Assembly (NCBI RefSeq): GCF_037975245.1
Contig: NC_092571.1
Coordinates: 27,935,564 to 27,999,563 of the forward strand
Origin: Apostichopus japonicus
Taxonomy: Eukaryota; Echinodermata; Holothuroidea; Aspidochirotida; Stichopodidae
Direction: 5' to 3'
Length of the DNA: 64,000 bases
Positions 1 through 64,000 of this stretch are shown piece after piece. The notes under the pieces were generated by a model. The model saw only the letters and a program-made list of their open reading frames with translations. It ran no database searches and was not told the DNA's origin. Every line of letters starts with the position of its first letter. Position 1 is the first letter of the stretch. The translations under genes were made by a program, and so were the position numbers.

Positions 1-393
1 AGTGAGCCGCACACAATAAGTAATGTAACGTTATTAAACCCGATTGAAGTTAGCATGAACGTTTAGCACCACTGCTGCTGAACGTGTTATCAGGGGTTGC
101 AGCTTTGAACTTCTCCACCGCAGGGTAGATAATGACATGTAAATCAGTTGCGCCCACCAAAATAAGCGATGATAGGTAGTTGGTCAGCGAAGAAAGAACC
201 ATTGAGCTATTGTAAATGAAAATTCAGTTAGCACAGTTGTCGGAAATGTTGCTATTGGCGTTTAGGCAGATTAACTCCCAAGAAGCTTATAAAAGAAACG
301 TGCCGTGTGGAAATTGTTTGAGCTAGCACAGCTATTGTTTGTGTTAGCACAGCTATTGTGAAGTTGATTTAGCAGAGTTGCTTGGAATGTATA
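1..393. other. Unassigned flanking DNA
   Basis: I see no gene. A few short words recur (for example TAGCACAGCTATTGT near 320-357), but no clear repeat family is present up to the target-site duplication of the transposon that begins at 402. Confidence 0.5.
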
Positions 394-2101
394 TTTGTGA
401 TCAGGGACGTAGCTAAGGCCTGATGATTGGGGTGGGGGGGGGGTGGAGTGGCTGAAATTCCAACTGGATGGGTTTTGGAGCCAGAGAATTCCGACTGCTG
501 CCTTGTACCCCCCACCCCCCCCCCCGCAATACTCGTTAACAATACGGTCAGCAGGGGCGTATCCAGGATTTTCTAACCCGGGGGGCGCGAATTACTATCT
601 AAGCGAAGCGCCACCATCGGTTGGCGCGCAGCGTACAAGAACATTTTTGGTTTTGATACCCCCTCAGATCACCGGAAATGACACTTCTCGGGCTTGAAAA
701 TGACCAACCAGATGTACACTTTTGCCTGAGAATCAAGTATTTCCCACTAGTTTTTCCCCCATCCATAACCTATTTGAAGATTGTCACCAGTCACACATCA
801 TGTTCGACCTCATCGCATCTCCTGTGAATCATTACTTTTTGTAGGTGATTCTACGTCGCGGCCCACAATACCCGACAGCCCCACTTTTGAAGGTTTTAAG
901 CCCATTTTTTGTTCAGAATTTGAAAATTCACATTTCTCGTGATTAAACTCACTTCAAAACATACCCATAATGTTGCAAAAAATTTCATCTATGGACAACC
1001 AATATAGAAGAACCTCCTTGAACCCCTAACAGACTGGTCAAAATTGCATGAGTAGAGGGAAGTATGATGAAGAATGTTGGTCAGGAAATTTTCGAAAATT
1101 CAGACACAGTTAATTTATTTACCCACATAGGTCAAAGTGACGGGGGGGGGGGGAGCCTAACGAAATATTCTTTCTGAAAATTCGGGCTATATGCTGAGAA
1201 TTTTTCGGGCACCTATACTGAAAGAAAAATACATTGCAATGATGTAGCTAAAGGAAATGAATAGTTTAAAATTTATCTCCTTAGTAATTAAAATAAAGTT
1301 CTAAGCTTGGCCGACTAATTCGCCATTACTAATGTAAAAGAGAGTTTTGACATAGCTGGACCTCCATGCTTTTTCTCCATCTACATAGGACAATTCGTTG
1401 TTTATATGAGCAGGCGCGTATCCAGGATTTTCAAACCCGGGGGGGGGGGGGCGCGAATTACTATCTAAGCGGAGCGCCACCATCGGTTGGCGCGCAGCGT
1501 ACAAGAAAATTTCTTATTTTGATACCCCCCAGATCACCGGAAACGGCACTTCTCGGGCTTGAAATGACCAACCAGATGTACACTTTTTGGCTGAGAACCA
1601 AGTATTTCCTAAAGTTTTTTTCCATCCATAACCTTTTTGAAGATTGTCAACCCGGCACACATCATGTTCGACCTGATCGCATATCCTGTGGGTCTTTGCT
1701 TTTGTAGGTGATTCTACGTCGCGGCCCTCAATACCCGTCAGCCCCACTTTTGAAGGTTTTAAGCCCCATATTTGTTCAGAATTTGAAAATTCACATTTCT
1801 CGTGAATAAACTCACTTCAAAACATACCCATAATGTTGTACAAAATTTCATCTATGGACAACCAATATAGAAAAACTTCCTTGAACCCCTAACAGACCGG
1901 TCAAAATTGCATGAGTAGAGGGAAGTGTGATGCAGAATGTTGGTCAGAAATTTTCAAAAATTCAGACACAGTTAATTTATTGGTGTAGAAATATTAAAAC
2001 CTCTTATAACGGCTATTATAAAACTTGGTTGAAGGAAATGAAAAAATAGCAGATATATCCGAAACCGAACACTACACACATAGGCGTAGGAGGGGCGGCG
2101 G

Positions 2102-2482
2102 CAGTGGCGGAGCTAGGGGTATTGGTCAGGAGGGGCGAGAATGGTCTGTAGGGACGCTTTCGACACTATCTAAGCGGAGCGCCACCACTGGTTGGCGCGT
2201 AGCGTACAGAAAATTTTTGAGTAAAGATACTCCCTAGATCGCCGGAAATGACCCTTTCCGGGCCTGGCTACTTTGCATATAAACGAAGAATAAGGTGTCA
2301 TCGCCAAATTACACCAACAAAATGTGACAAATGTCAATAAGTAGATGAGAGCGCAATAAAAAAGTCAATAATCTTGAATAAGTAAAACGTGGTAAAGAGC
2401 TGAAAAAGGCTCCAGCAGTCCATTTGAGTCCGTCGGGGGGGGGGGGATCCGCCCCCATGACCGTATGGACGCTCCGCCACTG
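2102..2482. mobile_element. hAT-type MITE nested in composite element copy 1
   Basis: The ends are CAGTGGCGGAGC and GCTCCGCCACTG, a perfect 12-bp terminal inverted repeat. The flanks GGCGGCGG (2094-2101) and CGCGGCGG (2483-2490) match at 7 of 8 bases, so the duplication has aged slightly. The same family occurs at 21171-21560, 22519-22900 and 49584-49981. It contains the GCGCCA/TGGCGC hairpin near its left end and a poly-G tract near its right end. Confidence 0.85.
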
Positions 2483-3355
2483 CGCGGCGGGGGTGCAGCC
2501 CCTAATTCGCCATTACTAATGTAAAAGAGAATTTTGACATAATTGGACCTCCATGCTTTTTATACATCTACATGAGACATGTCGTTGTTTACATTAGCAT
2601 CCCGCGGTATACTGCGCAATTTGAACGGACCGTACGGTACATGATGGCATGCGATGTAATAACCGATGCTTGCTTATATGATATTGACATTAACACGTTG
2701 AACGCGCGGTCCGCGCGCGAAAATTTTTGGTTATTTTTTCAGGCAAGTCGGACAGTTTTGAGGCTTTTCATCCTCGAACGCCATTTTCATGCTCACTGAT
2801 ATGATGTGATATCTGCTGTTTGCGTTACAAATTCGAACAGGCGCGTAGCGAGGAATTTGCCAAGGGTGGGGCGAAGCCTGTAGGCAAACTATCTAAGCGT
2901 AGAGCCACCATAGGTTGGCGCGAAGCGTACAAGAAAATTTTGGCCGCAAATGCCTCCCAGATCGCTGGAAATGGCACTACCCATGCAGGACCATTTGTTA
3001 GCGCGAAGCGTACAAGCAAATTTTGGCCGAAAATCTCTCCCAGATCGCTGGAAATGACACTTCCCAGGCCTTGTAAGTTGCATCTAAGCACTTTCTATTT
3101 TGAAATTACTTAGCGATATCATTTAAAAAAATGCTGAATGGGGGGGGGGGGGCGGGCGGTCGTCCCCATGGTTTCATAGCACAATTCTACACACGCGTTA
3201 TGATAGACCATATACTGTATAGTATATATATAGATCATTAGTGAGAGAGGAAAATGGAAACGTCAAAAAATGGAGTTGTCGGTGTAAGGGGTAGGGTGAG
3301 TCACACTTTTACGAAATCATTGATCCGTCACTGACTACCCTTCAGCGCTGTAATG

Positions 3356-3520
3356 ATGTCACTGTTCCTCTCTCTCTTCGAGTTTTTCTTTTACTCCCTC
3401 CTTTTCTCCTTTTTCTCTCTTTCTTCTTTTTCTTTTCCCTTCCTTCCTCTCCTCCTCCTCTTTTTTCCCCTCTTTTTTCCTTTTTTCTTCCCTTTTTTTT
3501 CTCTCCTCTTTTTCTTACCC
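3356..3520 (+). repeat. Polypyrimidine tract in the right part of the composite element
   Basis: About 165 bases are almost pure C/T on the plus strand. An equivalent tract occurs at about 23835-24000 in the second element copy. It opens long reading frames of low complexity (Phe/Ser/Leu on plus, Lys/Arg/Glu on minus), which I do not regard as genes. Confidence 0.8.
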
Positions 3521-4351
3521 GGGGGGCGCGCGCCCCCAACGCCCCCCCTGGATACGCACCTGGTCAGTGTCAGTCAGACACCCAATCTTTCGCGACTGCA
3601 CTTTTGTTCCGAACTTTTTTCGGTAGGCCTACATTTTGTACCACTGGCCCTCACTTCACAAACTGATTAATCACTCTGGTTAAGCGAGTAAGCAACTGAG
3701 TATAAGTTATCTGCTTGATAGGCTACATAGACTACTAACTACAAAAGCTATGTTAATGTAACAAAAGGGGAAAACTTTTTTTTTCAACAAATTATATTCG
3801 GCGACATAGTGAATTACCAAAAATACAGTGCTTTTTCCTAACGCGCTTAATATTATTTTCTTGGGGAGGGGGGGGGGTGGGGCTATTTATCACTCACACT
3901 GAGCATTTGGAATGAAGTGAACAATTAAACATTTTGCAGAAAAATGTTGAGTTGACGAGATAAGTTGTCAATTAAACATTTTTCGGAAAATTATTCAATT
4001 GCTTAGTTAAAGCAACTGAGCAATCCAACATTTTTATGTTTTTTGATAAGATTTTATCTTGTTATCTAAACAGTTTACTGAAAAATTTCACCTTATGTGG
4101 CAAACTTTTTCTTACGTTGATGGCATTTTTAAGCTTCCGTATATTAGCATTGAGTGTTTTAATTGTATACGTTGTACAGTTTTTTTTTAGAGTATTCACA
4201 AGCCTACAAAGTTTTGTATGATGGAGTATAAAGATCGCGAGATACAATTTCTCAATGTGACAAAGAAAACGTGGTAAATATGACTGATTAAAGGTCAAAT
4301 TTGACCGAAAAATTTAAGTCACTCACAAATAACAAGAATATATGGAAATTA

Positions 4352-4409
4352 GAGTGCGACAGTCGGAAAAATTAGAGTGTGACAGTTGGAAATTCCGACT
4401 GTCGCACTC
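4352..4409. repeat. Perfect 17-bp inverted repeat (hairpin)
   Basis: GAGTGCGACAGTCGGAA at 4352-4368 is the exact reverse complement of 4393-4409. A diverged direct copy of the left arm (GAGTGTGACAGTTGGAA) lies between the arms. It sits about 80 bp inside the right end of the 402-4490 element and may be its subterminal hairpin. Confidence 0.8.
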
Positions 4410-4498
4410 AACTTTTCCAACTATTGTCAGTTTTACCAAGATTGGGGGGGGGGGTGAGACACCCCCACACCCCCTCTAGCGACGTCCCTGTTTGTGAT

Positions 4499-5285
4499 GA
4501 GTTGCTATTGAAGTCAGGGCAGTTGAGCGTGCAATAAGGAGATCTGAAAACTTCAAAGCGAGGTGACCGAGTGTAGCGAGGTGACCGAGGGAGCCGAGAC
4601 TTGCGGCGGGAGCCGAGAGTTGCGGCTTATAGAGAGAAACTTCGACTGTAATGAAATGTCATAGAAACGAAAGAATAATGTCCCATACGTTCGTTTATGA
4701 TGGTCATATGATGGCACAGCATTTTCACGGGGTTAAATTAAGCAATTAAATGGGAGAAATCATATTTCTTATTTCCTTGTTTATTGCAGTACTATTTTTG
4801 AATTGAAATAATAAGGGCGCTGCCGGAATACGCCTGCCAGAGTCGTATATGTATACGACTCTGGCGCCTGCCTCCTGGCTAGTAGAACCAATTTGAGTGT
4901 CATGAAATGTCATGAAAACGAACGAATAATGTTCCTTACATTCATTTATGATGGCCATTTGATGACACAACAGATGAAAAAACAGATGAAAAACGTGGTG
5001 AAATTAAGCAATTAATGGGATCATTTATTTTTCTTTTGCATTTATACGATGTGGGCGCTGCTGGAATACCCCCTTCCTCAAAAGTAAAGTACCACAAATT
5101 TCAAAATGTTAATAGTTTTTTACATAAAATGAATGTGCGGCTGAGTTTATATCTGCATTTTGTCTAATAGAATTTCCTTCGAATTATTATATGGTGTAGC
5201 AATACACTTCCTATATACCCTCATCTAATGGTTGGAGTGATATCTGCATTTTGCCTCATAGAATATTCTTCGAATTAATATATGT
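4499..5285. repeat. Diverged direct duplication of about 180 bp
   Basis: About 4651-4835 and 4902-5074 share the same order of words: ATGAAATGTCAT, GAATAATGT, a TTTATGATGG core, AAATTAAGCAATTAA and GGGCGCTGC.GGAATA. They are two diverged copies in direct orientation separated by a palindrome. There is no coding potential that I recognise. Confidence 0.6.
4836..4865. repeat. Perfect palindrome, 14-bp arms, 2-bp loop
   Basis: GCCAGAGTCGTATA (4836-4849) is followed by TG and then its exact reverse complement (4852-4865). The word CGCCTGCC occurs on both sides, so this may mark the junction of the flanking direct duplication. Confidence 0.85.
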
Positions 5286-5293
5286 TATGGCAC

Positions 5294-6035
5294 GATTACA
5301 GTCCACGAGACCGAAGGTCCGTGAGACCGAAGGTCCGCGAGACCGAAATTAAAAAGGTCCGCGAGACCGAAGGTCCGCGAGACCGAAATGAAAAAACGGT
5401 CCGCGAGACCGAAATTACAAAAAGGTCCGCGAGACCGAAATTAAAAAGGTCTGCGAGACCGAAGGTCCGCGAGACCGAAATGAAAAAATGGTCCGCGAGA
5501 CCGAAATTACAATAAGGTCCGCGATACCGAAATTAAAAAAAGGTCCGCGAGACCGAAATGAAAGAAAGGTCCGCGAGACCGAAATTAAAAAAAGGTCCGC
5601 GAGAGTGGGTGTGTGTTTGTGGTACAAAATGTACAAATATTCGTATACTAAGTTAAATTATTTTAAAATTAATTATGAGGAAATTGTGTCAACTGTTACG
5701 GCTAGAGGTTAAAAGTTGACCCCTAATTAACTTCGGTCTCGCGGAACTTCGGTCTCGCGGACCTTTTTTTAATTTCGGTCTCGCGGACCTTTTTTAATTT
5801 CCGTCTCGCGGACCTTTTTCCAATTTCGGTCTCGCGGACCTTTTTTCAATTTCGGTCTCGCGGACCTTTTTTTCAATTTCGGTCTCGCGGACTTTTTTTC
5901 AATTTCGGTCTCGCGGACCTTTTTTCAATTTCGGCCTCGCAGACCTTTTTTCAATTTCGGTCTCGCGGACCTTTTTGTAATTTCGGTCTCGCGGACCTTC
6001 GGTCTCGCGGTCCTTCGGTCTCGCGGAATTCCCCC
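5294..6035. mobile_element. Fold-back element of inverted CGCGAGACC minisatellite arms
   Basis: The left arm (about 5299-5605) is a tandem array of a 16-bp core GGTCCGCGAGACCGAA, often followed by an A-rich spacer of about 8-10 bases. After an AT-rich centre (about 5606-5735) the right arm (about 5736-6025) carries the same unit in reverse complement. A perfect 8-bp direct repeat TATGGCAC flanks the structure (5286-5293 and 6036-6043), consistent with a target-site duplication. Each core is itself a small hairpin (GGTC...GACC). The architecture resembles the fold-back TU elements known from sea urchins; family membership is inferred, not shown. Confidence 0.75.
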
Positions 6036-6043
6036 TATGGCAC

Positions 6044-6682
6044 TACCCTTCCTCATAATGTCAACTTATGGGGCAAAGTCCTTCATATATTGATGGCACT
6101 TTTAAGCTTCCGTACTTAAGTGTCTAATCACGTTTAATAAGGATTTATGGCATATTGTCTTTTGCAGGTGACAAAGGCAACCTTTGAAGTCATAAAGGGA
6201 ACGATTTACACTTTCTCAAATGTAAATCAACAGTGCGGACATACCCTTATACCGTGTACACGTGCACACAATTATGTTCATTAAAGCACCGTAAACTCGC
6301 AGCTGTCGAAAATAAGGCGAAAATACACGTTAAGCACCGTATGCTAACTTCAATTTGGTGTAATTACGTTCATTCAACTTTGTTGCATAAAGTATAATAG
6401 CGAGTAATTCCCCAGTTGCGCTTCACTGACGAACGGACAGTTGTGATAAAACTTTTGGCAAGGACTTTCGTCAATGCGTACTGCAGCGTACGATCCTTGA
6501 ACAGTATTACTCACTGCGCCCGTGCCGTATTTACAAAAGGTCCGTCTGTGTAGATTTTAATATGGACACTGTACACCGTCTAGAATAGCGCGACACAATA
6601 ACACAGAATTTACCTGGATTTAAGTTGTAAACAACGAGTGTGGATTTCTTATGGTGTAATTTATCATCGAGAGGGCCAAACT
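6044..6682. other. Upstream region of the glycosyltransferase gene
   Basis: No gene is seen. The first about 80 bases resemble 4086-4150 (ATTGATGGCA.TTTTAAGCTTCCGTA). The remainder precedes the ATG at 6683 and presumably contains the promoter and 5' untranslated region, but I cannot place a TATA box or start site with confidence. Confidence 0.4.
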
Positions 6683-6836
6683 ATGCATGTAACTACGCCG
6701 TCATTGCGTTCCTCTGTTTTTATTGGTTTAATTACCTGTATTCTTGTCATGTTGTACCTAACGTTCAGTAACTTGACTTCTAAAACTTCTATTGCACAGA
6801 ACCGTGAGCGTGAATCCTCGCCTAACAGATATTTCG
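6683..6836 (+). CDS. Glycosyltransferase gene, exon 1 (signal-anchor)
   Basis: From the ATG this encodes a short cytosolic tail of about 10 residues, a hydrophobic helix (about residues 11-28, SVFIGLITCILVMLYLTF) and a Ser/Thr-rich stem. That is the usual start of a type II Golgi glycosyltransferase. The exon ends at a strong donor, TTTCG|GTAAGAT, in phase 1. The catalytic exon at 14558 begins after an acceptor in the same phase, so the two join in frame (G plus AA gives Glu). The ATG at 6683 is preferred because the upstream in-frame codons offer no ATG. Assignment to the same gene rests on phase, order, strand and topology; extra small exons in between are possible. Confidence 0.65.
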
Positions 6837-8428
6837 GTAAGATTTCATGTTTATTATTATATGTAGGCCCTATATATATATACTGTATCATACATGGTAA
6901 GCGTGTATCGTTTGCAACCCAACAAACAAAGAGAACACAGTGATGCATCGTTTACTACCCTTTGTACCACAGTAAAAACTGGATCATGTGGAAAAATGTG
7001 CCACCACGATTAACGTAAGATCTGAGAATATGTGTAATCCCAACAAAAGCATTAAGTATTGTTTAGAACTTGGTCGCCAGCGACTGGTGAGAGCCTATGG
7101 AAAATGAGAGCAGAAGATCTTGCTTGGCCACCGACGTCAAGATTGCAAGGTAAATGTTCCACTTTCTTGAAATCGTTAGGAGCATATAGGGTCACTATAA
7201 TTTAGAAACTTCAAAGTAGTTTATACACATGTTTATGGCATGTGTATAAACTGTATACTACTGTCGCAATTTCTAGAGGGGCCAAGTAGGTCTCAAACAG
7301 AAGACACAATAAGCCAGGGCATATAGGCTATCACTATACGCCTAGTACAGTTTGCCTAGGCTTTTAGCCATTTGCTTACATACTGTAGCCTGTAGGGTCT
7401 AGTTAAGGCAACAGCCAATTCTTCAAAAGACCCAGAACCTAGGCTACTGTAGGCCTCAAAAGGATGTCTCAAGTATGAACTATGATGTGCTGTATATGGA
7501 CCATGATTGAGGGCTAGGCCTTGGGTCTGCTGTGTATACAGTTACAGTAGTCTAGCCTAGTTCCCAATCTAATTAGGCCTAGGCTAGGCAACAGTATAGT
7601 ATACTTTTGCCTAAACTATGCCTACTGAGTACTGGCACTGACAAGATAGATAAAAATTATCCCTAGCCGAGTGATATTGTTGAATTAATGTGTAGTTTCA
7701 TCAAAAAGTCAGGCCTAGCACTTGGTCAAGAAGCCTAGCTACATCAACCTAATCAGGGACACATACTGCCAGTAGATATTGGTACATGTAAAAGTATACT
7801 GCTTTTGACAGCGATTGAATGCTTTTAAAATTGTCACAGCTTGAATATTTCATACTGTTTTATTTGCAAAAGTAATAAAACTTTTGTATATTTACAACTG
7901 TAAGTACTCATTAATTTATAATAGGTTCGTCCTCCCACTGAATTATAAGACTGAGGTGAACAACAAATCATGATGTATTTTGTTGTCAACATTTATACTG
8001 TTCATTTGCCCATTTCGACTGCGGACATACTGTCTAGATGGCTCTACGCTACTGTATGTACAACACAAGTATCATGTTGCCTTGCAATTCATCAATCTTA
8101 CTGGATGTAATTATATTGCCAAAAGATTTATTTTTATTTTCAGATAATGGTACCGTATAATTTCATGTGGTTACTGACATGATGCAACATTGAGCAACTC
8201 ATCTTCTTTCAGTACTACCTGTACCTGTGCCAGGTGTCAAAAGAGAACAGAATTTAACTCCTGTAACTGGGAATGAAGATGTATCAGACTACTGGCATTC
8301 TGTACACTCATGGTAGGAGAGTCTGTTAATAGTGAATGGTGATAGACGTGGCTCTCAACCACTGCTCTTTATTACCAAAACCTGACATAGGGAAGCATTG
8401 GCAATGCAGGAATAAGATGTATGTATGT
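6837..8428. other. Intron 1 of the glycosyltransferase gene, proximal part
   Basis: AT-rich intronic sequence with many TAGGCCTA-type words. It has no long open frame. One weak candidate exon (7081-7149) is listed separately. Confidence 0.5.
7081..7149 (+). CDS. Possible small in-frame exon of the glycosyltransferase
   Basis: 69 bases lie between TCGCCAG and a good donor CAAG|GTAAAT. Read in phase 1 they are open and leave phase 1, so the exon could be spliced between 6836 and 14558 without changing frame (peptide about ATGESLWKMRAEDLAWPP...). The acceptor has a poor pyrimidine tract and the peptide matches no domain I know. Only transcript data could confirm it. Confidence 0.2.
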
Positions 8429-8668
8429 TTTTTAGATCCTCCTGCAAGGAGGAACTCGCGAAGAAGCCTTATTGGCTTATCAAAGCCGCAAGCTGACCGA
8501 AGTCAGTCTCTTACATTCATATTTAACGTCCATGATTATGAATTGTCAACAACTCTGTAACTGGACGACATGTATTAATCTTGGAGTGACTCGAACCGGA
8601 GACCTTATGATTGGAAGGCACTGGCCTTAACCAACGAGATAGCACTAACACACCGGGCTAACACTCCA
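8429..8668 (-). mobile_element. tRNA-derived SINE, copy 1
   Basis: Read on the minus strand from 8668 leftward, the head is tRNA-like: a box A-like TTAAGGCCAGTG region and a box B, GGTTCGAGTCA. The body is shared with 24364-24590, and the 3' end lies in a CATA-rich tail next to 8429. This copy carries a small insertion in its head compared with the other copy. It lies in antisense orientation in the glycosyltransferase intron. Confidence 0.75.
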
Positions 8669-8734
8669 AGTTGGTCTACTACAGAAATGTCTTGATGATA
8701 AAACTTCAGAAATACTGATTCATGCTTTTGTGAC

Positions 8735-9445
8735 CTCCTGCTAAACTTCCTCAAAATTTTGTTTACTTTATGGCCAGTCAGAATTAATAAAAAGCTTCAG
8801 AAAATTCAAAACTCAAGCATTGTGACAAGGAAAAGGGGAAGTTGCCATACAACTGCACTCTTAAAGGAACCTCACAGGCTTCCTGTTAGTGATCGAATTA
8901 AGTTTAAAATAAGTACTACTACTCACTTTCTGCGCTCATCAGGGGCGTAGCGAAGGGGTTTTTGTTGGGGGGTGTGGAGAATTTGATTTGCCGACAGATC
9001 TGGGAGTGGTGACTGAAATGGGGGAGGGGTCTAAGGGGAGGGGGTGTCCCCCTCCCCCTTTGGAAAATTTTTAGTTTTGAAACGTCCTTAGATGCAATCT
9101 GGTGTATATTTTAAGTCAAATTTGATTTGCTGATGGATCTGGAAGTGGTGACTGAAATGGGGGAGGGGTCTAAGGGTAGGGGGTCTACCCCTCCCCTTTG
9201 GAAAAATTAGTTTGAACGTCCTTAGATGCAATCTGGTGCATATTTTAAGTCAAATTTGGCACAGAAGAAGCTCCCGTTCTCCTTTTTCTATTCAGCTTTC
9301 CTTCTTTCTTCCCCTTCCGCTCTCTTCACCTTTTCTCCTTTTGCCGACAGACCCAAAATTTGCCGACAGCGACCAAATTATTGGGGGGGTGTGACACCCC
9401 CCCGCTCGCTACGCCCCTGGCGCTCATCATTTGGAACAGCTAGTA
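8735..9445 (+). pseudogene. Decayed non-LTR retrotransposon (reverse transcriptase C-terminal end)
   Basis: 8765-8925 translates to a stretch with LQKIQNSSIVTRKRG and LPVSDRIKFKI, matching the conserved region after the reverse-transcriptase fingers of CR1/Jockey-type LINEs (consensus LQ..QN.A...., LHWLPV..RI..K). After the MITE at 8940-9419 the sequence resumes with ALIIWNS then a stop, matching the usual A..LWNSLP word. Frames are broken and no full element remains. Confidence 0.6.
8940..9419. mobile_element. hAT-type MITE inserted in the LINE relic
   Basis: The termini are CAGGGGCGTAGCGAAGG and CGCTCGCTACGCCCCTG. A perfect 8-bp target-site duplication GCGCTCAT is present at 8932-8939 and 9420-9427. 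Inside, a segment of about 130 bp (ATTTGATTTGC.GA..GATCTGG.AGTGGTGACTGAAATGG) is repeated in tandem. Pyrimidine-rich sequence and a poly-G tract lie near the right end. Confidence 0.9.
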
Positions 9446-10397
9446 TATACAGTATCGCTCAACTACTCTCTCCCTATGCTCCTGCCAATTGCCTTGCCTC
9501 ATGCCCCAACCCCCCCCCCCCCGCATCAGGGACTGTAGACCTTTGACACCCTTTTTCTTCACTTGTATTGATTGCTTTTGACTTGTTTTGTTAAAGATGC
9601 TACAGTATGTCGTCTCATTGGAATCTGACAATATTGCATGCTGGATGTTGCGTGACGTCACAGCTTGCCTTTCTGAACTGGGATCGAGAGCTGAGTTGTA
9701 GTGGCCCTCCTATAATTAATATGCGTAACGCGCGAAGAGGCCTACTGTACCGTATGTGATGTAGCCGTTGTACGACATAGTCCATACATATGTACTCAGT
9801 ATTGCACACTTGAGAACACATTGTAAACTTATCGTTTAGTCTTACCAATCGACTCCCAAGTGAACTTCAGGAAAGGGAACGCAGTGACGTCACACAAAAT
9901 CTGGCATACAAAATTGTTGGATTTCGCTGAGAGGACATAACATCTTTAAGCACCCAGAGCAACTACTTCCTGTTTCTGATTTGGCACTTTATAAAACCAT
10001 TGTATTATTATCATCATTATTGAGTTGATCAATGCAGAGTTGATGAACCAATAAGGAAGTAAGAGTGTTCCACGTTTATTTTACATGTTTCTTTGACATT
10101 CTGCCAATGAAGTATACGTACTAAGGCACATAGGAAATAATAAGGTAGATATGGAATTAATGTGCACGTGCCTTAACAAAACATGACGGTCTGTTTGGTT
10201 GAAGATTATTTTGTGTGTGATTGTGTATATGTACCTGAGCTTTAATAGAGTGTTTTTGCAGTTACTGTAAGTGTGTGTGATATCACGATGAACCCATATT
10301 GAACCCCTATTGATTTCCATTTAAAATTGAAATGATTGTTTCAGTCAGTCAGCAAGATCCTGACTGACAGTGACTGACATATATACTGTATGTATAT
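9446..10397. other. Intronic DNA without recognised genes
   Basis: I see no convincing gene or repeat family here. A poly-C run is near 9510-9522. Some of this may be further decayed LINE sequence, but I could not identify conserved words. Confidence 0.4.
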
Positions 10398-10493
10398 GAA
10401 TCCAGAACAGTGAAAAAACTGTCAGTGTCCACCGGGATTCGAGGCCTCCAGGTTTATGTGGGGAAACCTTAACCACTAGGCTATGGACGCTGA
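10398..10493 (-). mobile_element. Second tRNA-derived SINE family, copy 1
   Basis: The minus strand reads GCGTCCATAGCCTAGTGGTTAAGG (box A-like) and then GGCCTCGAATCCC (degenerate box B), followed by a short tail TTTTTTCACTGTTCTGGAT. The tail is shared with the fragment at 10764-10823, which supports one family. Confidence 0.6.
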
Positions 10494-10763
10494 TTGTACG
10501 TCCAGAGGTTCGAAACCGGTAAGGAAGTTTGTAATTCCACTGTAGGCACCGGCCACCCTGTATCAAACAATGCTACAGTAGTTCTGTTTTGGTGACATAT
10601 TTTGCCTTATTCAAGATATCAAACATGTGCTAACTAACTTGAATTCAATTGTGATTCCTAACGCCTAAAGAGATACTTTGTACAGACTCTTGTTAAATGA
10701 AAATGGATATAAACGACAAAGGCAAATGAATATAATTGAAGTTGTAGTGAGTTGGAAATCCAG

Positions 10764-10823
10764 ATTCCAGAACAGTGAAAAAACTTCCAGCCTCCACCAG
10801 GATTCGAACCCGGGCCTCCCGCT
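10764..10823 (-). mobile_element. Second tRNA-derived SINE family, truncated copy
   Basis: The minus strand has the box B half of a tRNA-like head (GGGTTCGAATCCTGG) followed by the tail AAGTTTTTTCACTGTTCTGG. The box A half is missing, so this is a 5'-truncated copy. Confidence 0.6.
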
Positions 10824-11499
10824 ATGTATATATTGTGTATATGACATATAATACATATCTATACATTATGGAGAGGAAGTGTTTCTTGTATGGTTGAAAC
10901 AGACTTCTGTGTATCATGTTTGGTTTGTCCAAATTTATACCACTATTAAACTGTTACAGTAATGTATTAAAAGAAAACTGTCATTACTATCTCAATATGT
11001 GAACTGGACTGAACAATTTCAGCAATCATGAATCAGATACTTGTAGATGTTGCTTCTTCTGAAATAAATGAATTGATATTTCTGGTGGGCATGTTTCACC
11101 TTAATGATAAGGATAACATCCCTAATGTAACATTTATGTATTTTCCTACTATTGATGTGTTTTGAGAAACTTTTGACGTTAGAGGTTTAAGATTGAGGGT
11201 CTTTTACTAAGGACAACTGTATTACACTGGACCTTCATGTATTATGTTTAGACATGTTATTCATAGCTTGAGAAATATAAAATACATGAAATGCATCTTC
11301 AGCTGGCACGAGCTGACTGAAATGCATATGAATGTACAGATTATACATTTCCTATGTTGTACTTATTCATAAAATAATGTCATATATATGTTAGTGTTCA
11401 GAAGTAGAACTGTGCGAAGGGCCACATGTGAACTCCTCATTAGGTCCCAAACTTTGGTGCAGGTAACACTGAGAATATTGCAAATCCAATAGTGGATTG
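10824..11499. other. Intronic DNA without recognised features
   Basis: AT-rich sequence between the SINE fragment and the satellite array. No open frame or repeat family was recognised. Confidence 0.45.
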
Positions 11500-11549
11500 G
11501 AGTTTGGTAATATCACATCTATTATGTAGCTACTACCTACCCATCTTAT

Positions 11550-13960
11550 ATCCCTCATTGGTAATATGTAGTGGTTCGAAGGATATTTGTGGGTTTAGCA
11601 AAATAACTCCCGAGAATGCCATGTGTGCATCTCATATGATAATGTGTCCTAAACACATAAAGCTTCACAATGTGTTGGTTTTGTTAATTTCTACTACATT
11701 TATCTATTTGGAATTTATATTTTAAGCTCAGACAAGTAGCATTCTTGGAAAAGCCTCATACTTGTGCATCTAGCCCAGGCTCTGAACAAAGACCGATACG
11801 CTGTGTGCACATTGTAACATACTGTACTGTATATGCCCATATTAAACATGGGATGGGCTAAATTTACTTCTCAATAATGAAGAAAATGTTGTTTATTTCT
11901 ACTAGTTGGATCGTGTATGTAGGAAATGTTCATTTTGGGCTCAGACAAAGCCCTTTCTTTGGAATTCCCCATGTGAATCTCATATGCTAGGACCTTGAAC
12001 ACGTAGGTATGGACACATACACATTGTAGAATAAATGCCAATATTAAACAGGTGAGATATGGCCTATTTTTGCTGCTCAGCAATGAAGAAAATGTTGTGT
12101 ATTTCTACTAGTTAGACTAGTTTGTGTTGTATAATAAATAATATTATTAGGCTCAGTCAATGATTTTTGTTTGGAATGCCCCATGTGAATCTCTATATAT
12201 GCTAGAACCCTGAACACACAGGTACACAATATACACATTGTAGCACATATGACAATATTAATCAGCAGGTGAGATATGGGCTAATTTTACTCCTCAATAA
12301 TGAAAAAAACATTGTTTATTTCTGCTAGTTATACCTGTTTATGTTGGAAATTAAACAACAGGTGAGATATGGTCAGTTTTGCTTCCCAAAAATGGAGAAA
12401 ACATTTCTACTAGTTAGGCTTGTTTATTTAGAAATGATATTTTTGGACTCAGACAATGTCTTTCCTTTGGAATGCCCCATGAGAATCTAATATGATATAG
12501 TACCCTGAACACATCGGTACACCATATACACATTGTAGCATAAATGCCAATATATTACAGGTGAGATATGGGCTAGTTTTACTTCTCAATAATTAAGAAA
12601 CCATTGTTTACTTCTACTAGTTAGACTACAGTAGTTTATGTTGTAAATAATATTATTAGGCTCAGACAATGAACTTTGTTTGGAATGCCCCATGTGAATC
12701 TCATATGCTAGAACCTTGAACACACAGGTACTGTACACCATATACACACTGTAGCACATACAGTATGCCGATATTAAACAGCAGGTGAGATATGGGCTAA
12801 TTGTACTTCTTAATAATGAAGAAAACATTGTTTATTTCTACTAGTTAGACCTGTTTATGTTGGAAATGATATTATTGGGCTCAGACAATGAACTCTATTG
12901 GAATGCCCCATGTGAATCACATATATGCTAGAACCCTGAACACACAGGTACACCATATACACACTAGCATTTATGTCAATATTAAACAACTGGTGAGATA
13001 TGGGCAGTTTTGCTTCTCAAAAATGAAGAAAACATTTCTACTAGTTAGGCTTGTTTATTTTTGAAATGATATTTTTGGACTCAGGCAATGTCTGTCCTTT
13101 GGAAAGCCCCATGTGAATCTTATATGATATAGTATAACCCTGAACACACAGGTACAACATATATACATTGTAGCATACAGTATACAGTACATGTCAATAT
13201 TACACAGGTGAGATATGGTCTAGCCCGCTAGGTTTGCTTCTAAATAATCAAGAAAAAATTGTTGTTTCTAGTTAGAACTGTTTATGTTGGAAATGATTAT
13301 TTTGGTCTCAGACAATGAACTTTAGGAATCTCATAGAACCCTGAACATGCACGAACAGCATTTACAGTGTTAGCATGTGCCAATCTTAAAAAGGTGAGAT
13401 ATGGGCTAGCTTTACTTCTCAAAAATGAAGTAACATTTCTATTGGTTAGCCCGGTTTATGTTGGAAATTGTATTATTGGGCTCAGACAATGATTTTTGTA
13501 TGGAACACCCCAATTGAATCCCATATACACATTGTAGCATATATACAGTATATGCCAATATTACACAGGTGAAATATGGGTTTGGTTTGCCTCTCAATAA
13601 TGTAGAAATCATTATTTCAACTAGTTGGACTTTTTATGTTAGAAATGATATTTCTTAGCTCACAGAGAGCCTTTCTTTGGAATGCCCTGTGTGAATCTCA
13701 TATGCTAGGACCCTGAACACACAGCTAAAATATATTTACTGTAATGTACACATTGTAACATATATGACATGATTAAACAGATGAGAAACGAGCTTGGTTT
13801 GTTCCTCATAAAGAAGTAAACATTGTTTGTGTAGACGTGTTTATGTTAGAAATGATATTTTGGTGCTCAGTGAACTTTGTGAGGAATGCCCCATGTGAAT
13901 GTCATACTGTATATGCTGGGACCCTGAACACACAGGTACAGTATGGCATGGACATATTGC
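11550..13960 (+). repeat. Satellite-like tandem array, unit about 170-230 bp
   Basis: A unit with the ordered words GCTCAGACAATGA, GGAATGCCCCATGTGAATCTCATATGCTAG (in part), CCTGAACACACAGGTAC, ATATACACATTGTAGCAT, GGTGAGATATGGGCTA, TTCTCAATAATGAAGAAA and TTTCTACTAGTTAG recurs. GCTCAG-type starts lie near 11728, 11939, 12151, 12447, 12660, 12880, 13079, 13306, 13479, 13659 and 13866. Units vary by internal deletions and one partial duplication near 12330-12440. The array lies wholly within the long glycosyltransferase intron and has no coding potential. Confidence 0.9.
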
Positions 13961-14557
13961 AGTGTATAAATCCAAATTTTCTCCTTATCCGAAACCTTTC
14001 ATTTACTTACTGAGAATATCTCAAATTTGACATAAATTTCGAAAGAATTTTCATATCAAAAAGTAAGACAAACAAATGTAAATATTTCATATTTTTTACT
14101 GACACCTAATGTCTCCATATTAGTTATGAATCCTTTCCTTAACATATTAATACACAATATTTCTGCAATGTAAACATTTTCATCACAATATCATCTAAAC
14201 CGGTTCTGGCAGCATACAACCTATATATATATTGATATTTATTTACACACATACCTGAGGACAGTTTTTCATAGTCACAACATAGAGTAAATAAGAAGCC
14301 ATTTTTGCTTGTAAATATATTATTTCATTTAGACATACCTCTGGTTTGCAAGTTGGAACGAGATTTCCCTCTTCCTTACTACTTTGCAGCCCTGCAGCAT
14401 GCATGTCAGTCTACAGCCATGACCACTATGTGTTAGACGTTTTTGGGTAGCCTACATTAAATGTTTTCCATGTGTTATTAATGATGATTAATAATTAGTT
14501 AATCCTTCAATTAGTTGAATAATTAGTTAATCCTTCAATGATGTTGCCTCAACACAG
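13961..14557. other. End of the long glycosyltransferase intron
   Basis: AT-rich sequence ending in the acceptor CTCAACACAG at 14548-14557. A short direct repeat (TTAGTTAATCCTTCAAT) occurs near 14497-14540. Confidence 0.5.
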
Positions 14558-15456
14558 AATACACTGTAATTTTGAGTGATGACAACAACACTATTTTGAA
14601 GAGAAACTCTTTCAGGGTTAAAGATGAAAGTGCACATTTTCAAAGCGACATTTTCTTCTCTAATTTTTCAGATGTATTCCGTGGTAAAACCGTGGTAAAA
14701 GAACGCATTACTTCCCCATTGGCAGATAGTGAACGAACGCTTGAAGGTCTTATCCCAAGATTGGAGTCACCGGTCATTCTGAGTGTGACAAATGCCGGAT
14801 ACCTGAATCTAACTGAAAACATGATTTCAAGTGCCACAAGATTAAAACTTAAATATGATTTTATACTCGTTTGTGAAGACGATATTGCCTTTGATTATTT
14901 CCGGAATGATACAAATGTTTATGCTATAAGGACACACTTTACTCGTAATATTACCGGTCCCCAAATACACTCGTCAGAATTATTCGAGCAACTTGTTAGT
15001 CGCAAAATATTCTATGTACGTGATTTGATTCAACGAGGACTTGATGTCTTCTTCGTCGACTCAGATGTTGTCTTTTTACAAGATCCAACACCTTATCTTA
15101 GAAAAGATTTTGATATAATTGTTAATGATGAGTCGGGCATTCCGCATTGTCCAGGATTATTCTTTATACGGTCTACGGAGGAATCGATGAAAATGATATC
15201 AGCATGGATTAAATATTTACATGACGGCAAGGGGAACCAGGTTGCCTTTAACAAAGCGATATTTCTGACACAGCAGTTATCTGTAACGAGGTTCAGTCAA
15301 TTTTTATTTGTAAGAGGGGACCATTATTTTAGTACCAAATTTAACTGGAAGGAAGAATATCCTTTCACTGTCCTGGTACACGTAAACCATGTTTTAACTC
15401 CTGAAGAGAAAATGGTAAAACTGAAAGAAGGTAAACTATGGTTCACGACGGTTTAA
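14558..15456 (+). CDS. Glycosyltransferase gene, catalytic exon (nucleotide-diphospho-sugar transferase family)
   Basis: The exon is open from the acceptor at 14557 to TAA at 15454-15456 and encodes about 299 residues. Counting from the TTG codon at 14572, residues 67-100 (VILSVTNAGYLNL...) form the first nucleotide-binding strand region. VDSDVVF at 162-168 holds the DxD metal-binding motif (D163, D165). GNQVAFN at 221-227 and the closing H-x-N-H (270-273) are also typical of this fold (Pfam nucleotide-diphospho-sugar transferase, GT77-like). With exon 1 the product would be a Golgi type II enzyme of about 350 residues, normal for the family. Donor and acceptor sugars cannot be inferred. A transposon begins 17 bases after the stop codon. 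Confidence 0.8.
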
Positions 15457-15472
15457 GGGAAACATGAAACAT

Positions 15473-16821
15473 CAGGGGCGTATCCAGGATTTTCCAATAG
15501 GGGGGGGGGGGGCGCCAGGCATGAATGATCGCCGTCCTGGGGGATGGGTCTAAGGGGAGGGGTGGACAATTTTTGCTTTCGAAGAAGGGCTGAAATGCAA
15601 AATGGTGCCATATGCATGGGCGGCGATCCGTACTTCCGAGTGGGGGGGGGGGGGGATATGACCTTGTTGACTATCTAAGCGTAGCGCCACCATGAGTTGG
15701 CGCGAAGCGTACAAGAAAATTTTGGGATTAACAAACCCTCTAGTTGGCCGGAAACGGCACTTCCCGAGGTTTCCAAGCGGCATATACCCAACTTTAAAAT
15801 AGGGATGTCATGTCCGAAATATCTCATAATCAGGATCCAAAATACTTTTTTTTTTAAATTTCGGGTGTTATTTTGGGAAAATTGCCCCTGTCAATCTTGT
15901 TTCAGGCGCAACGTTAGAATGTTCGAGAGCTCTTTTATATTATTCGATGAAGAAAATGGCCTCATGCAGGCTATTATAGGCCTATACACATGCAATACAC
16001 AATTACACATAGTTACATTCCTAGGTACCGATTGCTAGGGCATCCAGGTGAAACGTGTATTAAGCATTACCCTGGTAACATGAGATTCTCAGCTGTTCGA
16101 GGGAACATGTACGTGTGTAGGCCTACTATAGGGCCTATATGAATACTATGAGGGTGCATATATGTACTAGCCTATATCAATACCGTGGGCGCAATAATAC
16201 ATTTTGTTGTTATAGGGCCAATGAAGCCTACAGTCAACTATTCTTGCTTTATAAAGACGCTTTATTTGAAAAGATCGCACTGCGTTTATGGTAGGCGAGA
16301 AATGAAGCTAAAAAAGAGCCGTACATTAACGATGATGCATAAATGTAGGCATGAAAATATTCTTATCCCTGGCATTTGGTGGGGGGGGGGGATATGGTGT
16401 ATTACATCCCCTCCACCCATTTTCATGGGGGATATATCCCCCTTCCCCCCCCCCCCCCCAGGATCGCCGCCCATGGCCATATGTGACCCATTTTTCGACC
16501 TTAATAATAAGCAACATTTCCAGTAAATATGGACACAAAATGCACAATTTAGTATGGCTGGCATGTCACTTAGTGTTTATAGTGATAATACAAACACAAT
16601 TACCATCTATGTTTCTAAAACTATTATGCCGCCGAACTTCGCCAGAACCTTTTTTTGGCAAACAAAAATAAAGCATACGGGAGGGGGGGGGGGGGGTTGA
16701 GCGATCACCGACATCTCACATAAAGGTCGTCTTTTTTTCTTTTTTTTGCTAATCTTTTTTTTTTTGGTGACGGCCAATAGGGGGGGCGCCTGTTGTGCCC
16801 CCCCCCCTGGATACGCCCCTG
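15473..16821. mobile_element. Transposon of the CAGGGGCGTATCC family, hosting a nested element
   Basis: The termini CAGGGGCGTATCCAGG (15473) and CCTGGATACGCCCCTG (ends 16821) are perfect 16-bp inverted repeats, the same family as 552-3562. The target-site duplication is not clean (AAACAT left, AAAGAT right). The element contains the nested insertion 15615-16475 and long T and G runs. It lies in the presumptive 3' untranslated region of the glycosyltransferase. Confidence 0.75.
15615..16475. mobile_element. Nested hAT-like element with CATGGGCGGCGATCC ends
   Basis: The left end is CATGGGCGGCGATCC and the right end GGATCGCCGCCCATG, a perfect 15-bp inverted repeat. A perfect 8-bp target-site duplication GCCATATG is at 15607-15614 and 16476-16483. 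Poly-G follows the left end and poly-C precedes the right end. It shares the internal GCGCCA/TGGCGC hairpin of the other families. Confidence 0.9.
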
Positions 16822-18481
16822 AAAGATAGTTAAAGTACTGGCAGTGAGTTTACAGGATGCTTGTGTTACTGTATATACGTTGTGTTAAGGGCTACTGTGT
16901 TTCTGTGAACTTGTGCGAAGGCTGTCATCTCTAAACTGAATATTCCAAAACAACTAACGTCATTGTTATCTTAACAAAACGAATTAACTGAACAATTTTT
17001 GTTCAGAACTGTCGTCATATAGGCAGAAGGATGAACATTCCATGGAAAGATACATTTTTTTCCATCGGATATCTAAGGAAAATATATAATTCGAAGATAT
17101 CCATGTAAGGAGAAAATAATTTACATTACAACAATAACTTTGTGTTCTTTCCTTGAAATAAAATTTGTATATTGTTAAGTTAAAATATTGTAATGAGAAT
17201 TCATTGTCGAATCATTCTAAATTTTAACAATTTACGGTGCAGCTCCCATGAAATGGGGAAAAACATATATATGTCAACACATGTTTTGTCCTTGCTCTTT
17301 AATTTTACTACTAACTGGAATATTGTGTAAATATATAACATTAGTTTGTGGTGTGTTCATGTTTCAGTGGTGAAAGCCAAACTTATCAGCAACTCAAATT
17401 ATGTAACGCCTACTACGAAGAAAATGTATCTCAAATAAAAAAGTTACTTACAACAATGATTATTTCAGCATCTCCTGTTTTCATAAGTGATTTTTTTCCC
17501 TTCAGGTCTTTCCACTTTTCACATTTCTAAGAAGTCACAATCTTAGCCCCCTGGTGAAATAGCATCCAATTCATACATGTCGCAATTCAAATATTAACTA
17601 ATTGGAAGTTGATAGTGTGTTGCCATAAATTGAACTTGAATGAAACACAGATAAGCTGATTCCTGATCATTATAATCATTTGAAATGTATTATGGTAGCT
17701 AATATTGTAATCAGTATCCAAGCATCAGTCAAAAGTAACTTTTCATAACTTGTAGTACATTTGGATACATCTTTATTATTTATAGAACATGTTATTTTCA
17801 TGATGATGTCATTTATTTGTTACAAATTTGCAACACGGATGCATTATCGCTAACTTGTGCACCAGTTTCGAAAACAAGGTTGTTGAAGGAGGGTAAAGCT
17901 TTTGAAGAAACACTGTCACCATGGTCACACACTACCTGCTAGTATGCACGGTATATGCTTACAACATACATTTTAGTTTCGATTTGTAATAGCATACAGG
18001 AGTGTGTGTAGCAAGCGGGCCATCATAATGTTACTATAACTAATTCCGATTTTTTTTTTTTTTTTTAAATACTCATTCCAATATTTTACAATGCTCCATT
18101 AAGGCTAATTCATGATGGCGTCATCATCGCACACACTATAGTACTAAATTTTAATGCTAGTCCACTGTTTTTCAATTTGGGATAATTCATGAATATGCCT
18201 AAAATATGCAGTGCTCATCTTCATATACAAACAAGATCAGCCATGGATAACGTTCAACGCACTTCGTCATTGGGAGACTCGTATTTGTGTACCTTAGGAA
18301 ATACTCGGAATGTCAGCAGGTATCAAACTTAAGTAAGTAGGATTTTAAGTGAAAGCCGACGCTGAACTGCAGCACCCTACAGATCTGAATGAAAATAATT
18401 CAAATATTTATCATTGGTACAGTACATAGCGCCAAAACTTGTCTCTAAGCGTATGAAAAACCAACCCTTAACCTTATCAGA
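16822..18481. other. Intergenic region before the transporter gene
   Basis: AT-rich sequence with no convincing coding exon. A poly-T tract is at about 18050-18066. About 18370-18481 is also present in decayed form at 24740-24840 and is probably the 5' flank or 5' untranslated region of the transporter. Confidence 0.5.
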
Positions 18482-18743
18482 ATGAATATTCATATAGGCA
18501 AGAAAAGAACAGAAATGATTTTCATTATACGCTTAAACTTTGCAATCATGTGGAACGAAAAATTGGGAAGGCTTTTCGATTCGTTTGGAATATTGTTTGC
18601 CGGGATGTTAGCCGTTTTTCTCGAGAGTGGGTCATATAAAGCTTTCGGTGTCCTACTTGACGATATCGTGGACGAATACAAGACTTCAAACACGTATGCT
18701 GGATGGGTGCTTAGTTTTCAAGAGTCGGCCTCCTATATTGTCG
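18482..18743 (+). pseudogene. Monocarboxylate-transporter-like gene (SLC16/MFS), exon 1
   Basis: From ATG 18482 (or the second ATG at 18548) the frame gives an N-terminal helix FDSFGILFAGMLAVFLESG, then SYKAFGVLLDDIVDEY and NTYAGWVLSF. This is the hallmark start of SLC16-type transporters (helix 1, G..KSFGV, then the loop S...TSW). It ends at a strong donor, TTGTCG|GTAAGA, phase 1. Exons 2 to 4 follow in order on the same strand at 26007, 29653 and 31042. SLC16 members carry monocarboxylates, thyroid hormone or other small substrates; the substrate here is unknown. This exon is intact, but downstream lesions make the locus a likely pseudogene, so I classify the set that way. Confidence 0.75.
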
Positions 18744-19575
18744 GTAAGATTTCAAAAAGCCTATAGCCGTTGGCATGCATAGTGACATTGTATATGTTAA
18801 ATGTACGAGGGTTCCAAACTCGGCAATCAAACTTCGAACACCATTTACTACTTCTTACAAATTTAAAACAAAATCAAATAATTGTATTCACAGAGGAAAT
18901 GTCCCACCATCAAACCAGCCCGAGCAGAAGCCATGATATCAGTTCGTGATATTAATTTCACAACTGCAGAACGATGTTAACAAATCTCGTGTCGATCTGC
19001 TACCGATTGATATAAGCTTTAACAGTTACCTTAAAGCTATTTCAAATTTATTATTGGTTTATATGCGTATCTATAGCTAGCAAAAGCCATCTTGATTTAC
19101 CAAAACCTGGGTTTAGGCTATAGATAATGAACTATTGAAGCTATAATTCAATGTAATTGTAACATATTTTGGAAGAATATAGGCTTTTTGCAAATTATAG
19201 TTGTTCGGTATCTCCAAGGGCGGCGGAAACACTTTTAATCTGGGGGGGGGGGGGGGGGCACCGACATCAAAGGGCACTTTGCAGAAATTCGATTGGACTG
19301 ATGCAGCCTTATATTTAGTACCCTTTATTACTCTCATTGTATTATCTTATTTGCGCCCCCTCCCCCCCCCCCCCTCAAGGAAAATATGCATACTAGCACT
19401 GCAATATCCAATGTGCAAATTGGGAAACAAGGAACAATTAGTTTTCTTTTGAGATAATTAGGTGAAATCATGCTAGTTGCTAATGTAGGAACCTTCCGAA
19501 TAAGAGTTTATTTCTCGTTAATATTTTTTCCACTCGAAATAGCTTTAATTTGACCCACAGAAGTTCATTAAAAGT
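18744..19575. other. Transporter intron 1, proximal part
   Basis: No gene is seen. A possible hAT end (CAAGGGCGGCGGAAAC at 19214) is followed by a long G run, and a poly-C run lies at about 19364-19374. I could not find the matching end or a target-site duplication, so this is at most a degraded element. Confidence 0.4.
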
Positions 19576-19745
19576 CAGGGCGTAGCCAGGATTTGCAAAG
19601 TTGTATGCACGACTATCTGAGCGGAGCGCCACCATCGGTTGGCGCGGAGCGTACAAGAAAACTTTTGGTTTTACAAACCCCTCAGATGGCCGGTAACGGG
19701 TATCTCCAATGAATTTGGTCAATTGTAATATAAGGTTTGGAAACC
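19576..19745 (+). mobile_element. Solo left end of a hAT-like element
   Basis: It starts CAGGGCGTAGCCAGG and carries the family hairpin block (CTGAGCGGAGCGCCACCATC..TTGGCGC...AGCGTACAAG) and the ACCCCTCAGATGGCCGG word. No matching right terminus was found downstream, so this is a truncated copy. Confidence 0.6.
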
Positions 19746-20304
19746 CAGCCGCAGGCATAATCATTTTCTAACTATAGATGCATGCTAAATAAGCTATTGC
19801 TGGCCATTTTGCTACCTACATATAGAAAAATATGATGTATTGAGTTCCAGTTTTCGTTTATATAAGGGACAAGGAAACGTAAGTGCATGAGAATTAAGGA
19901 AAACGGACAAATAAAAGGGGGAAAAATGGAAGAAAGTACAATAAAGAAAAAAGACAAAGAAATAGTAGCCAAAAAAAGGAACACAAGTAATACACACGAA
20001 TTATTAAAAGAATTGTCCAGCTCAAAATATATATTGACAAATGAAAGAACTTATTTTAAGTTGACTGTTGAAATCTGCAGTCATTTCCTTTGAATCGCTT
20101 TCCGAGGTGAAAACATTGAAAGTTGACATGTTTTGATCTAAAAGTGAACTTGAACATGCATAGTGATAAACACTGACAAATTTGTTTCATGTTTTGATTT
20201 TAAATCTGCATCCAACATTTCCAATATTGTGACGCATTAACATAATGTTTACCCCACATATATCAGGGCATCAATATGTTCACGTCCCCTTACGCAAGGA
20301 AGCT
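19746..20304. other. Intronic DNA without recognised features
   Basis: A-rich stretch (about 19885-19995) opens spurious frames on both strands. No family was recognised. Confidence 0.4.
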
Positions 20305-20312
20305 AACCCGTC

Positions 20313-20681
20313 CAAGGGCGTAGGAACCGGGGGGCTGGGGGGGTCAGCTCCCAGTGAAAAATGTGGAGGGGCGGAAGTATCATTCCGCCCCCCGGTTCGC
20401 AAGTCAGAAAACCCCTTTTTCATTTCCAAATGAGAAAAAAAGATCTCATTTGGAGCACCAAATTGCATCTAAGGCCAGGTGAAAATACAAAATTAAGTTT
20501 ACAAAATGGAGTGGGTGTTGAAGTGTGCTATATGGCACCAAATTGCATCTGAGGCCACCTGGAAATGCAAAAAATAGGGGAGGGGTCTAAGGGGAGGGGG
20601 ACACCCCCTCCCCTTAGACCCCTCCCCCAGGCCGGCCATCAGTCTTCAGCCCCCACTCAAATCTACCTTCCTACGCCACTG
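20313..20681. mobile_element. hAT-type MITE (GGCGTAGGAA family), copy 1
   Basis: The termini are CAAGGGCGTAGGAACC and ACCTTCCTACGCCACTG. The flanks AACCCGTC (20305-20312) and AACCCCCC (20682-20689) agree at 6 of 8 positions. Related copies lie at 26112-26477 (opposite orientation) and 48508-48875. All contain two AAATTGCATCT.AGGCCA blocks and a G-rich segment near each end. Confidence 0.8.
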
Positions 20682-20689
20682 AACCCCCC

Positions 20690-21162
20690 AATCCATGGGG
20701 CAAAACAATATTGAAGTGGGAAGAATTACAGAGAAAAAAAACAAAAAAACATTTGACTGTCAGTGTGCAACTATCACATCACACCTGTTTTCATCAAGTT
20801 TTCACATGGTGTCAATTTTAACTATCAATGTCATGAAATTATAATGTAAATTTTCACCAGAATACTCGTTCAAATGATCTAAAATAAAATTACAACATCC
20901 TCTAGACTATCCTTTTATATGTACAGAATGGAGTTTTGAGTGGCCATATAGAGCATTGGTTAAATATTATTACGAATGATCAATTTAGAGTTGTTGCATA
21001 CTCTAACCTCATACTCATATAACGTTACTGTTACTCAAACCATGGAGCTTTAAACATAGCTCCATGCTCAAACGTTGTCATGAATACGTAACTATAGCAA
21101 TTGGTAACACTCTCAGATATGAAACGTCTGCAATATTACGCAAACGTTTCAGGGGTTTTAAC
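20690..21162. other. Intronic DNA without recognised features
   Basis: AT-rich spacer between two MITEs. Nothing was recognised. Confidence 0.45.
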
Positions 21163-21170
21163 GGGTTTAC

Positions 21171-21560
21171 CAGTGGCGGAGCTAGGGGTATTGGTCAGGA
21201 GGGGCGAGAATGGTCTGTAGGGGTGCTTTTGGCACTATCTAAGCGGAGCGCCACCACAGGTTGGCGCGTAGCGTACAGAAATTTTTTTGAGTAAAGATAC
21301 TCCCTAGATCGCCGGAGATGACCCTTTCCGGGCCTGGCTAATTTGCAGATAAATGAAGAATAAATAGGTGTCATCGCCAAATTACACCAACTAAATGTGA
21401 CAAATGTTAATAGGTAGATGAGAGCGCAATAAAAAAGTCAATAATCGCGAATAAGTAAAAAGTGGCAAAGAGCTGAAAAGGGCGCCAGCAAACCATTTGA
21501 GTCCGTCAGGGGGAGGGGGGGGGGCATCCGCCCCCTGACTGTATGGACGCTCCGCCACTG
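21171..21560. mobile_element. hAT-type MITE (CAGTGGCGGAGC family)
   Basis: Perfect 12-bp inverted repeats CAGTGGCGGAGC/GCTCCGCCACTG with a perfect 8-bp target-site duplication GGGTTTAC at 21163-21170 and 21561-21568. This is the cleanest stand-alone copy of the family and defines its ends. Confidence 0.95.
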
Positions 21561-21568
21561 GGGTTTAC

Positions 21569-21824
21569 TTTATCTCTGCCTCAACTAAAGCAGTATCATT
21601 TTGTATCCTAGTATCCTGTCAACCTACTGTACAGCAATTTCATTTTTTGTATAACGTTATACAATTAAGGAGGGTATTCACTAGTTTTGCGCAAGAAGTG
21701 TCCAAAACTACCAAAATGACGAGTAATGTATGAGTAAGATCCAAAGGTTATAGCCTAACGACGTGGGTGCGGTTAGAGACTTAGTCCCGGGCCCGGTGTC
21801 AAGTAGGGCCCGGGAAAATATACA
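21569..21824. other. Spacer between elements
   Basis: A short stretch of intron without recognised features, ending at the GTGGT duplication of the next element. Confidence 0.45.
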
Positions 21825-21829
21825 GTGGT

Positions 21830-24045
21830 CAGGCGCGTATCCAGGATTTTCTAACCCGGGGGGCGCGAATTACTATCTAAGCGGAGCGCCACCATCGGTT
21901 GGCGCGCAGCGTACAAGAAAATTTCTGGTTTTGATACCCCCCCAGATCACCGGAAACGGCACTTTTCGGGCTTGAAATGACCAACCAGATGTTCACTTTT
22001 GGCCTGAGAACCAAGTATTTCCTAATAGTTTTTTTTTTCCATCCATAACGTTTTTGAATATTGTCAACCCGGCACACGTCATGTTCGACCTGATCGCATC
22101 TCCTGTGGGTCTTTGCTTTTGTAGGTGATTCTACGTCGCCGCCCACAATACCCGTCAGCCCAACTTTTCAAGGTTTTAAGCCCCAAATTTGTTCAGAATT
22201 TGAAAATTCACATTTCTCGTGAATAAACTCACTTCAAAACATACCCATAATGTTGTACAAAATTTTATCTATGGACAACCAATATAGAAAATCTTCCTTC
22301 AACCCCTAACTGACCGGTCAAAATTGCACGAGTAGAGGGAAGTGTGATGCAGAATGTTGGTCAGAAATTTTCTAAAATTCAGACACAGTTAATTTATTGG
22401 TGTAGAAATATTAAACCTCTTATAACGGCTATTATAAAACTTGGTTGAAGGAAATGAAAAAAATAGCAGATATTTCCGAAACCGAACACTACACACATAG
22501 GCGTAGGAGGCGCGGCGGCAGTGGCGGAGCTAGGGGTATTGGTCAGGAGGGGCGAGAATGGTCTGTATGGGCGCTTTCGACACTATCTAAGCGGAGCGCC
22601 ACCACTGGTTGGCGCGTAGCGCTCAGACAATTTTTGAGTAAAGATACTCCCTAGATCGCCGGAAATGACCCTTTCAGGGCCTGGCTAATTTGCAGATAAA
22701 CGAAGAATAGGGTGTCATCGCCAAATTACACCAACAAAATGTGACAAATATCAATAAGTAGATGAGAGCGCAATAAAAAAGTCAATAATCTTGAATAAGT
22801 AAAAAGTGGTAAAGAGCTGAAAAAGGCGCCAGCAGTCCATTTGAGTCCGTCAGGGGGGGGGCATTCCCCGCCCCCTGACCGTATGGACGCTCCGCCACTG
22901 CGCGGCGGGGGTGCAGCCCCTAATTCGCCATTACTAATGTACTAATGTAAAAAAGAGTTTTGACATAATTGGACCTCCATGCTTTTTATACATCTACATG
23001 AGACATGTCATTGTTTACATTAGCATCCCGCGGTATACAGCGCAATTTGAACGGACCGTACGGTACATGATGGCATGCGATGTAATAACCGATGCTTGCT
23101 TATATGATATTGACATTGACACGTTGAACGCGCGCTTCGCGCGCGAAAATTTTTGGTTATTTTTTCAGGCAAGTCGGACAGTTTTGAGGATTTTCATCCT
23201 GGAACGCCATTTTCATGCTCACAGATATGATGTGATATCTGCTGTTTGCTTTACAAATTCGAACAGGCGCGTAGCGAGGAATTTGCCAAGGGAGGGGCGA
23301 AGCCTGTAGGCAAATTATCTAAGCGTAGCGCCACCATAGGTTGTCGCGAAGCGTACAAGAAAATGTTGGCAGAAAATGCCTCCCAGATCGCTGGAAATGG
23401 CACTACCCAGGACCATTTGTTAGCGCGAAGCGTACAAGCAAATTTTGGCGGAAAATGTCTCCCAGATCGCTGGAAATGACACTTCCCAGGCCTTGTAAGT
23501 TGCATCTAAGCACTTTCTATTTTTAAATTACTTAGCGATATCATTTAAAAAAATGCTGAATGGGGGGGGGGGGGGCGGTCGCCCCCATCCCAAAATGCGT
23601 CATGTTCCCCGACGACACGGTCGAGTTCGAGACCAGCTTCAGTTGGTTTCATAGCACAATTCTACACACGCGTTATGATAGACCACATATAGTATATATA
23701 TAGATCATTAGTGAGAGAGGAAAATGGAAACGTCAAAAAAATGGAGTTGTCGGTGTAAGGGGTAGGGTGAGGCACACTTTTACGAAATCATTGATCCGTC
23801 ACTGGCTACCCTTCAGCGCTGTAATGATGTCACTGTTCCTCTTTCTCTTCCCGGTGTCTTCGCGTTTTTCTTTTACTCCCTCCTTTTCTCCTTCTTCTCT
23901 CTTTCTTCTTTTTCTTTTCCCTTCCTTCCTCTCCTCCTCCTCTTTTTCCCCTCTTTTTTCCTTTTTTCTTCTCTTTTTTTTCCTCTCCTCTTTTTCTTAC
24001 CCGGGGGGCGCGCGCCCCCAACGCCCCCCCCTGGATACGCACCTG
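21830..24045. mobile_element. Composite non-autonomous DNA transposon, copy 2
   Basis: The termini are CAGGCGCGTATCCAGG and CCTGGATACGCACCTG. A 5-bp target-site duplication GTGGT lies at 21825-21829 and 24046-24050. It is closely similar to 552-3562 across its length, including the nested MITE at the same internal position and the pyrimidine tract. At 2.2 kb it lacks the left-end duplication of copy 1 and represents the simpler form. It has a short extra segment near 23588-23642 absent from copy 1. No transposase gene. Confidence 0.85.
22519..22900. mobile_element. hAT-type MITE nested in composite element copy 2
   Basis: Ends CAGTGGCGGAGC and GCTCCGCCACTG with a perfect 8-bp duplication CGCGGCGG at 22511-22518 and 22901-22908. 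The position within the host element and the duplicated target match the copy at 2102-2482, so both descend from one insertion event. Confidence 0.92.
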
Positions 24046-24363
24046 GTGGTATATAAGGGCAAATATTGAGAGGCCCAATAACAGTATAGATATATCAGAA
24101 TAAGTTTGAGTTACTTTAAACCTTTACCGTTGGTGAATAGTATACTTTGGATTTGATCAAAATAAAGGCACCTAGTTTAGTTGAAAATAAATAAGATATG
24201 CTTGTAAGGTTGTTACACGCATTTCGAGTGAAGCTTCAGTTTAACACAACGGTAGTTTACCTGCAGAATCTTTGCCAGAAATTTTAGTGGCAATTTGACA
24301 GCATGCCGCTTATACACCGTATATCGATATGTATATATGTATGTATATGTATGTATATGTATG

Positions 24364-24590
24364 TTTTAGATCCTCCTGCAAGCAGGAACTCGCGAAGAAG
24401 CCTCATTGGCTTATCAAAGCCGCAAGCTGAGCGAAGTCAGTCTCTTACATTCATATTTAACGTCCATGATTATGAATTGTTAATTGTCAACAACTCTGTA
24501 ACTGGACGACATACATTAATCTGGGAGTGACTCGAACCGGAGACCTTATGATTGAAAGGCACCGGCGTTAACCACTGAGCTAACACTCCA
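24364..24590 (-). mobile_element. tRNA-derived SINE, copy 2
   Basis: On the minus strand from 24590: TGGAGTGTTAGCTCAGTGGTTAACGC in part (a good box A), then GGTTCGAGTCACTCC (box B), then the same body as 8429-8668, ending in a (CATA)n tail over about 24328-24363. This is the better preserved copy. It sits in transporter intron 1, antisense. Confidence 0.8.
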
Positions 24591-24739
24591 GAGTGTTGTA
24601 TACTATCATACACTCTATAAGGTCATAACAAAAAGACAGTGGAAACTATAACTTTTGCACACATAGATTTGCTGGCATGATTATTATTACTTAGCATGAA
24701 TGTCTTTATGATATCATGAAATTTGAATGAGATGACAGT
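24591..24739. other. Intronic spacer
   Basis: Short unassigned sequence between the SINE and the duplicated transporter exon fragment. Confidence 0.4.
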
Positions 24740-24965
24740 AGTGATTATTTGCAGGCCTGAACGAAAACAATTCAAATAACATTGCGCCAATACGTATCTC
24801 AAAGCTCATTAAAACATATACCCTTAACTTATCAGCATGAATATGGATAGGCACAACAGTACAGAAATGATTTTCATTATACGCTTTAACTTTAAGTACG
24901 CTTTAACTTAACTTTGCGTGGAACGAAAAATTGGCATAATTTTTTTCGATTCGTTTGGATTTTAT
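24740..24965 (+). pseudogene. Decayed duplicate of transporter exon 1 and its 5' flank
   Basis: GATTTTCATTATACGCTTTAACTTT and CGTGGAACGAAAAATTGG followed by TTTTTTTCGATTCGTTTGGA (in part) match 18513-18592 in the transporter exon 1, and the preceding bases match 18370-18510 (GCGCCA, CTTATCAG.ATGAATAT). The copy has indels and breaks off before the SYKAFGV codons. It lies in intron 1 of the same gene. Confidence 0.7.
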
Positions 24966-26006
24966 TGGATATCACTGGGTAACTGACAAGTTGGCCTTTC
25001 ATGGCACCGTCATTTTTCCGTATCATGAAAGTACAGATTTGTTTACTATCCGAGCCGGAAGTTTTCGTCACTAAACAAACCTCTTCACCCAGTGGTAAAC
25101 AATTTTCGTACGCTGCTCCTGGGAGGCATAATGGGGATTAAAATTGCCTCATATGTCCCAATTTTTTGCACCACATGTACTTCCATTCATGCTTCTCAAC
25201 ATGCAAGCAAAAAAAAATAGCTTATTTGTAACACCCGAAGAACGGAACACAGTTTTACTCTTTTAAATAATTGTGGCCAAGTTTCTTTATATCATGGCCA
25301 AGGTAGCTCTGACATAGATTAACCTGCTTCCTATCATGTTATATTTTATTTGCGTTCGAAACCCACGTTGTGTCGCTTCCCTTAACGACGTGTTTGGAAA
25401 TTTGATTGTTCAGAAACCGCTTCTGACACCATTTTATAGTTGGCTGAATTAGTTGTTTGAGAACGAAAATAGAACACTAGACGATGATCGTGCACGCTGT
25501 GCTGGTAGCCATCTTTGCTCAACTGTGATCTCTGTCAACAGGCTAATACGTCACTGGTGAGGTGCATTTAAATTATAAAAGGTGCAATAAGTGTATGTGT
25601 AACAACGACATGTGCAATAACACGTAGTCAGAAGTAACACAATTGATGAGGTGCAACTTTTTATGGCTTTTGAATATTACCGGTCATCGTAGTTTTATTC
25701 GACGACGGGCAAAATATTGTTTTTCATCAGTCAGCATTGTCTTTTATCGCATCTAAGAAGTTGGTTGCAACCATTCTCAAACGACGATCTATGATTGCTG
25801 CCGGTAGACTGCAACATCTCAACTGTATAATGACATTTTCAAGTAATGAATGTTGTCATGCTGCTGACATTTTGGTTTCCTACTTGGTGGCTCACACAAG
25901 AAGGTTAATTAATCCATGAACACTGGAAAAAACAGTTTAATTCATTTTAACAGTCATCTTTATGGATTCAGTCATGGAGTAGTTCTTTAATAATTTATCC
26001 TTACAG
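24966..26006. other. Transporter intron 1, distal part
   Basis: No gene is recognised. The intron ends in the acceptor TTATCCTTACAG at 25995-26006. Confidence 0.45.
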
Positions 26007-26524
26007 CAGGATTTGCTGGATCTCTCCTTGTCGGTTTCAAAAACAGGACTGTCGGTGTTATTGGTGGTGTTCTATTTGGCCTGGGATTCGTCATGAATGG
26101 ATTGCTTTGCCCAGTGGCGTAGGAAGGTACTTTTGAGTGGGGGGGCTGAAGACTAATGGCCGGCCTGGGGGAGGGGTCTAAGGGGAGGGGGTGTCCCCCT
26201 CCCCTTTGGAATTTTTTGCATTTCCAGGTGGCCTCAGATGCAATTTGGTGCAGTATAGCACACTTCAACACCCACTCCATTTTGTAAACTTAATTTTGTA
26301 TTTTCAACTGGCCTTAGATGCAATTTGGTGCTCCAAATGAGATTTTTTTTCTCATTTGGAAATAAAAAAGGGGTTTTCTGACCTGCGAACCGGGGGGGCG
26401 GAATGATACTTCCGCCCCTCCACATTTTTCACTGGGGGGCTGGCGCCCCCCCCAGCCCCCCGGTTCCTACGCCCTTGGCTTTGCCGAAATATCTTCCAGC
26501 TCTTCATCTTTACAGGAGTTACAG
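26007..26524 (+). pseudogene. SLC16-like transporter, exon 2, split by a MITE
   Basis: Without the inserted MITE and one copy of its duplicated target, the exon (26007-26111 plus 26486-26524, 144 bases) is in frame and continues exon 1 in phase 1. It encodes helices 2 to 4, including GFAGSLLVG, TVGVIGGVLFGLGFVMNG and FQLFIFTGVTG, typical of SLC16. It leaves phase 1 at ACAG|GTGATA, matching exon 3. With the insertion present, translation would reach a TAG about four codons into the MITE. The gene, or at least this haplotype, is therefore disrupted. Confidence 0.75.
26112..26477. mobile_element. hAT-type MITE (GGCGTAGGAA family), copy 2, inside a coding exon
   Basis: Termini CAGTGGCGTAGGAAGG and GGTTCCTACGCCCTTG, with a perfect 8-bp target-site duplication GCTTTGCC at 26104-26111 and 26478-26485. 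It is the reverse orientation of 20313-20681. The perfect duplication suggests a fairly recent insertion. Confidence 0.95.
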
Positions 26525-29500
26525 GTGATAAATTGTAACCAGTATCATTGGCAACAGTACAACATCGTATAAGCTTTTATTGCAAATCCTCGAAGCAACA
26601 TGCCTCCTGTATGGAACGCGAATAGAGAAAATTATGTTGTCGTTTAAACTAAGTTTGTTGTTATCTAAGCTAAAGTTGTTGCTGCTATTTTACCATGTTG
26701 CTGTTATTCGTTGACGTCTAAAGTCACGTCAGTGATTTCTTCAATTTCGTAGCTATCTAACATGCCGTTGTTGTAATAAAACACATTGTGAACGAACATC
26801 ATTCTTTCTTTTAAAAAAAATACTTCTTCCCAAATCTTCTTCCAATTCTACAGATGATTATTTGAAACGAAATAACATCATGACAATCAACCGCAACTTG
26901 TTTCCGTGCAGAGCTAACAACATCTCTATTACAGATATTTTCATGCTAAAGATAGCCAATGATGTTTTTTATTTATTTCTGGTCATTTGATTGGCTAATA
27001 GTCCCTTACCCATTGTCTGCCAACATTATTGTGCATGTTATTCGACACTTGACCTCAATAAGTCCACTTCCACAACATCTACATGAGACAATACCATCAA
27101 GGCTTGCCCCAATTAATGTACGTTTTTTGTTGGGGAATACAAAAACACCACAATAATTCACATTTGTAGTCGGATGGCCCCACTACTTCATTGCATTACT
27201 CTGACATAGCTTTTTCTTGCCCTTCCATTTCCTTGCAATACTTGAGGGCTGGCAAATGCGGAGATGGGGTTTGTGTAACCCATTAATTGCTACACTGGGG
27301 CTGTTGTACCCACACTCGGATCCTTTCTTAGTCTACAAACTTTTCTCGACCGCCCGGTGGACGAATGAGGCAGTTATCTTCCCCTTTCTCCTGTCAGCCC
27401 AAATCTTACAGATATGTACTTTGACCTCCAGTAAGTTCTTCACTACAATTAACTTGAGAAGATGAATACATTGGGATCGCTTATAGAAAAGAGTCAATGT
27501 GTGTGAACATGTCTCTACTAGCTCACAAAGACTTGGAGGATCTGCATCTTCTGTTTGAACTATTACATGTTTGTCAACAATAAAGTCACTATCATGTAAA
27601 CTTGGCTGGTAGTTACTTGCTGTTTGGTATATGTACTGCAAGAAACATGCATATCTACACGATGAAAAGACGGTATCTATACTAAAATCCTCTACAGTGA
27701 TGGATTTTGGCGAAGTTGCCAATGGTTGAAATAACTTCTTGGCAGGAGGGGTTAATTCACTCTCCGAGACTCTGCACATGTTGCGAAAGAAAAACGCGCA
27801 TATCAGCATTGCTTTGGTTTATCTATGGAGTACTACTGTAAGTACAATCAGACACATCACGAAATATGTGCAGTATTTGGCATAACCTAGGCTTTCTTTG
27901 TTGTTACTGTACCACCGAAGTTTTAAAAGAAGAGACAGATTAAAGGGAACATGCAGAAATTTGAACTGGTATGACTTTTTATTGATGGCTTTCTATTATA
28001 GTTATTCCCTCCACCCCACCCCACCCTGCTAAATAAATAATAATAGCAGTTGCGTACTTCATGGACTGTTGCAGACAAAATACAGGAGGCCTTAAAGTTC
28101 ATTATTGTACATAACATTGTTATGAGAGATGAATTTTATCAGCAAACTGACAGGCCCTTGCAGTGTACCCTTTATTCCACAGGTAGGTCTGCTGCTTTCC
28201 TTTACCTTGCACGCTGAGAATGGAGGGGTAGAGTTTGATCATAAGTCTCACCTTGTTTCGAGAAGCTATGCATTGCTCACTTCACCTCACACACTCACAC
28301 TGGTTGGATAGCAAACTTGGCATCATAAGGGTTCCATTCACAATGCATTGTGGTGCAAGATTTCTGTGTCAAGCCGTTTCTCAAAGCATGATCCACCATT
28401 CCACAAAATTGCAAAGCAGGTACTATAACAAACCTGGAAAAAAATAAGTGCAAATAAAAGTTACTCTTTACCGTAGCGTTTATTGATTTTTTCTACCGAG
28501 TATGTCAAATTTCATAATGTGTCCCTTTCGCGTTCCATACTCCTGTACTAAGATGTGTTTCCGTTACTTTGTCCTGTACCACCTCCTCGGTCGCCTCATC
28601 TGCACGGCATTTCCGTCTTGCGTACTCTCCCACCTACGGAGACAAGTGGACCAGGCTATTACAGAACTAATAATATAATCTATAACTCTCATTATTAACT
28701 TAAAGAATATGTTGATATGTAGTAGCCAAACATACAGAAATTAAAACTTCGTGCACATGTGTCAACATACTTTTGTGGTGTTTACTTAAAGATACTGGCG
28801 TGACCATTTCTTAAAAATGTTTTGCCTTCTGGAATGTTTCTTTATGGCAAAGTCGACATTGACGTTGGGCCATCGGTACGTTTCTCTATACTAGATCTTT
28901 GCTTTATAAATAATAATTACTCAAAAAGTAAACCACCCATAGAATAATGATGATACAAAAAGCACTTTTCCTTTAGAATTATTGATAATTTTGTAAACAT
29001 TATTTGGGACCATACATGTATTTTCCTTTCATTGATCTTGGTATAATTACTACGAGGAACTAACTTTATGTTTTGTGTGCCAGCTAAGTTATAGTCCACT
29101 GACTTCCAATGATGACACCCTGGATATTAATAACGATAATTAACAGTACATACAAATACACATTGGATTAATATTAGCATAGTTTTTACTTGTTCGCAAC
29201 ATCATACTTTTTTTCTACGAATAGAGAACGAGACGGACTTATGGAAGGATTGTACGCACATAATTAGTTGGTAATTAGTATACTAGGCATATAAAAATTC
29301 CTTTCCTAATGAAAGAAATGGAACGCTGCTTAAATCCTCAGCAGCAATTGATAGGTGTTATGTTGGATTTAAAAATTGCTTATTATCACACTGATTAACG
29401 AAGTTTCATTTGAATAGCGAATTACACGTACTGGTTCAAGGTCAGTAACTTTGTTCTTCATGTCAACTGAAGTTAAAACAAAATGGCACACCCAACACTA

Positions 29501-29652
29501 TCACTTTGTATTAAACCACTTAATACTGGGATTCTAACAGAAAGAGTTTTATATAAAACATATACTTCCAATGTCTCTAGTTAGCAATATACTGTGTATT
29601 TTGCCTAATCGTTTTCTCACATAAAATAATTATGTTTGTCCTTATTTTTCAG
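26525..29652. other. Transporter intron 2
   Basis: About 3.1 kb of AT-rich sequence, ending in the acceptor TTATTTTTCAG before 29653. Apart from one minus-strand open frame (listed separately) no feature is recognised. Confidence 0.5.
27333..27809 (-). CDS. Unrecognised open reading frame, 158 codons
   Basis: An ATG-to-stop frame antisense within transporter intron 2. The predicted protein is Cys-containing (CRYACFLQ, CELVETC, CIHLL, HICKIW) and ends KSL. I recognise no domain, signal peptide or membrane helix. It is longer than chance frames nearby, so it may be an exon of an unrelated gene or a decayed mobile-element fragment, but it may equally be non-coding. Confidence 0.2.
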   Translation of the reverse strand: MLICAFFFRNMCRVSESELTPPAKKLFQPLATSPKSITVEDFSIDTVFSSCRYACFLQYIYQTASNYQPSLHDSDFIVDKHVIVQTEDADPPSLCELVETCSHTLTLFYKRSQCIHLLKLIVVKNLLEVKVHICKIWADRRKGKITASFVHRAVEKSL

Positions 29653-30490
29653 CGATAGGAGGAGGAGGGCTTTACCTTTCTATGTACATGGCATTTGTTG
29701 AACACTTTGATTCGGATACTTTCCCTACGGCCTACTCAACAAAGGAACTATTTACGTACTTAGGGATAATAGTAATTCCCATTATGGTGGATATCATTCG
29801 AAGGCAATATGGGTTGTTCGGATCTTTTATCTGATCATGGGCGCTGTATCATGGAACACTGTGATATCAGGGATATTGCTGAAACCCACGAAACGACAAA
29901 CAAATGCTCCTCTTGACCCACTCATCAGTGAGGACGCTCAGTTGACGACCCACGGAGATACGTCCAACAATGTGGGCAATAGCAGCGAGGGAGTGAAGCA
30001 TAAGCTTCTCGAATTAGTTAATGTAGCACCCATTGTTGAACATCCTACATTTGCTCTATTTATGGCTATGCATTCTTTTTTTTGTTTCACATTTGCTTCT
30101 TGGGCTATATTCTTGGTTCCTTTTGGTAAATCTCAAGGACTCTCATCCGAAGTTGCAGTCCTTCTGTCAGCAGCAGGAGGAGTTGGCGGATTCCTTGGCA
30201 AGACTGCGGTACTAATCGTAGTCTGGTACGATCGCATGAATGTTGTCACATCGTCCGTTGTTCCGGCGACTATTTGCACGATATCTTTGTCAGGATATCT
30301 TGTTGCTTCCTCTTTCTTAGGACTCGCAACGGCATCATTCTTCTGTGGGTTCGCACTGGCTTACGGAGACACTGCTCTCACAGGAAGCTTACCATATTAT
30401 TTGTGCAAGATGCACTTCAGGCAAGGTGCAGCTTTGACCTACTTTTGTAGGATTGTGGATTGTTTATTCAAATTGGTGGGATCGTATCAG
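29653..30490 (+). pseudogene. SLC16-like transporter, exon 3, with a frameshift
   Basis: From the acceptor at 29652 the phase-1 frame encodes GGGGLYLSMYMAFVEHF and LGIIVIPIMVDIIRRQYGLFGSF and then meets TGA at about 29831. One extra T in the TTTT run near 29825-29828 would restore YLIMGAVSWNTVISG, continuing openly from 29837 to the donor TATCAG|GTAAGC at 30490. This covers helices 4-6, a hydrophilic central loop (about 29887-30030) and helices 7-11, the usual SLC16 order. The missing base is a true one-base deletion or a sequencing error in a homopolymer. Confidence 0.75.
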
Positions 30491-31041
30491 GTAAGCAGAT
30501 ATCTGATGAATTTGGTCTTATAAGCAATGGACACAATTCGGAAAACTAATCGTAAAAAGTCTGTTTTATGCATAATTAGAAACTGTAACTATCATAGGAA
30601 TTTGACTCAGTTGGTACCGTAAGCTCTCTGAGGTGTCACAAATCATATGCTTCATAGCAGAGTATACATTGATACAACATATCCAAGATAGTGACATCAA
30701 TTTAGAGCACCTTCTTGTTTCACAGTCATGGCAATGATGGTGTTTGTCGAACGATGGATATGGTGCTATAAAATGATGATATGCAATCTTGAATGATAAC
30801 AATAAATAAACCATGAATAATGTTGATGAAGGTGATTAAAATAATGTTCAAATATGATTACTCGTTACGCAACAGATGGATTGTAAAAATTTGAATAAAT
30901 GTAATAGTTATAGTTTAACATATGAACAAGAAAAATAGGACAAATTGTATGTGCCATTTAAAATACGGTCGTTTTGATTGTATCTTTCATATGACTATTG
31001 ATAATCATGCATCTCAGTTCAATTTTCCATTCTTTTCAAAG
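30491..31041. other. Transporter intron 3
   Basis: AT-rich intron between TATCAG|GTAAGC and TTCTTTTCAAAG. No feature seen. Confidence 0.6.
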
Positions 31042-31172
31042 GTGCTCTCCTGGATGTTTCTGGATCATTCTCTACGACTTTTGGTTTCACGGCAGTCGTG
31101 AATATTGTTACAATTGTATTGGGTCTCTTAACATATAAACTTCACGATGGCAAAGTCAAGGAATGCCAGTAA
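31042..31172 (+). pseudogene. SLC16-like transporter, terminal exon
   Basis: Read in phase 1 the exon gives ALLDVSGSFSTTFGFTAVVN and then IVTIVLGLLTYKL and a stop (TAA 31170-31172), matching the last helix of SLC16 proteins (G.L.D.TGSY...F). The upstream donor at 30490 is phase 0, however, so a direct join is out of frame. Either another lesion exists, or a different donor or small exon is used. Confidence 0.6.
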
Positions 31173-33230
31173 CGAAATAACGCACACGGCCGTGAATGTT
31201 ATTCATTGATGCTTCCTTTCAGAGTTATTTTCAATGTCAACCAATTTCACTGGTGCCACACTTCCTTCCCCTTAGTCAATTGGTACACCGAGAAAAAAAA
31301 AACACCCGTATGTAATCTATTTTACAATATCCTTAAACAGGTAAATACAGTGACCGTGAAAAAGGAGTCAGTCTGGGAGGAGCACACTAACTTCGAGAGA
31401 CAGTGAGACGAATGCATATCATTAAGGAGGAATATGTGAGAGGGGGGGGGGGGATGGAGAGGGCACAGATTCACCTTCAAACCGTGCCTTCCATAACACA
31501 AATTCCAGTATTCGTTATATTTGGCGTCGTTAGAAATATTTCCACATGTGTTGACGATGAGGAATCAGTAGCTTGACATTGCTGAATCGGAATACAGAGT
31601 GATTTTAGCCTTCCGTTTAGTATAGGGTTATTACACTTTCTTCTTGCATGACGATCTCCTTGCACATGGGTTTGGAATGATGTTCTGTGAAAGGGCGCAG
31701 CACGTGTACCATTGTAGATGGCGAGGTGATCTTATATTATCATCCTAACAGAGGTTGATATATACTTGTTCATGGGATGTGTTTCGATATGTTCTGTTCA
31801 AGGTTTAATGGTTTATGAGAAGTTTATTCTGTTAACTCGGTGATGATTAATAATTACAACTGACATGCGAGGACCGACTGCTTAGAATAGAGGGTTAAGT
31901 TCCAGCAACTGAAACGATTAGTCCTTTTTGTTGAAAATTTACATCCATATTCATGATTAGTAAAACTGACGTTACCATGTACCAGTCCTTGGGATGGTCA
32001 AAGCTGCATTTTTTTTTTACAGTCACTATACGTTTTATGAGTGGTGAGCAGGCCATGCAGGTGTTTATGATGCAACTCAAGCAATCCTGAGGGTGACTGC
32101 GACAAACTATTTAGCGGCGCTATTAATGTTTAGGTTGAGCGTTTTGAATTCAGTGAGAAGTAATAGATCAATGTACAGCATAAAAATTACTAGGTCGTTC
32201 TCGAGTGCTTAAGGTCGGATACCACCGTGACCCAAAGCAAACACATTCAGTAAAGATGCATGTATTTATGAGGGCTCGGGTGAACGTTTACGGATGAATG
32301 ACAAACGGACGTATGACTGTTAAGCAAGCATACGTTATGTCAGAGCAGGCTGCAACTTCTTGGTGCCCTGTTCTTCGAGCCTATAACAGTTTACAGTAAG
32401 TTGTAATTATAAAGCAAAGATGGATGGTAGGGGGTGTTCCATGGCCACCTAAATTTCATTGTGTTGCGCACCTTATACAGGTGTGGTTTGCGCATTTGGC
32501 CCCCTAACTGTTTGCATGGACCACTTGCTGTCCACTACTTTGGCATTTCTGGTGCCACCAATGTGTACGAGGACTTATATTTCGAAAATTGTACGAAGAA
32601 AAGGGGACAGGGGTGCAAAAGAAAGAAGAAAGTACGGGGTATCATCAAAATGAATGTATTTTAAAGGAACTATACAGGCTACTATAGGCAACGATTAGCA
32701 AACATTATTTCAAGTTTGAGTTTTGTAACACATAATATCCTTATTAGAGTTATATTAGACACGTTTGCTTCGAAATTCCTATAATGTTACTCAATTAATA
32801 TATCATCGGTTGTATCGTTATTATAGCTTCCAGTGGATATAAAAATATTCACTTTGGAATTAACCATCTGAAGAAAGGTAAATAGAAACTGAAAAAATAC
32901 GGGAGGGATAAAAAGAATAAGAATAGAGAAAAAGAATAACGTAAAAGAACGAAATAAAACATTTCTAATCAGTAACCACCATGATGAAAATGAATTTGCA
33001 TATTGATCAGTCATCACACCGAGGTCAGAAGTCAAAAGAACTGTTCTTTACAAGAGTGCCGAAGTTAATTATGTTATTTATTATTTACAAAAGCGCTAGC
33101 TGCCAAGCAACATATTCTGAAAGATAGGTCTTTACGTATTGATAAATAGCCAGCCACGTGAAGATAGATATTTTGTTATCAATCATCTGATCGAGATCAA
33201 AACTCAATCACACAGGTGTTTAGTGATATT
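31173..33230. other. Intergenic region between transporter and receptor cluster
   Basis: A poly-G run is near 31441-31453. Otherwise no gene or repeat family is recognised. Short open frames in both strands look like chance. Confidence 0.45.
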
Positions 33231-33238
33231 GGTGATAG

Positions 33239-34071
33239 CACCGACGTAGCCTGGAATTTGAAAGGGGAGCACTTTTTGCGATTGATATGGGGTAGGGGCT
33301 AAGGGGAGGAGGTGTTCCCTTTTTTTTATTGAACAATTGAAGGTCCTTAGATGCGATCTGGTGCAATGTTTTGCCAGTTTCATCATTATCATATGATATC
33401 ATATTATCAGCAGATTTTGTTTCCTGTTTGAATTCTATTACATGTTCTTTTACATATCAGAAAGACAAACATAGTGCTCTTTTACAGTTGTTCCAGTAGG
33501 ATGACTCTTGTTTATTGTCCAATGTCTGGACTTTAATACATATGACGAACTTAACTGAGGGACAATATAAACTTTCTTATTTTGTAAGACAGCCAGATGT
33601 GCAGTGGCCTTAAAACAAATATCGTTATCGCAGTGTATTAGGAGTGTAATAATTATTTATAGGAAGCGCGTATACGATTTCTAGCTTAGCTTCATAACAT
33701 GCTGCACGTGCAACAACTTAGGACGAATCATAGCAAGGATGAGAACGAACGTTGTCGACGTCGTTCTGCATACGGTTCGTGACACTCCATCGATTGCGGT
33801 TAGGTAGGCAATATGTATTTTATTACGCAGCGGCCAGTTGTAGGCTTGTAATAGGCTATAGGCTAACTGTAGCTAATTGCATCAGCCAAACTAAGTAAGT
33901 AGCTGAATTAGTAGGCCTGAATGTTTCTACGATTATAATCGAGTTAACGGAGCTGACGAGTATTCAAGATCAAAAGGGCACTGACAAAATACCATACTAA
34001 AAAATACAGCAGTTTATCGACACTAAAAGGGTGAGCAGTCGCTCCCCTGCTCCCACCTGGCTACGTCACTG
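33239..34071. mobile_element. hAT-like element with CACCGACGTAGCC/CAGTGACGTAGCC ends
   Basis: The left end is CACCGACGTAGCCTGG and the right end CCTGGCTACGTCACTG, imperfect inverted repeats. A perfect 8-bp target-site duplication GGTGATAG lies at 33231-33238 and 34072-34079. It includes the GATGCGATCTGGTGCAAT word related to other families here. No transposase is seen. Confidence 0.85.
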
Positions 34072-34155
34072 GGTGATAGCAGTGATAGTTATGAATGATA
34101 GGCATGAAGATGGCTGTCTACGTGACAGCCTGCATCTCGTTCCTGTCATTTCCTT

Positions 34156-34583
34156 AATTAGGACAAGAACCGATAACAGTGAAAACAGAAGCAATTAAAA
34201 ATATGTTGTTTGTTAAAAAATGGATGATGTTTAAATATGAAAATGTCTGTGCTATAGGAAGTGTTATTTGCGATTATTTTTGTTTCACATGTAATTTAAT
34301 CTTTATTAATAAATGGATTCCGGAGGTGCTACTAATTGCTGAACAAAACTAGTTATACACTTTCAGCTTTCGCAATTAGGACAAGAACCGATAACAGTGA
34401 AAACAGAGGCAATTAGAAATATGTTGTTTGTTAAAAAATGAATGATGTTTAAATATGAAAATGTCTCTGCTATAAGAAGTGTTATTTGTGATAAGTTTTG
34501 TTTCACATGTAATTTAAACTTAATAAATGGATTCCGGAGGTGATACTAATTGCTGAACAAAACTTATACAATTTCAGCTTTCG
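34156..34583 (+). repeat. Tandem duplication, period 218 bp, upstream of receptor gene A
   Basis: 34156-34373 and 34374-34583 are highly similar, both running from AATTAGGACAAGAACCGATA to TTTCAGCTTTCG. The duplication ends about 410 bases before the start codon of gene A, so it probably lies within its upstream control region. Confidence 0.9.
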
Positions 34584-34995
34584 TTTTTATCATAAGACTA
34601 TTCTAGATTCGTTATAAACCACAATGACCTTCATATTTGTAAATGTTGATTGCAATGAAATTTAGAACTTAAGTTTAGATTCTTCAGTAGCATGCCTAAA
34701 TTTAAAATGGTTTGAGGTTTTCATTTGGCGCGGTCTAAACTATTAATATCTAGCATAAATTAAACAGTAAGACCAGAAGTTTCAACGAAGTAATTTAGAC
34801 GAGATTGTTTCATGGTTGTCTCGTGCAGTCACATACACAATAACAGTAAATCGTTTTGTTTTTGACCTGAAATGTGTAGCTATTAGTGGAGAGTTCAGAT
34901 TAACTATATCGGTAACAACGAACGAGTGTCAGGCTGCCATTTACTCGACGTGGTAACTTAAGACAGAAATATTTCACAAATCAACTGGTACAGAT
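34584..34995. other. Immediate 5' flank of receptor gene A
   Basis: Non-coding, AT-rich. It should contain the promoter or 5' untranslated sequence of gene A. I see no unambiguous TATA box and no clear pyrimidine-rich acceptor close to the ATG. Confidence 0.4.
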
Positions 34996-36519
34996 ATGGG
35001 AAACGTCAGTACCTTGCGAAGATTCCTTGCGCTTTTGCTACTCACGGAGTTAGTATTGAACACTCTTTGTAGAGTTAACTTGGAGTTTGACAGCGGCTAT
35101 GAATATAGTGTGATAGAAGGTGATGACGTTGTGCTGGTTTGTCAAAGTCAAGGAAATGATTCTGTCACAATATTTCGAGGTTCCATGCGAGAATACATGA
35201 TTATAAATAATAGCGTACTGGAGGGGAATCCAAAGCGATACGATTTTCAGTTCAATGCAACAGAACTTGGTTTTAATCATTGGTTAACTATTAGGAACAT
35301 TTCCACAGAAGACGGAGATGTGTATTTGTGTGTACGAAAAGAACACTCGTTTGAACCGGCATCTCTGACCGTGAACGTGATATTTGCATCATCAAAACCC
35401 ATTTGCTCATCCCCGGCGGAACTAGTGTTTTTTGAAGATGAAATAAACAAGAGAATTGTTTATCAATGCATAAATAAAAACAACGATGATCCTTCTACAC
35501 AGTTATCCATTAAAGGTTTTCCGAAGAATATGCCTGTGAAGACTGATTCAGTGCGACAAGGTGATATATTGAACAAATATGTGTCCTTCATACCTTCACA
35601 CGAGATTAATCAAACCGTCATTACTTGCCATCTTCGTCAAAATGTAACTTCGTCTAATAAAGTTACATCTTTTCACGATTTCTGCACATTTCCACCCCTT
35701 TTGTTTTTGAAAGAGCTAGTAATGTCTATAACACCACCAAGTTATAGCATTACTAAACCAGGGAAGGTTGCGTTCACCTGTCTCAGTAATGCCGGAAGAA
35801 ATGACAAATGGAAAACAACGTGGAAAATAACTTCCGAAATTCCGATTTTCGTGAAGTATTCGATTTCCTCTAGCCGTTTAACGTTTGAAGTAAATGAACC
35901 TTTAGATATAACTACTACGGTTGCAATCCTTTTTGAATGCAGTGGAGAGGTGAGACATCACATAGCAAAGACAGTTGCTTCTCTCTCCATCACGCACAAT
36001 TTCACATCCGGATCAATGTCGGAACCATCAAACCTAACGTTTGTTTTATTTGTTACAGCATTTCCTTCGGTGGTTATTCTTGTTTTGATCATACTCTATT
36101 ACATTTGCTATAAACTAAGGTCAAGAAACCAACATGTAGACCATATTGACAAAGGACCAACAACACCCATGCCAGAAAATGACCTCCTACAGAAAAGAGA
36201 TAAAAACCTTGAGGTTCAAGGACAGCCGTTTGATACTTTTTCAAAACACATGGATAACATTCAGATTCAGACTCTTAAAAGTGCTTCGAGACGTGATAAC
36301 ATGGAAGCAATTGGAGGTGAAACAGTAACCACCTTTGACGAATACCCTACTATTCAGTTATCGAGTACCAATGACAGCTACACAACGACAGTAAGACCTG
36401 TAAGTGTAACGATGGAAACCAGTCTAATTGGAAAGGATCCACAAATGCACGTTCCTACAGTACATGTACCCAAAGTCTCGGACTCGGCGACAGAAATCAA
36501 ATATGCTGAGATAGTGTGA
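34996..36519 (+). CDS. Receptor A: Ig-domain membrane protein with C-terminal ITIM
   Basis: One uninterrupted coding exon of 507 codons. Residues 1-25 form a signal peptide (FLALLLLTELVLNTLC). Ig domain 1 (about 28-128) has C49 and C112 with the DGDVYLC signature of V-type domains. Domain 2 (about 133-235) has C137, C158, C211 and C230. Domain 3 (about 240-335) has C262 and C315. A membrane helix spans about 347-372 and a tail of about 135 residues follows. The tail has DEYPTI (Y450), SYTTTV (Y462) and a terminal IKYAEI (Y503), which fits the ITIM consensus [ILVS]xYxx[ILV]. The cysteine layout is collinear with receptors B and D, and YTTTVxPxSxxM in the tail is shared. It is the diverged, single-copy member at the cluster edge. 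Function as an inhibitory receptor recruiting SH2 phosphatases is inferred from the motif; the ligand is unknown. Confidence 0.85.
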   Translation: MGNVSTLRRFLALLLLTELVLNTLCRVNLEFDSGYEYSVIEGDDVVLVCQSQGNDSVTIFRGSMREYMIINNSVLEGNPKRYDFQFNATELGFNHWLTIRNISTEDGDVYLCVRKEHSFEPASLTVNVIFASSKPICSSPAELVFFEDEINKRIVYQCINKNNDDPSTQLSIKGFPKNMPVKTDSVRQGDILNKYVSFIPSHEINQTVITCHLRQNVTSSNKVTSFHDFCTFPPLLFLKELVMSITPPSYSITKPGKVAFTCLSNAGRNDKWKTTWKITSEIPIFVKYSISSSRLTFEVNEPLDITTTVAILFECSGEVRHHIAKTVASLSITHNFTSGSMSEPSNLTFVLFVTAFPSVVILVLIILYYICYKLRSRNQHVDHIDKGPTTPMPENDLLQKRDKNLEVQGQPFDTFSKHMDNIQIQTLKSASRRDNMEAIGGETVTTFDEYPTIQLSSTNDSYTTTVRPVSVTMETSLIGKDPQMHVPTVHVPKVSDSATEIKYAEIV

Positions 36520-38170
36520 GGATTGGTCGCCATGCTTGATAGGTTATATTGTTCGAGCTTGGGTGGCGCGCAAGTAAACCATAATGTAAATATAACTTTT
36601 TTTTATCAATCTTAAATGTATACTAACCATTAAATATCGGACAGATGCTGACTATAAGTTTAATCAACGTTCGAAAGGATTAAAGGGGAGAATGGAATCA
36701 CTTACCTAATTACGAAATGAAGTCCCACAGACAACTCAGAACGTACCGGAATATGAATCGAATATTTGTTCAACTTCCTTAATGTGGGGTGAAGGAAGCG
36801 TTTCAAGATTTTACTTGGTCTCCCATGTTGAGTTTCAGATCGGATATTCTGAGATTTATAATTTAAAATAAAAATCGATTCCTAATAAGATATAATTAAT
36901 CTTGAACTATTTCTTTATATATGCGAACAGTTATGATTCTGTAAGAGATTTTTTTTTGTATGTTTAACACGAACACGAAAAATATTTAATTTTTTTTTCT
37001 CGGAAATATTTTAAGAAACACGTGAAGTGGATCACTGCACTCGTGCGTAAAAAGCCAACTCGATGTCGAATTCAACCACCATCCTTCTTGAAGAGTGGTG
37101 AATGCACAACCTACTTTACAAACATTGCAATTTCATAATTCAAATTTGGTTCACCGATAGGTGGGGGAGATAGGAGGTGTTCCTTGGTTCCCTTATTTCA
37201 CCGTGATGTACACTTGCCAGTGGGTTTTTGCACTTCATAAAGTTTCAATTTGCCCCACTTGCCCCTCTCCACCTTGGAATTTCTGTTGCCGCCACAACTG
37301 TTAATCAGGGAATTGTTTGAATTACTCCATGCCTTTACATCTGTACATAGACCGTCACAGCGAGAAGTGACATTAAATATATTTAATAATTAATGATTTG
37401 CAAAATGACATTAATGATAGCAAAAATATAATATTCACCTCGTCAGACAGAATCTTAGCACTCTGAACAGGGAACTACAATTTCTGTATATCAAATGCAG
37501 ACTATACTTGGACTTAGACTTTTTTGGTAAACCTTTTACCCAAAGTTTGGTTGACTAGATATGCGTATCCAATGTTGGGCAAAACAATTCACCCAACTCA
37601 AAAGTGTTTCTTCGACTGATTAAAGGTGATTACTATATTTTATTGTGGACATTTGCATATTTCCATACCCATTTGTAGTCGAATTGGTTAACGCAAATAT
37701 TAAGCTTTGATCAAATAGGTGTTCTCTCAGTGTTCACATTGCAAAAGCTGGTTTTTAGCGTACCTTTAGAACCCTGGTGAATTCAATATCAAAGCTTTCG
37801 ACTGAATCATAAAACTAGTTTACTAAAACTAAATTGCTGTAAACTGCTGTATTTTAAAAAATTCGACTAATTTATCACTCAATATTCCGAAATTTATTCC
37901 TCAAAGTTTACACCAAAAAATAATAACTAATAACAAACTATAGCAAACTATAACAAAAAATAGAAAATTTACTGTATCGTTAGGTACACATACAAAGGAT
38001 ACAGCTAATTGAGAATATAACGACTCCAGCTCTATGATCCAACTTAACACTGTAAATATTTTGAAAAGTAACATTTTGTGAAGAAACACGTGCCGTGTAA
38101 AAGGATGTGTGCCCTTTGCATGATGTTCAGTGCATCACATCCAAATGATAATCATATTTTGACGTTTTTC
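36520..38170. other. Spacer between receptor A and the repeated array
   Basis: A possible polyadenylation signal AATAAA lies at 36867-36872. Otherwise no gene is seen. The repeated blocks shared among B, C/D and E/F begin near 38170. Confidence 0.5.
36867..36872 (+). promoter_or_regulatory. Candidate polyadenylation signal of receptor A
   Basis: Canonical AATAAA about 350 bases after the stop codon. Such hexamers are common in AT-rich DNA, so the assignment is weak. Confidence 0.3.
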
Positions 38171-38760
38171 CAAACTGTCGTATCCATGAGGGAGTACTGG
38201 AGTGACTTTATTGTTTGAATAAATGGTTTGTACCTGTTTACCCAAATGTTGGGATGATATCTTCAACTTTATAAATTACCTACCGATATTCATATGTTAA
38301 ACATATTAACCGGTTAATTCAATAAATTGGACAGCTAATCGCTTATTGAAAAAAACAAAAAAACATTAAAGGGTGTTTTGCGACCTCTATTCTTGTTTTG
38401 TGCGGATGTCCAAGTTATTGTTGGCAACCGCTACAGAACGTACAAGTTTTCTTTTGTAGTTTCTGTTTGTCAGTGATACTTTTAATATTCATTGAACTGT
38501 GCTTATTGTGATCCTACTGTATATTTCAATCTGTAGTCTTTACTTACGTGCTGCTTCATAAGACTTGCCAATATAGTGTCTACTGTACTCAGTATTAGTT
38601 TGTAAAATATTTCTCTCCAATATCAACTTTGATACTTGAAAATTGATCTATACTGAATATGTTATCTATTTTAAATGGTGATAGTTGTGATTGGTATACA
38701 AAAGGCAATACGATACCCCATAGACCGCTGGTTAAGATAAGTTCTTGTTAAACATCCCAT
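38171..38760 (+). repeat. Array block R1, first copy
   Basis: About 38171-38760 is paralogous to 45790-46080 plus 48350-49070, and to about 58270-58790. Shared words include ACCTGTTTACCCAAATGTT, AGTGTCTACTGTACTCAGTATTAG and GTTATCTATTTTAAATGGTGATAG. In the C and E blocks this segment directly follows the truncated receptor genes. Confidence 0.75.
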
Positions 38761-39051
38761 GTTTTTACTTTCAGTCTTACTGATTACCTTTTCACTTGGG
38801 GTGGGGGGGGGGGTTACACCCGTGGTAGTGGTCCGACTCTTTCTCGGCTAAATGCAAAATAACCCCCGAATGAACAATTTACCCCCGAATGATAATGGAC
38901 TTGTCTTCTATCAGTCACGGGCACGATATCAGCTAATAGTGTCTGCAGTGCATATAATTGATCAATTTGTGCATATTCTTGAGTGGCATTAACCATTTGT
39001 TATATTGTATATCGCGAACATTGCTTCCCTTTCATGTTGTTAACATTCCAG

Positions 39052-39161
39052 GCATGTTTGGATAACGTTGAACAAATGCCTTTAATTTATGATCAGCCGT
39101 GTTAGCTAAACTCCAACGAATTTCGGAGAACTATCGGAGACACCATATGAACGCATCTAAG
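39052..39161 (+). other. Predicted non-coding 5' exon of receptor B
   Basis: A 110-base segment runs from ACATTCCAG|GCATGTTTGG to the donor ATCTAAG|GTAATAT. It is conserved at 51607-51714 and 52052-52159 with the splice sites, and degraded at about 58986-59070. The coding exon of B starts after an acceptor at 39787-39788, so this is likely the upstream untranslated exon. Whether it is the first exon (transcription starting inside) or an internal one cannot be told. Confidence 0.5.
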
Positions 39162-39788
39162 GTAATATTTTCATATACGTTATGTCTCACGCACTCACAC
39201 TGCTATACAGACTTGACCAAAAGCTCGAGTATGAAGAGGTCGCTAAAAATATTTTGCCTGACGATGTTTCACCAAGTTCCAACTGTTTAGGGTGTTAAGA
39301 GAACGTCGCGTATGTTCAGTGTCATTACATTAAACATAGATGATTTGCCAGTAATTAGGTTTAACGAAATATTTATTGGTTTTATTGGGCATGGCTAAGA
39401 ATCCCACTTATACTTACGATACATCAATTACATTTACATTGCTATTGACATTGAGTGCCAACTGGTAATACATTATTCATGCTGTTCAACCAATTCAGTA
39501 CCGTTTCCAGTGTTACGAGAAAATACTTGTTGGTGTTTTTAGTAGGACGTATCGACTTGTCGCTGTTATGGGCATGTCACTCGTGTAGACCGAAGTCGCT
39601 GGGTGGCAAGTCTAATGGATGAGGGAGTTAACGGGGCGTAGGATCCGCCTTAAATTTATGTGGCATAATTAACAACCCTACGTTCAGCATTTTGATGTCT
39701 ATCCATGCAAAATGTACACATGACTCGTCTCAATTAACAATGATGTTAATATACCTTTTTATGTTTTTTTTTTCTCTTTAATCTCCAG
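39162..39788. other. Intron before the coding exon of receptor B
   Basis: Paralogous to 52160-52937 and to about 59970-60541. It ends in a pyrimidine tract and the acceptor TTAATCTCCAG. No coding potential. Confidence 0.55.
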
Positions 39789-39845
39789 TTTGTGGTAGTA
39801 CCTGTCACCTACACGAAAACCAGAAACAAATTAACAGGTGTTAAG

Positions 39846-41255
39846 ATGAATACAACTTCAGTATTTCTGGTACTGGTGTTTTCCGATTTTTTTGTATTTA
39901 TGAAAGCAATTGTTGTAAATAGAACGTTACAGTTTGAAGATCCTATGAAGATATACACAGTTTTGCAAGGTGATAGAGTTGGTCTTTTATGTAGCCCAAA
40001 TGATGTTGATGATATAAAAATTTTTACCACAGGATCACTGGTTGCCTCAGGGAGACTGGAGGAACCGGTATCAGATGAATTTGACTTTGAATGCAATGAA
40101 ACAAGTTGTACACTAAGCATTAAACAAGTAGAGAAGAAACATGCTGACATTTATACGTGCTATTTGCCCCAGACGTCTTTGAAGATAGAAGTATTGAGCA
40201 GTCCTTCACAGGATTATCCTGTGTGTAATTCAAGCTACACCAATCATACATTCTTCCTCGATTCGTTCCAAGAACCTTTTTGTTTTAGTTGTCTGTCTGA
40301 AGAAGGATTTCCAGCAGTTAACATGTCATTATCTGTCAATCATGGAGATGGTGAGATAAACAACATAAGTGACGAAAATTTAACGATTTATGAAACAAAT
40401 GAGACTGTTTTAATTTCTTATTCATCATATCTGGATTCATCGTTTAATAACAGTACCTTTGTATGTACTGTCACACAACAGTTACCTGCTCCCTATCACA
40501 GCTACAATAAATCTTGTTCTTTCGGACCATTGATGCTACCGGTATTCTCGGTATCGATTCATCCATCTTACTATACAGTGACCACAAAGAATACAGAAAA
40601 CATTATTCTCATGTGTACCAGTAATGTGAGTGGAGTTGTATTAGAGTGGACCAATATTCCCCTCGACGATTGGAATTATAATATCACTCGGATCAATGAT
40701 TCATCACAGCTGAAGATTTTAGATTATGGATCAAGTATCGATCTACCAATAACTATGCAGTGTAGTGGTTCGTATGGAGGAATAACTGTCTCCCAATACG
40801 CCACAATCGATATCGCGAGTACAGACGAGCATATAATCCTCTCTACATTAATCACAGCGGTATTGATAGTGTTCGTCATCTTGGTCATTATAGCTATAGT
40901 TCTTGAACTAATCGGAGTACTTATAAACAGAAAAACAAAAAAACAGCAGCTTCCTGCAATGTCATTAACGGATACAGGACTGACACGCTCTAACTTATCT
41001 TCTCAGGGTAACACTCAGTCACCGCTTCCTGTCACTTACACGACTACAGTAAGTCCTGAAAGTATGAATATGCAACATCGACGAATGAATGAAGACTTAT
41101 TGTACGCTCGATCGATAACTTTACAACAAGAAACAGAGAAAGAAACAGAACAATATTTTGATATCAATGAAGTCGCCTCATTTACATACGACAAAGATGA
41201 TTATCTCGATCCAAGTCAGCATGAAACAGCGGTTTTGTACCATGACATTAGTTAA
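39846..41255 (+). CDS. Receptor B: three-Ig-domain membrane protein with C-terminal ITIM
   Basis: 469 codons in a single exon that begins at the acceptor at 39788. ATG 39846 is chosen because it starts the signal peptide (about residues 1-21) and is conserved in C, D, E and F; upstream in-frame codons contain no ATG. Ig domain 1 has C49 and C105 with ADIYTC, plus an extra pair C83/C88 (FECNETSC). Domain 2 has C127, C149, C207 and C224. Domain 3 has C257, W268 and C306. The membrane helix is about 332-360 and contains a glutamate at 354 that receptor D lacks. The 109-residue tail has Y398, Y420, Y437, Y448, Y453 and the ITIM VLYHDI (Y465). The ectodomain is rich in N-glycosylation sequons. Likely an inhibitory immune-type or recognition receptor; the ligand is unknown. 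Confidence 0.9.
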   Translation: MNTTSVFLVLVFSDFFVFMKAIVVNRTLQFEDPMKIYTVLQGDRVGLLCSPNDVDDIKIFTTGSLVASGRLEEPVSDEFDFECNETSCTLSIKQVEKKHADIYTCYLPQTSLKIEVLSSPSQDYPVCNSSYTNHTFFLDSFQEPFCFSCLSEEGFPAVNMSLSVNHGDGEINNISDENLTIYETNETVLISYSSYLDSSFNNSTFVCTVTQQLPAPYHSYNKSCSFGPLMLPVFSVSIHPSYYTVTTKNTENIILMCTSNVSGVVLEWTNIPLDDWNYNITRINDSSQLKILDYGSSIDLPITMQCSGSYGGITVSQYATIDIASTDEHIILSTLITAVLIVFVILVIIAIVLELIGVLINRKTKKQQLPAMSLTDTGLTRSNLSSQGNTQSPLPVTYTTTVSPESMNMQHRRMNEDLLYARSITLQQETEKETEQYFDINEVASFTYDKDDYLDPSQHETAVLYHDIS

Positions 41256-43600
41256 AGGAGCGTGCGCAAGGGCGGGGTAGGAATGGGGTGATGGGAGCAA
41301 TTTATTATATATACCTACGTTATAATATAAACATGCATGAAAGGGTATCATTTCCAAGCCACCACAATCTTGTTGGGCCAATGTGGGTTGATGTAGAGAG
41401 CGTGGAGTCAGCTGGACTTGAGCTAACATTGAAGTTACTTGTTGGGCACCGTGTGTTTTTGCATTAGATGAGTAAATTACATGTTTCTTGGGATGTGGTT
41501 ACATTAATGTGTAAGTTCTGGGACGAGTAATTGCGTTCGATTCGGGGTTTGACATGTGGACATGGACAATTTATTGAGGGTAATGGCTGCCCACTTGTGT
41601 TGTATGTGGGTAGAGTATTTGATGCACAATTAATTAAGTATACTATCAGGACCCCATTTGGCTTTCATGGAGGCTACGAATGGGTAAATTAGCGTTGTGT
41701 TACCATGATATGACTGATTGAATCCCATTTGGGTTTTTCATGGGTTATACAAGAGCAACTTAATGTGGGTTAACCAAGTTATACACAGTTGTGTTCCATG
41801 TTGGTTAATATGTACTTGACATGCCGGGGTAATTACTGTGGGTAACCATGAAATGAATGTATTAGGCTACAAATGGACACATTAGTTTGGGGTCACTCTG
41901 ACATGACTAATTGAGTTCCAATTGGGAATCTACATGGGTTAATTTGTGTGGATAAACCAATGGATGTCCAGTCATGTCTACCATATGGGTACAAAGTGGG
42001 CTGTACATGGGAAATTAATGTGAGTATACCATGTAATATAAACCTGGTTTTTGGAGGTTAGAAACTGTCACATTCGTGTGGGGTAATGCTGGACTGACTG
42101 ACTGGGTCACATTTTGGGTTATACATGTGTTATGCACGTGTTGTGGGTTAACGAAGGGAAAACATTCTCGGGTGAATATCATGATTAGGCACAATTTATA
42201 TATGTCATCGTGGTACCATTCATTTAGTTATTATATAATCCTAGACAGCACGATAAATTCGTATCCGTAATGTTTCGATAGGCTAACCTTACTTTCTGTT
42301 ACTGCTAAGTTAACGTATTAAACTATACTAGGCCTAATGTTCAATATCGTCAGTGTGGGACATCCCTGGATCGAGGTGTACTTGCAAAACACCTGGGACG
42401 GGATACTACATGTACATCGAGCTATATATTTGGGTACAGTCTTCAGAATTTGTCAATACCTATATGTTTATGTCCTAATTTAGGCTAACTTTAGCTATGA
42501 ATGAGAGGATAGGCCTACTTAGCAATCACATCCATGGGGGCCCCATGCAGGTTATATGTGAAAATCGTAAGGAGGGCTAACTATGGATTACATACTAGCG
42601 ACGCGTATGGTAGTTGTATTAAGTATGTGTGGAGGGAAATACGTGGGCTTACATCACCGCTTTAGCTTAGACCTTTGACCAATTAATGTGGGTTGCAAGT
42701 AGGCTTCAAATGGGTACATTGATGTGAGTTAACCTTAGGATGACTGACTGGTTCTCGCCTGTGGTTTTACATGACTTTGGAACGTGCCAATTTTGTGTGG
42801 GTAAATCAAGGATTGCCCAGTTGTGTTTCAAGTGGGTATAATATGAGCTGCACAGGAAAAATTACTATGATTATAACATGTATATAATATCAGCTGGGCC
42901 ATTCGTTCGTTATGGAGGCTACAAAGTGCTCCAAAGGGGTAATATTATTCACTGCTTTACCTTTAATATGATTTGTTTTTAAATTACCACACCTAGATAT
43001 TGCCAAATTTCTTGCACAGAAAGAACAGAGAACCTACAAATAGTTCAGCTATACACTACAATAGTGGAGTGCATATGTATTTGCTTATCATATCCAGGAA
43101 GTTAACGTGCAACTCCTGTCAATGGCATTTACACAACTGGTCATATACGTATTCAGTTATATTGCTGCTAAAGCATTCATTGCAGTTTTAAAATGCTGAC
43201 GGAAGTATAGCTTTCGATTTCGACGCCGGAGGCTCGAAATCCAAACAGTCAATGCTGACGTGTGTGTATTTAAGGGCTTGAGTATATTTGTGTTTTTTGA
43301 CAGCTAGCTCGCAAACAAGAAATAGTGGCAATTCATACCTACATAATTTATGCGATTTGATGAGCAGATATGCTCAATTTCTTTAATGAAACCCTTATAT
43401 GAATATTAATGTTTGGTCAAGGATTAATGTAAAGTTTGTAATTAATATTCTTCGTACTTGATATGATGGTGTAAGTATGCGATATGTACATTTTATTATT
43501 ATTAAATTTAATCTCATTAGTAGTCATGATTGGCCGAAGTTTGAAATTTAATTGCTAAGATTGCTTGTTAACTCGAAATAAAAAAAAAGGACGTGTTGGA
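41256..43600 (+). repeat. 3' flank block R2 of receptor B
   Basis: The sequence after the stop codon (GGAGCGTGCG.AAGGGCGGGGTAGGAATGGGGTGAT in part) is shared with 54414-55760 and 62036-63480. The B copy has about 800 extra bases (about 41660-42480) filled with degenerate TGGGTTAATGTGGG-like repeats. A conserved word TTTCGACGCCGGAGGCTCGA occurs at about 43218, 55637 and 63270. No open frame of note. Confidence 0.7.
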
Positions 43601-45062
43601 TCAATGTCATACTTACATGTTAGATGAACCGATGTGGTTAGATGTGCTCTATTACCTTCATAACATGATTGTTAATGAATAGGTTGCCTTTACGTAACTT
43701 CACAACCTTGTCTGATTCACTTTACTTAGTGTGGTTGTGTTAACAGATGATAGGTATAATTTCGTATGATTATTGTGTATCATTTTCTTAACACGCATGG
43801 TTTGGAAGAGTAAAAACTTGGTCGCTGAAAAAAATTCTAGGCATGACCTCAAAGAAAACAAAGTTGATTAACATCATTCTGGACAATGAGATGCCATGAT
43901 GAGTAGATGTGCCGAATTGATCGTGGTTTGTCATATTGTAATGTGCTCGTGGCTTAATTGGGATGAACTCCTTAAACTGTCAGCATTTTTGCAATGCTCA
44001 TGTCCACTCAACTAGAAGATCATTATCTTCACAACATGATATATAGGCAGCTTGATATTTAGTGCTGTTGATACGGCTGTTTTCAGTCAATGATAAACTG
44101 TTAATAAACAACTAAACATTCAATTATAGACACCATTATGAGATTTGAACACATTGAGCCCATTATGCGTCACGCAAACAAAACCTTTACAGGGGTTGCC
44201 CAATTTGGTCTATAATAGTCTAGACCAGATGGATTCTATGTGAGTTGCCTAGTTCACACCTGTATCAGCTCTAAAAAGAACCCAAAAATACCCTGCTTGG
44301 GACCATCAATATCCCTAGATTTCCCTTTAGAAAATTCCCTCGAAAGTTGACTTAGAATCATTCGCAAAATGTATTTCTATCAATTAAATCATAGTATAGG
44401 AAAATGAAGTTATTTGGATACATGGTTGGATGGTCGAACAACCGATTTTGGTTGCAAATTTACTGTGAGATTTGGTCTATACATGTTCAGTCAAACTCGG
44501 AGAGATATTCCAAAACGATATTGGAAGGTTATGGCTAAGAATCCCATTTCTACTTACAGCACTAACATAGTCATTATCGCACGATCGAGAGTACAGGGTT
44601 GCCAATTGGCAATGCGTTCTTCCTGCTTTTCAATCAATTCCGAAAAGTTTCCAGTGTTAAGAGAAAATATTGTTTTGGTGATGTTATGTACGAGCCGGGC
44701 ATAAATTCATGTCACTCAGGTATAATTGGGTCACTGGGTGGCGAGTCTAATGGATCAGGAAGTAAGCGAGGGCTTGGAATCCCTCTCCTTGAAACATTTG
44801 GCATAATTAACCACCTTACGTTCAACGTTTTGATATCTATCGGCATGCAAAATGTACAAATCACTTTCATGACTTTAAACGGACCAATTAGCCCCTTCAA
44901 AGGACTGTGTTTAGGTTTGTCACTCTCATAGTGATATGTTACTTAAAACGAAGTTTTTTAAATTGAAACTAGTGTGTTTGAGACTTAACACATCAATTCG
45001 TTTCAATGGACAACGATGCTAATATACCCTTTCATGTTTCATTTTTCTCTTTTAATCTCCAG
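43601..45062 (+). repeat. Array block R3, upstream of truncated receptor C
   Basis: 43600-44320 matches 55745-56440, and 44320-45000 matches 57300-57990. It corresponds to the intergenic region and intron upstream of C and E. It ends in an intact acceptor TTTTAATCTCCAG at 45050-45062 before C. Confidence 0.65.
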
Positions 45063-45118
45063 TTTGTGGTAGTACCTCTCACCTACATAAGCAGGGGAAA
45101 AAATTAGCAGGTGTTAAC

Positions 45119-45425
45119 ATGACTTCAGCTCCAGTATTTCAGGTTCTGGTGCTTTTCGCAATAGTTGTATTTATGGAAGCAACTGTTGTAAATAGAACGA
45201 TACAGTTTGAAGATACTTTGAAAATATATGCAGTTTTGCAAAGCGACGGATTTAGTCTTTCGTGTAGCCCAAATAATATCGATAATTTACTCATGTTTAC
45301 CTAAGGATCACAACTGGTTACCAGATGAATTTGACTTTTAATGAAACAAGTTACAATAAGCATTAAACAAGTAGAAAAGAAACATGCTGACATTTATACA
45401 TGCTTTTTTTCCAAGAAGATCAAGA
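45119..45425 (+). pseudogene. Receptor C: truncated receptor pseudogene
   Basis: It starts with ATG and a B-like signal peptide and mature start (ATVVNRTIQFEDTLKIY). It then meets a stop (TAA 45302-45304) where B reads on through the C'-strand region. Fragments of the rest of Ig domain 1 follow in broken frames (DEFDF, SIKQVEKKHADIYTC) before homology ends at about 45425. Domains 2 and 3, the membrane helix and the tail are absent. An intact acceptor precedes it, so a short transcript could exist, but no receptor can be made. Confidence 0.85.
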
Positions 45426-46212
45426 TTGGTGGGTGGTACAAGGGGTTGGGTGCTGGCCTTGTAGTGTTTGTGTTATTAATGATGTCATATGGTCAGAATT
45501 CAAATAACCCCCCAACAGCAGTGTGGTCATTAAGCGTCTACAAACATAAAAATATTGCCCAATATTTCATACACTAGTAAGTTATCACAATAACTAAGTA
45601 AAAATGCCAAAGGTCACGTGATCAAAGGAGATAAGGTTAAACTTGTGCACGTACCATAATGACCTAAAATCTGGAGTTAACTCTTTTCAGGTTTTCAAGT
45701 CAAGGATATTTCGGTAGCTAACCAAAGTGCTTAGCATTTTAAACTTAGTCAGTGTAATAAAACTGTCATTTTAACTAATTAATATAATCGACAGTGTTGT
45801 AACCATGAGGAAGTACTGAAGCACTGCAATGTTTAAACGAATGTTTATTGTACCTGTTTACCCAAATGTTAGGATATCTGCAACTCTATGGATTGCCTAC
45901 TGTACCTATTCCTACTGTATACAAGTTAACTGGCTAATTTCATTGGACAGTTAACCGCTTATTGAAAACATCGAAGGGTGCTTGCGCCCTCTTTCTTTCG
46001 GCGGATGTCCATAGAAATAGCCCTTTTAATTGTTTTTAACCCTATGGACCGCACGAGCTTTCTTTTGTAGTTTCTGTTTGCAGACAATTTCGTAATGCTA
46101 ATACCTGTCTAAACTGTACACCGGTATCATGCTCTCAAAGAACGGGTATTGACAGTAAAAACAGTTCCTAACCTTGATCTGATAGAAACATGAAATTCAT
46201 ACTGCTCGTACT
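45426..46212. repeat. Region after truncated receptor C
   Basis: 45430-45780 is unassigned. From about 45790 the sequence matches block R1 (38171 onward), up to the fold-back element insertion at 46221. Confidence 0.55.
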
Positions 46213-46220
46213 GAAAATAC

Positions 46221-48332
46221 CGTGACCGGACAAATACCCCCAGACAAATACCCCCCGGACGATAACCCACCAGACAATAACCCCTCGGACGATTACCACC
46301 CGGACAGATACCCCCCGGACAAATACCATCCCGGACAACTACCCCCCAGGACAACTACCACCCGGACAGATACCCACCGGACAATTACCCCCGAGGACAT
46401 AAACCCCCCCCCCCCCGGACAACTACCCACCCGGACAACTACCTCCTCGGACAAATACCCCCCAGACAGTTACCCCCCCCCCGGATAAATACCCCCGGAC
46501 GAATATGCCCCTTGACATATGCCAGCGACGGATACGCCCGTCTTTTTACGAGGTTAGTTTCCCACGGGCCTCAACATATACCCTGGTCTCCGGGCAACTC
46601 CGAGAGCATACTTACAATTGGGTCAGGGTGCCGGTAAAACTGGCACCAATAGGGTCGTCGTGTGCGTGGCCCTTTTAACCTCCTCCCGACTTTAAAAAAG
46701 ATTCGAGTGTTTCATATATAAGCCCCCAAAACTCCTGGATAGGGCTTGACAATGAGCCGATGCCCGGGGGGGGGTGGGTGGGTTTGGGCATTGCTCACTG
46801 ATGGTAGTTACGAATAATTTACTATTTGTTATAGTGACACTATTCTGTATTATTAATCTCCGAACAATTCCGGCTTATTGCGACTTAGCATTTTCAAGTT
46901 TCCTTCTGAGTAATTTTAATTGATGATTTGTTATGTTATGTTAGTTTTTGTATAGCGCTTTATATGACACAGCTATCTCAAAGCATTTTGAATCACTGGT
47001 CATCAGGCTGGCTGCCGAGAATTCAGCGAACACACCTTATTTATCTCACAGGTACACATTTATACACGTGGATGGAGAGGGGCAGTCGAGATAAAAGTGC
47101 CTTGCCCAAGGACACAACATAAGGGTGAGAGCTTGAATCGAAACCACAGTCCTGTGATCATATATAAACCAAAAGCATTAGCCACTCTTTTGAACACCGC
47201 TGGTCAGCCTATTCAACATTGTGACTCAACAGAATTAATCAGGCAAGCTCACCTGTTGTTGAAATACCTTCCCTACCGTACCCTAGTAGATTTTTTTGTT
47301 TATGGCAACAACTGGCCAATCAAGAGATAGTCTGGAAAAAAACACATGACTCAATTTTGTGGATACATACCATGTGCAGCCACTTTAGTAGAAGGACTTC
47401 ACCCTGGAAGCAAGAATTTTCTGCTAGACACATGCAACTGTATATTACAACTCATCTGCACTACTTTCTGTTTTATCCGCTGCAAAAACTACCAAGAGAA
47501 ATTCTCATATAGATTTAATCAATTGATAATGTAAGAATAGTTTATAAATAATTGTTACTCTGGTCGTAAGAATAGCCACGGCCATTTTTGTTTTGACGCG
47601 TTTCGTCGGGGTCCCTCGGACGCGGTCCCTTCATATACACGCGTTTTGACACCTATCAAAGAAAATTCATCTTCAATACATCTTTTTCTTTAAACCTTGG
47701 TGATTTTGTGGATTAGCAGTTTTTATCAGCTACGTTATTTTGCTTTTAAATTTGGTTATATAGAAGACGTGGAACAGCCGGTCAATTTCTAATTACAAGA
47801 TGCATATTTTGATTGTCATATAATCTGATATATCAGAATAATAATCTGATATACCAGATTAAGACAATTTTCTTTCATGGCCCTAATGGGCTTTCGTACT
47901 ACGGAGTTCACCAGCTAAAGGTCCGCTTGGTTAACGGGTTCGTGGGGGGGGGGGGGTGGCGTATTCTGGTTTAGTTCAGGTGCTAACCTGAGTGAGGTAT
48001 CTGTGCCGGTGTATTTGTGCGGGTAGAGCTTTCCCGGAGGTAATTGCTGGGGGTGGGGTTAATTGTCCTCGGGGGTATTTTTCCTCGTGGGTGTATGTCC
48101 GGGGTAGTTGTACCGGGGGTAGTTGTCTGGAGGGTACTTATCCTCGGGGGTATTTGTCCTCGGGGGTGTATGTCCGGGGGTATTTGTCCGGGGGGTAGTT
48201 GTCCTCGGAGGTATTCGTCCTCGGGGGTTTTTGTCCGGGGGGTGATTGTCCAGGGGGTACTTGTCTCGGGGGTATGAGTCCGGGGGTATATGTCCGGGGG
48301 GTATTTGTCCGGGGGGTATTTGTCCGGCAACC
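46221..48332. mobile_element. Fold-back element of inverted GGACAAATACCCCCC minisatellite arms
   Basis: The left arm (about 46225-46510) is a tandem array of a 15-16 bp unit of type CCGGACAAATACCCC, and the right arm (about 48060-48330) is the same unit in reverse complement, with about 1.55 kb between. The ends CGTGACCGGACAAATACCCC and GGGTATTTGTCCGGCAACC are inverted, and GAAAATAC flanks both sides (46213-46220 and 48333-48340), an 8-bp target-site duplication. Inside the loop, 47050-47200 contains GTGCCTTGCCCAAGGACACAAC, a word of a widespread short repeat. I saw no transposase. Architecture matches the unrelated-sequence element at 5294-6035. Confidence 0.8.
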
Positions 48333-48340
48333 GAAAATAC

Positions 48341-48499
48341 GAGTGCTCTGAAGCGGGTCATGACACTACAGTATAGAAAAAATTGTCCCAACTGGATGCT
48401 GTTTGTCAAAGATAGTTTGAATATACATTGCACTAGGCTCATCGTGATCCTACTGTAGATTTTAATCTGTAGTCCTTATGTATCTGCTGCTTAATAAGT
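48341..48499 (+). repeat. Array block R1, second copy (continued)
   Basis: Continuation of the block that starts near 45790, paralogous to about 38470-38565 and 58520-58595. It runs up to the MITE insertion at 48508. Confidence 0.6.
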
Positions 48500-48507
48500 C
48501 TTGTCAA

Positions 48508-48875
48508 CAAGGGCGTAGGAACCGGGGGGGGCTGGGGGGGGGGGGCGCCCCCCCAGTGAAAAATATGGGGGGCGGAAGTATCATTCCGCCCCCCCCCCGC
48601 TCCGCAAGTCAGAAAACCCCTTTTTCATTTCCAAATGAGAAAAAAATCTCATTTGGAGCACCAAATTGCATTTAAGGCCAGGTGAAAATGCAAAATTCTT
48701 TACAAAATGGAGTGGGAGTTGAAGTGTGCTATATTGCACCAAATTGCATCTGAGGCCACCTGGAAATGCATAAAAATTCCAAAGGGGAGTGGGACACCCC
48801 CTCCCCTTAGACCCTCCCCCAGGCCGGCCATCAGTCTTCAGCCCCCCCACTCAAAAGTACCTTCCTACGCCACTG
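48508..48875. mobile_element. hAT-type MITE (GGCGTAGGAA family), copy 3
   Basis: Termini CAAGGGCGTAGGAACC and CCTTCCTACGCCACTG with a perfect 8-bp duplication CTTGTCAA at 48500-48507 and 48876-48883. The paralogous block at 58594-58601 has a single CTTGTCAA with continuous flanks, an empty site that confirms the ends. Confidence 0.97.
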
Positions 48876-48883
48876 CTTGTCAA

Positions 48884-49261
48884 TATAATGTCTACTGTAC
48901 TCAGTATTAGTTTGTAAAATATTTCCCTCCAATATCAACTTTGGTACTGGAAAATTGATCTAGTTTAGAAATGTTATCTATTTTAAATGGTGATAGCTAT
49001 GATTTATATACGAAAGACAGTAAGATACCTCACCGACCGCTGGTTACGACAAGTTCTTGTTAAACATCCCATGTATTTACTTTCAGTCATATACTGCTTA
49101 CCTTTTCACTTTCATTGAAATGAAATTCAACCAAAGAAAAGATTTACTGCGCCATCATTTGACACTTCCGAAAAAATGATACTAATGCTACTTAGTCTCC
49201 AACAATCTTCTTTTATTTTTGGCATTGAATGTGTCAGTAATGCCAGTTGATGAGGGATATA
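48884..49261 (+). repeat. Array block R1, second copy (end)
   Basis: Paralogous to 38567-38800 and 58602-58935. No coding content. Confidence 0.65.
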
Positions 49262-49269
49262 TTGCATCT

Positions 49270-50348
49270 CAGGCGCGGCGGAACGGAAAAATTATTGGGG
49301 GGCTAATGTGTGGACACTATCTAAGCGGAGCGCCACCATCGGTTGGCGCGGAGCGTACAAGAAAATTTTGGGTTTTTTCAAACCCCCAGATGGCCGGAAA
49401 CGGCACTTCCCGAGTGTTTTATGCTTCGAATACCTACCCCTAGAATATGGGTCTCAAGCCTGCAATTTCTCAGATTGTACGAAAGCCTGTAAAAACATTG
49501 TAATTTGTATATTCGATGGTGTTTTAAGAGAGCAGCTATTACTCGAAGTGTACTCGCAAAGACGTTTTTGAGTGTAGTAAGGGCAGTGGCGGAGCTAGGG
49601 GTATTGGTGGGGGGGGGGCAAGAATAGTCTGTAGGGGCGCTTTCGATACTATCTAAGCGGAGCGCCACCACAGGTTGGCGCGGAGCGGTAAGACATTTTT
49701 TGAGTAAAGACACTCCCTAGATTGCAGGAAATCACCCTTTCGGGCCTTACTAATTTGCAGATAAACGGAGAATAAATAGGTGTCGTCGCCATTTTGTCGG
49801 TAAATTACACCAACAGAATATGACAAATGTCAATAGGTATATGAGAGCGCAATAAAATAGTCAATCGCGAATAAGTAAAAAAGTAGTGAAAAGCTGAAAA
49901 GGGCGCCAGCAATCCATTTGAGTCCGTCAGGGGGGGGGGGGGCATCCGCCCCTGACTGTATATATGGACGCTCCGCCACTAAGTAAGGGGATGTTGGAGA
50001 ACTGGCTGAAATGAGGCAAGTCATTGGCCTAAGACGAAGTTGTGTTACGCTTACGGGTACTCACACTAACTTCTTCCACTTTTCACGGGGCGTGAAGACG
50101 CGGTTGGGGTGACAATGTGGTCTATAGCTAGGGGACGGGCCGAGGGTCCCCCAGCAATTACTAAAATTATTACACCTATATAGTATACGTGTGCATCGGA
50201 CAGATCGACAAGTATGCATTGACAAATGGGCAGATGCACGTTTCGGAACCTTGGTAAATATTGGGGGGGCTTATCATGCATTTGCCCCCTCAACTTTTTC
50301 ATTGGGGGGCTGAGCCCCCCCCAAGCCCCCCCGGTTCCGCCGCCACTG
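49270..50348. mobile_element. hAT-like element with CAGGCGCGGCGGAAC ends, hosting a MITE
   Basis: Left end CAGGCGCGGCGGAACGG and right end CCGGTTCCGCCGCCACTG. A perfect 8-bp duplication TTGCATCT lies at 49262-49269 and 50349-50356. The paralogous block near 58925-58935 carries one TTGCATCT with continuous flanks (GATATATTGCATCTACA-like), an empty site. It shares the internal hairpin block, and the MITE 49584-49981 lies inside it. Confidence 0.93.
49584..49981. mobile_element. hAT-type MITE (CAGTGGCGGAGC family), nested
   Basis: Left end CAGTGGCGGAGC, right end GCTCCGCCACTA (last base changed from G). A perfect 8-bp duplication AGTAAGGG lies at 49576-49583 and 49982-49989. Confidence 0.93.
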
Positions 50349-50356
50349 TTGCATCT

Positions 50357-51364
50357 ACAGTTATAAATATTCAAACTATTTCTTATGGTAGATCTCATAA
50401 ACTGGTCGCAATCAGAAGAGACGAAATCTGAGCTACATGAATATACGTCCCCATGCAGTTGTTAATGATACCGAACGATTCGTTTTAATACGTTAGATAT
50501 GCCCCCTGTAGCCATTTTGTTAATAAATTAACATTGATGTCATAAAATATTCTAAATTTTCAAATTCAGGAATTTGTGGCTCGGAATGCACAAGGATCCA
50601 GTGGCGTTCACATGATTCAAATGTTACGAGCCAAACTCAAAATTTCCTACGACTGACTTGGGTAAGGTTCTGACCTTTTGGGGAAATACCCAGATGCGAA
50701 TTAAAGATTTTAAAAAGAAATGCAAAAATAGAGATTAAATGGTGCGTGCATTCTGAGGCTGTTTTAGACTAGGTCGGTTTAATATCAATATATATGGAAG
50801 GATGTTCTCACAACTAATAATAGGTTCAACATTTCCCTTGGCTGATTTAAAGGGTGTGAAGACTCGCGCAAAAAGAAACGTCTAATGCCGGTACTGTGAC
50901 CTAGTTTCGAATGAGGTGTAACAGAAGTTTTAAACACCACCATCGATCCCAGAGAATACACACAGCTTGCTACCGTGGGTAATTAGACACTAGTGTACAG
51001 CCAGTACATACAGCTGCGGTCAATACCCACAGCACAGTATAAAAACGATACAGCGATGGACATGTCAGGTCCAGCTAAATATGACAAGGTATCACGTTTC
51101 ATTACTGTCTGCATTTTGTAGCGACACGAACAAAACGTCACTTGCAAGCAACAGAAAGTTAACTTTTTTTTAGATAGCCGCACGCGGTTTGGGGCGAGTC
51201 TTCAATGCCTTTAAGTAGAGTCCATGTCCTATTATAATAGGACATTACTATTTGGGTTCAAGGCTCCCCAGCAATAACTAAAACAAAACAATATAGACGT
51301 CAAATGGTGCATTCTGATACATATTTAATTAAACCTTTAGCAACGTTTTGCTAATAAGTACTTT
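50357..51364. other. Spacer upstream of receptor D
   Basis: The first about 40 bases match 58940-58985. The remainder is not clearly shared with other blocks, and no gene is recognised. Confidence 0.45.
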
Positions 51365-51606
51365 TAATGAGGTTGCAAAAGGGCGGGTGGGGGATACACC
51401 CGTGGAAGTGGTCCGACTCTTTCTCGGCTAAATGCAAAACAAAACCCGACTGAACAATTTATGATAATGGACTTGTCTTGACTATAAGTCACGCGCATAC
51501 GATATCAGTTAATAGTGTCTGCAGTGAATATCATTAATCAAGTTGTGCATATTCTTGTATGGCATACACGATTTGTTGCTTCCCTTTCATGTTGTTAACA
51601 AGACAG

Positions 51607-51714
51607 GCATGTTTGGATTACGTTAAACAAAAGCCGTTAGTTTGTAATCCGCCGTGTTCGCTTAATTTCTACGAATTTCGGAGTACTATCGAAGACACCA
51701 TAAACGCAACTAAG
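51607..51714 (+). other. Predicted non-coding 5' exon of receptor D, distal copy
   Basis: The same conserved segment as 39052-39161 (GCATGTTTGG...GCAACTAAG|GTAACA). Its donor is intact. Together with the copy at 52052-52159, receptor D has two candidate upstream exons from a local duplication of about 445 bases. Confidence 0.45.
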
Positions 51715-52051
51715 GTAACATTTTCATATACGTTATGTCTCACCATGGAGCTATTACCGACCGAAATTCGCTAGAATGGATGCAGACATTTGATAACCTC
51801 GAAGTCAAGGTTTCCATTGTTATGACGTAACTTTTCCGACCAATCATGAGCGACTATTTACACACAATTGCGAACCTGTTTGGGGAAAAAATTCCCTGCC
51901 CGGATGTCTAAGTCACGAGCGTATGTCAAGAGTTAGATATCAGCAAATAGTGCTAAGTGCCGCAGCAGTCACTTGAACAAGTTGTGTGGCTTTAATGATT
52001 TCTTATTGTATATCGTAGACATGCGTTCCTGTTCGTGTGGTAACATTACAG

Positions 52052-52159
52052 GCATGTTTGGGTGACGTTCATCATATGCCGTTAATTTATAATCGGCCGT
52101 GTAAGCGAAATTCCTACGAATTACGGAATACTGTCGGACGTACCATAAACGCAACTAAG
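52052..52159 (+). other. Predicted non-coding 5' exon of receptor D, proximal copy
   Basis: ACATTACAG|GCATGTTTGG to GCAACTAAG|GTAACA, close in sequence to 39052-39161 and 51607-51714. It is the nearer of two candidates and is followed by an intron paralogous to that of B. Confidence 0.5.
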
Positions 52160-52937
52160 GTAACATTTTCATATACGTTATGTCTCACGAAATCACACTT
52201 CTATACAGATTTGATCAATAGCTCGAGTATCAAGGGGTCGCAAAATATATTTTGCCTGCCGATGTTTAAAAATCGAAATGTTTGCAGTGTTAAGAGAACG
52301 TTGCGTACGTTCAGTGTCCATACATTAAACATAGATGACATCCCAGTTAATAAGGATAACGAAATATGTATTGTTTTTTGTTGCCAACTTTTCAGTGAGG
52401 TTTGGTCTATAAATGCTCAGTCGCACGTTGAAATATATCACGCAGCTATTGCAATGTCATGGCTAAAAATCCCACTTACTTACATCAGTGACATTAACAT
52501 TGACATTGGGTGCCAACCGGTAATACATTATTCCTGCCGTGCAACCAATTCAGTACCGTTTTCAGTGTTACGAGAAAATACTTTGTTGTTGATGTTACTA
52601 TGACATCTCCACTCGTCGTTGTTATGAGCATAACTTCATGTCACTCGTGTAGACAGAAGTCGCTGGGTGGCGAGTGTAAGGGGAGAGGAAGTTGGCTGGG
52701 CTTAGAATCCCCCCTCCATCATTTGACACATAGTCCATGCAAAGTTAGTAAACAAAATAATTCCATACAGTTAAACGGGGTAAATAGCCCCTCCCCTCCC
52801 TCAAAGATATGTGTTTAGACCAGGCACTCTCTTAGCAATATATTATCGATAATGAATCTTCGTAAGTTGAAGCCATAGAGCATTCGTTTCAATTGACAAT
52901 AACTTCATCCCTATTTTTTTCCTCTTTTAATCTTCAG
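52160..52937. other. Intron before the coding exon of receptor D
   Basis: Paralogous to 39162-39788. It ends in CCTCTTTTAATCTTCAG at 52937. It opens a frame of about 180 codons (52037-52603), but the paralogous region in B is not open, so I do not call it coding. Confidence 0.55.
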
Positions 52938-52988
52938 TCTTTCTTCGTACATCTCCTCCACAGGAAACAAATAATAGCAGGCGTTAAG

Positions 52989-54410
52989 ATGACTTCAGTT
53001 TCAGTATTGCGGATCCTGGTGCTTGTCATTTACACAAATGTTTCATTTCTTGAAGCAAGTGCCGCATATAGGGAAATACAGTTTGAAAATATTACGAAAA
53101 CATATTCAGTTTTGGAAGGCGCTGAGATTAGGTTTATATGTAACCCAATGGATATTAAGAAAATGTTAATTACTACCACATTATCGACGTTGGTTAACTC
53201 GGGGAATTTGGAGGAAGCATTATCAAAAGAATTTGACTTTGAATGCAATGAAACAAGTTGTGCACTAACCATTAAACAAATAGAGAGGAAACATGGGGAC
53301 GAATATGATTGCAGTTATCCTAAAAAGTCTTTGACCATAAAAGTACTTAGCAGTCCATCACATGATTATCCTATGTGTAATTCAAGCTACACCTCTAATA
53401 CATTCTTCCTCGATTCGTTTCAAGAACCATTCCATTTCAGTTGCCTGTCTGCAGAAGGATTTCCAGCAGTTAACATTTCATTATCTGTCAATCATGGAGA
53501 TGATGAGATAAACAACATAAGTGACGAAAATTTAACGATTTATGAAACAAATGAGACTGTTTTACTTTCTTATTCATCATATCTGGATTCAACATTTAAT
53601 AACAGTACCTTTGTATGTACTGTCACACAACAGTTACCTGCTCCCTATCACAGCTACAATAAATCTTGTTCCTTCGGACCATTGATGCTGCTACCGGTAT
53701 TCTCGGTATCGATTCATCCATCTCACTATACAGTCACCACAAAGAGTACAGAAAACATTACTCTCATGTGTACCAGTAATGTGAGTGGAGTTGAATTAGA
53801 GTGGACCAATATTCCTCTCAACGATTTGAATTATAATATCACTCGGATCAATGATTCATCACAGCTGAAGATTTTCGATTATGGATCAAGTATCGATCTA
53901 CCAATAATTATTCAGTGTAGTGGTTCGTATGGAGGAAGAACTGTCTCCCAATACGCCACAATCGGTTCCGCGAGTACAGACGAGCATATACATCTCCCTA
54001 CATTAATAATAGCGGCATTGATAGTGTTCGTCATCTTGGTCATCATCGCCATAGTTCTTGTACTAATCGGAGTACTAAAAACCAGAAAAACAAAAAAACA
54101 GCAGCTTCCTGCGATGTCATTAACGGATACAGGACAGACACGCTCTCACTTATCTTCTCAGGGTAACACTCAGTCACCGCTTCCTGGCACTTACACGACT
54201 ACAGTAAGTCCTGAAAGTATGAATATGCAACATCGCCGAATGAAAGAAGACTTATTGTACGCTCGATCGATAACTTTAAATCAACAAAATGAGAAAGAAA
54301 CAGAACAATATTTTGATATCAATGAAGTTGCTTCATTTACATACGACAAGGAAGATTATCTCGTTCCGAATCAGCTTGAAACAGCGGTTTTGTACCATGA
54401 TATTAGTTAG
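52989..54410 (+). CDS. Receptor D: three-Ig-domain membrane protein with C-terminal ITIM
   Basis: 473 codons in a single exon after the acceptor at 52937. The ATG at 52989 matches that of B. Signal peptide about 1-25. Ig domain 1 has C51, C108 (DEYDC) and the extra C86/C91 pair (FECNETSC). Domain 2 has C130, C152, C210 and C227. Domain 3 has C261, W272 and C310. Membrane helix about 336-363 without the glutamate found in B. The tail ends in VLYHDI, an ITIM. From DYP (127) to the end it is nearly identical to B, whereas residues 25-126 are only about half identical by eye. Likely a paralogous inhibitory-type receptor with a different ligand-binding face; no ligand can be named. Confidence 0.9.
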   Translation: MTSVSVLRILVLVIYTNVSFLEASAAYREIQFENITKTYSVLEGAEIRFICNPMDIKKMLITTTLSTLVNSGNLEEALSKEFDFECNETSCALTIKQIERKHGDEYDCSYPKKSLTIKVLSSPSHDYPMCNSSYTSNTFFLDSFQEPFHFSCLSAEGFPAVNISLSVNHGDDEINNISDENLTIYETNETVLLSYSSYLDSTFNNSTFVCTVTQQLPAPYHSYNKSCSFGPLMLLPVFSVSIHPSHYTVTTKSTENITLMCTSNVSGVELEWTNIPLNDLNYNITRINDSSQLKIFDYGSSIDLPIIIQCSGSYGGRTVSQYATIGSASTDEHIHLPTLIIAALIVFVILVIIAIVLVLIGVLKTRKTKKQQLPAMSLTDTGQTRSHLSSQGNTQSPLPGTYTTTVSPESMNMQHRRMKEDLLYARSITLNQQNEKETEQYFDINEVASFTYDKEDYLVPNQLETAVLYHDIS

Positions 54411-56440
54411 TTTAAGGAGCGTGCGTAAGGGCGGGGTAGGAATGGGGTGATGGGACGTTTGTGCATTCAGTGGAAAATAGAGCCATTTAATATATAGACC
54501 TATGTTATAGTATAAACATGCATCCAATGGCATCATTTCCCAGCCACCACAAACTTGTTGGCCCTATGTGGGTTTTATGTTGCGAATGTGGTGTTAATTG
54601 GGTTTGAGCTAACATTGTACTACTTTGTAAAGCATCATGTTTTTTTGCATTAAATATGACCTGGTTACATGTGGGCTGTAAATGGTTAAATTAATGTGGG
54701 TTAATTCTGGGACGAGTAATTGCCTTCGATGTGAGGTTTGACATGTGGACATGGGCAACTTATTGTAGGTAAACCAAGGGATTCCCTGTTGGGTTGCAAT
54801 TAATGAGAGTTTATCAATCGGGGCCCATATGGCTTTGCAATTATGTAGGCTGTAGGCCTTGGCCTCATTCATATTAGCGTAGCTTAGATACGCAAAATTT
54901 AGGATAACGAGTGGGAGGAAAGGCCTACATAGCAATCACATCCACAGAGGCCCCATGCAGGTTGAAAAACGTGGGATTAAAAGTAGGGAGGGCTAACCAT
55001 GGATTATATACTAGCGACGACGCGTATGGTAGTTGTATTAAATATGTGTGGACAGAACTACGTGAGCTAACATCAACGCTTTAGCCCAGACCTTGTCCAA
55101 TTAATGTGGGTTGCATATTAGCTTCAAATAGGTACATTAAACTGGATTAAACTTAGGATGATTGACTGGTTCTCGCGAATGGTTTTACATGACTTTGGAA
55201 TGTGCCAATTTTGTGCGGTTAAATGAAGGATTGCTCCGTTGTGTTGATGTGGGTAAATTATGAGCTTCAAAAGGACAATTAATATGATTATAACATGATT
55301 GTAATATGTCTCAGCTGGGCCATATGTTTGTTATGGAGGCTAAAAAGTGTACAATAGAGGTTATACTAAATTTAAACTGCTTCACCTTTTATGTGATTTG
55401 TGTAAAGTACTTCACCTAGCTATTGTCAAATTTCTTGCACAGAGAGAACAGAGAACCTACCCATTGTTCAGCTATATACACTACAATATGAAAGTGCATA
55501 TCTATTGCTTATCATATCCAGGAAGTTAACGTGCAACTTCTGTCAATGGGATTTACACAACTTATCATATACATACTCAGTTATATTGATGATAAAGCAT
55601 CCATTGTAGTTTAAAGTGCTGGAGTATAGTTTTCGGTTTCGACGCCGGGGGCTCGAGAATGTATACAGTCAATGATGACGTGTGTGTATTTAAATGCATG
55701 TGTATATCTGTGTTAGTGCGGACAGCAAGCTCGCAAAGAAGAAAAAATGTCATACTTACATGTTAAATATACCAATGTGGGTATATGTACTCTATTCCCT
55801 TCATATCATGATTATTAAAAAATAGCTCAACGTAACTTCACAACCTTGTCTGATTTACTTTACTTAGTGTTGTTGTGTTAATAGGTGATAGGTATAGTTT
55901 CATATGATTATTGGGTATCGTTTTCTTAATACGCATGGTTTGGAAGATCTTAAAACTTGGTCGCAGATAACAAATATTGTAGACATTACCTCAAAGAAAA
56001 CAAAATTGATTAACATCATTCTGGACAGTTAGATGCCATGAAGAGAATATGTGCCGAATTGGTCGTGGTTTGTTATATCATGAAATGTAATGAACTCGTC
56101 GCTTAATTGGAATGAACTCCTTACAATGTCAGCATTTTTGCGAAGCTCATGTCCACTCAACTAGAAGATTTTTTCTTCACAAAATTGTATCTAATCAGCT
56201 TGGTATTTAGTGCTATTGTTACGGCTGTTTTCAGTCAAGGATAAACTGTTAATAAACAACTAAGCATTCAATTAAAGACACCATTTGAACACTTTGGGCC
56301 CATTATGCGTCAGGCAAACAAAACTTTAAAAGGGGGGCCCAATTTGGTCCATAAAAGTCTTGACCAGGTGGATTCTATGTGAGTTGCCTAATTCATACCT
56401 GTATAAGCTCTACAAAGAACCAAAAAATATCCTGCTTGGG
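54411..56440 (+). repeat. 3' flank block R2 and R3 of receptor D
   Basis: 54414-55735 matches the 3' flank of B and F. It lacks the 800-base expansion seen in B and about 270 bases present at 43330-43590 and 63370-63640. 55745-56440 matches 43600-44320. No genes. Confidence 0.7.
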
Positions 56441-57300
56441 ACCATCAATATCCCAAATGGACTGCACATATGAAATTTGTGTAAGAACCTAATGTTTCCC
56501 TCTTTGATTTCCTGAATAAAGACCAATGTAAGTCCCAACATCCCATAAACTTGAACTCGTTTGGGGCCAACACAGGCCAGGGAGATAAACTGTATAGAAC
56601 TTATCGAGTTTTCCGATGTGGGATGTCTAATTTGTAAGTCCCACAATAAACCCACTAATATTTTGTGTGGAAGCTAAATAGGACACATCTATATCCCAAT
56701 AATATCCAAACTTTAAACCATTTCAGTACGCCCACATGGGTCCGAAATGGTTCTGACGGACAAAGAGGTGAAGGTACCACAAGGGGTTGCCCATATTGAC
56801 CAATATATGTTGCCAGACCAAAGGGGCCTATCAATATCCTGCACCTGAGCCAACAACTTAGTGCGATAACCCATGTGATACCCATTTAGGACTCATGTCT
56901 ACCCCACACAAGTTTGCTTAAATGGGACCCACTGTTATTCTACTTGGGATTGCCTTCTTGAGGCCAACAGGTGGACAAAATTTCATAGAACAAATTGGCC
57001 CACGTTGATCCCACTATGTTGCCCTTATACAAGCCGTATCAGGCCACTATAGGTGTGACGGCTGGGTTCAAGTCTGCGTTAATGATATTTTGTTTGGGGG
57101 AGTCCCCAAACTTCAAGAGACCCCTGGTATATACATTGATTGTTATGAACATCCCGAATGCAACTGCCAACTTCATATTTGTAATGAACATTGGCGTCTG
57201 AATTCACGCCATTTGTTGCAAATGTCCAAACCATTGCTTCGTACATTTTTTATACATATGGCATTCCGTAGATTGAATTAAGGATCGATCTAATATATAC
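56441..57300. repeat. Degenerate repeat insertion in the D-E interval
   Basis: About 860 bases not present between B and C. It contains recurring diffuse words (CCCACATGGGTCC, GGCCAACA, ATCAATATCC) that read as degenerate tandem repeats, similar in reverse complement to the TGGGTTAATGTGGG repeats downstream of B. No gene. Confidence 0.45.
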
Positions 57301-58045
57301 GTATATATTCCTAGATTTCTCCCTGAAAATATTCCCTCGAAAGTTGACTCAGAATCGTTCGCATAATGTATTTCTATCAATTAGATCATGGTATCCGAAA
57401 ATGAAGTTATTTGGATACAATCATGGTTGGATGGTCGACCAACCGTGTTTGGTTTTGATTACAAATTTACTGTGAGATTTGGTCTATACATTTTTAGGGA
57501 AACGTTGAGATATTCCAAGACGATATTGGAAGGTTATGACTAAGAATCCCATTTCTACTAACAGCAATGACATAGTCGTTATCGCACGATCGAGAGTATA
57601 GGGTTGCCAATTGGCAATATATTCTTCCTGCTATGCAAACAATTCAGAAACCTTTCCAGTGTTGAGAGAAGATATTGTTTTGGTGATGGTATGAACTAGC
57701 CGGGCATAAATTCATGTCACTCATGTTGACTGAAGTCACTTGGTGGCTAGTCTAATGGATCAGGAAGTTAGCGAGGGCTTACAATCCCCCTCCTTAAAAC
57801 ATTTGACATAATTAACCACCTTACGTACAACATTTTGATATCTATCGGCATACAAAATATACAATTCACTTTCATAATTTTGAACAGACCAATTAGCCCG
57901 TTCAAAGGTTTGTGTTTAGGTCTATCACTCTCTTAGTGATATATTACTTAAAACGAAGTTATGTAAAATGAAACTAGTGTGTTTGAGACTTAACACGTAG
58001 CACCTCTCACCTACATGAATAGCAGAAAAAATAGCAGGTGTTAAA
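57301..58045 (+). repeat. Array block R3, upstream of truncated receptor E
   Basis: Matches 44320-45118. Near 57999 about 75 bases present before C, including the pyrimidine tract and splice acceptor, are missing, so E lacks the acceptor. Confidence 0.7.
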
Positions 58046-58285
58046 ATGACTTCAGCTTCAGTATTTCGGGTTCTAGTGCTTTTCGCAAATGTAATATTTA
58101 TGGAAGCAACTGTTGTAAATAGAACGATACAGTTTGAAGATATTATGAAAATATATGCAGTTTTTCAAGTCGACGGATTTAATCTTTCATATAGCCCAAA
58201 TGATATTGCTAATATATACCTATGTTTACCTAAGGAGCATCACTGGCTACCTCAGGGAGACTCTCGGAATCGTTACCAAATGTAT
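58046..58285 (+). pseudogene. Receptor E: truncated receptor pseudogene
   Basis: Begins like C (MTSASVFRVLVLF, ATVVNRTIQFEDIMKIY) and preserves only the signal peptide and the first part of Ig domain 1. The first disulphide cysteine is replaced (SYSPND where B has LCSPND), and homology stops at about 58285, where block R1 begins. No acceptor upstream. Closest to C, so C and E descend from one truncated or decaying parent. Confidence 0.85.
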
Positions 58286-58985
58286 GTATGATATATGCAA
58301 CTCAATGGATTGCCTAATTATTCCTATTATAAACAAGTACACCGGCTATAATTTCATTGGACAGTTAACCGCCTATTGAAAAACATCAACATGTGATTTG
58401 CGCCCTCTTTATTTGTTTTCCGCGGACGTCCATGGAAACAGTCTACTTGTTTTCAACCGCTACAAACCGTGCACATTTTCTTCTGTATTTTCTGTTTGTC
58501 ATTATACTGTTTGTATATTCGGTGCACTAGGGTTATTGTGATTCTACTGTAAACTTCAATATGAAGTCGTTACTTATCTGCTACGGCATAAGACTTGTCA
58601 ATATAGTGTCTACTGTACCCAGTATTAGTTTGTAAAAGACTTTCCCCACAATATCAAGTTTAATACTTGAAATTGATCTAGCTTAGAGATGTTATCTATT
58701 TTAAATGGTGATGGATGTGATTAGTATAAGAAGAAAATTAGATCCCTCAATGACTGCTGTTTACGACAAGTTCTTGTTAAACATCTAATGTACTTAATTT
58801 CATTCCGAGTGCTTACCCTTTTACTTTCATTGAAATGAAATCCAACCAAAGAAAAGTTTAATTGCGCCATCATTTTTTTTCTCATTTTCTTTTTTGCATT
58901 AAATGTGTCCGTTGATAAGGGGTATATTGCATCTACATTTATAAGTCTTCAAAATAATTTTATAGGGGATCTCCTAAACCGTTAT
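58286..58985 (+). repeat. Array block R1, third copy (with empty sites)
   Basis: Paralogous to 38250-38800 and to 45890-49261. It contains the uninterrupted targets CTTGTCAA (58594-58601) and TTGCATCT (about 58927-58934) that carry transposons in the other block. Confidence 0.75.
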
Positions 58986-59070
58986 ATGCCGTTAATTTAT
59001 CATCGTCGGTGTTAGCGAAATTCCTAAGAATTACGAAGTACTATCGGATACACCATTATACCGCAGCTAA
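58986..59070 (+). pseudogene. Degraded 5' exon of receptor F
   Basis: Matches the 3' three quarters of the conserved 5' exon (CCGTTAATTTAT..TC....GTGTTAGCGAAATTCCTA in part), but the start GCATGTTTGG is missing and the donor CTAAG|GTAAC has become CTAACGTTAC, with no GT at the junction. Confidence 0.65.
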
Positions 59071-60541
59071 CGTTACATTTTCAGGTATATATGTAAGCAT
59101 CACACATGACTGTCCTCCTCAGTGGAGTTCGATTTACATTCGTCTTTTATGTATAATTTTTTCCTGCATAGGCGTGTAGGCTATCACTGTGTTAAGCCTC
59201 AGATGATTTACCAGAAAACTGTAGTACTAATCGAATTTAATCAATTCTATATATTCGGTTATATGTGTCTTGTTGTGGAGATATAAATGTAGTACAATAT
59301 TCGTATGACTATGGCATAAACCTATTTCTTTTCTATACTCAAATGGAATGATTTGATTCAGGATTGGTTGTTTGAATAAACGCTTCGGTGACTATGTATA
59401 CTATTCTAGAGAGAAAAAGCATTAACAATTTCGTCAAACGTTGATGCAGTCCACCTAGCTTTTGGAATGTTATGTACCACACAATCATAATTCTATAAAG
59501 ATTTGAGCAAAAGAACGACTAGGAAGGGGTTGCTACATATATTCTACCTGTTTAACCGAATTCGAACTGTTTGCAGTGTTTAGAGAACGTTGTGTTTAAA
59601 GTAGTCCCATAAGTTCAACTTCATTACATTTAACATATGATAACATCCCAGTACACTACTGTTTAGGTATAAAGAAATGTTTTTTCCTTCAATTTCTTAC
59701 CCGACCGAATGCTATCCCCCGCCCGAATGACGATCAGAGGTGGAGAAATGGGGATAAGCACCCAACAGTGTATGTAGGCATGGATTGTCTCTGCGAAGGG
59801 TTGCTAATAATTTATGAAGTTCGATCCATTACATGTATATTTTTCAAAAAGTCTCACTGGACATATTTGCTTCAAAAGTTGCGAAAAGTTCAGTTTCAAG
59901 TTCAACCGTTTTTGGTTTTTATTGCAAAGTTTTCAGTGAGGCTTGGTCTATAAAATGTCCAGTCGCACGTTTAGTAGTTCACCGAGCCATTGGAATTTCA
60001 TGGGTAAGAACCACACTACTACTTACATCATTGACATTGGGTGCCAACTGGTTATACATTATTAATTCCTGCCGTTCAGGCTTCAGCCAAATTGAGTACC
60101 GTTTTGCAGTGTTACTAGAAAATACTTTGTTGGTAATGTTACTATCAAACCGACTTGTCGTTGTTATGGGCATAAATTCATGTCACTCGTGTAGACAGAA
60201 GTCGCTTGATGGCGAGCATAAGGGGAGAGGAAGTTGGCTGGGTTCAGAACCACCCCCCCCCCCACCACACACACATCCTTTTTCATCATTTGCCATACTA
60301 ACCCCTTACTTTCAACATTTGTATGTCTGTCCATGTAAAGTATACAAAATAATTTTATACAGTTGAACGGGGTAATTAGCATCATTCAAAGAAATGTGTT
60401 TAGACCAGTCACTCTTTCAGCAATCTATTACCGATAATGAATCATCGTAAGATGAAACCAGTGTGTTTAGGGCATGAAAAAAACCGTTTTAATTGACATT
60501 GTGCCCAATTATTTTTTCCATGTTTCTGATTAAATCCTCAG
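59071..60541. other. Intron or spacer upstream of receptor F
   Basis: 59100-59880 is unassigned and may be an insertion. 59960-60540 matches the introns of B and D and ends in TTAAATCCTCAG. Confidence 0.5.
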
Positions 60542-60592
60542 TCATTGATCGTACATCTCATCGACTTGAAACACATAATAGCAGGCGTTAAG

Positions 60593-62033
60593 ATGACTTC
60601 AGTTTCACTTTTGCGGATTCTGGTGCTTGTCATTTACACCAACGTTTTATTTCTTGAAGCAAGTGCCGCATATAGGACATTACAGTTTGCAGATACTAAA
60701 CAAAAATATTCAGTATTGGATCGTGATACGATTAGGTTTTTATGTAACCCACTGGATATTGAGAAAATGTTAATGTTTACCACAGAATCAACCCTGGTTT
60801 CTTTAGGGATATCGAATGTAGCATTACCAGATGAATATGACTTTGAATGCAATGAAACAAGTTGTGCACTAACCATTAAACAAATAGAGAGGAAAATGAG
60901 GACGAATATGAATGCCGGTTTCCTAAACGATCTTTGATAATACAAGTACTTAGCAGTCCATCACATGATTATCCTGTGTGTAATTCAAGCTACACCTCTA
61001 CTACATTCTTCCTCGATTCGTTTCAAGAGCCGTTCTAGTTTAGTTGTCTGTGTGAAGAAGCAAATCCACCAGTTAACATTTCATTATCTGCCAATCATGG
61101 ATATGGTGAGATAAACAACAAAACTGACAAACATTTAACGATTAGTAAAACAAATAAGACTGTATCACTTTTTTATTCATCCTGGATTCATCCTGGATTC
61201 ATCTGGATTCATCGTTTAATAACAGAACCTTTGTCTGTACTGTCACACAACAGCTACCTGCTCCCTATCACAGCTACAATAAATCTTGTTCCTTCGGACC
61301 ATTGATACTACCGGTATTCTCGGTATCGATTCATACATCTCACTATACAGTCACCACAAACAGTACAGAAAAAAATACTCTCATGTGTACCAGTAATGTG
61401 AGTGGAGTTGTATTAGAGTGGTATAATATTTCCCTCGACAATTGGGATTATAATATTACTCGGATCAATGATTCATTAGAGCTAAAGATTTTCGATTATG
61501 GATCAAGTATCGATCCACCAATAACTATTTGGTGTCATGGTTCGTATGGAGGAAGAACTGTCTCCCGATACGCCACAATCGGTTCCGCGAGTACAGACGA
61601 GCATGAACATCTCCCTACATCAATAATAGCGGCATTGATAGTGTTCGTCATTTTGGTCATCATCGCCATAGTTCTTGTACTAATCGGAGTACGTAAAAAC
61701 AGGGAAAGAAAAACAAAAATACAGCAGCTTCCTGCGATGCCATTAACGGATACAGGACAGACACGCTCTCACTTATCTTCTCAGGGTAACACTCAGTCTC
61801 CGCTTCCTGGCACTTACACGACTACAGTAAGTCCTGAAAGTATGAATATGCAACATCGCCGAATGAAAGAAGACTTATTGTACGCTCGATCGATAACTTT
61901 AAATCAACAAATTGAGTAAGAAACAAAACAATATTTTGATATCAATGAAGTTGCTTCATTTACATACGACAAGGAAGATTATCTCGTTCCGAATCAGCTT
62001 GAAACAGCGGTTTTGTACCATGATATTAGTTAG
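60593..62033 (+). pseudogene. Receptor F: full-length receptor pseudogene
   Basis: Follows the D gene from ATG to the final TAG (62031-62033), but with at least four lesions. A one-base deletion near 60893-60897 shifts the frame just before the second cysteine of Ig domain 1. An in-frame TAG lies at 61036-61038 in domain 2. A 17-base net insertion near 61170-61215 comes from repeated CTGGATTCATC. A stop at 61917-61919 truncates the tail before its last tyrosines. The distal domain is closest to D (SAAYRTLQFADTKQKYSVL). The membrane helix and most of the tail code are preserved, suggesting recent decay or a donor for gene conversion. Confidence 0.9.
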
Positions 62034-63755
62034 TTGATTGGAGCGTGCGTAAGGGCGGGGTAGGAATGGGGTGATAAGACGTTTGTGCATTCAGACGTGG
62101 AAAATAGAGCTATTTAATATATAGACCTTTGTTATAGTATAAACATGCATCCAAAGGCATAATTTCCCCGCCACCACAAACTTGTTGGCCCTATGTGGAT
62201 TTTATGTTGCGAATGTGGTGTTAATTGGGCTTGAGCTAACATTGTAGTACCTTGTAAAGCATCATGTCTTTTTGCATTAAATATGAGCTGGTTACATGTG
62301 GGCTGTAAATGGTTAAATTAATGTGGGTTAATTATGGGACGAGTGATTGCGTTCGATGTGAGGTTTGACATGTGGACATGGGCAACTTATTGTAGGTAAA
62401 CCAAGGGATTACCTGTTGGGTTGCAATTAATGAGAGTTTATCAATCGGGGCCCATATGGCTTTGCAATTATGTAGGCTGTAGGCCTTGGCCTCATTCATA
62501 TTAGCGTAGCTTATATACGCAATAATTTAGGATAACGAGTGGGAGGAAAGACCTACATAGCAATCACATCCACAGAGGCCCCATGCAGGTTGAAAAACGT
62601 GGGATTAAACTAGGAAGGGCTAACCATGGATTATATACTAGCGGCGACGCGTATGGTAGTTGTTATAAATATGTGTGGACAGAAATACGTGAGCTAACAT
62701 CACCGCTTTAGCCTAGACCTTGTCCAATTAATGTGGGTTGCATGTTAGCTTCAAATAGTTACATTCAAGTGGATTAACCTTAGGATGACTGACTGGTTCT
62801 CGCGAATGGTTTTACATGACTTTGGAATGTGCCAGTTTTGTGCGGGTAAATCAAGGATTGCTCAGTTGTGTTGGTGTGGGTATAATATGAGCTGCACAAG
62901 GACAATTACTATGCATATAACATGATTGTAATATATCTAAGCTGAGCCACGTGTTTGTTATGGAGGCTACGAAGTGCACAATTGGTGTTATACTAATTAT
63001 TAAATGCTCCACCTTTTATGTGATTTGTTTTAAAGTACTACACCTAGCTATTGTCAAATTTCTTACACAGAAAGAACAGAGAACCTACCCATTGTTCAGC
63101 TATATACACTGCAATATGAAAGAGCATATTTATTTCTTATCATATCCAGGAAGCCAACGTGCAACTTCTGTCAATTGGGATTTACACAACTGATCATATA
63201 CATACTCAGTTACATTGCTGATGAAGCATCCATTGTAGTTTTAAATTGCTGGAGTATAGTTTTCGGTTTCGACGCCGGAGGCTCGAGAATTTATACAGTC
63301 AATGATGACGTGTGTGTATTTATATACGTGTGTATTATGTGTGTTAGTGACAGCTAGCTCGTAAACAAGAAATAGTGGCTTGTCATACCTACATAATTTA
63401 TGCATTTTGATGAGCAGATATGCAATATTTGTTTTATAGTTCCCTTATGTGAATATTAATGAGTGGTCGGGGATTAATGTAAAGTTTTTAATTCATATTT
63501 TTCATACTTTATATGATTGTGTTAGTATGCGATATGTACATTGTCATTATTATAAAATTTAATCTTATTAGTATTCATGATTGGACGAAGTTACTATTTA
63601 AATGCTATGACTGTAAATATAACACTGTTGGTAGATGTGCTTTATTTCTTTCAAGTCATGACATGTCATTGACAGTTATTCAACGCCAGTTTATACGCAT
63701 TTACACAACAGCAGAATCACTGTTGTCGAGTGGTACGGACTTCGTGAAGTGGTCT
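62034..63755 (+). repeat. 3' flank block R2 of receptor F
   Basis: Closely matches 54414-55735, then 43330-43590 in the B flank over about 63360-63640. No gene is seen to the end of the block. Confidence 0.7.
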
Positions 63756-63835
63756 TTTTCTAGATAGATGGATAGATGTATATATGGATAGATAGATGGA
63801 TAGATGGATAGAAATAGATAGATATATTTATATAT
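63756..63835 (+). repeat. GATA/GATG microsatellite
   Basis: Imperfect tetranucleotide repeat (GATAGATGGATAGATG...) of about 75 bases. The remaining 165 bases to the window end show no feature. Confidence 0.85.
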
Positions 63836-64000
63836 TATGAAATTTAGATGTTTATGTGACCGGGTTTGAGGATGACTCATGGGGTAACGGTATACAGATA
63901 TAGCGTCCTCTCTTGGCGCGAAGATGTGACCATATCATATATGTCAACGGATTAAACTCACTTCAGTATACAAGCCATATTTACGGAATTCGCTTCTACA

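Follow-up and report, generated by a model that had tools for sequence, protein, structure and literature searches.

Is the row of one-exon immunoglobulin (Ig) receptor genes in a 64-kb stretch of the Apostichopus japonicus genome (the whole stretch analysed, hereafter the window) a family of inhibitory receptors signalling through terminal ITIMs, as an earlier note on this DNA proposed? The genes were characterized and their relatives sought across the genome. The most telling property of the family, the reassortment of V domains and tails, is invisible from the window alone.

Receptor genes in the window and across the genome

Between positions 34996 and 62033, the + strand carries three intact receptors with one coding exon each (A, B and D) and three broken copies:

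34996..36519, + strand: gene A, encoding 507 aa in one coding exon; signal peptide, then a V-like Ig and two other Ig-like domains, transmembrane (TM) stretch, Tyr tail
36496..36513, + strand: C-terminal ITIM consensus IKYAEI of A (terminal ITIM in 0.45% of shuffles)
39762..39788, + strand: likely 3' splice site of a 5'UTR intron of B, pyrimidine-rich tract plus CAG; comparable sites in D, L004 and the 60.6-kb copy
39846..41255, + strand: gene B, 469 aa, one coding exon; V type 1 and class I tail
41187..41213, + strand: YDxxxYLxP module of B, YDKDDYLDP (module present in 26/49 core tails)
41232..41249, + strand: C-terminal ITIM consensus VLYHDI of B (judged by shuffles of the tail)
45119..45418, + strand: broken copy, V region only, three in-frame stops
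52912..52937, + strand: likely 3' splice site of D, pyrimidine-rich tract plus CAG; left edge approximate, exon start 51 nt before the ATG
52989..54410, + strand: gene D, 473 aa, one coding exon; V type 2 and class I tail
54342..54368, + strand: YDxxxYLxP module of D, YDKEDYLVP
54387..54404, + strand: C-terminal ITIM consensus VLYHDI of D
58043..58216, + strand: broken copy, signal-peptide end only
60516..60541, + strand: acceptor-like site of the broken 60.6-kb copy; left edge approximate
60590..62033, + strand: broken 60.6-kb copy, D-like over most of its length; frameshifts, pieces in three frames, two stops

The intact frames of A, B and D and the three broken copies confirm the three genes and three pseudogenes on one strand first described. 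In A, B and D alike, the N-terminus is hydrophobic and is followed by a V-like Ig domain, two more domains with paired Cys, a single hydrophobic TM stretch and a tail that carries Tyr and ends in IKYAEI-V or VLYHDI-S. The architecture of signal peptide, V-like Ig, two Ig-like domains, one helix and Tyr tail was thus recovered, with signal peptides and TM stretches called by scripted hydrophobicity rather than by a trained predictor. The listed reading frame of B begins at a GTG upstream of the start at 39846. Gene A is 26% identical to B and is no close paralogue of B and D; its closest relatives lie on C19 (up to 40% identity), with others at C11 25.9–26.07 Mb and on C13. No RNA family reached its gathering score in the window.

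A splice-acceptor-like site (pyrimidine-rich, then CAG) lies 51–57 nt upstream of the ATG in B, D, the 60.6-kb copy and L004. L003 has a weaker site before its ATG, and none was seen in the inspected upstream region of A. Judged by these sites, B and D likely carry a 5'UTR intron. The single-exon structure assigned by the earlier note therefore stands for the coding part, and probably does not extend to the 5'UTR of B and D.

Taken singly, A, B and D give Ig model scores under the Pfam cut-offs; some relatives score above them, and Ig_3 was matched at E ≤ 0.01 in 13 of 20 members. A 20-member profile run against PDB sequences matched JAM, PD-L1, CD4 and CEACAM as well as Robo and contactin, and the best 60 of its 582 matches contained no Kirrel or SYG chain. 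The family belongs to the immunoglobulin superfamily, its Ig domains being detectable by profile. An AlphaFold model of B, made with only D and A of the window, had a mean pLDDT of 38 and was too poor for use.

Across the genome, 101 places matched the family, about 94 of them core and many broken; 49 members are open in one frame from signal peptide through tail. Members combine a V-like domain and two Ig-like ones with a single TM stretch, and most of their tails carry Tyr. Most places sit in same-strand tandem arrays: all 37 at C11 26.98–27.60 Mb, all 10 of the C4 array, all 11 on C19 and all 8 of the window array, which continues beyond the 64 kb with L004 and L003. The V domains inside one array range from 17 to 98% identity. 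An expanded, clustered Ig-receptor family with Tyr-based tails, as had been suspected, is supported by these arrays far beyond the window. The literature searched, which lacked most subscription papers, yielded no described echinoderm family of such kind.

Tyrosine motifs of the tails

Tails were searched for strict ITIMs ([ILVS]xYxx[ILV]) and ITAMs (Yxx[LI]x6-12Yxx[LI]), with chance levels taken from tail shuffles and related genes treated as independent in all tail counts. The terminal ITIMs that had been reported are real, and A, B and D are the only ones of 52 tails to end in one. Placement at the very end exceeded chance when the tails of A and B were each shuffled (P = 0.0045 for both), while an ITIM anywhere in the tail was at chance level (P = 0.27 for A, 0.21 for B). 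Over all 52 tails, 19 strict ITIMs were found in 15 tails against 14.7 in shuffles, and 87 of 500 shuffles reached 19. Class I tails held four, under the 8.9 of their shuffles. The ITIM was accordingly rejected as a family-wide feature, and the proposal of a family inhibitory throughout by way of ITIMs gained no support in that form. Nine tails outside the two main classes held seven ITIM-fitting sites against 1.85 in shuffles (4/500), three of the seven at the membrane edge. ITAMs showed no enrichment (one of 52 tails, 1.3 expected in shuffles). As neither strict ITIMs nor ITAMs are enriched family-wide, tails of opposite sign are proposed rather than demonstrated.

Other motifs lie above chance. 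The class I module, YDxxxYLxP, occurs in 26 of 49 core tails (shuffled mean 0.0), and both of its Tyr columns are invariant across 19 aligned tails of the large array. Terminal Yxx[ILV] was found in 27 of 49 tails (28 matches; shuffled mean 2.2), and in class I tails it amounts to an ITIM only in B and D. N..YE was counted 18 times against 2.2 in shuffles, and NPxY 5 times against 1.5. Class II (14/49 core tails) was defined post hoc by two or more NxxY and no YDxxxYLxP, which builds both the NxxY enrichment within class II and its separation from class I into the definition; totals over all 49 tails escape this circularity. In three C4 members the tail is about 50 aa long and contains neither YDxxxYLxP nor the NxxY-repeat module. 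The tails were also condensed into 21 representatives by crude matching, which joined some unlike tails. Charged TM residues were considered as a sign of adaptor pairing and rejected: just three of the 49 core members (B, L007 and L058) have them, without pattern.

Separate histories of V domain and tail

B, D, L004 and L003 fill a 2 × 2 grid that crosses two V types with two tail types. V identity is 82% between B and L004 and 80% between D and L003, compared with 54–56% across V types. For TM and tail the pairing is reversed, with 87% between B and D and 81% between L003 and L004, compared with 24–40% across tail types. L004 has no membrane helix and adjoins a run of N. Similarity of the 3' flanks tracks the tail (0.81 and 0.79 within tail type, 0.45–0.49 across). 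In their 5' flanks, D and L003 (0.64) resemble each other no more than genes of different V types do (0.63–0.73).

In the large array, similarity of V did not follow that of the tail (rho 0.02, 276 pairs) and did follow that of the second domain, D2 (rho 0.75, 378 pairs). The tail tree requires nine changes of V type against three on the V tree, and none of 200 bootstrap tail trees (0%) kept any V group together. V type and tail group were not associated (permutation p = 0.93, n = 23); one V group, V0 (n = 3), has class I tails only. L064 shifts from L063-like to L066-like within D3. Mosaic patterns were seen in three arrays: that of the window, C11 27 Mb and C19. The recognition domain and the tail have separate histories, a new finding here.

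V domains also tend to change faster. Pooled dN/dS was 0.87 for V against 0.53 for D2 and D3 together, an order reversed in 0 of 2000 bootstraps, so that amino-acid change relative to silent change in V outpaces the two inner domains in most groups. V was not above them in 3 of 13 groups (C19b, C25.9 and 75/76) and exceeded 1 in four (C4, V-B, V-D and C13). With the pooled value below 1, positive selection in V is not claimed.

Readings of the family and known systems

The preferred reading, to which we assign a probability of roughly 0.6, is a large germline family of paired-receptor-like type I recognition receptors, diversified by germline recombination of V domains and tails. We infer an immune role, together with ligands and a signalling sign, as follows. 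The V domain would bind variable cell-surface, self or microbial ligands on coelomocyte-like cells; phosphorylation of the tails would fall to Src-type kinases; and class I tails (YDxxxYLxP, usually with terminal Yxx[ILV]) and class II tails (NxxY repeats) would recruit different SH2/PTB proteins. The SHP-like phosphatase exons of this genome, described below, offer a candidate partner. Recombination around D2–D3 may re-plug one V type onto either tail. The same recognition would thereby be read out differently, which is the paired-receptor logic proposed here. More tentatively, and with appreciable doubt, the echinoderm may have built a paired-receptor system independently, reassorting V and tails in the germline between one-coding-exon genes, with YDxxxYLxP plus terminal Yxx[ILV] versus NxxY repeats as the main switch instead of ITIM versus ITAM.

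Duplicated non-immune proteins for adhesion or cell fusion, belonging to mesenchyme or coelomocytes and akin to one-exon kirrelL and to IgTM, would explain the matches to JAM, Robo and contactin. SYG-2 and Kirrel1 are among the structures matched by L082 on C21, a further one-frame gene. In the available portions of the sources, kirrelL is required for cell fusion and has no introns in any echinoderm examined (PMC8903837), and IgTM regulates skeletal branching (PMC6768484). Nevertheless, some 94 core places (many broken), V identities of 17–98% and shuffled tails are unlike a conserved developmental gene, and YDxxxYLxP and N..YE lie above chance, which makes this explanation rather unlikely. 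A scavenger-type family, in which NxxY/NPxY and Yxx[ILV] tails serve mainly uptake and shuffling varies sorting only, would account for the NxxY repeats of 14 tails and the excess of NPxY. Terminal Yxx[ILV] is also compatible with adaptor sorting signals. To our knowledge, however, YDxxxYLxP is no sorting signal, and its Tyr columns are invariant in the 19 aligned tails; endocytic or phagocytic uptake is thus an unlikely main function.

A purely inhibitory family acting through ITIM and SHP draws on the terminal ITIMs of A, B and D and on ITIM-fitting sites inside 5 of 14 class II tails and 5 of 9 others (A's terminal one is counted among the latter). Exons of a putative SHP-like phosphatase are also present: at C11 15.54–15.57 Mb, tandem SH2 exon matches lie with PTP exon matches on one strand, and their order and closeness (30 kb) are the sole grounds for assigning them to one gene. 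SHP-2 is matched by one SH2 exon at 2.5e-28; for one PTP exon, receptor PTP-S is a better match than SHP-2. Against this stand the shuffle-level ITIM count, the deficit in class I, the absence of terminal ITIMs outside A, B and D, and the three short C4 tails, so this version is improbable. Assembly error or haplotype mixing might be suspected behind the 2 × 2 grid, as L004 adjoins N; with mosaics in three arrays, and gene copies kilobases apart with distinct 3' flanks, this is very improbable.

If the recombining-receptor reading is right, non-chordate deuterostomes own a large germline Ig recognition repertoire with switchable read-outs, and it becomes possible to test how allorecognition and immune receptors converged on signalling through Tyr tails in this animal, whose coelomocytes can be cultured according to the accessible part of a review (PMC13428168). 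The family would also offer a natural experiment on each tail's job, as the same V occurs with different tails and the same tail with different V.

Like this family, kirrelL and IgTM are echinoderm Ig transmembrane proteins, and kirrelL has a single exon; the parts of those papers at hand describe developmental roles, with neither large arrays nor shuffled tails among the features (PMC8903837, PMC6768484). No Kirrel-like Ig domains turned up among those best 60 profile matches of the receptor family. The Botryllus fester co-receptors (FcoR; 53 loci so far) resemble the family in a V-type Ig, two C2-type Ig domains, TM and tails bearing ITIM, hemITAM or core Yxx[ILV], in the accessible text of PMC12065747. 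FcoR differ in having a sushi domain between V and C2, for which Pfam scans of the sea cucumber family gave no match, and alternatively spliced exons in place of one coding exon. As told in the same text, the Hydractinia Alr complex holds candidate allorecognition genes with ITIM/ITAM-type motifs; the comparison with Alr covered these motifs.

The likeness in logic to paired receptor clusters drawn in the earlier note is supported, since the genes are clustered and similar ectodomains sit on different tail classes. KIR and LILR are vertebrate examples of such Ig receptors. Others, CEACAM and Siglec-11/16, join similar ectodomains to tails that oppose each other in function (PMC5112662), and their kind has ectodomains made alike by gene conversion (PMC5701461), as far as the available text of both sources goes. 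Shared with the sea cucumber are Ig receptors with similar ectodomains on differing tails. In the sea cucumber, by contrast, each receptor has one coding exon, entire V types are joined to different tails, and YDxxxYLxP, which dominates among the tail modules, is not an ITIM or an ITAM.

Receptor genes of the window and the wider family

The earlier note had described three intact genes and three broken copies on one strand, and all six were found on the plus strand of the window:

34996-36519, + strand: gene A, intact, single frame
39846-41255, + strand: gene B, intact, single frame
45119-45418, + strand: broken copy
52989-54410, + strand: gene D, intact, single frame
58043-58216, + strand: broken copy
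60590-62033, + strand: broken copy

The A, B and D proteins each have a hydrophobic N-terminus compatible with a signal peptide, then a V-like Ig domain, two more cysteine-paired domains (D2 and D3), one transmembrane (TM) stretch and a tyrosine-bearing tail. In B, a glutamate (codon 40905-40907) sits within the predicted TM (40863-40922) where D has valine. Single window proteins scored under the cut-offs of the Pfam Ig models. A 20-member profile matched JAM, PD-L1, CD4 and CEACAM chains, among others, and Ig_3 was matched at E ≤ 0.01 by 13/20 members. Invariant in the 20-member alignment (B numbering) were P125, C127, C149, C207, Q211, C224, F226, C257, N260, W268 and C306; C257-W268-C306 is the usual Ig pattern. 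The window also holds a single-frame nucleotide-diphospho-sugar transferase (14572-15456; PF03407, E = 2.2e-21).

The description of the genes as single-exon stands for the coding part. A splice-acceptor-like site 51-57 nt 5' of the ATG is common to B, D, the broken 60.6-kb copy and L004, a member of the same array beyond the window's end; L003, likewise beyond the end, has a weaker version. B and D are thus likely to comprise a 5'UTR exon and one coding exon. In the 27-Mb array of contig C11, which also carries the window (C11:27935564-27999563), another site of this kind lies 37-46 nt 5' of the ATG in 11/12 V3-type genes. No clear site was seen upstream of the ATG for A or for the genes on C4 and C19.

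The 671,581,487-base assembly (35 contigs) was searched with A, B and three further members (L012, L077, L051). Matches from the five queries, merged by hand, gave at least 101 family places, search counts for large families being lower bounds. Seven places that were distant or tiny were set aside (C4 and C15, two each; C21, C23 and 5.17 Mb of C11, one each), which left about 94 as the core. The arrays were as follows:

C11, window array: 8 places, all +
C11 26.98-27.60 Mb: 37 places, all -
C11 28.08-28.34 Mb: 12 places, 11/12 -
C11 25.90-26.07 Mb: 6 places, all -
C19: 11 places, all -
C4: 10 places, all +
C23: 4 places, 3/4 -
C13: 3 places, all -

By hydrophobicity rules for signal peptide and TM, 49 core members including A, B and D have, within a single frame, both of these and a tail of 40 aa or more. 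The rest are truncated, broken, tail-less or, in the case of L004, without a TM; L077 and L078 on C13 are tail-less, terminating at the hydrophobic stretch. A separate one-frame Ig transmembrane gene (L082, C21:19078000-19080500) is a possible kirrelL relative: the structures matched by its first two Ig domains include SYG-2 and Kirrel1.

Tail motifs

Strict ITIMs ([ILVS]xYxx[ILV]) were counted in 52 tails (49 core, three distant) against 500 composition shuffles, which count related tails as independent. There were 19 matches in 15 tails vs 14.7 in shuffles, and 87/500 shuffles were equal or better. The terminal ITIM claimed in the earlier note was borne out for A, B and D, the only tails among the 52 to have one (it arises in 0.45% of shuffles of the A and B tails), but does not extend across the family. 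In 21 rough representative tails the count of strict ITIMs, at any position, was borderline (10 vs 6.0; 45/500).

Far more striking were YDxxxYLxP, found in 26/49 core tails, spread over four arrays plus two lone genes, with none expected in shuffles, and a terminal Yxx[ILV], found in 27/49 (28 matches vs 2.2). Among the 21 representatives, YDxxxYLxP gave 11 matches in 6 tails (0.0 expected). A second class, with at least two NxxY and no YDxxxYLxP, comprises 14/49 core tails. Over all 49, NxxY occurred 42 times vs 28.8 in shuffles (5/500 as high) and N..YE 18 times vs 2.2 (0/500), the latter never in class I (YDxxxYLxP) tails. Strict ITIMs numbered 4 in class I, below the shuffled 8.9; 7 vs 3.7 in class II (34/500 as high); and 7 vs 1.85 in nine other tails (4/500), where 3/7 sit at the membrane edge.

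Three of five tyrosine columns are invariant in 19 aligned class I tails (large array and C18), and mean conservation is 0.87 for tyrosine columns vs 0.73 for the others. YLxP resembles the SH2 sites of PLC-gamma and Crk, and NPxY resembles PTB sites. The tail of L006, a lone member (C11:18423930-18428264), has about 10 tandem ELYLVPEQNT-like units, an expansion of the YLxP module. L072 and L073 (C11 25.90-25.92 Mb) have tandem-repeat tails rich in CCQTYSTTI-type units, unequal in number between the two.

Exchange between V domains and tails

Pairwise identities in the window array define two V types and two tails, with all four combinations side by side, one of them (L004) without a TM. V identity is 82% for B-L004 and 80% for D-L003, vs 54-56% across types; TM-plus-tail identity is 87% for B-D and 81% for L003-L004, vs 24-40% across. 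The 3' flanks track the tail (0.81 and 0.79 within type vs 0.45-0.49 across). Among the 5' flanks, agreement with V type is seen in B-L004 (0.89) and is absent in D-L003 (0.64, other pairs 0.63-0.73).

In the C11 27-Mb array, taken with one C18 gene (L050), each of four V groups is paired with two or three tail groups, and V type showed no association with tail group (p = 0.93, n = 23). Identity correlations (rho 0.02 for V-tail, 0.75 for V-D2, 0.11 for V-D3, 0.37 for D3-tail) place most of the exchange between D2 and the tail. On C19, L064 resembles L063 up through D2 and L066 from inside D3 onward.

V-type changes needed for the 27-Mb array with L050 number 9 on the tail tree vs 3 on the V tree. 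Because V similarity was used to define the groups, it is no surprise that each holds together on the V tree; the actual result is that the two trees disagree. No V group was kept together on the tail tree in any of 200 bootstrap trees, the bootstrap of this tree being not fully settled. V labels remain somewhat clustered on it (9 changes vs a shuffled mean of 11.6; 6/200 as low).

Pooled within V groups, dN/dS was 0.87 in V against 0.53 in D2+D3 (0/2000 bootstraps reversed). Pooled values below 1 speak for retention of the genes as protein-coding. V was higher in 10/13 groups, not in 3/13, and exceeded 1 in 4/13. Amino-acid change is relatively faster in V, short of proof of positive selection.

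Proposed working and comparison with known systems

The receptors would form a recognition repertoire with V as the variable part; the inner domains, more alike between copies, would be the site of exchange, and the tails interchangeable output modules. What they bind, which cells carry them and the sign of their signalling are inferences. SHP-like exons lie on a single strand at C11 15.54-15.57 Mb, two SH2 matches first and PTP matches after them. Of the two SH2 exons, the second matches SHP-2 (2.5e-28); one PTP exon is closest to receptor PTP-S (5e-24), with SHP-2 next among non-receptor forms (1.1e-18), and the other to SHP-1 (9.7e-19). Their order and distance point to one putative SHP-like gene.

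Across the assembly, PTP exon matches (150 scored of 548 candidates) lie mostly on C2, with many on C16, in an apparently large phosphatase gene expansion. Repeated SH2 matches of similar score in frames of 133 aa (C14, C4, C9, C19, C20) suggest an amplified SH2-bearing gene or element. C29 has additional mitochondrial-like cox1 and nad1 pieces, besides those on C35. The COX1 frame stays open under several genetic codes with TGA as Trp, of which code 9 also yields the conserved residues; nad1 shares the strand of cox1, an arrangement typical of sea urchins and sea cucumbers rather than sea stars.

Judged on titles and abstract starts, no published report of this family was recognised, and term searches of two reviews showed no comparable echinoderm family (PMC13428168, for IgSF and ITIM; PMC11999971, for sea urchin and sea cucumber). 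Having one exon does not in itself make the family novel, because echinoderm kirrelL is already a one-exon Ig gene (PMC8903837). Identity with ITAM-based receptors was rejected, as was identity with Botryllus FcoR, whose sushi domain was not found in the sea cucumber receptors. FcoR is alike in its working, through tails that mix ITIM, hemITAM and core Yxx[ILV] (PMC12065747). So are the paired receptors of vertebrates, in which opposing tails carry ectodomains that resemble each other (PMC5112662) and ectodomains undergo gene conversion (PMC5701461).
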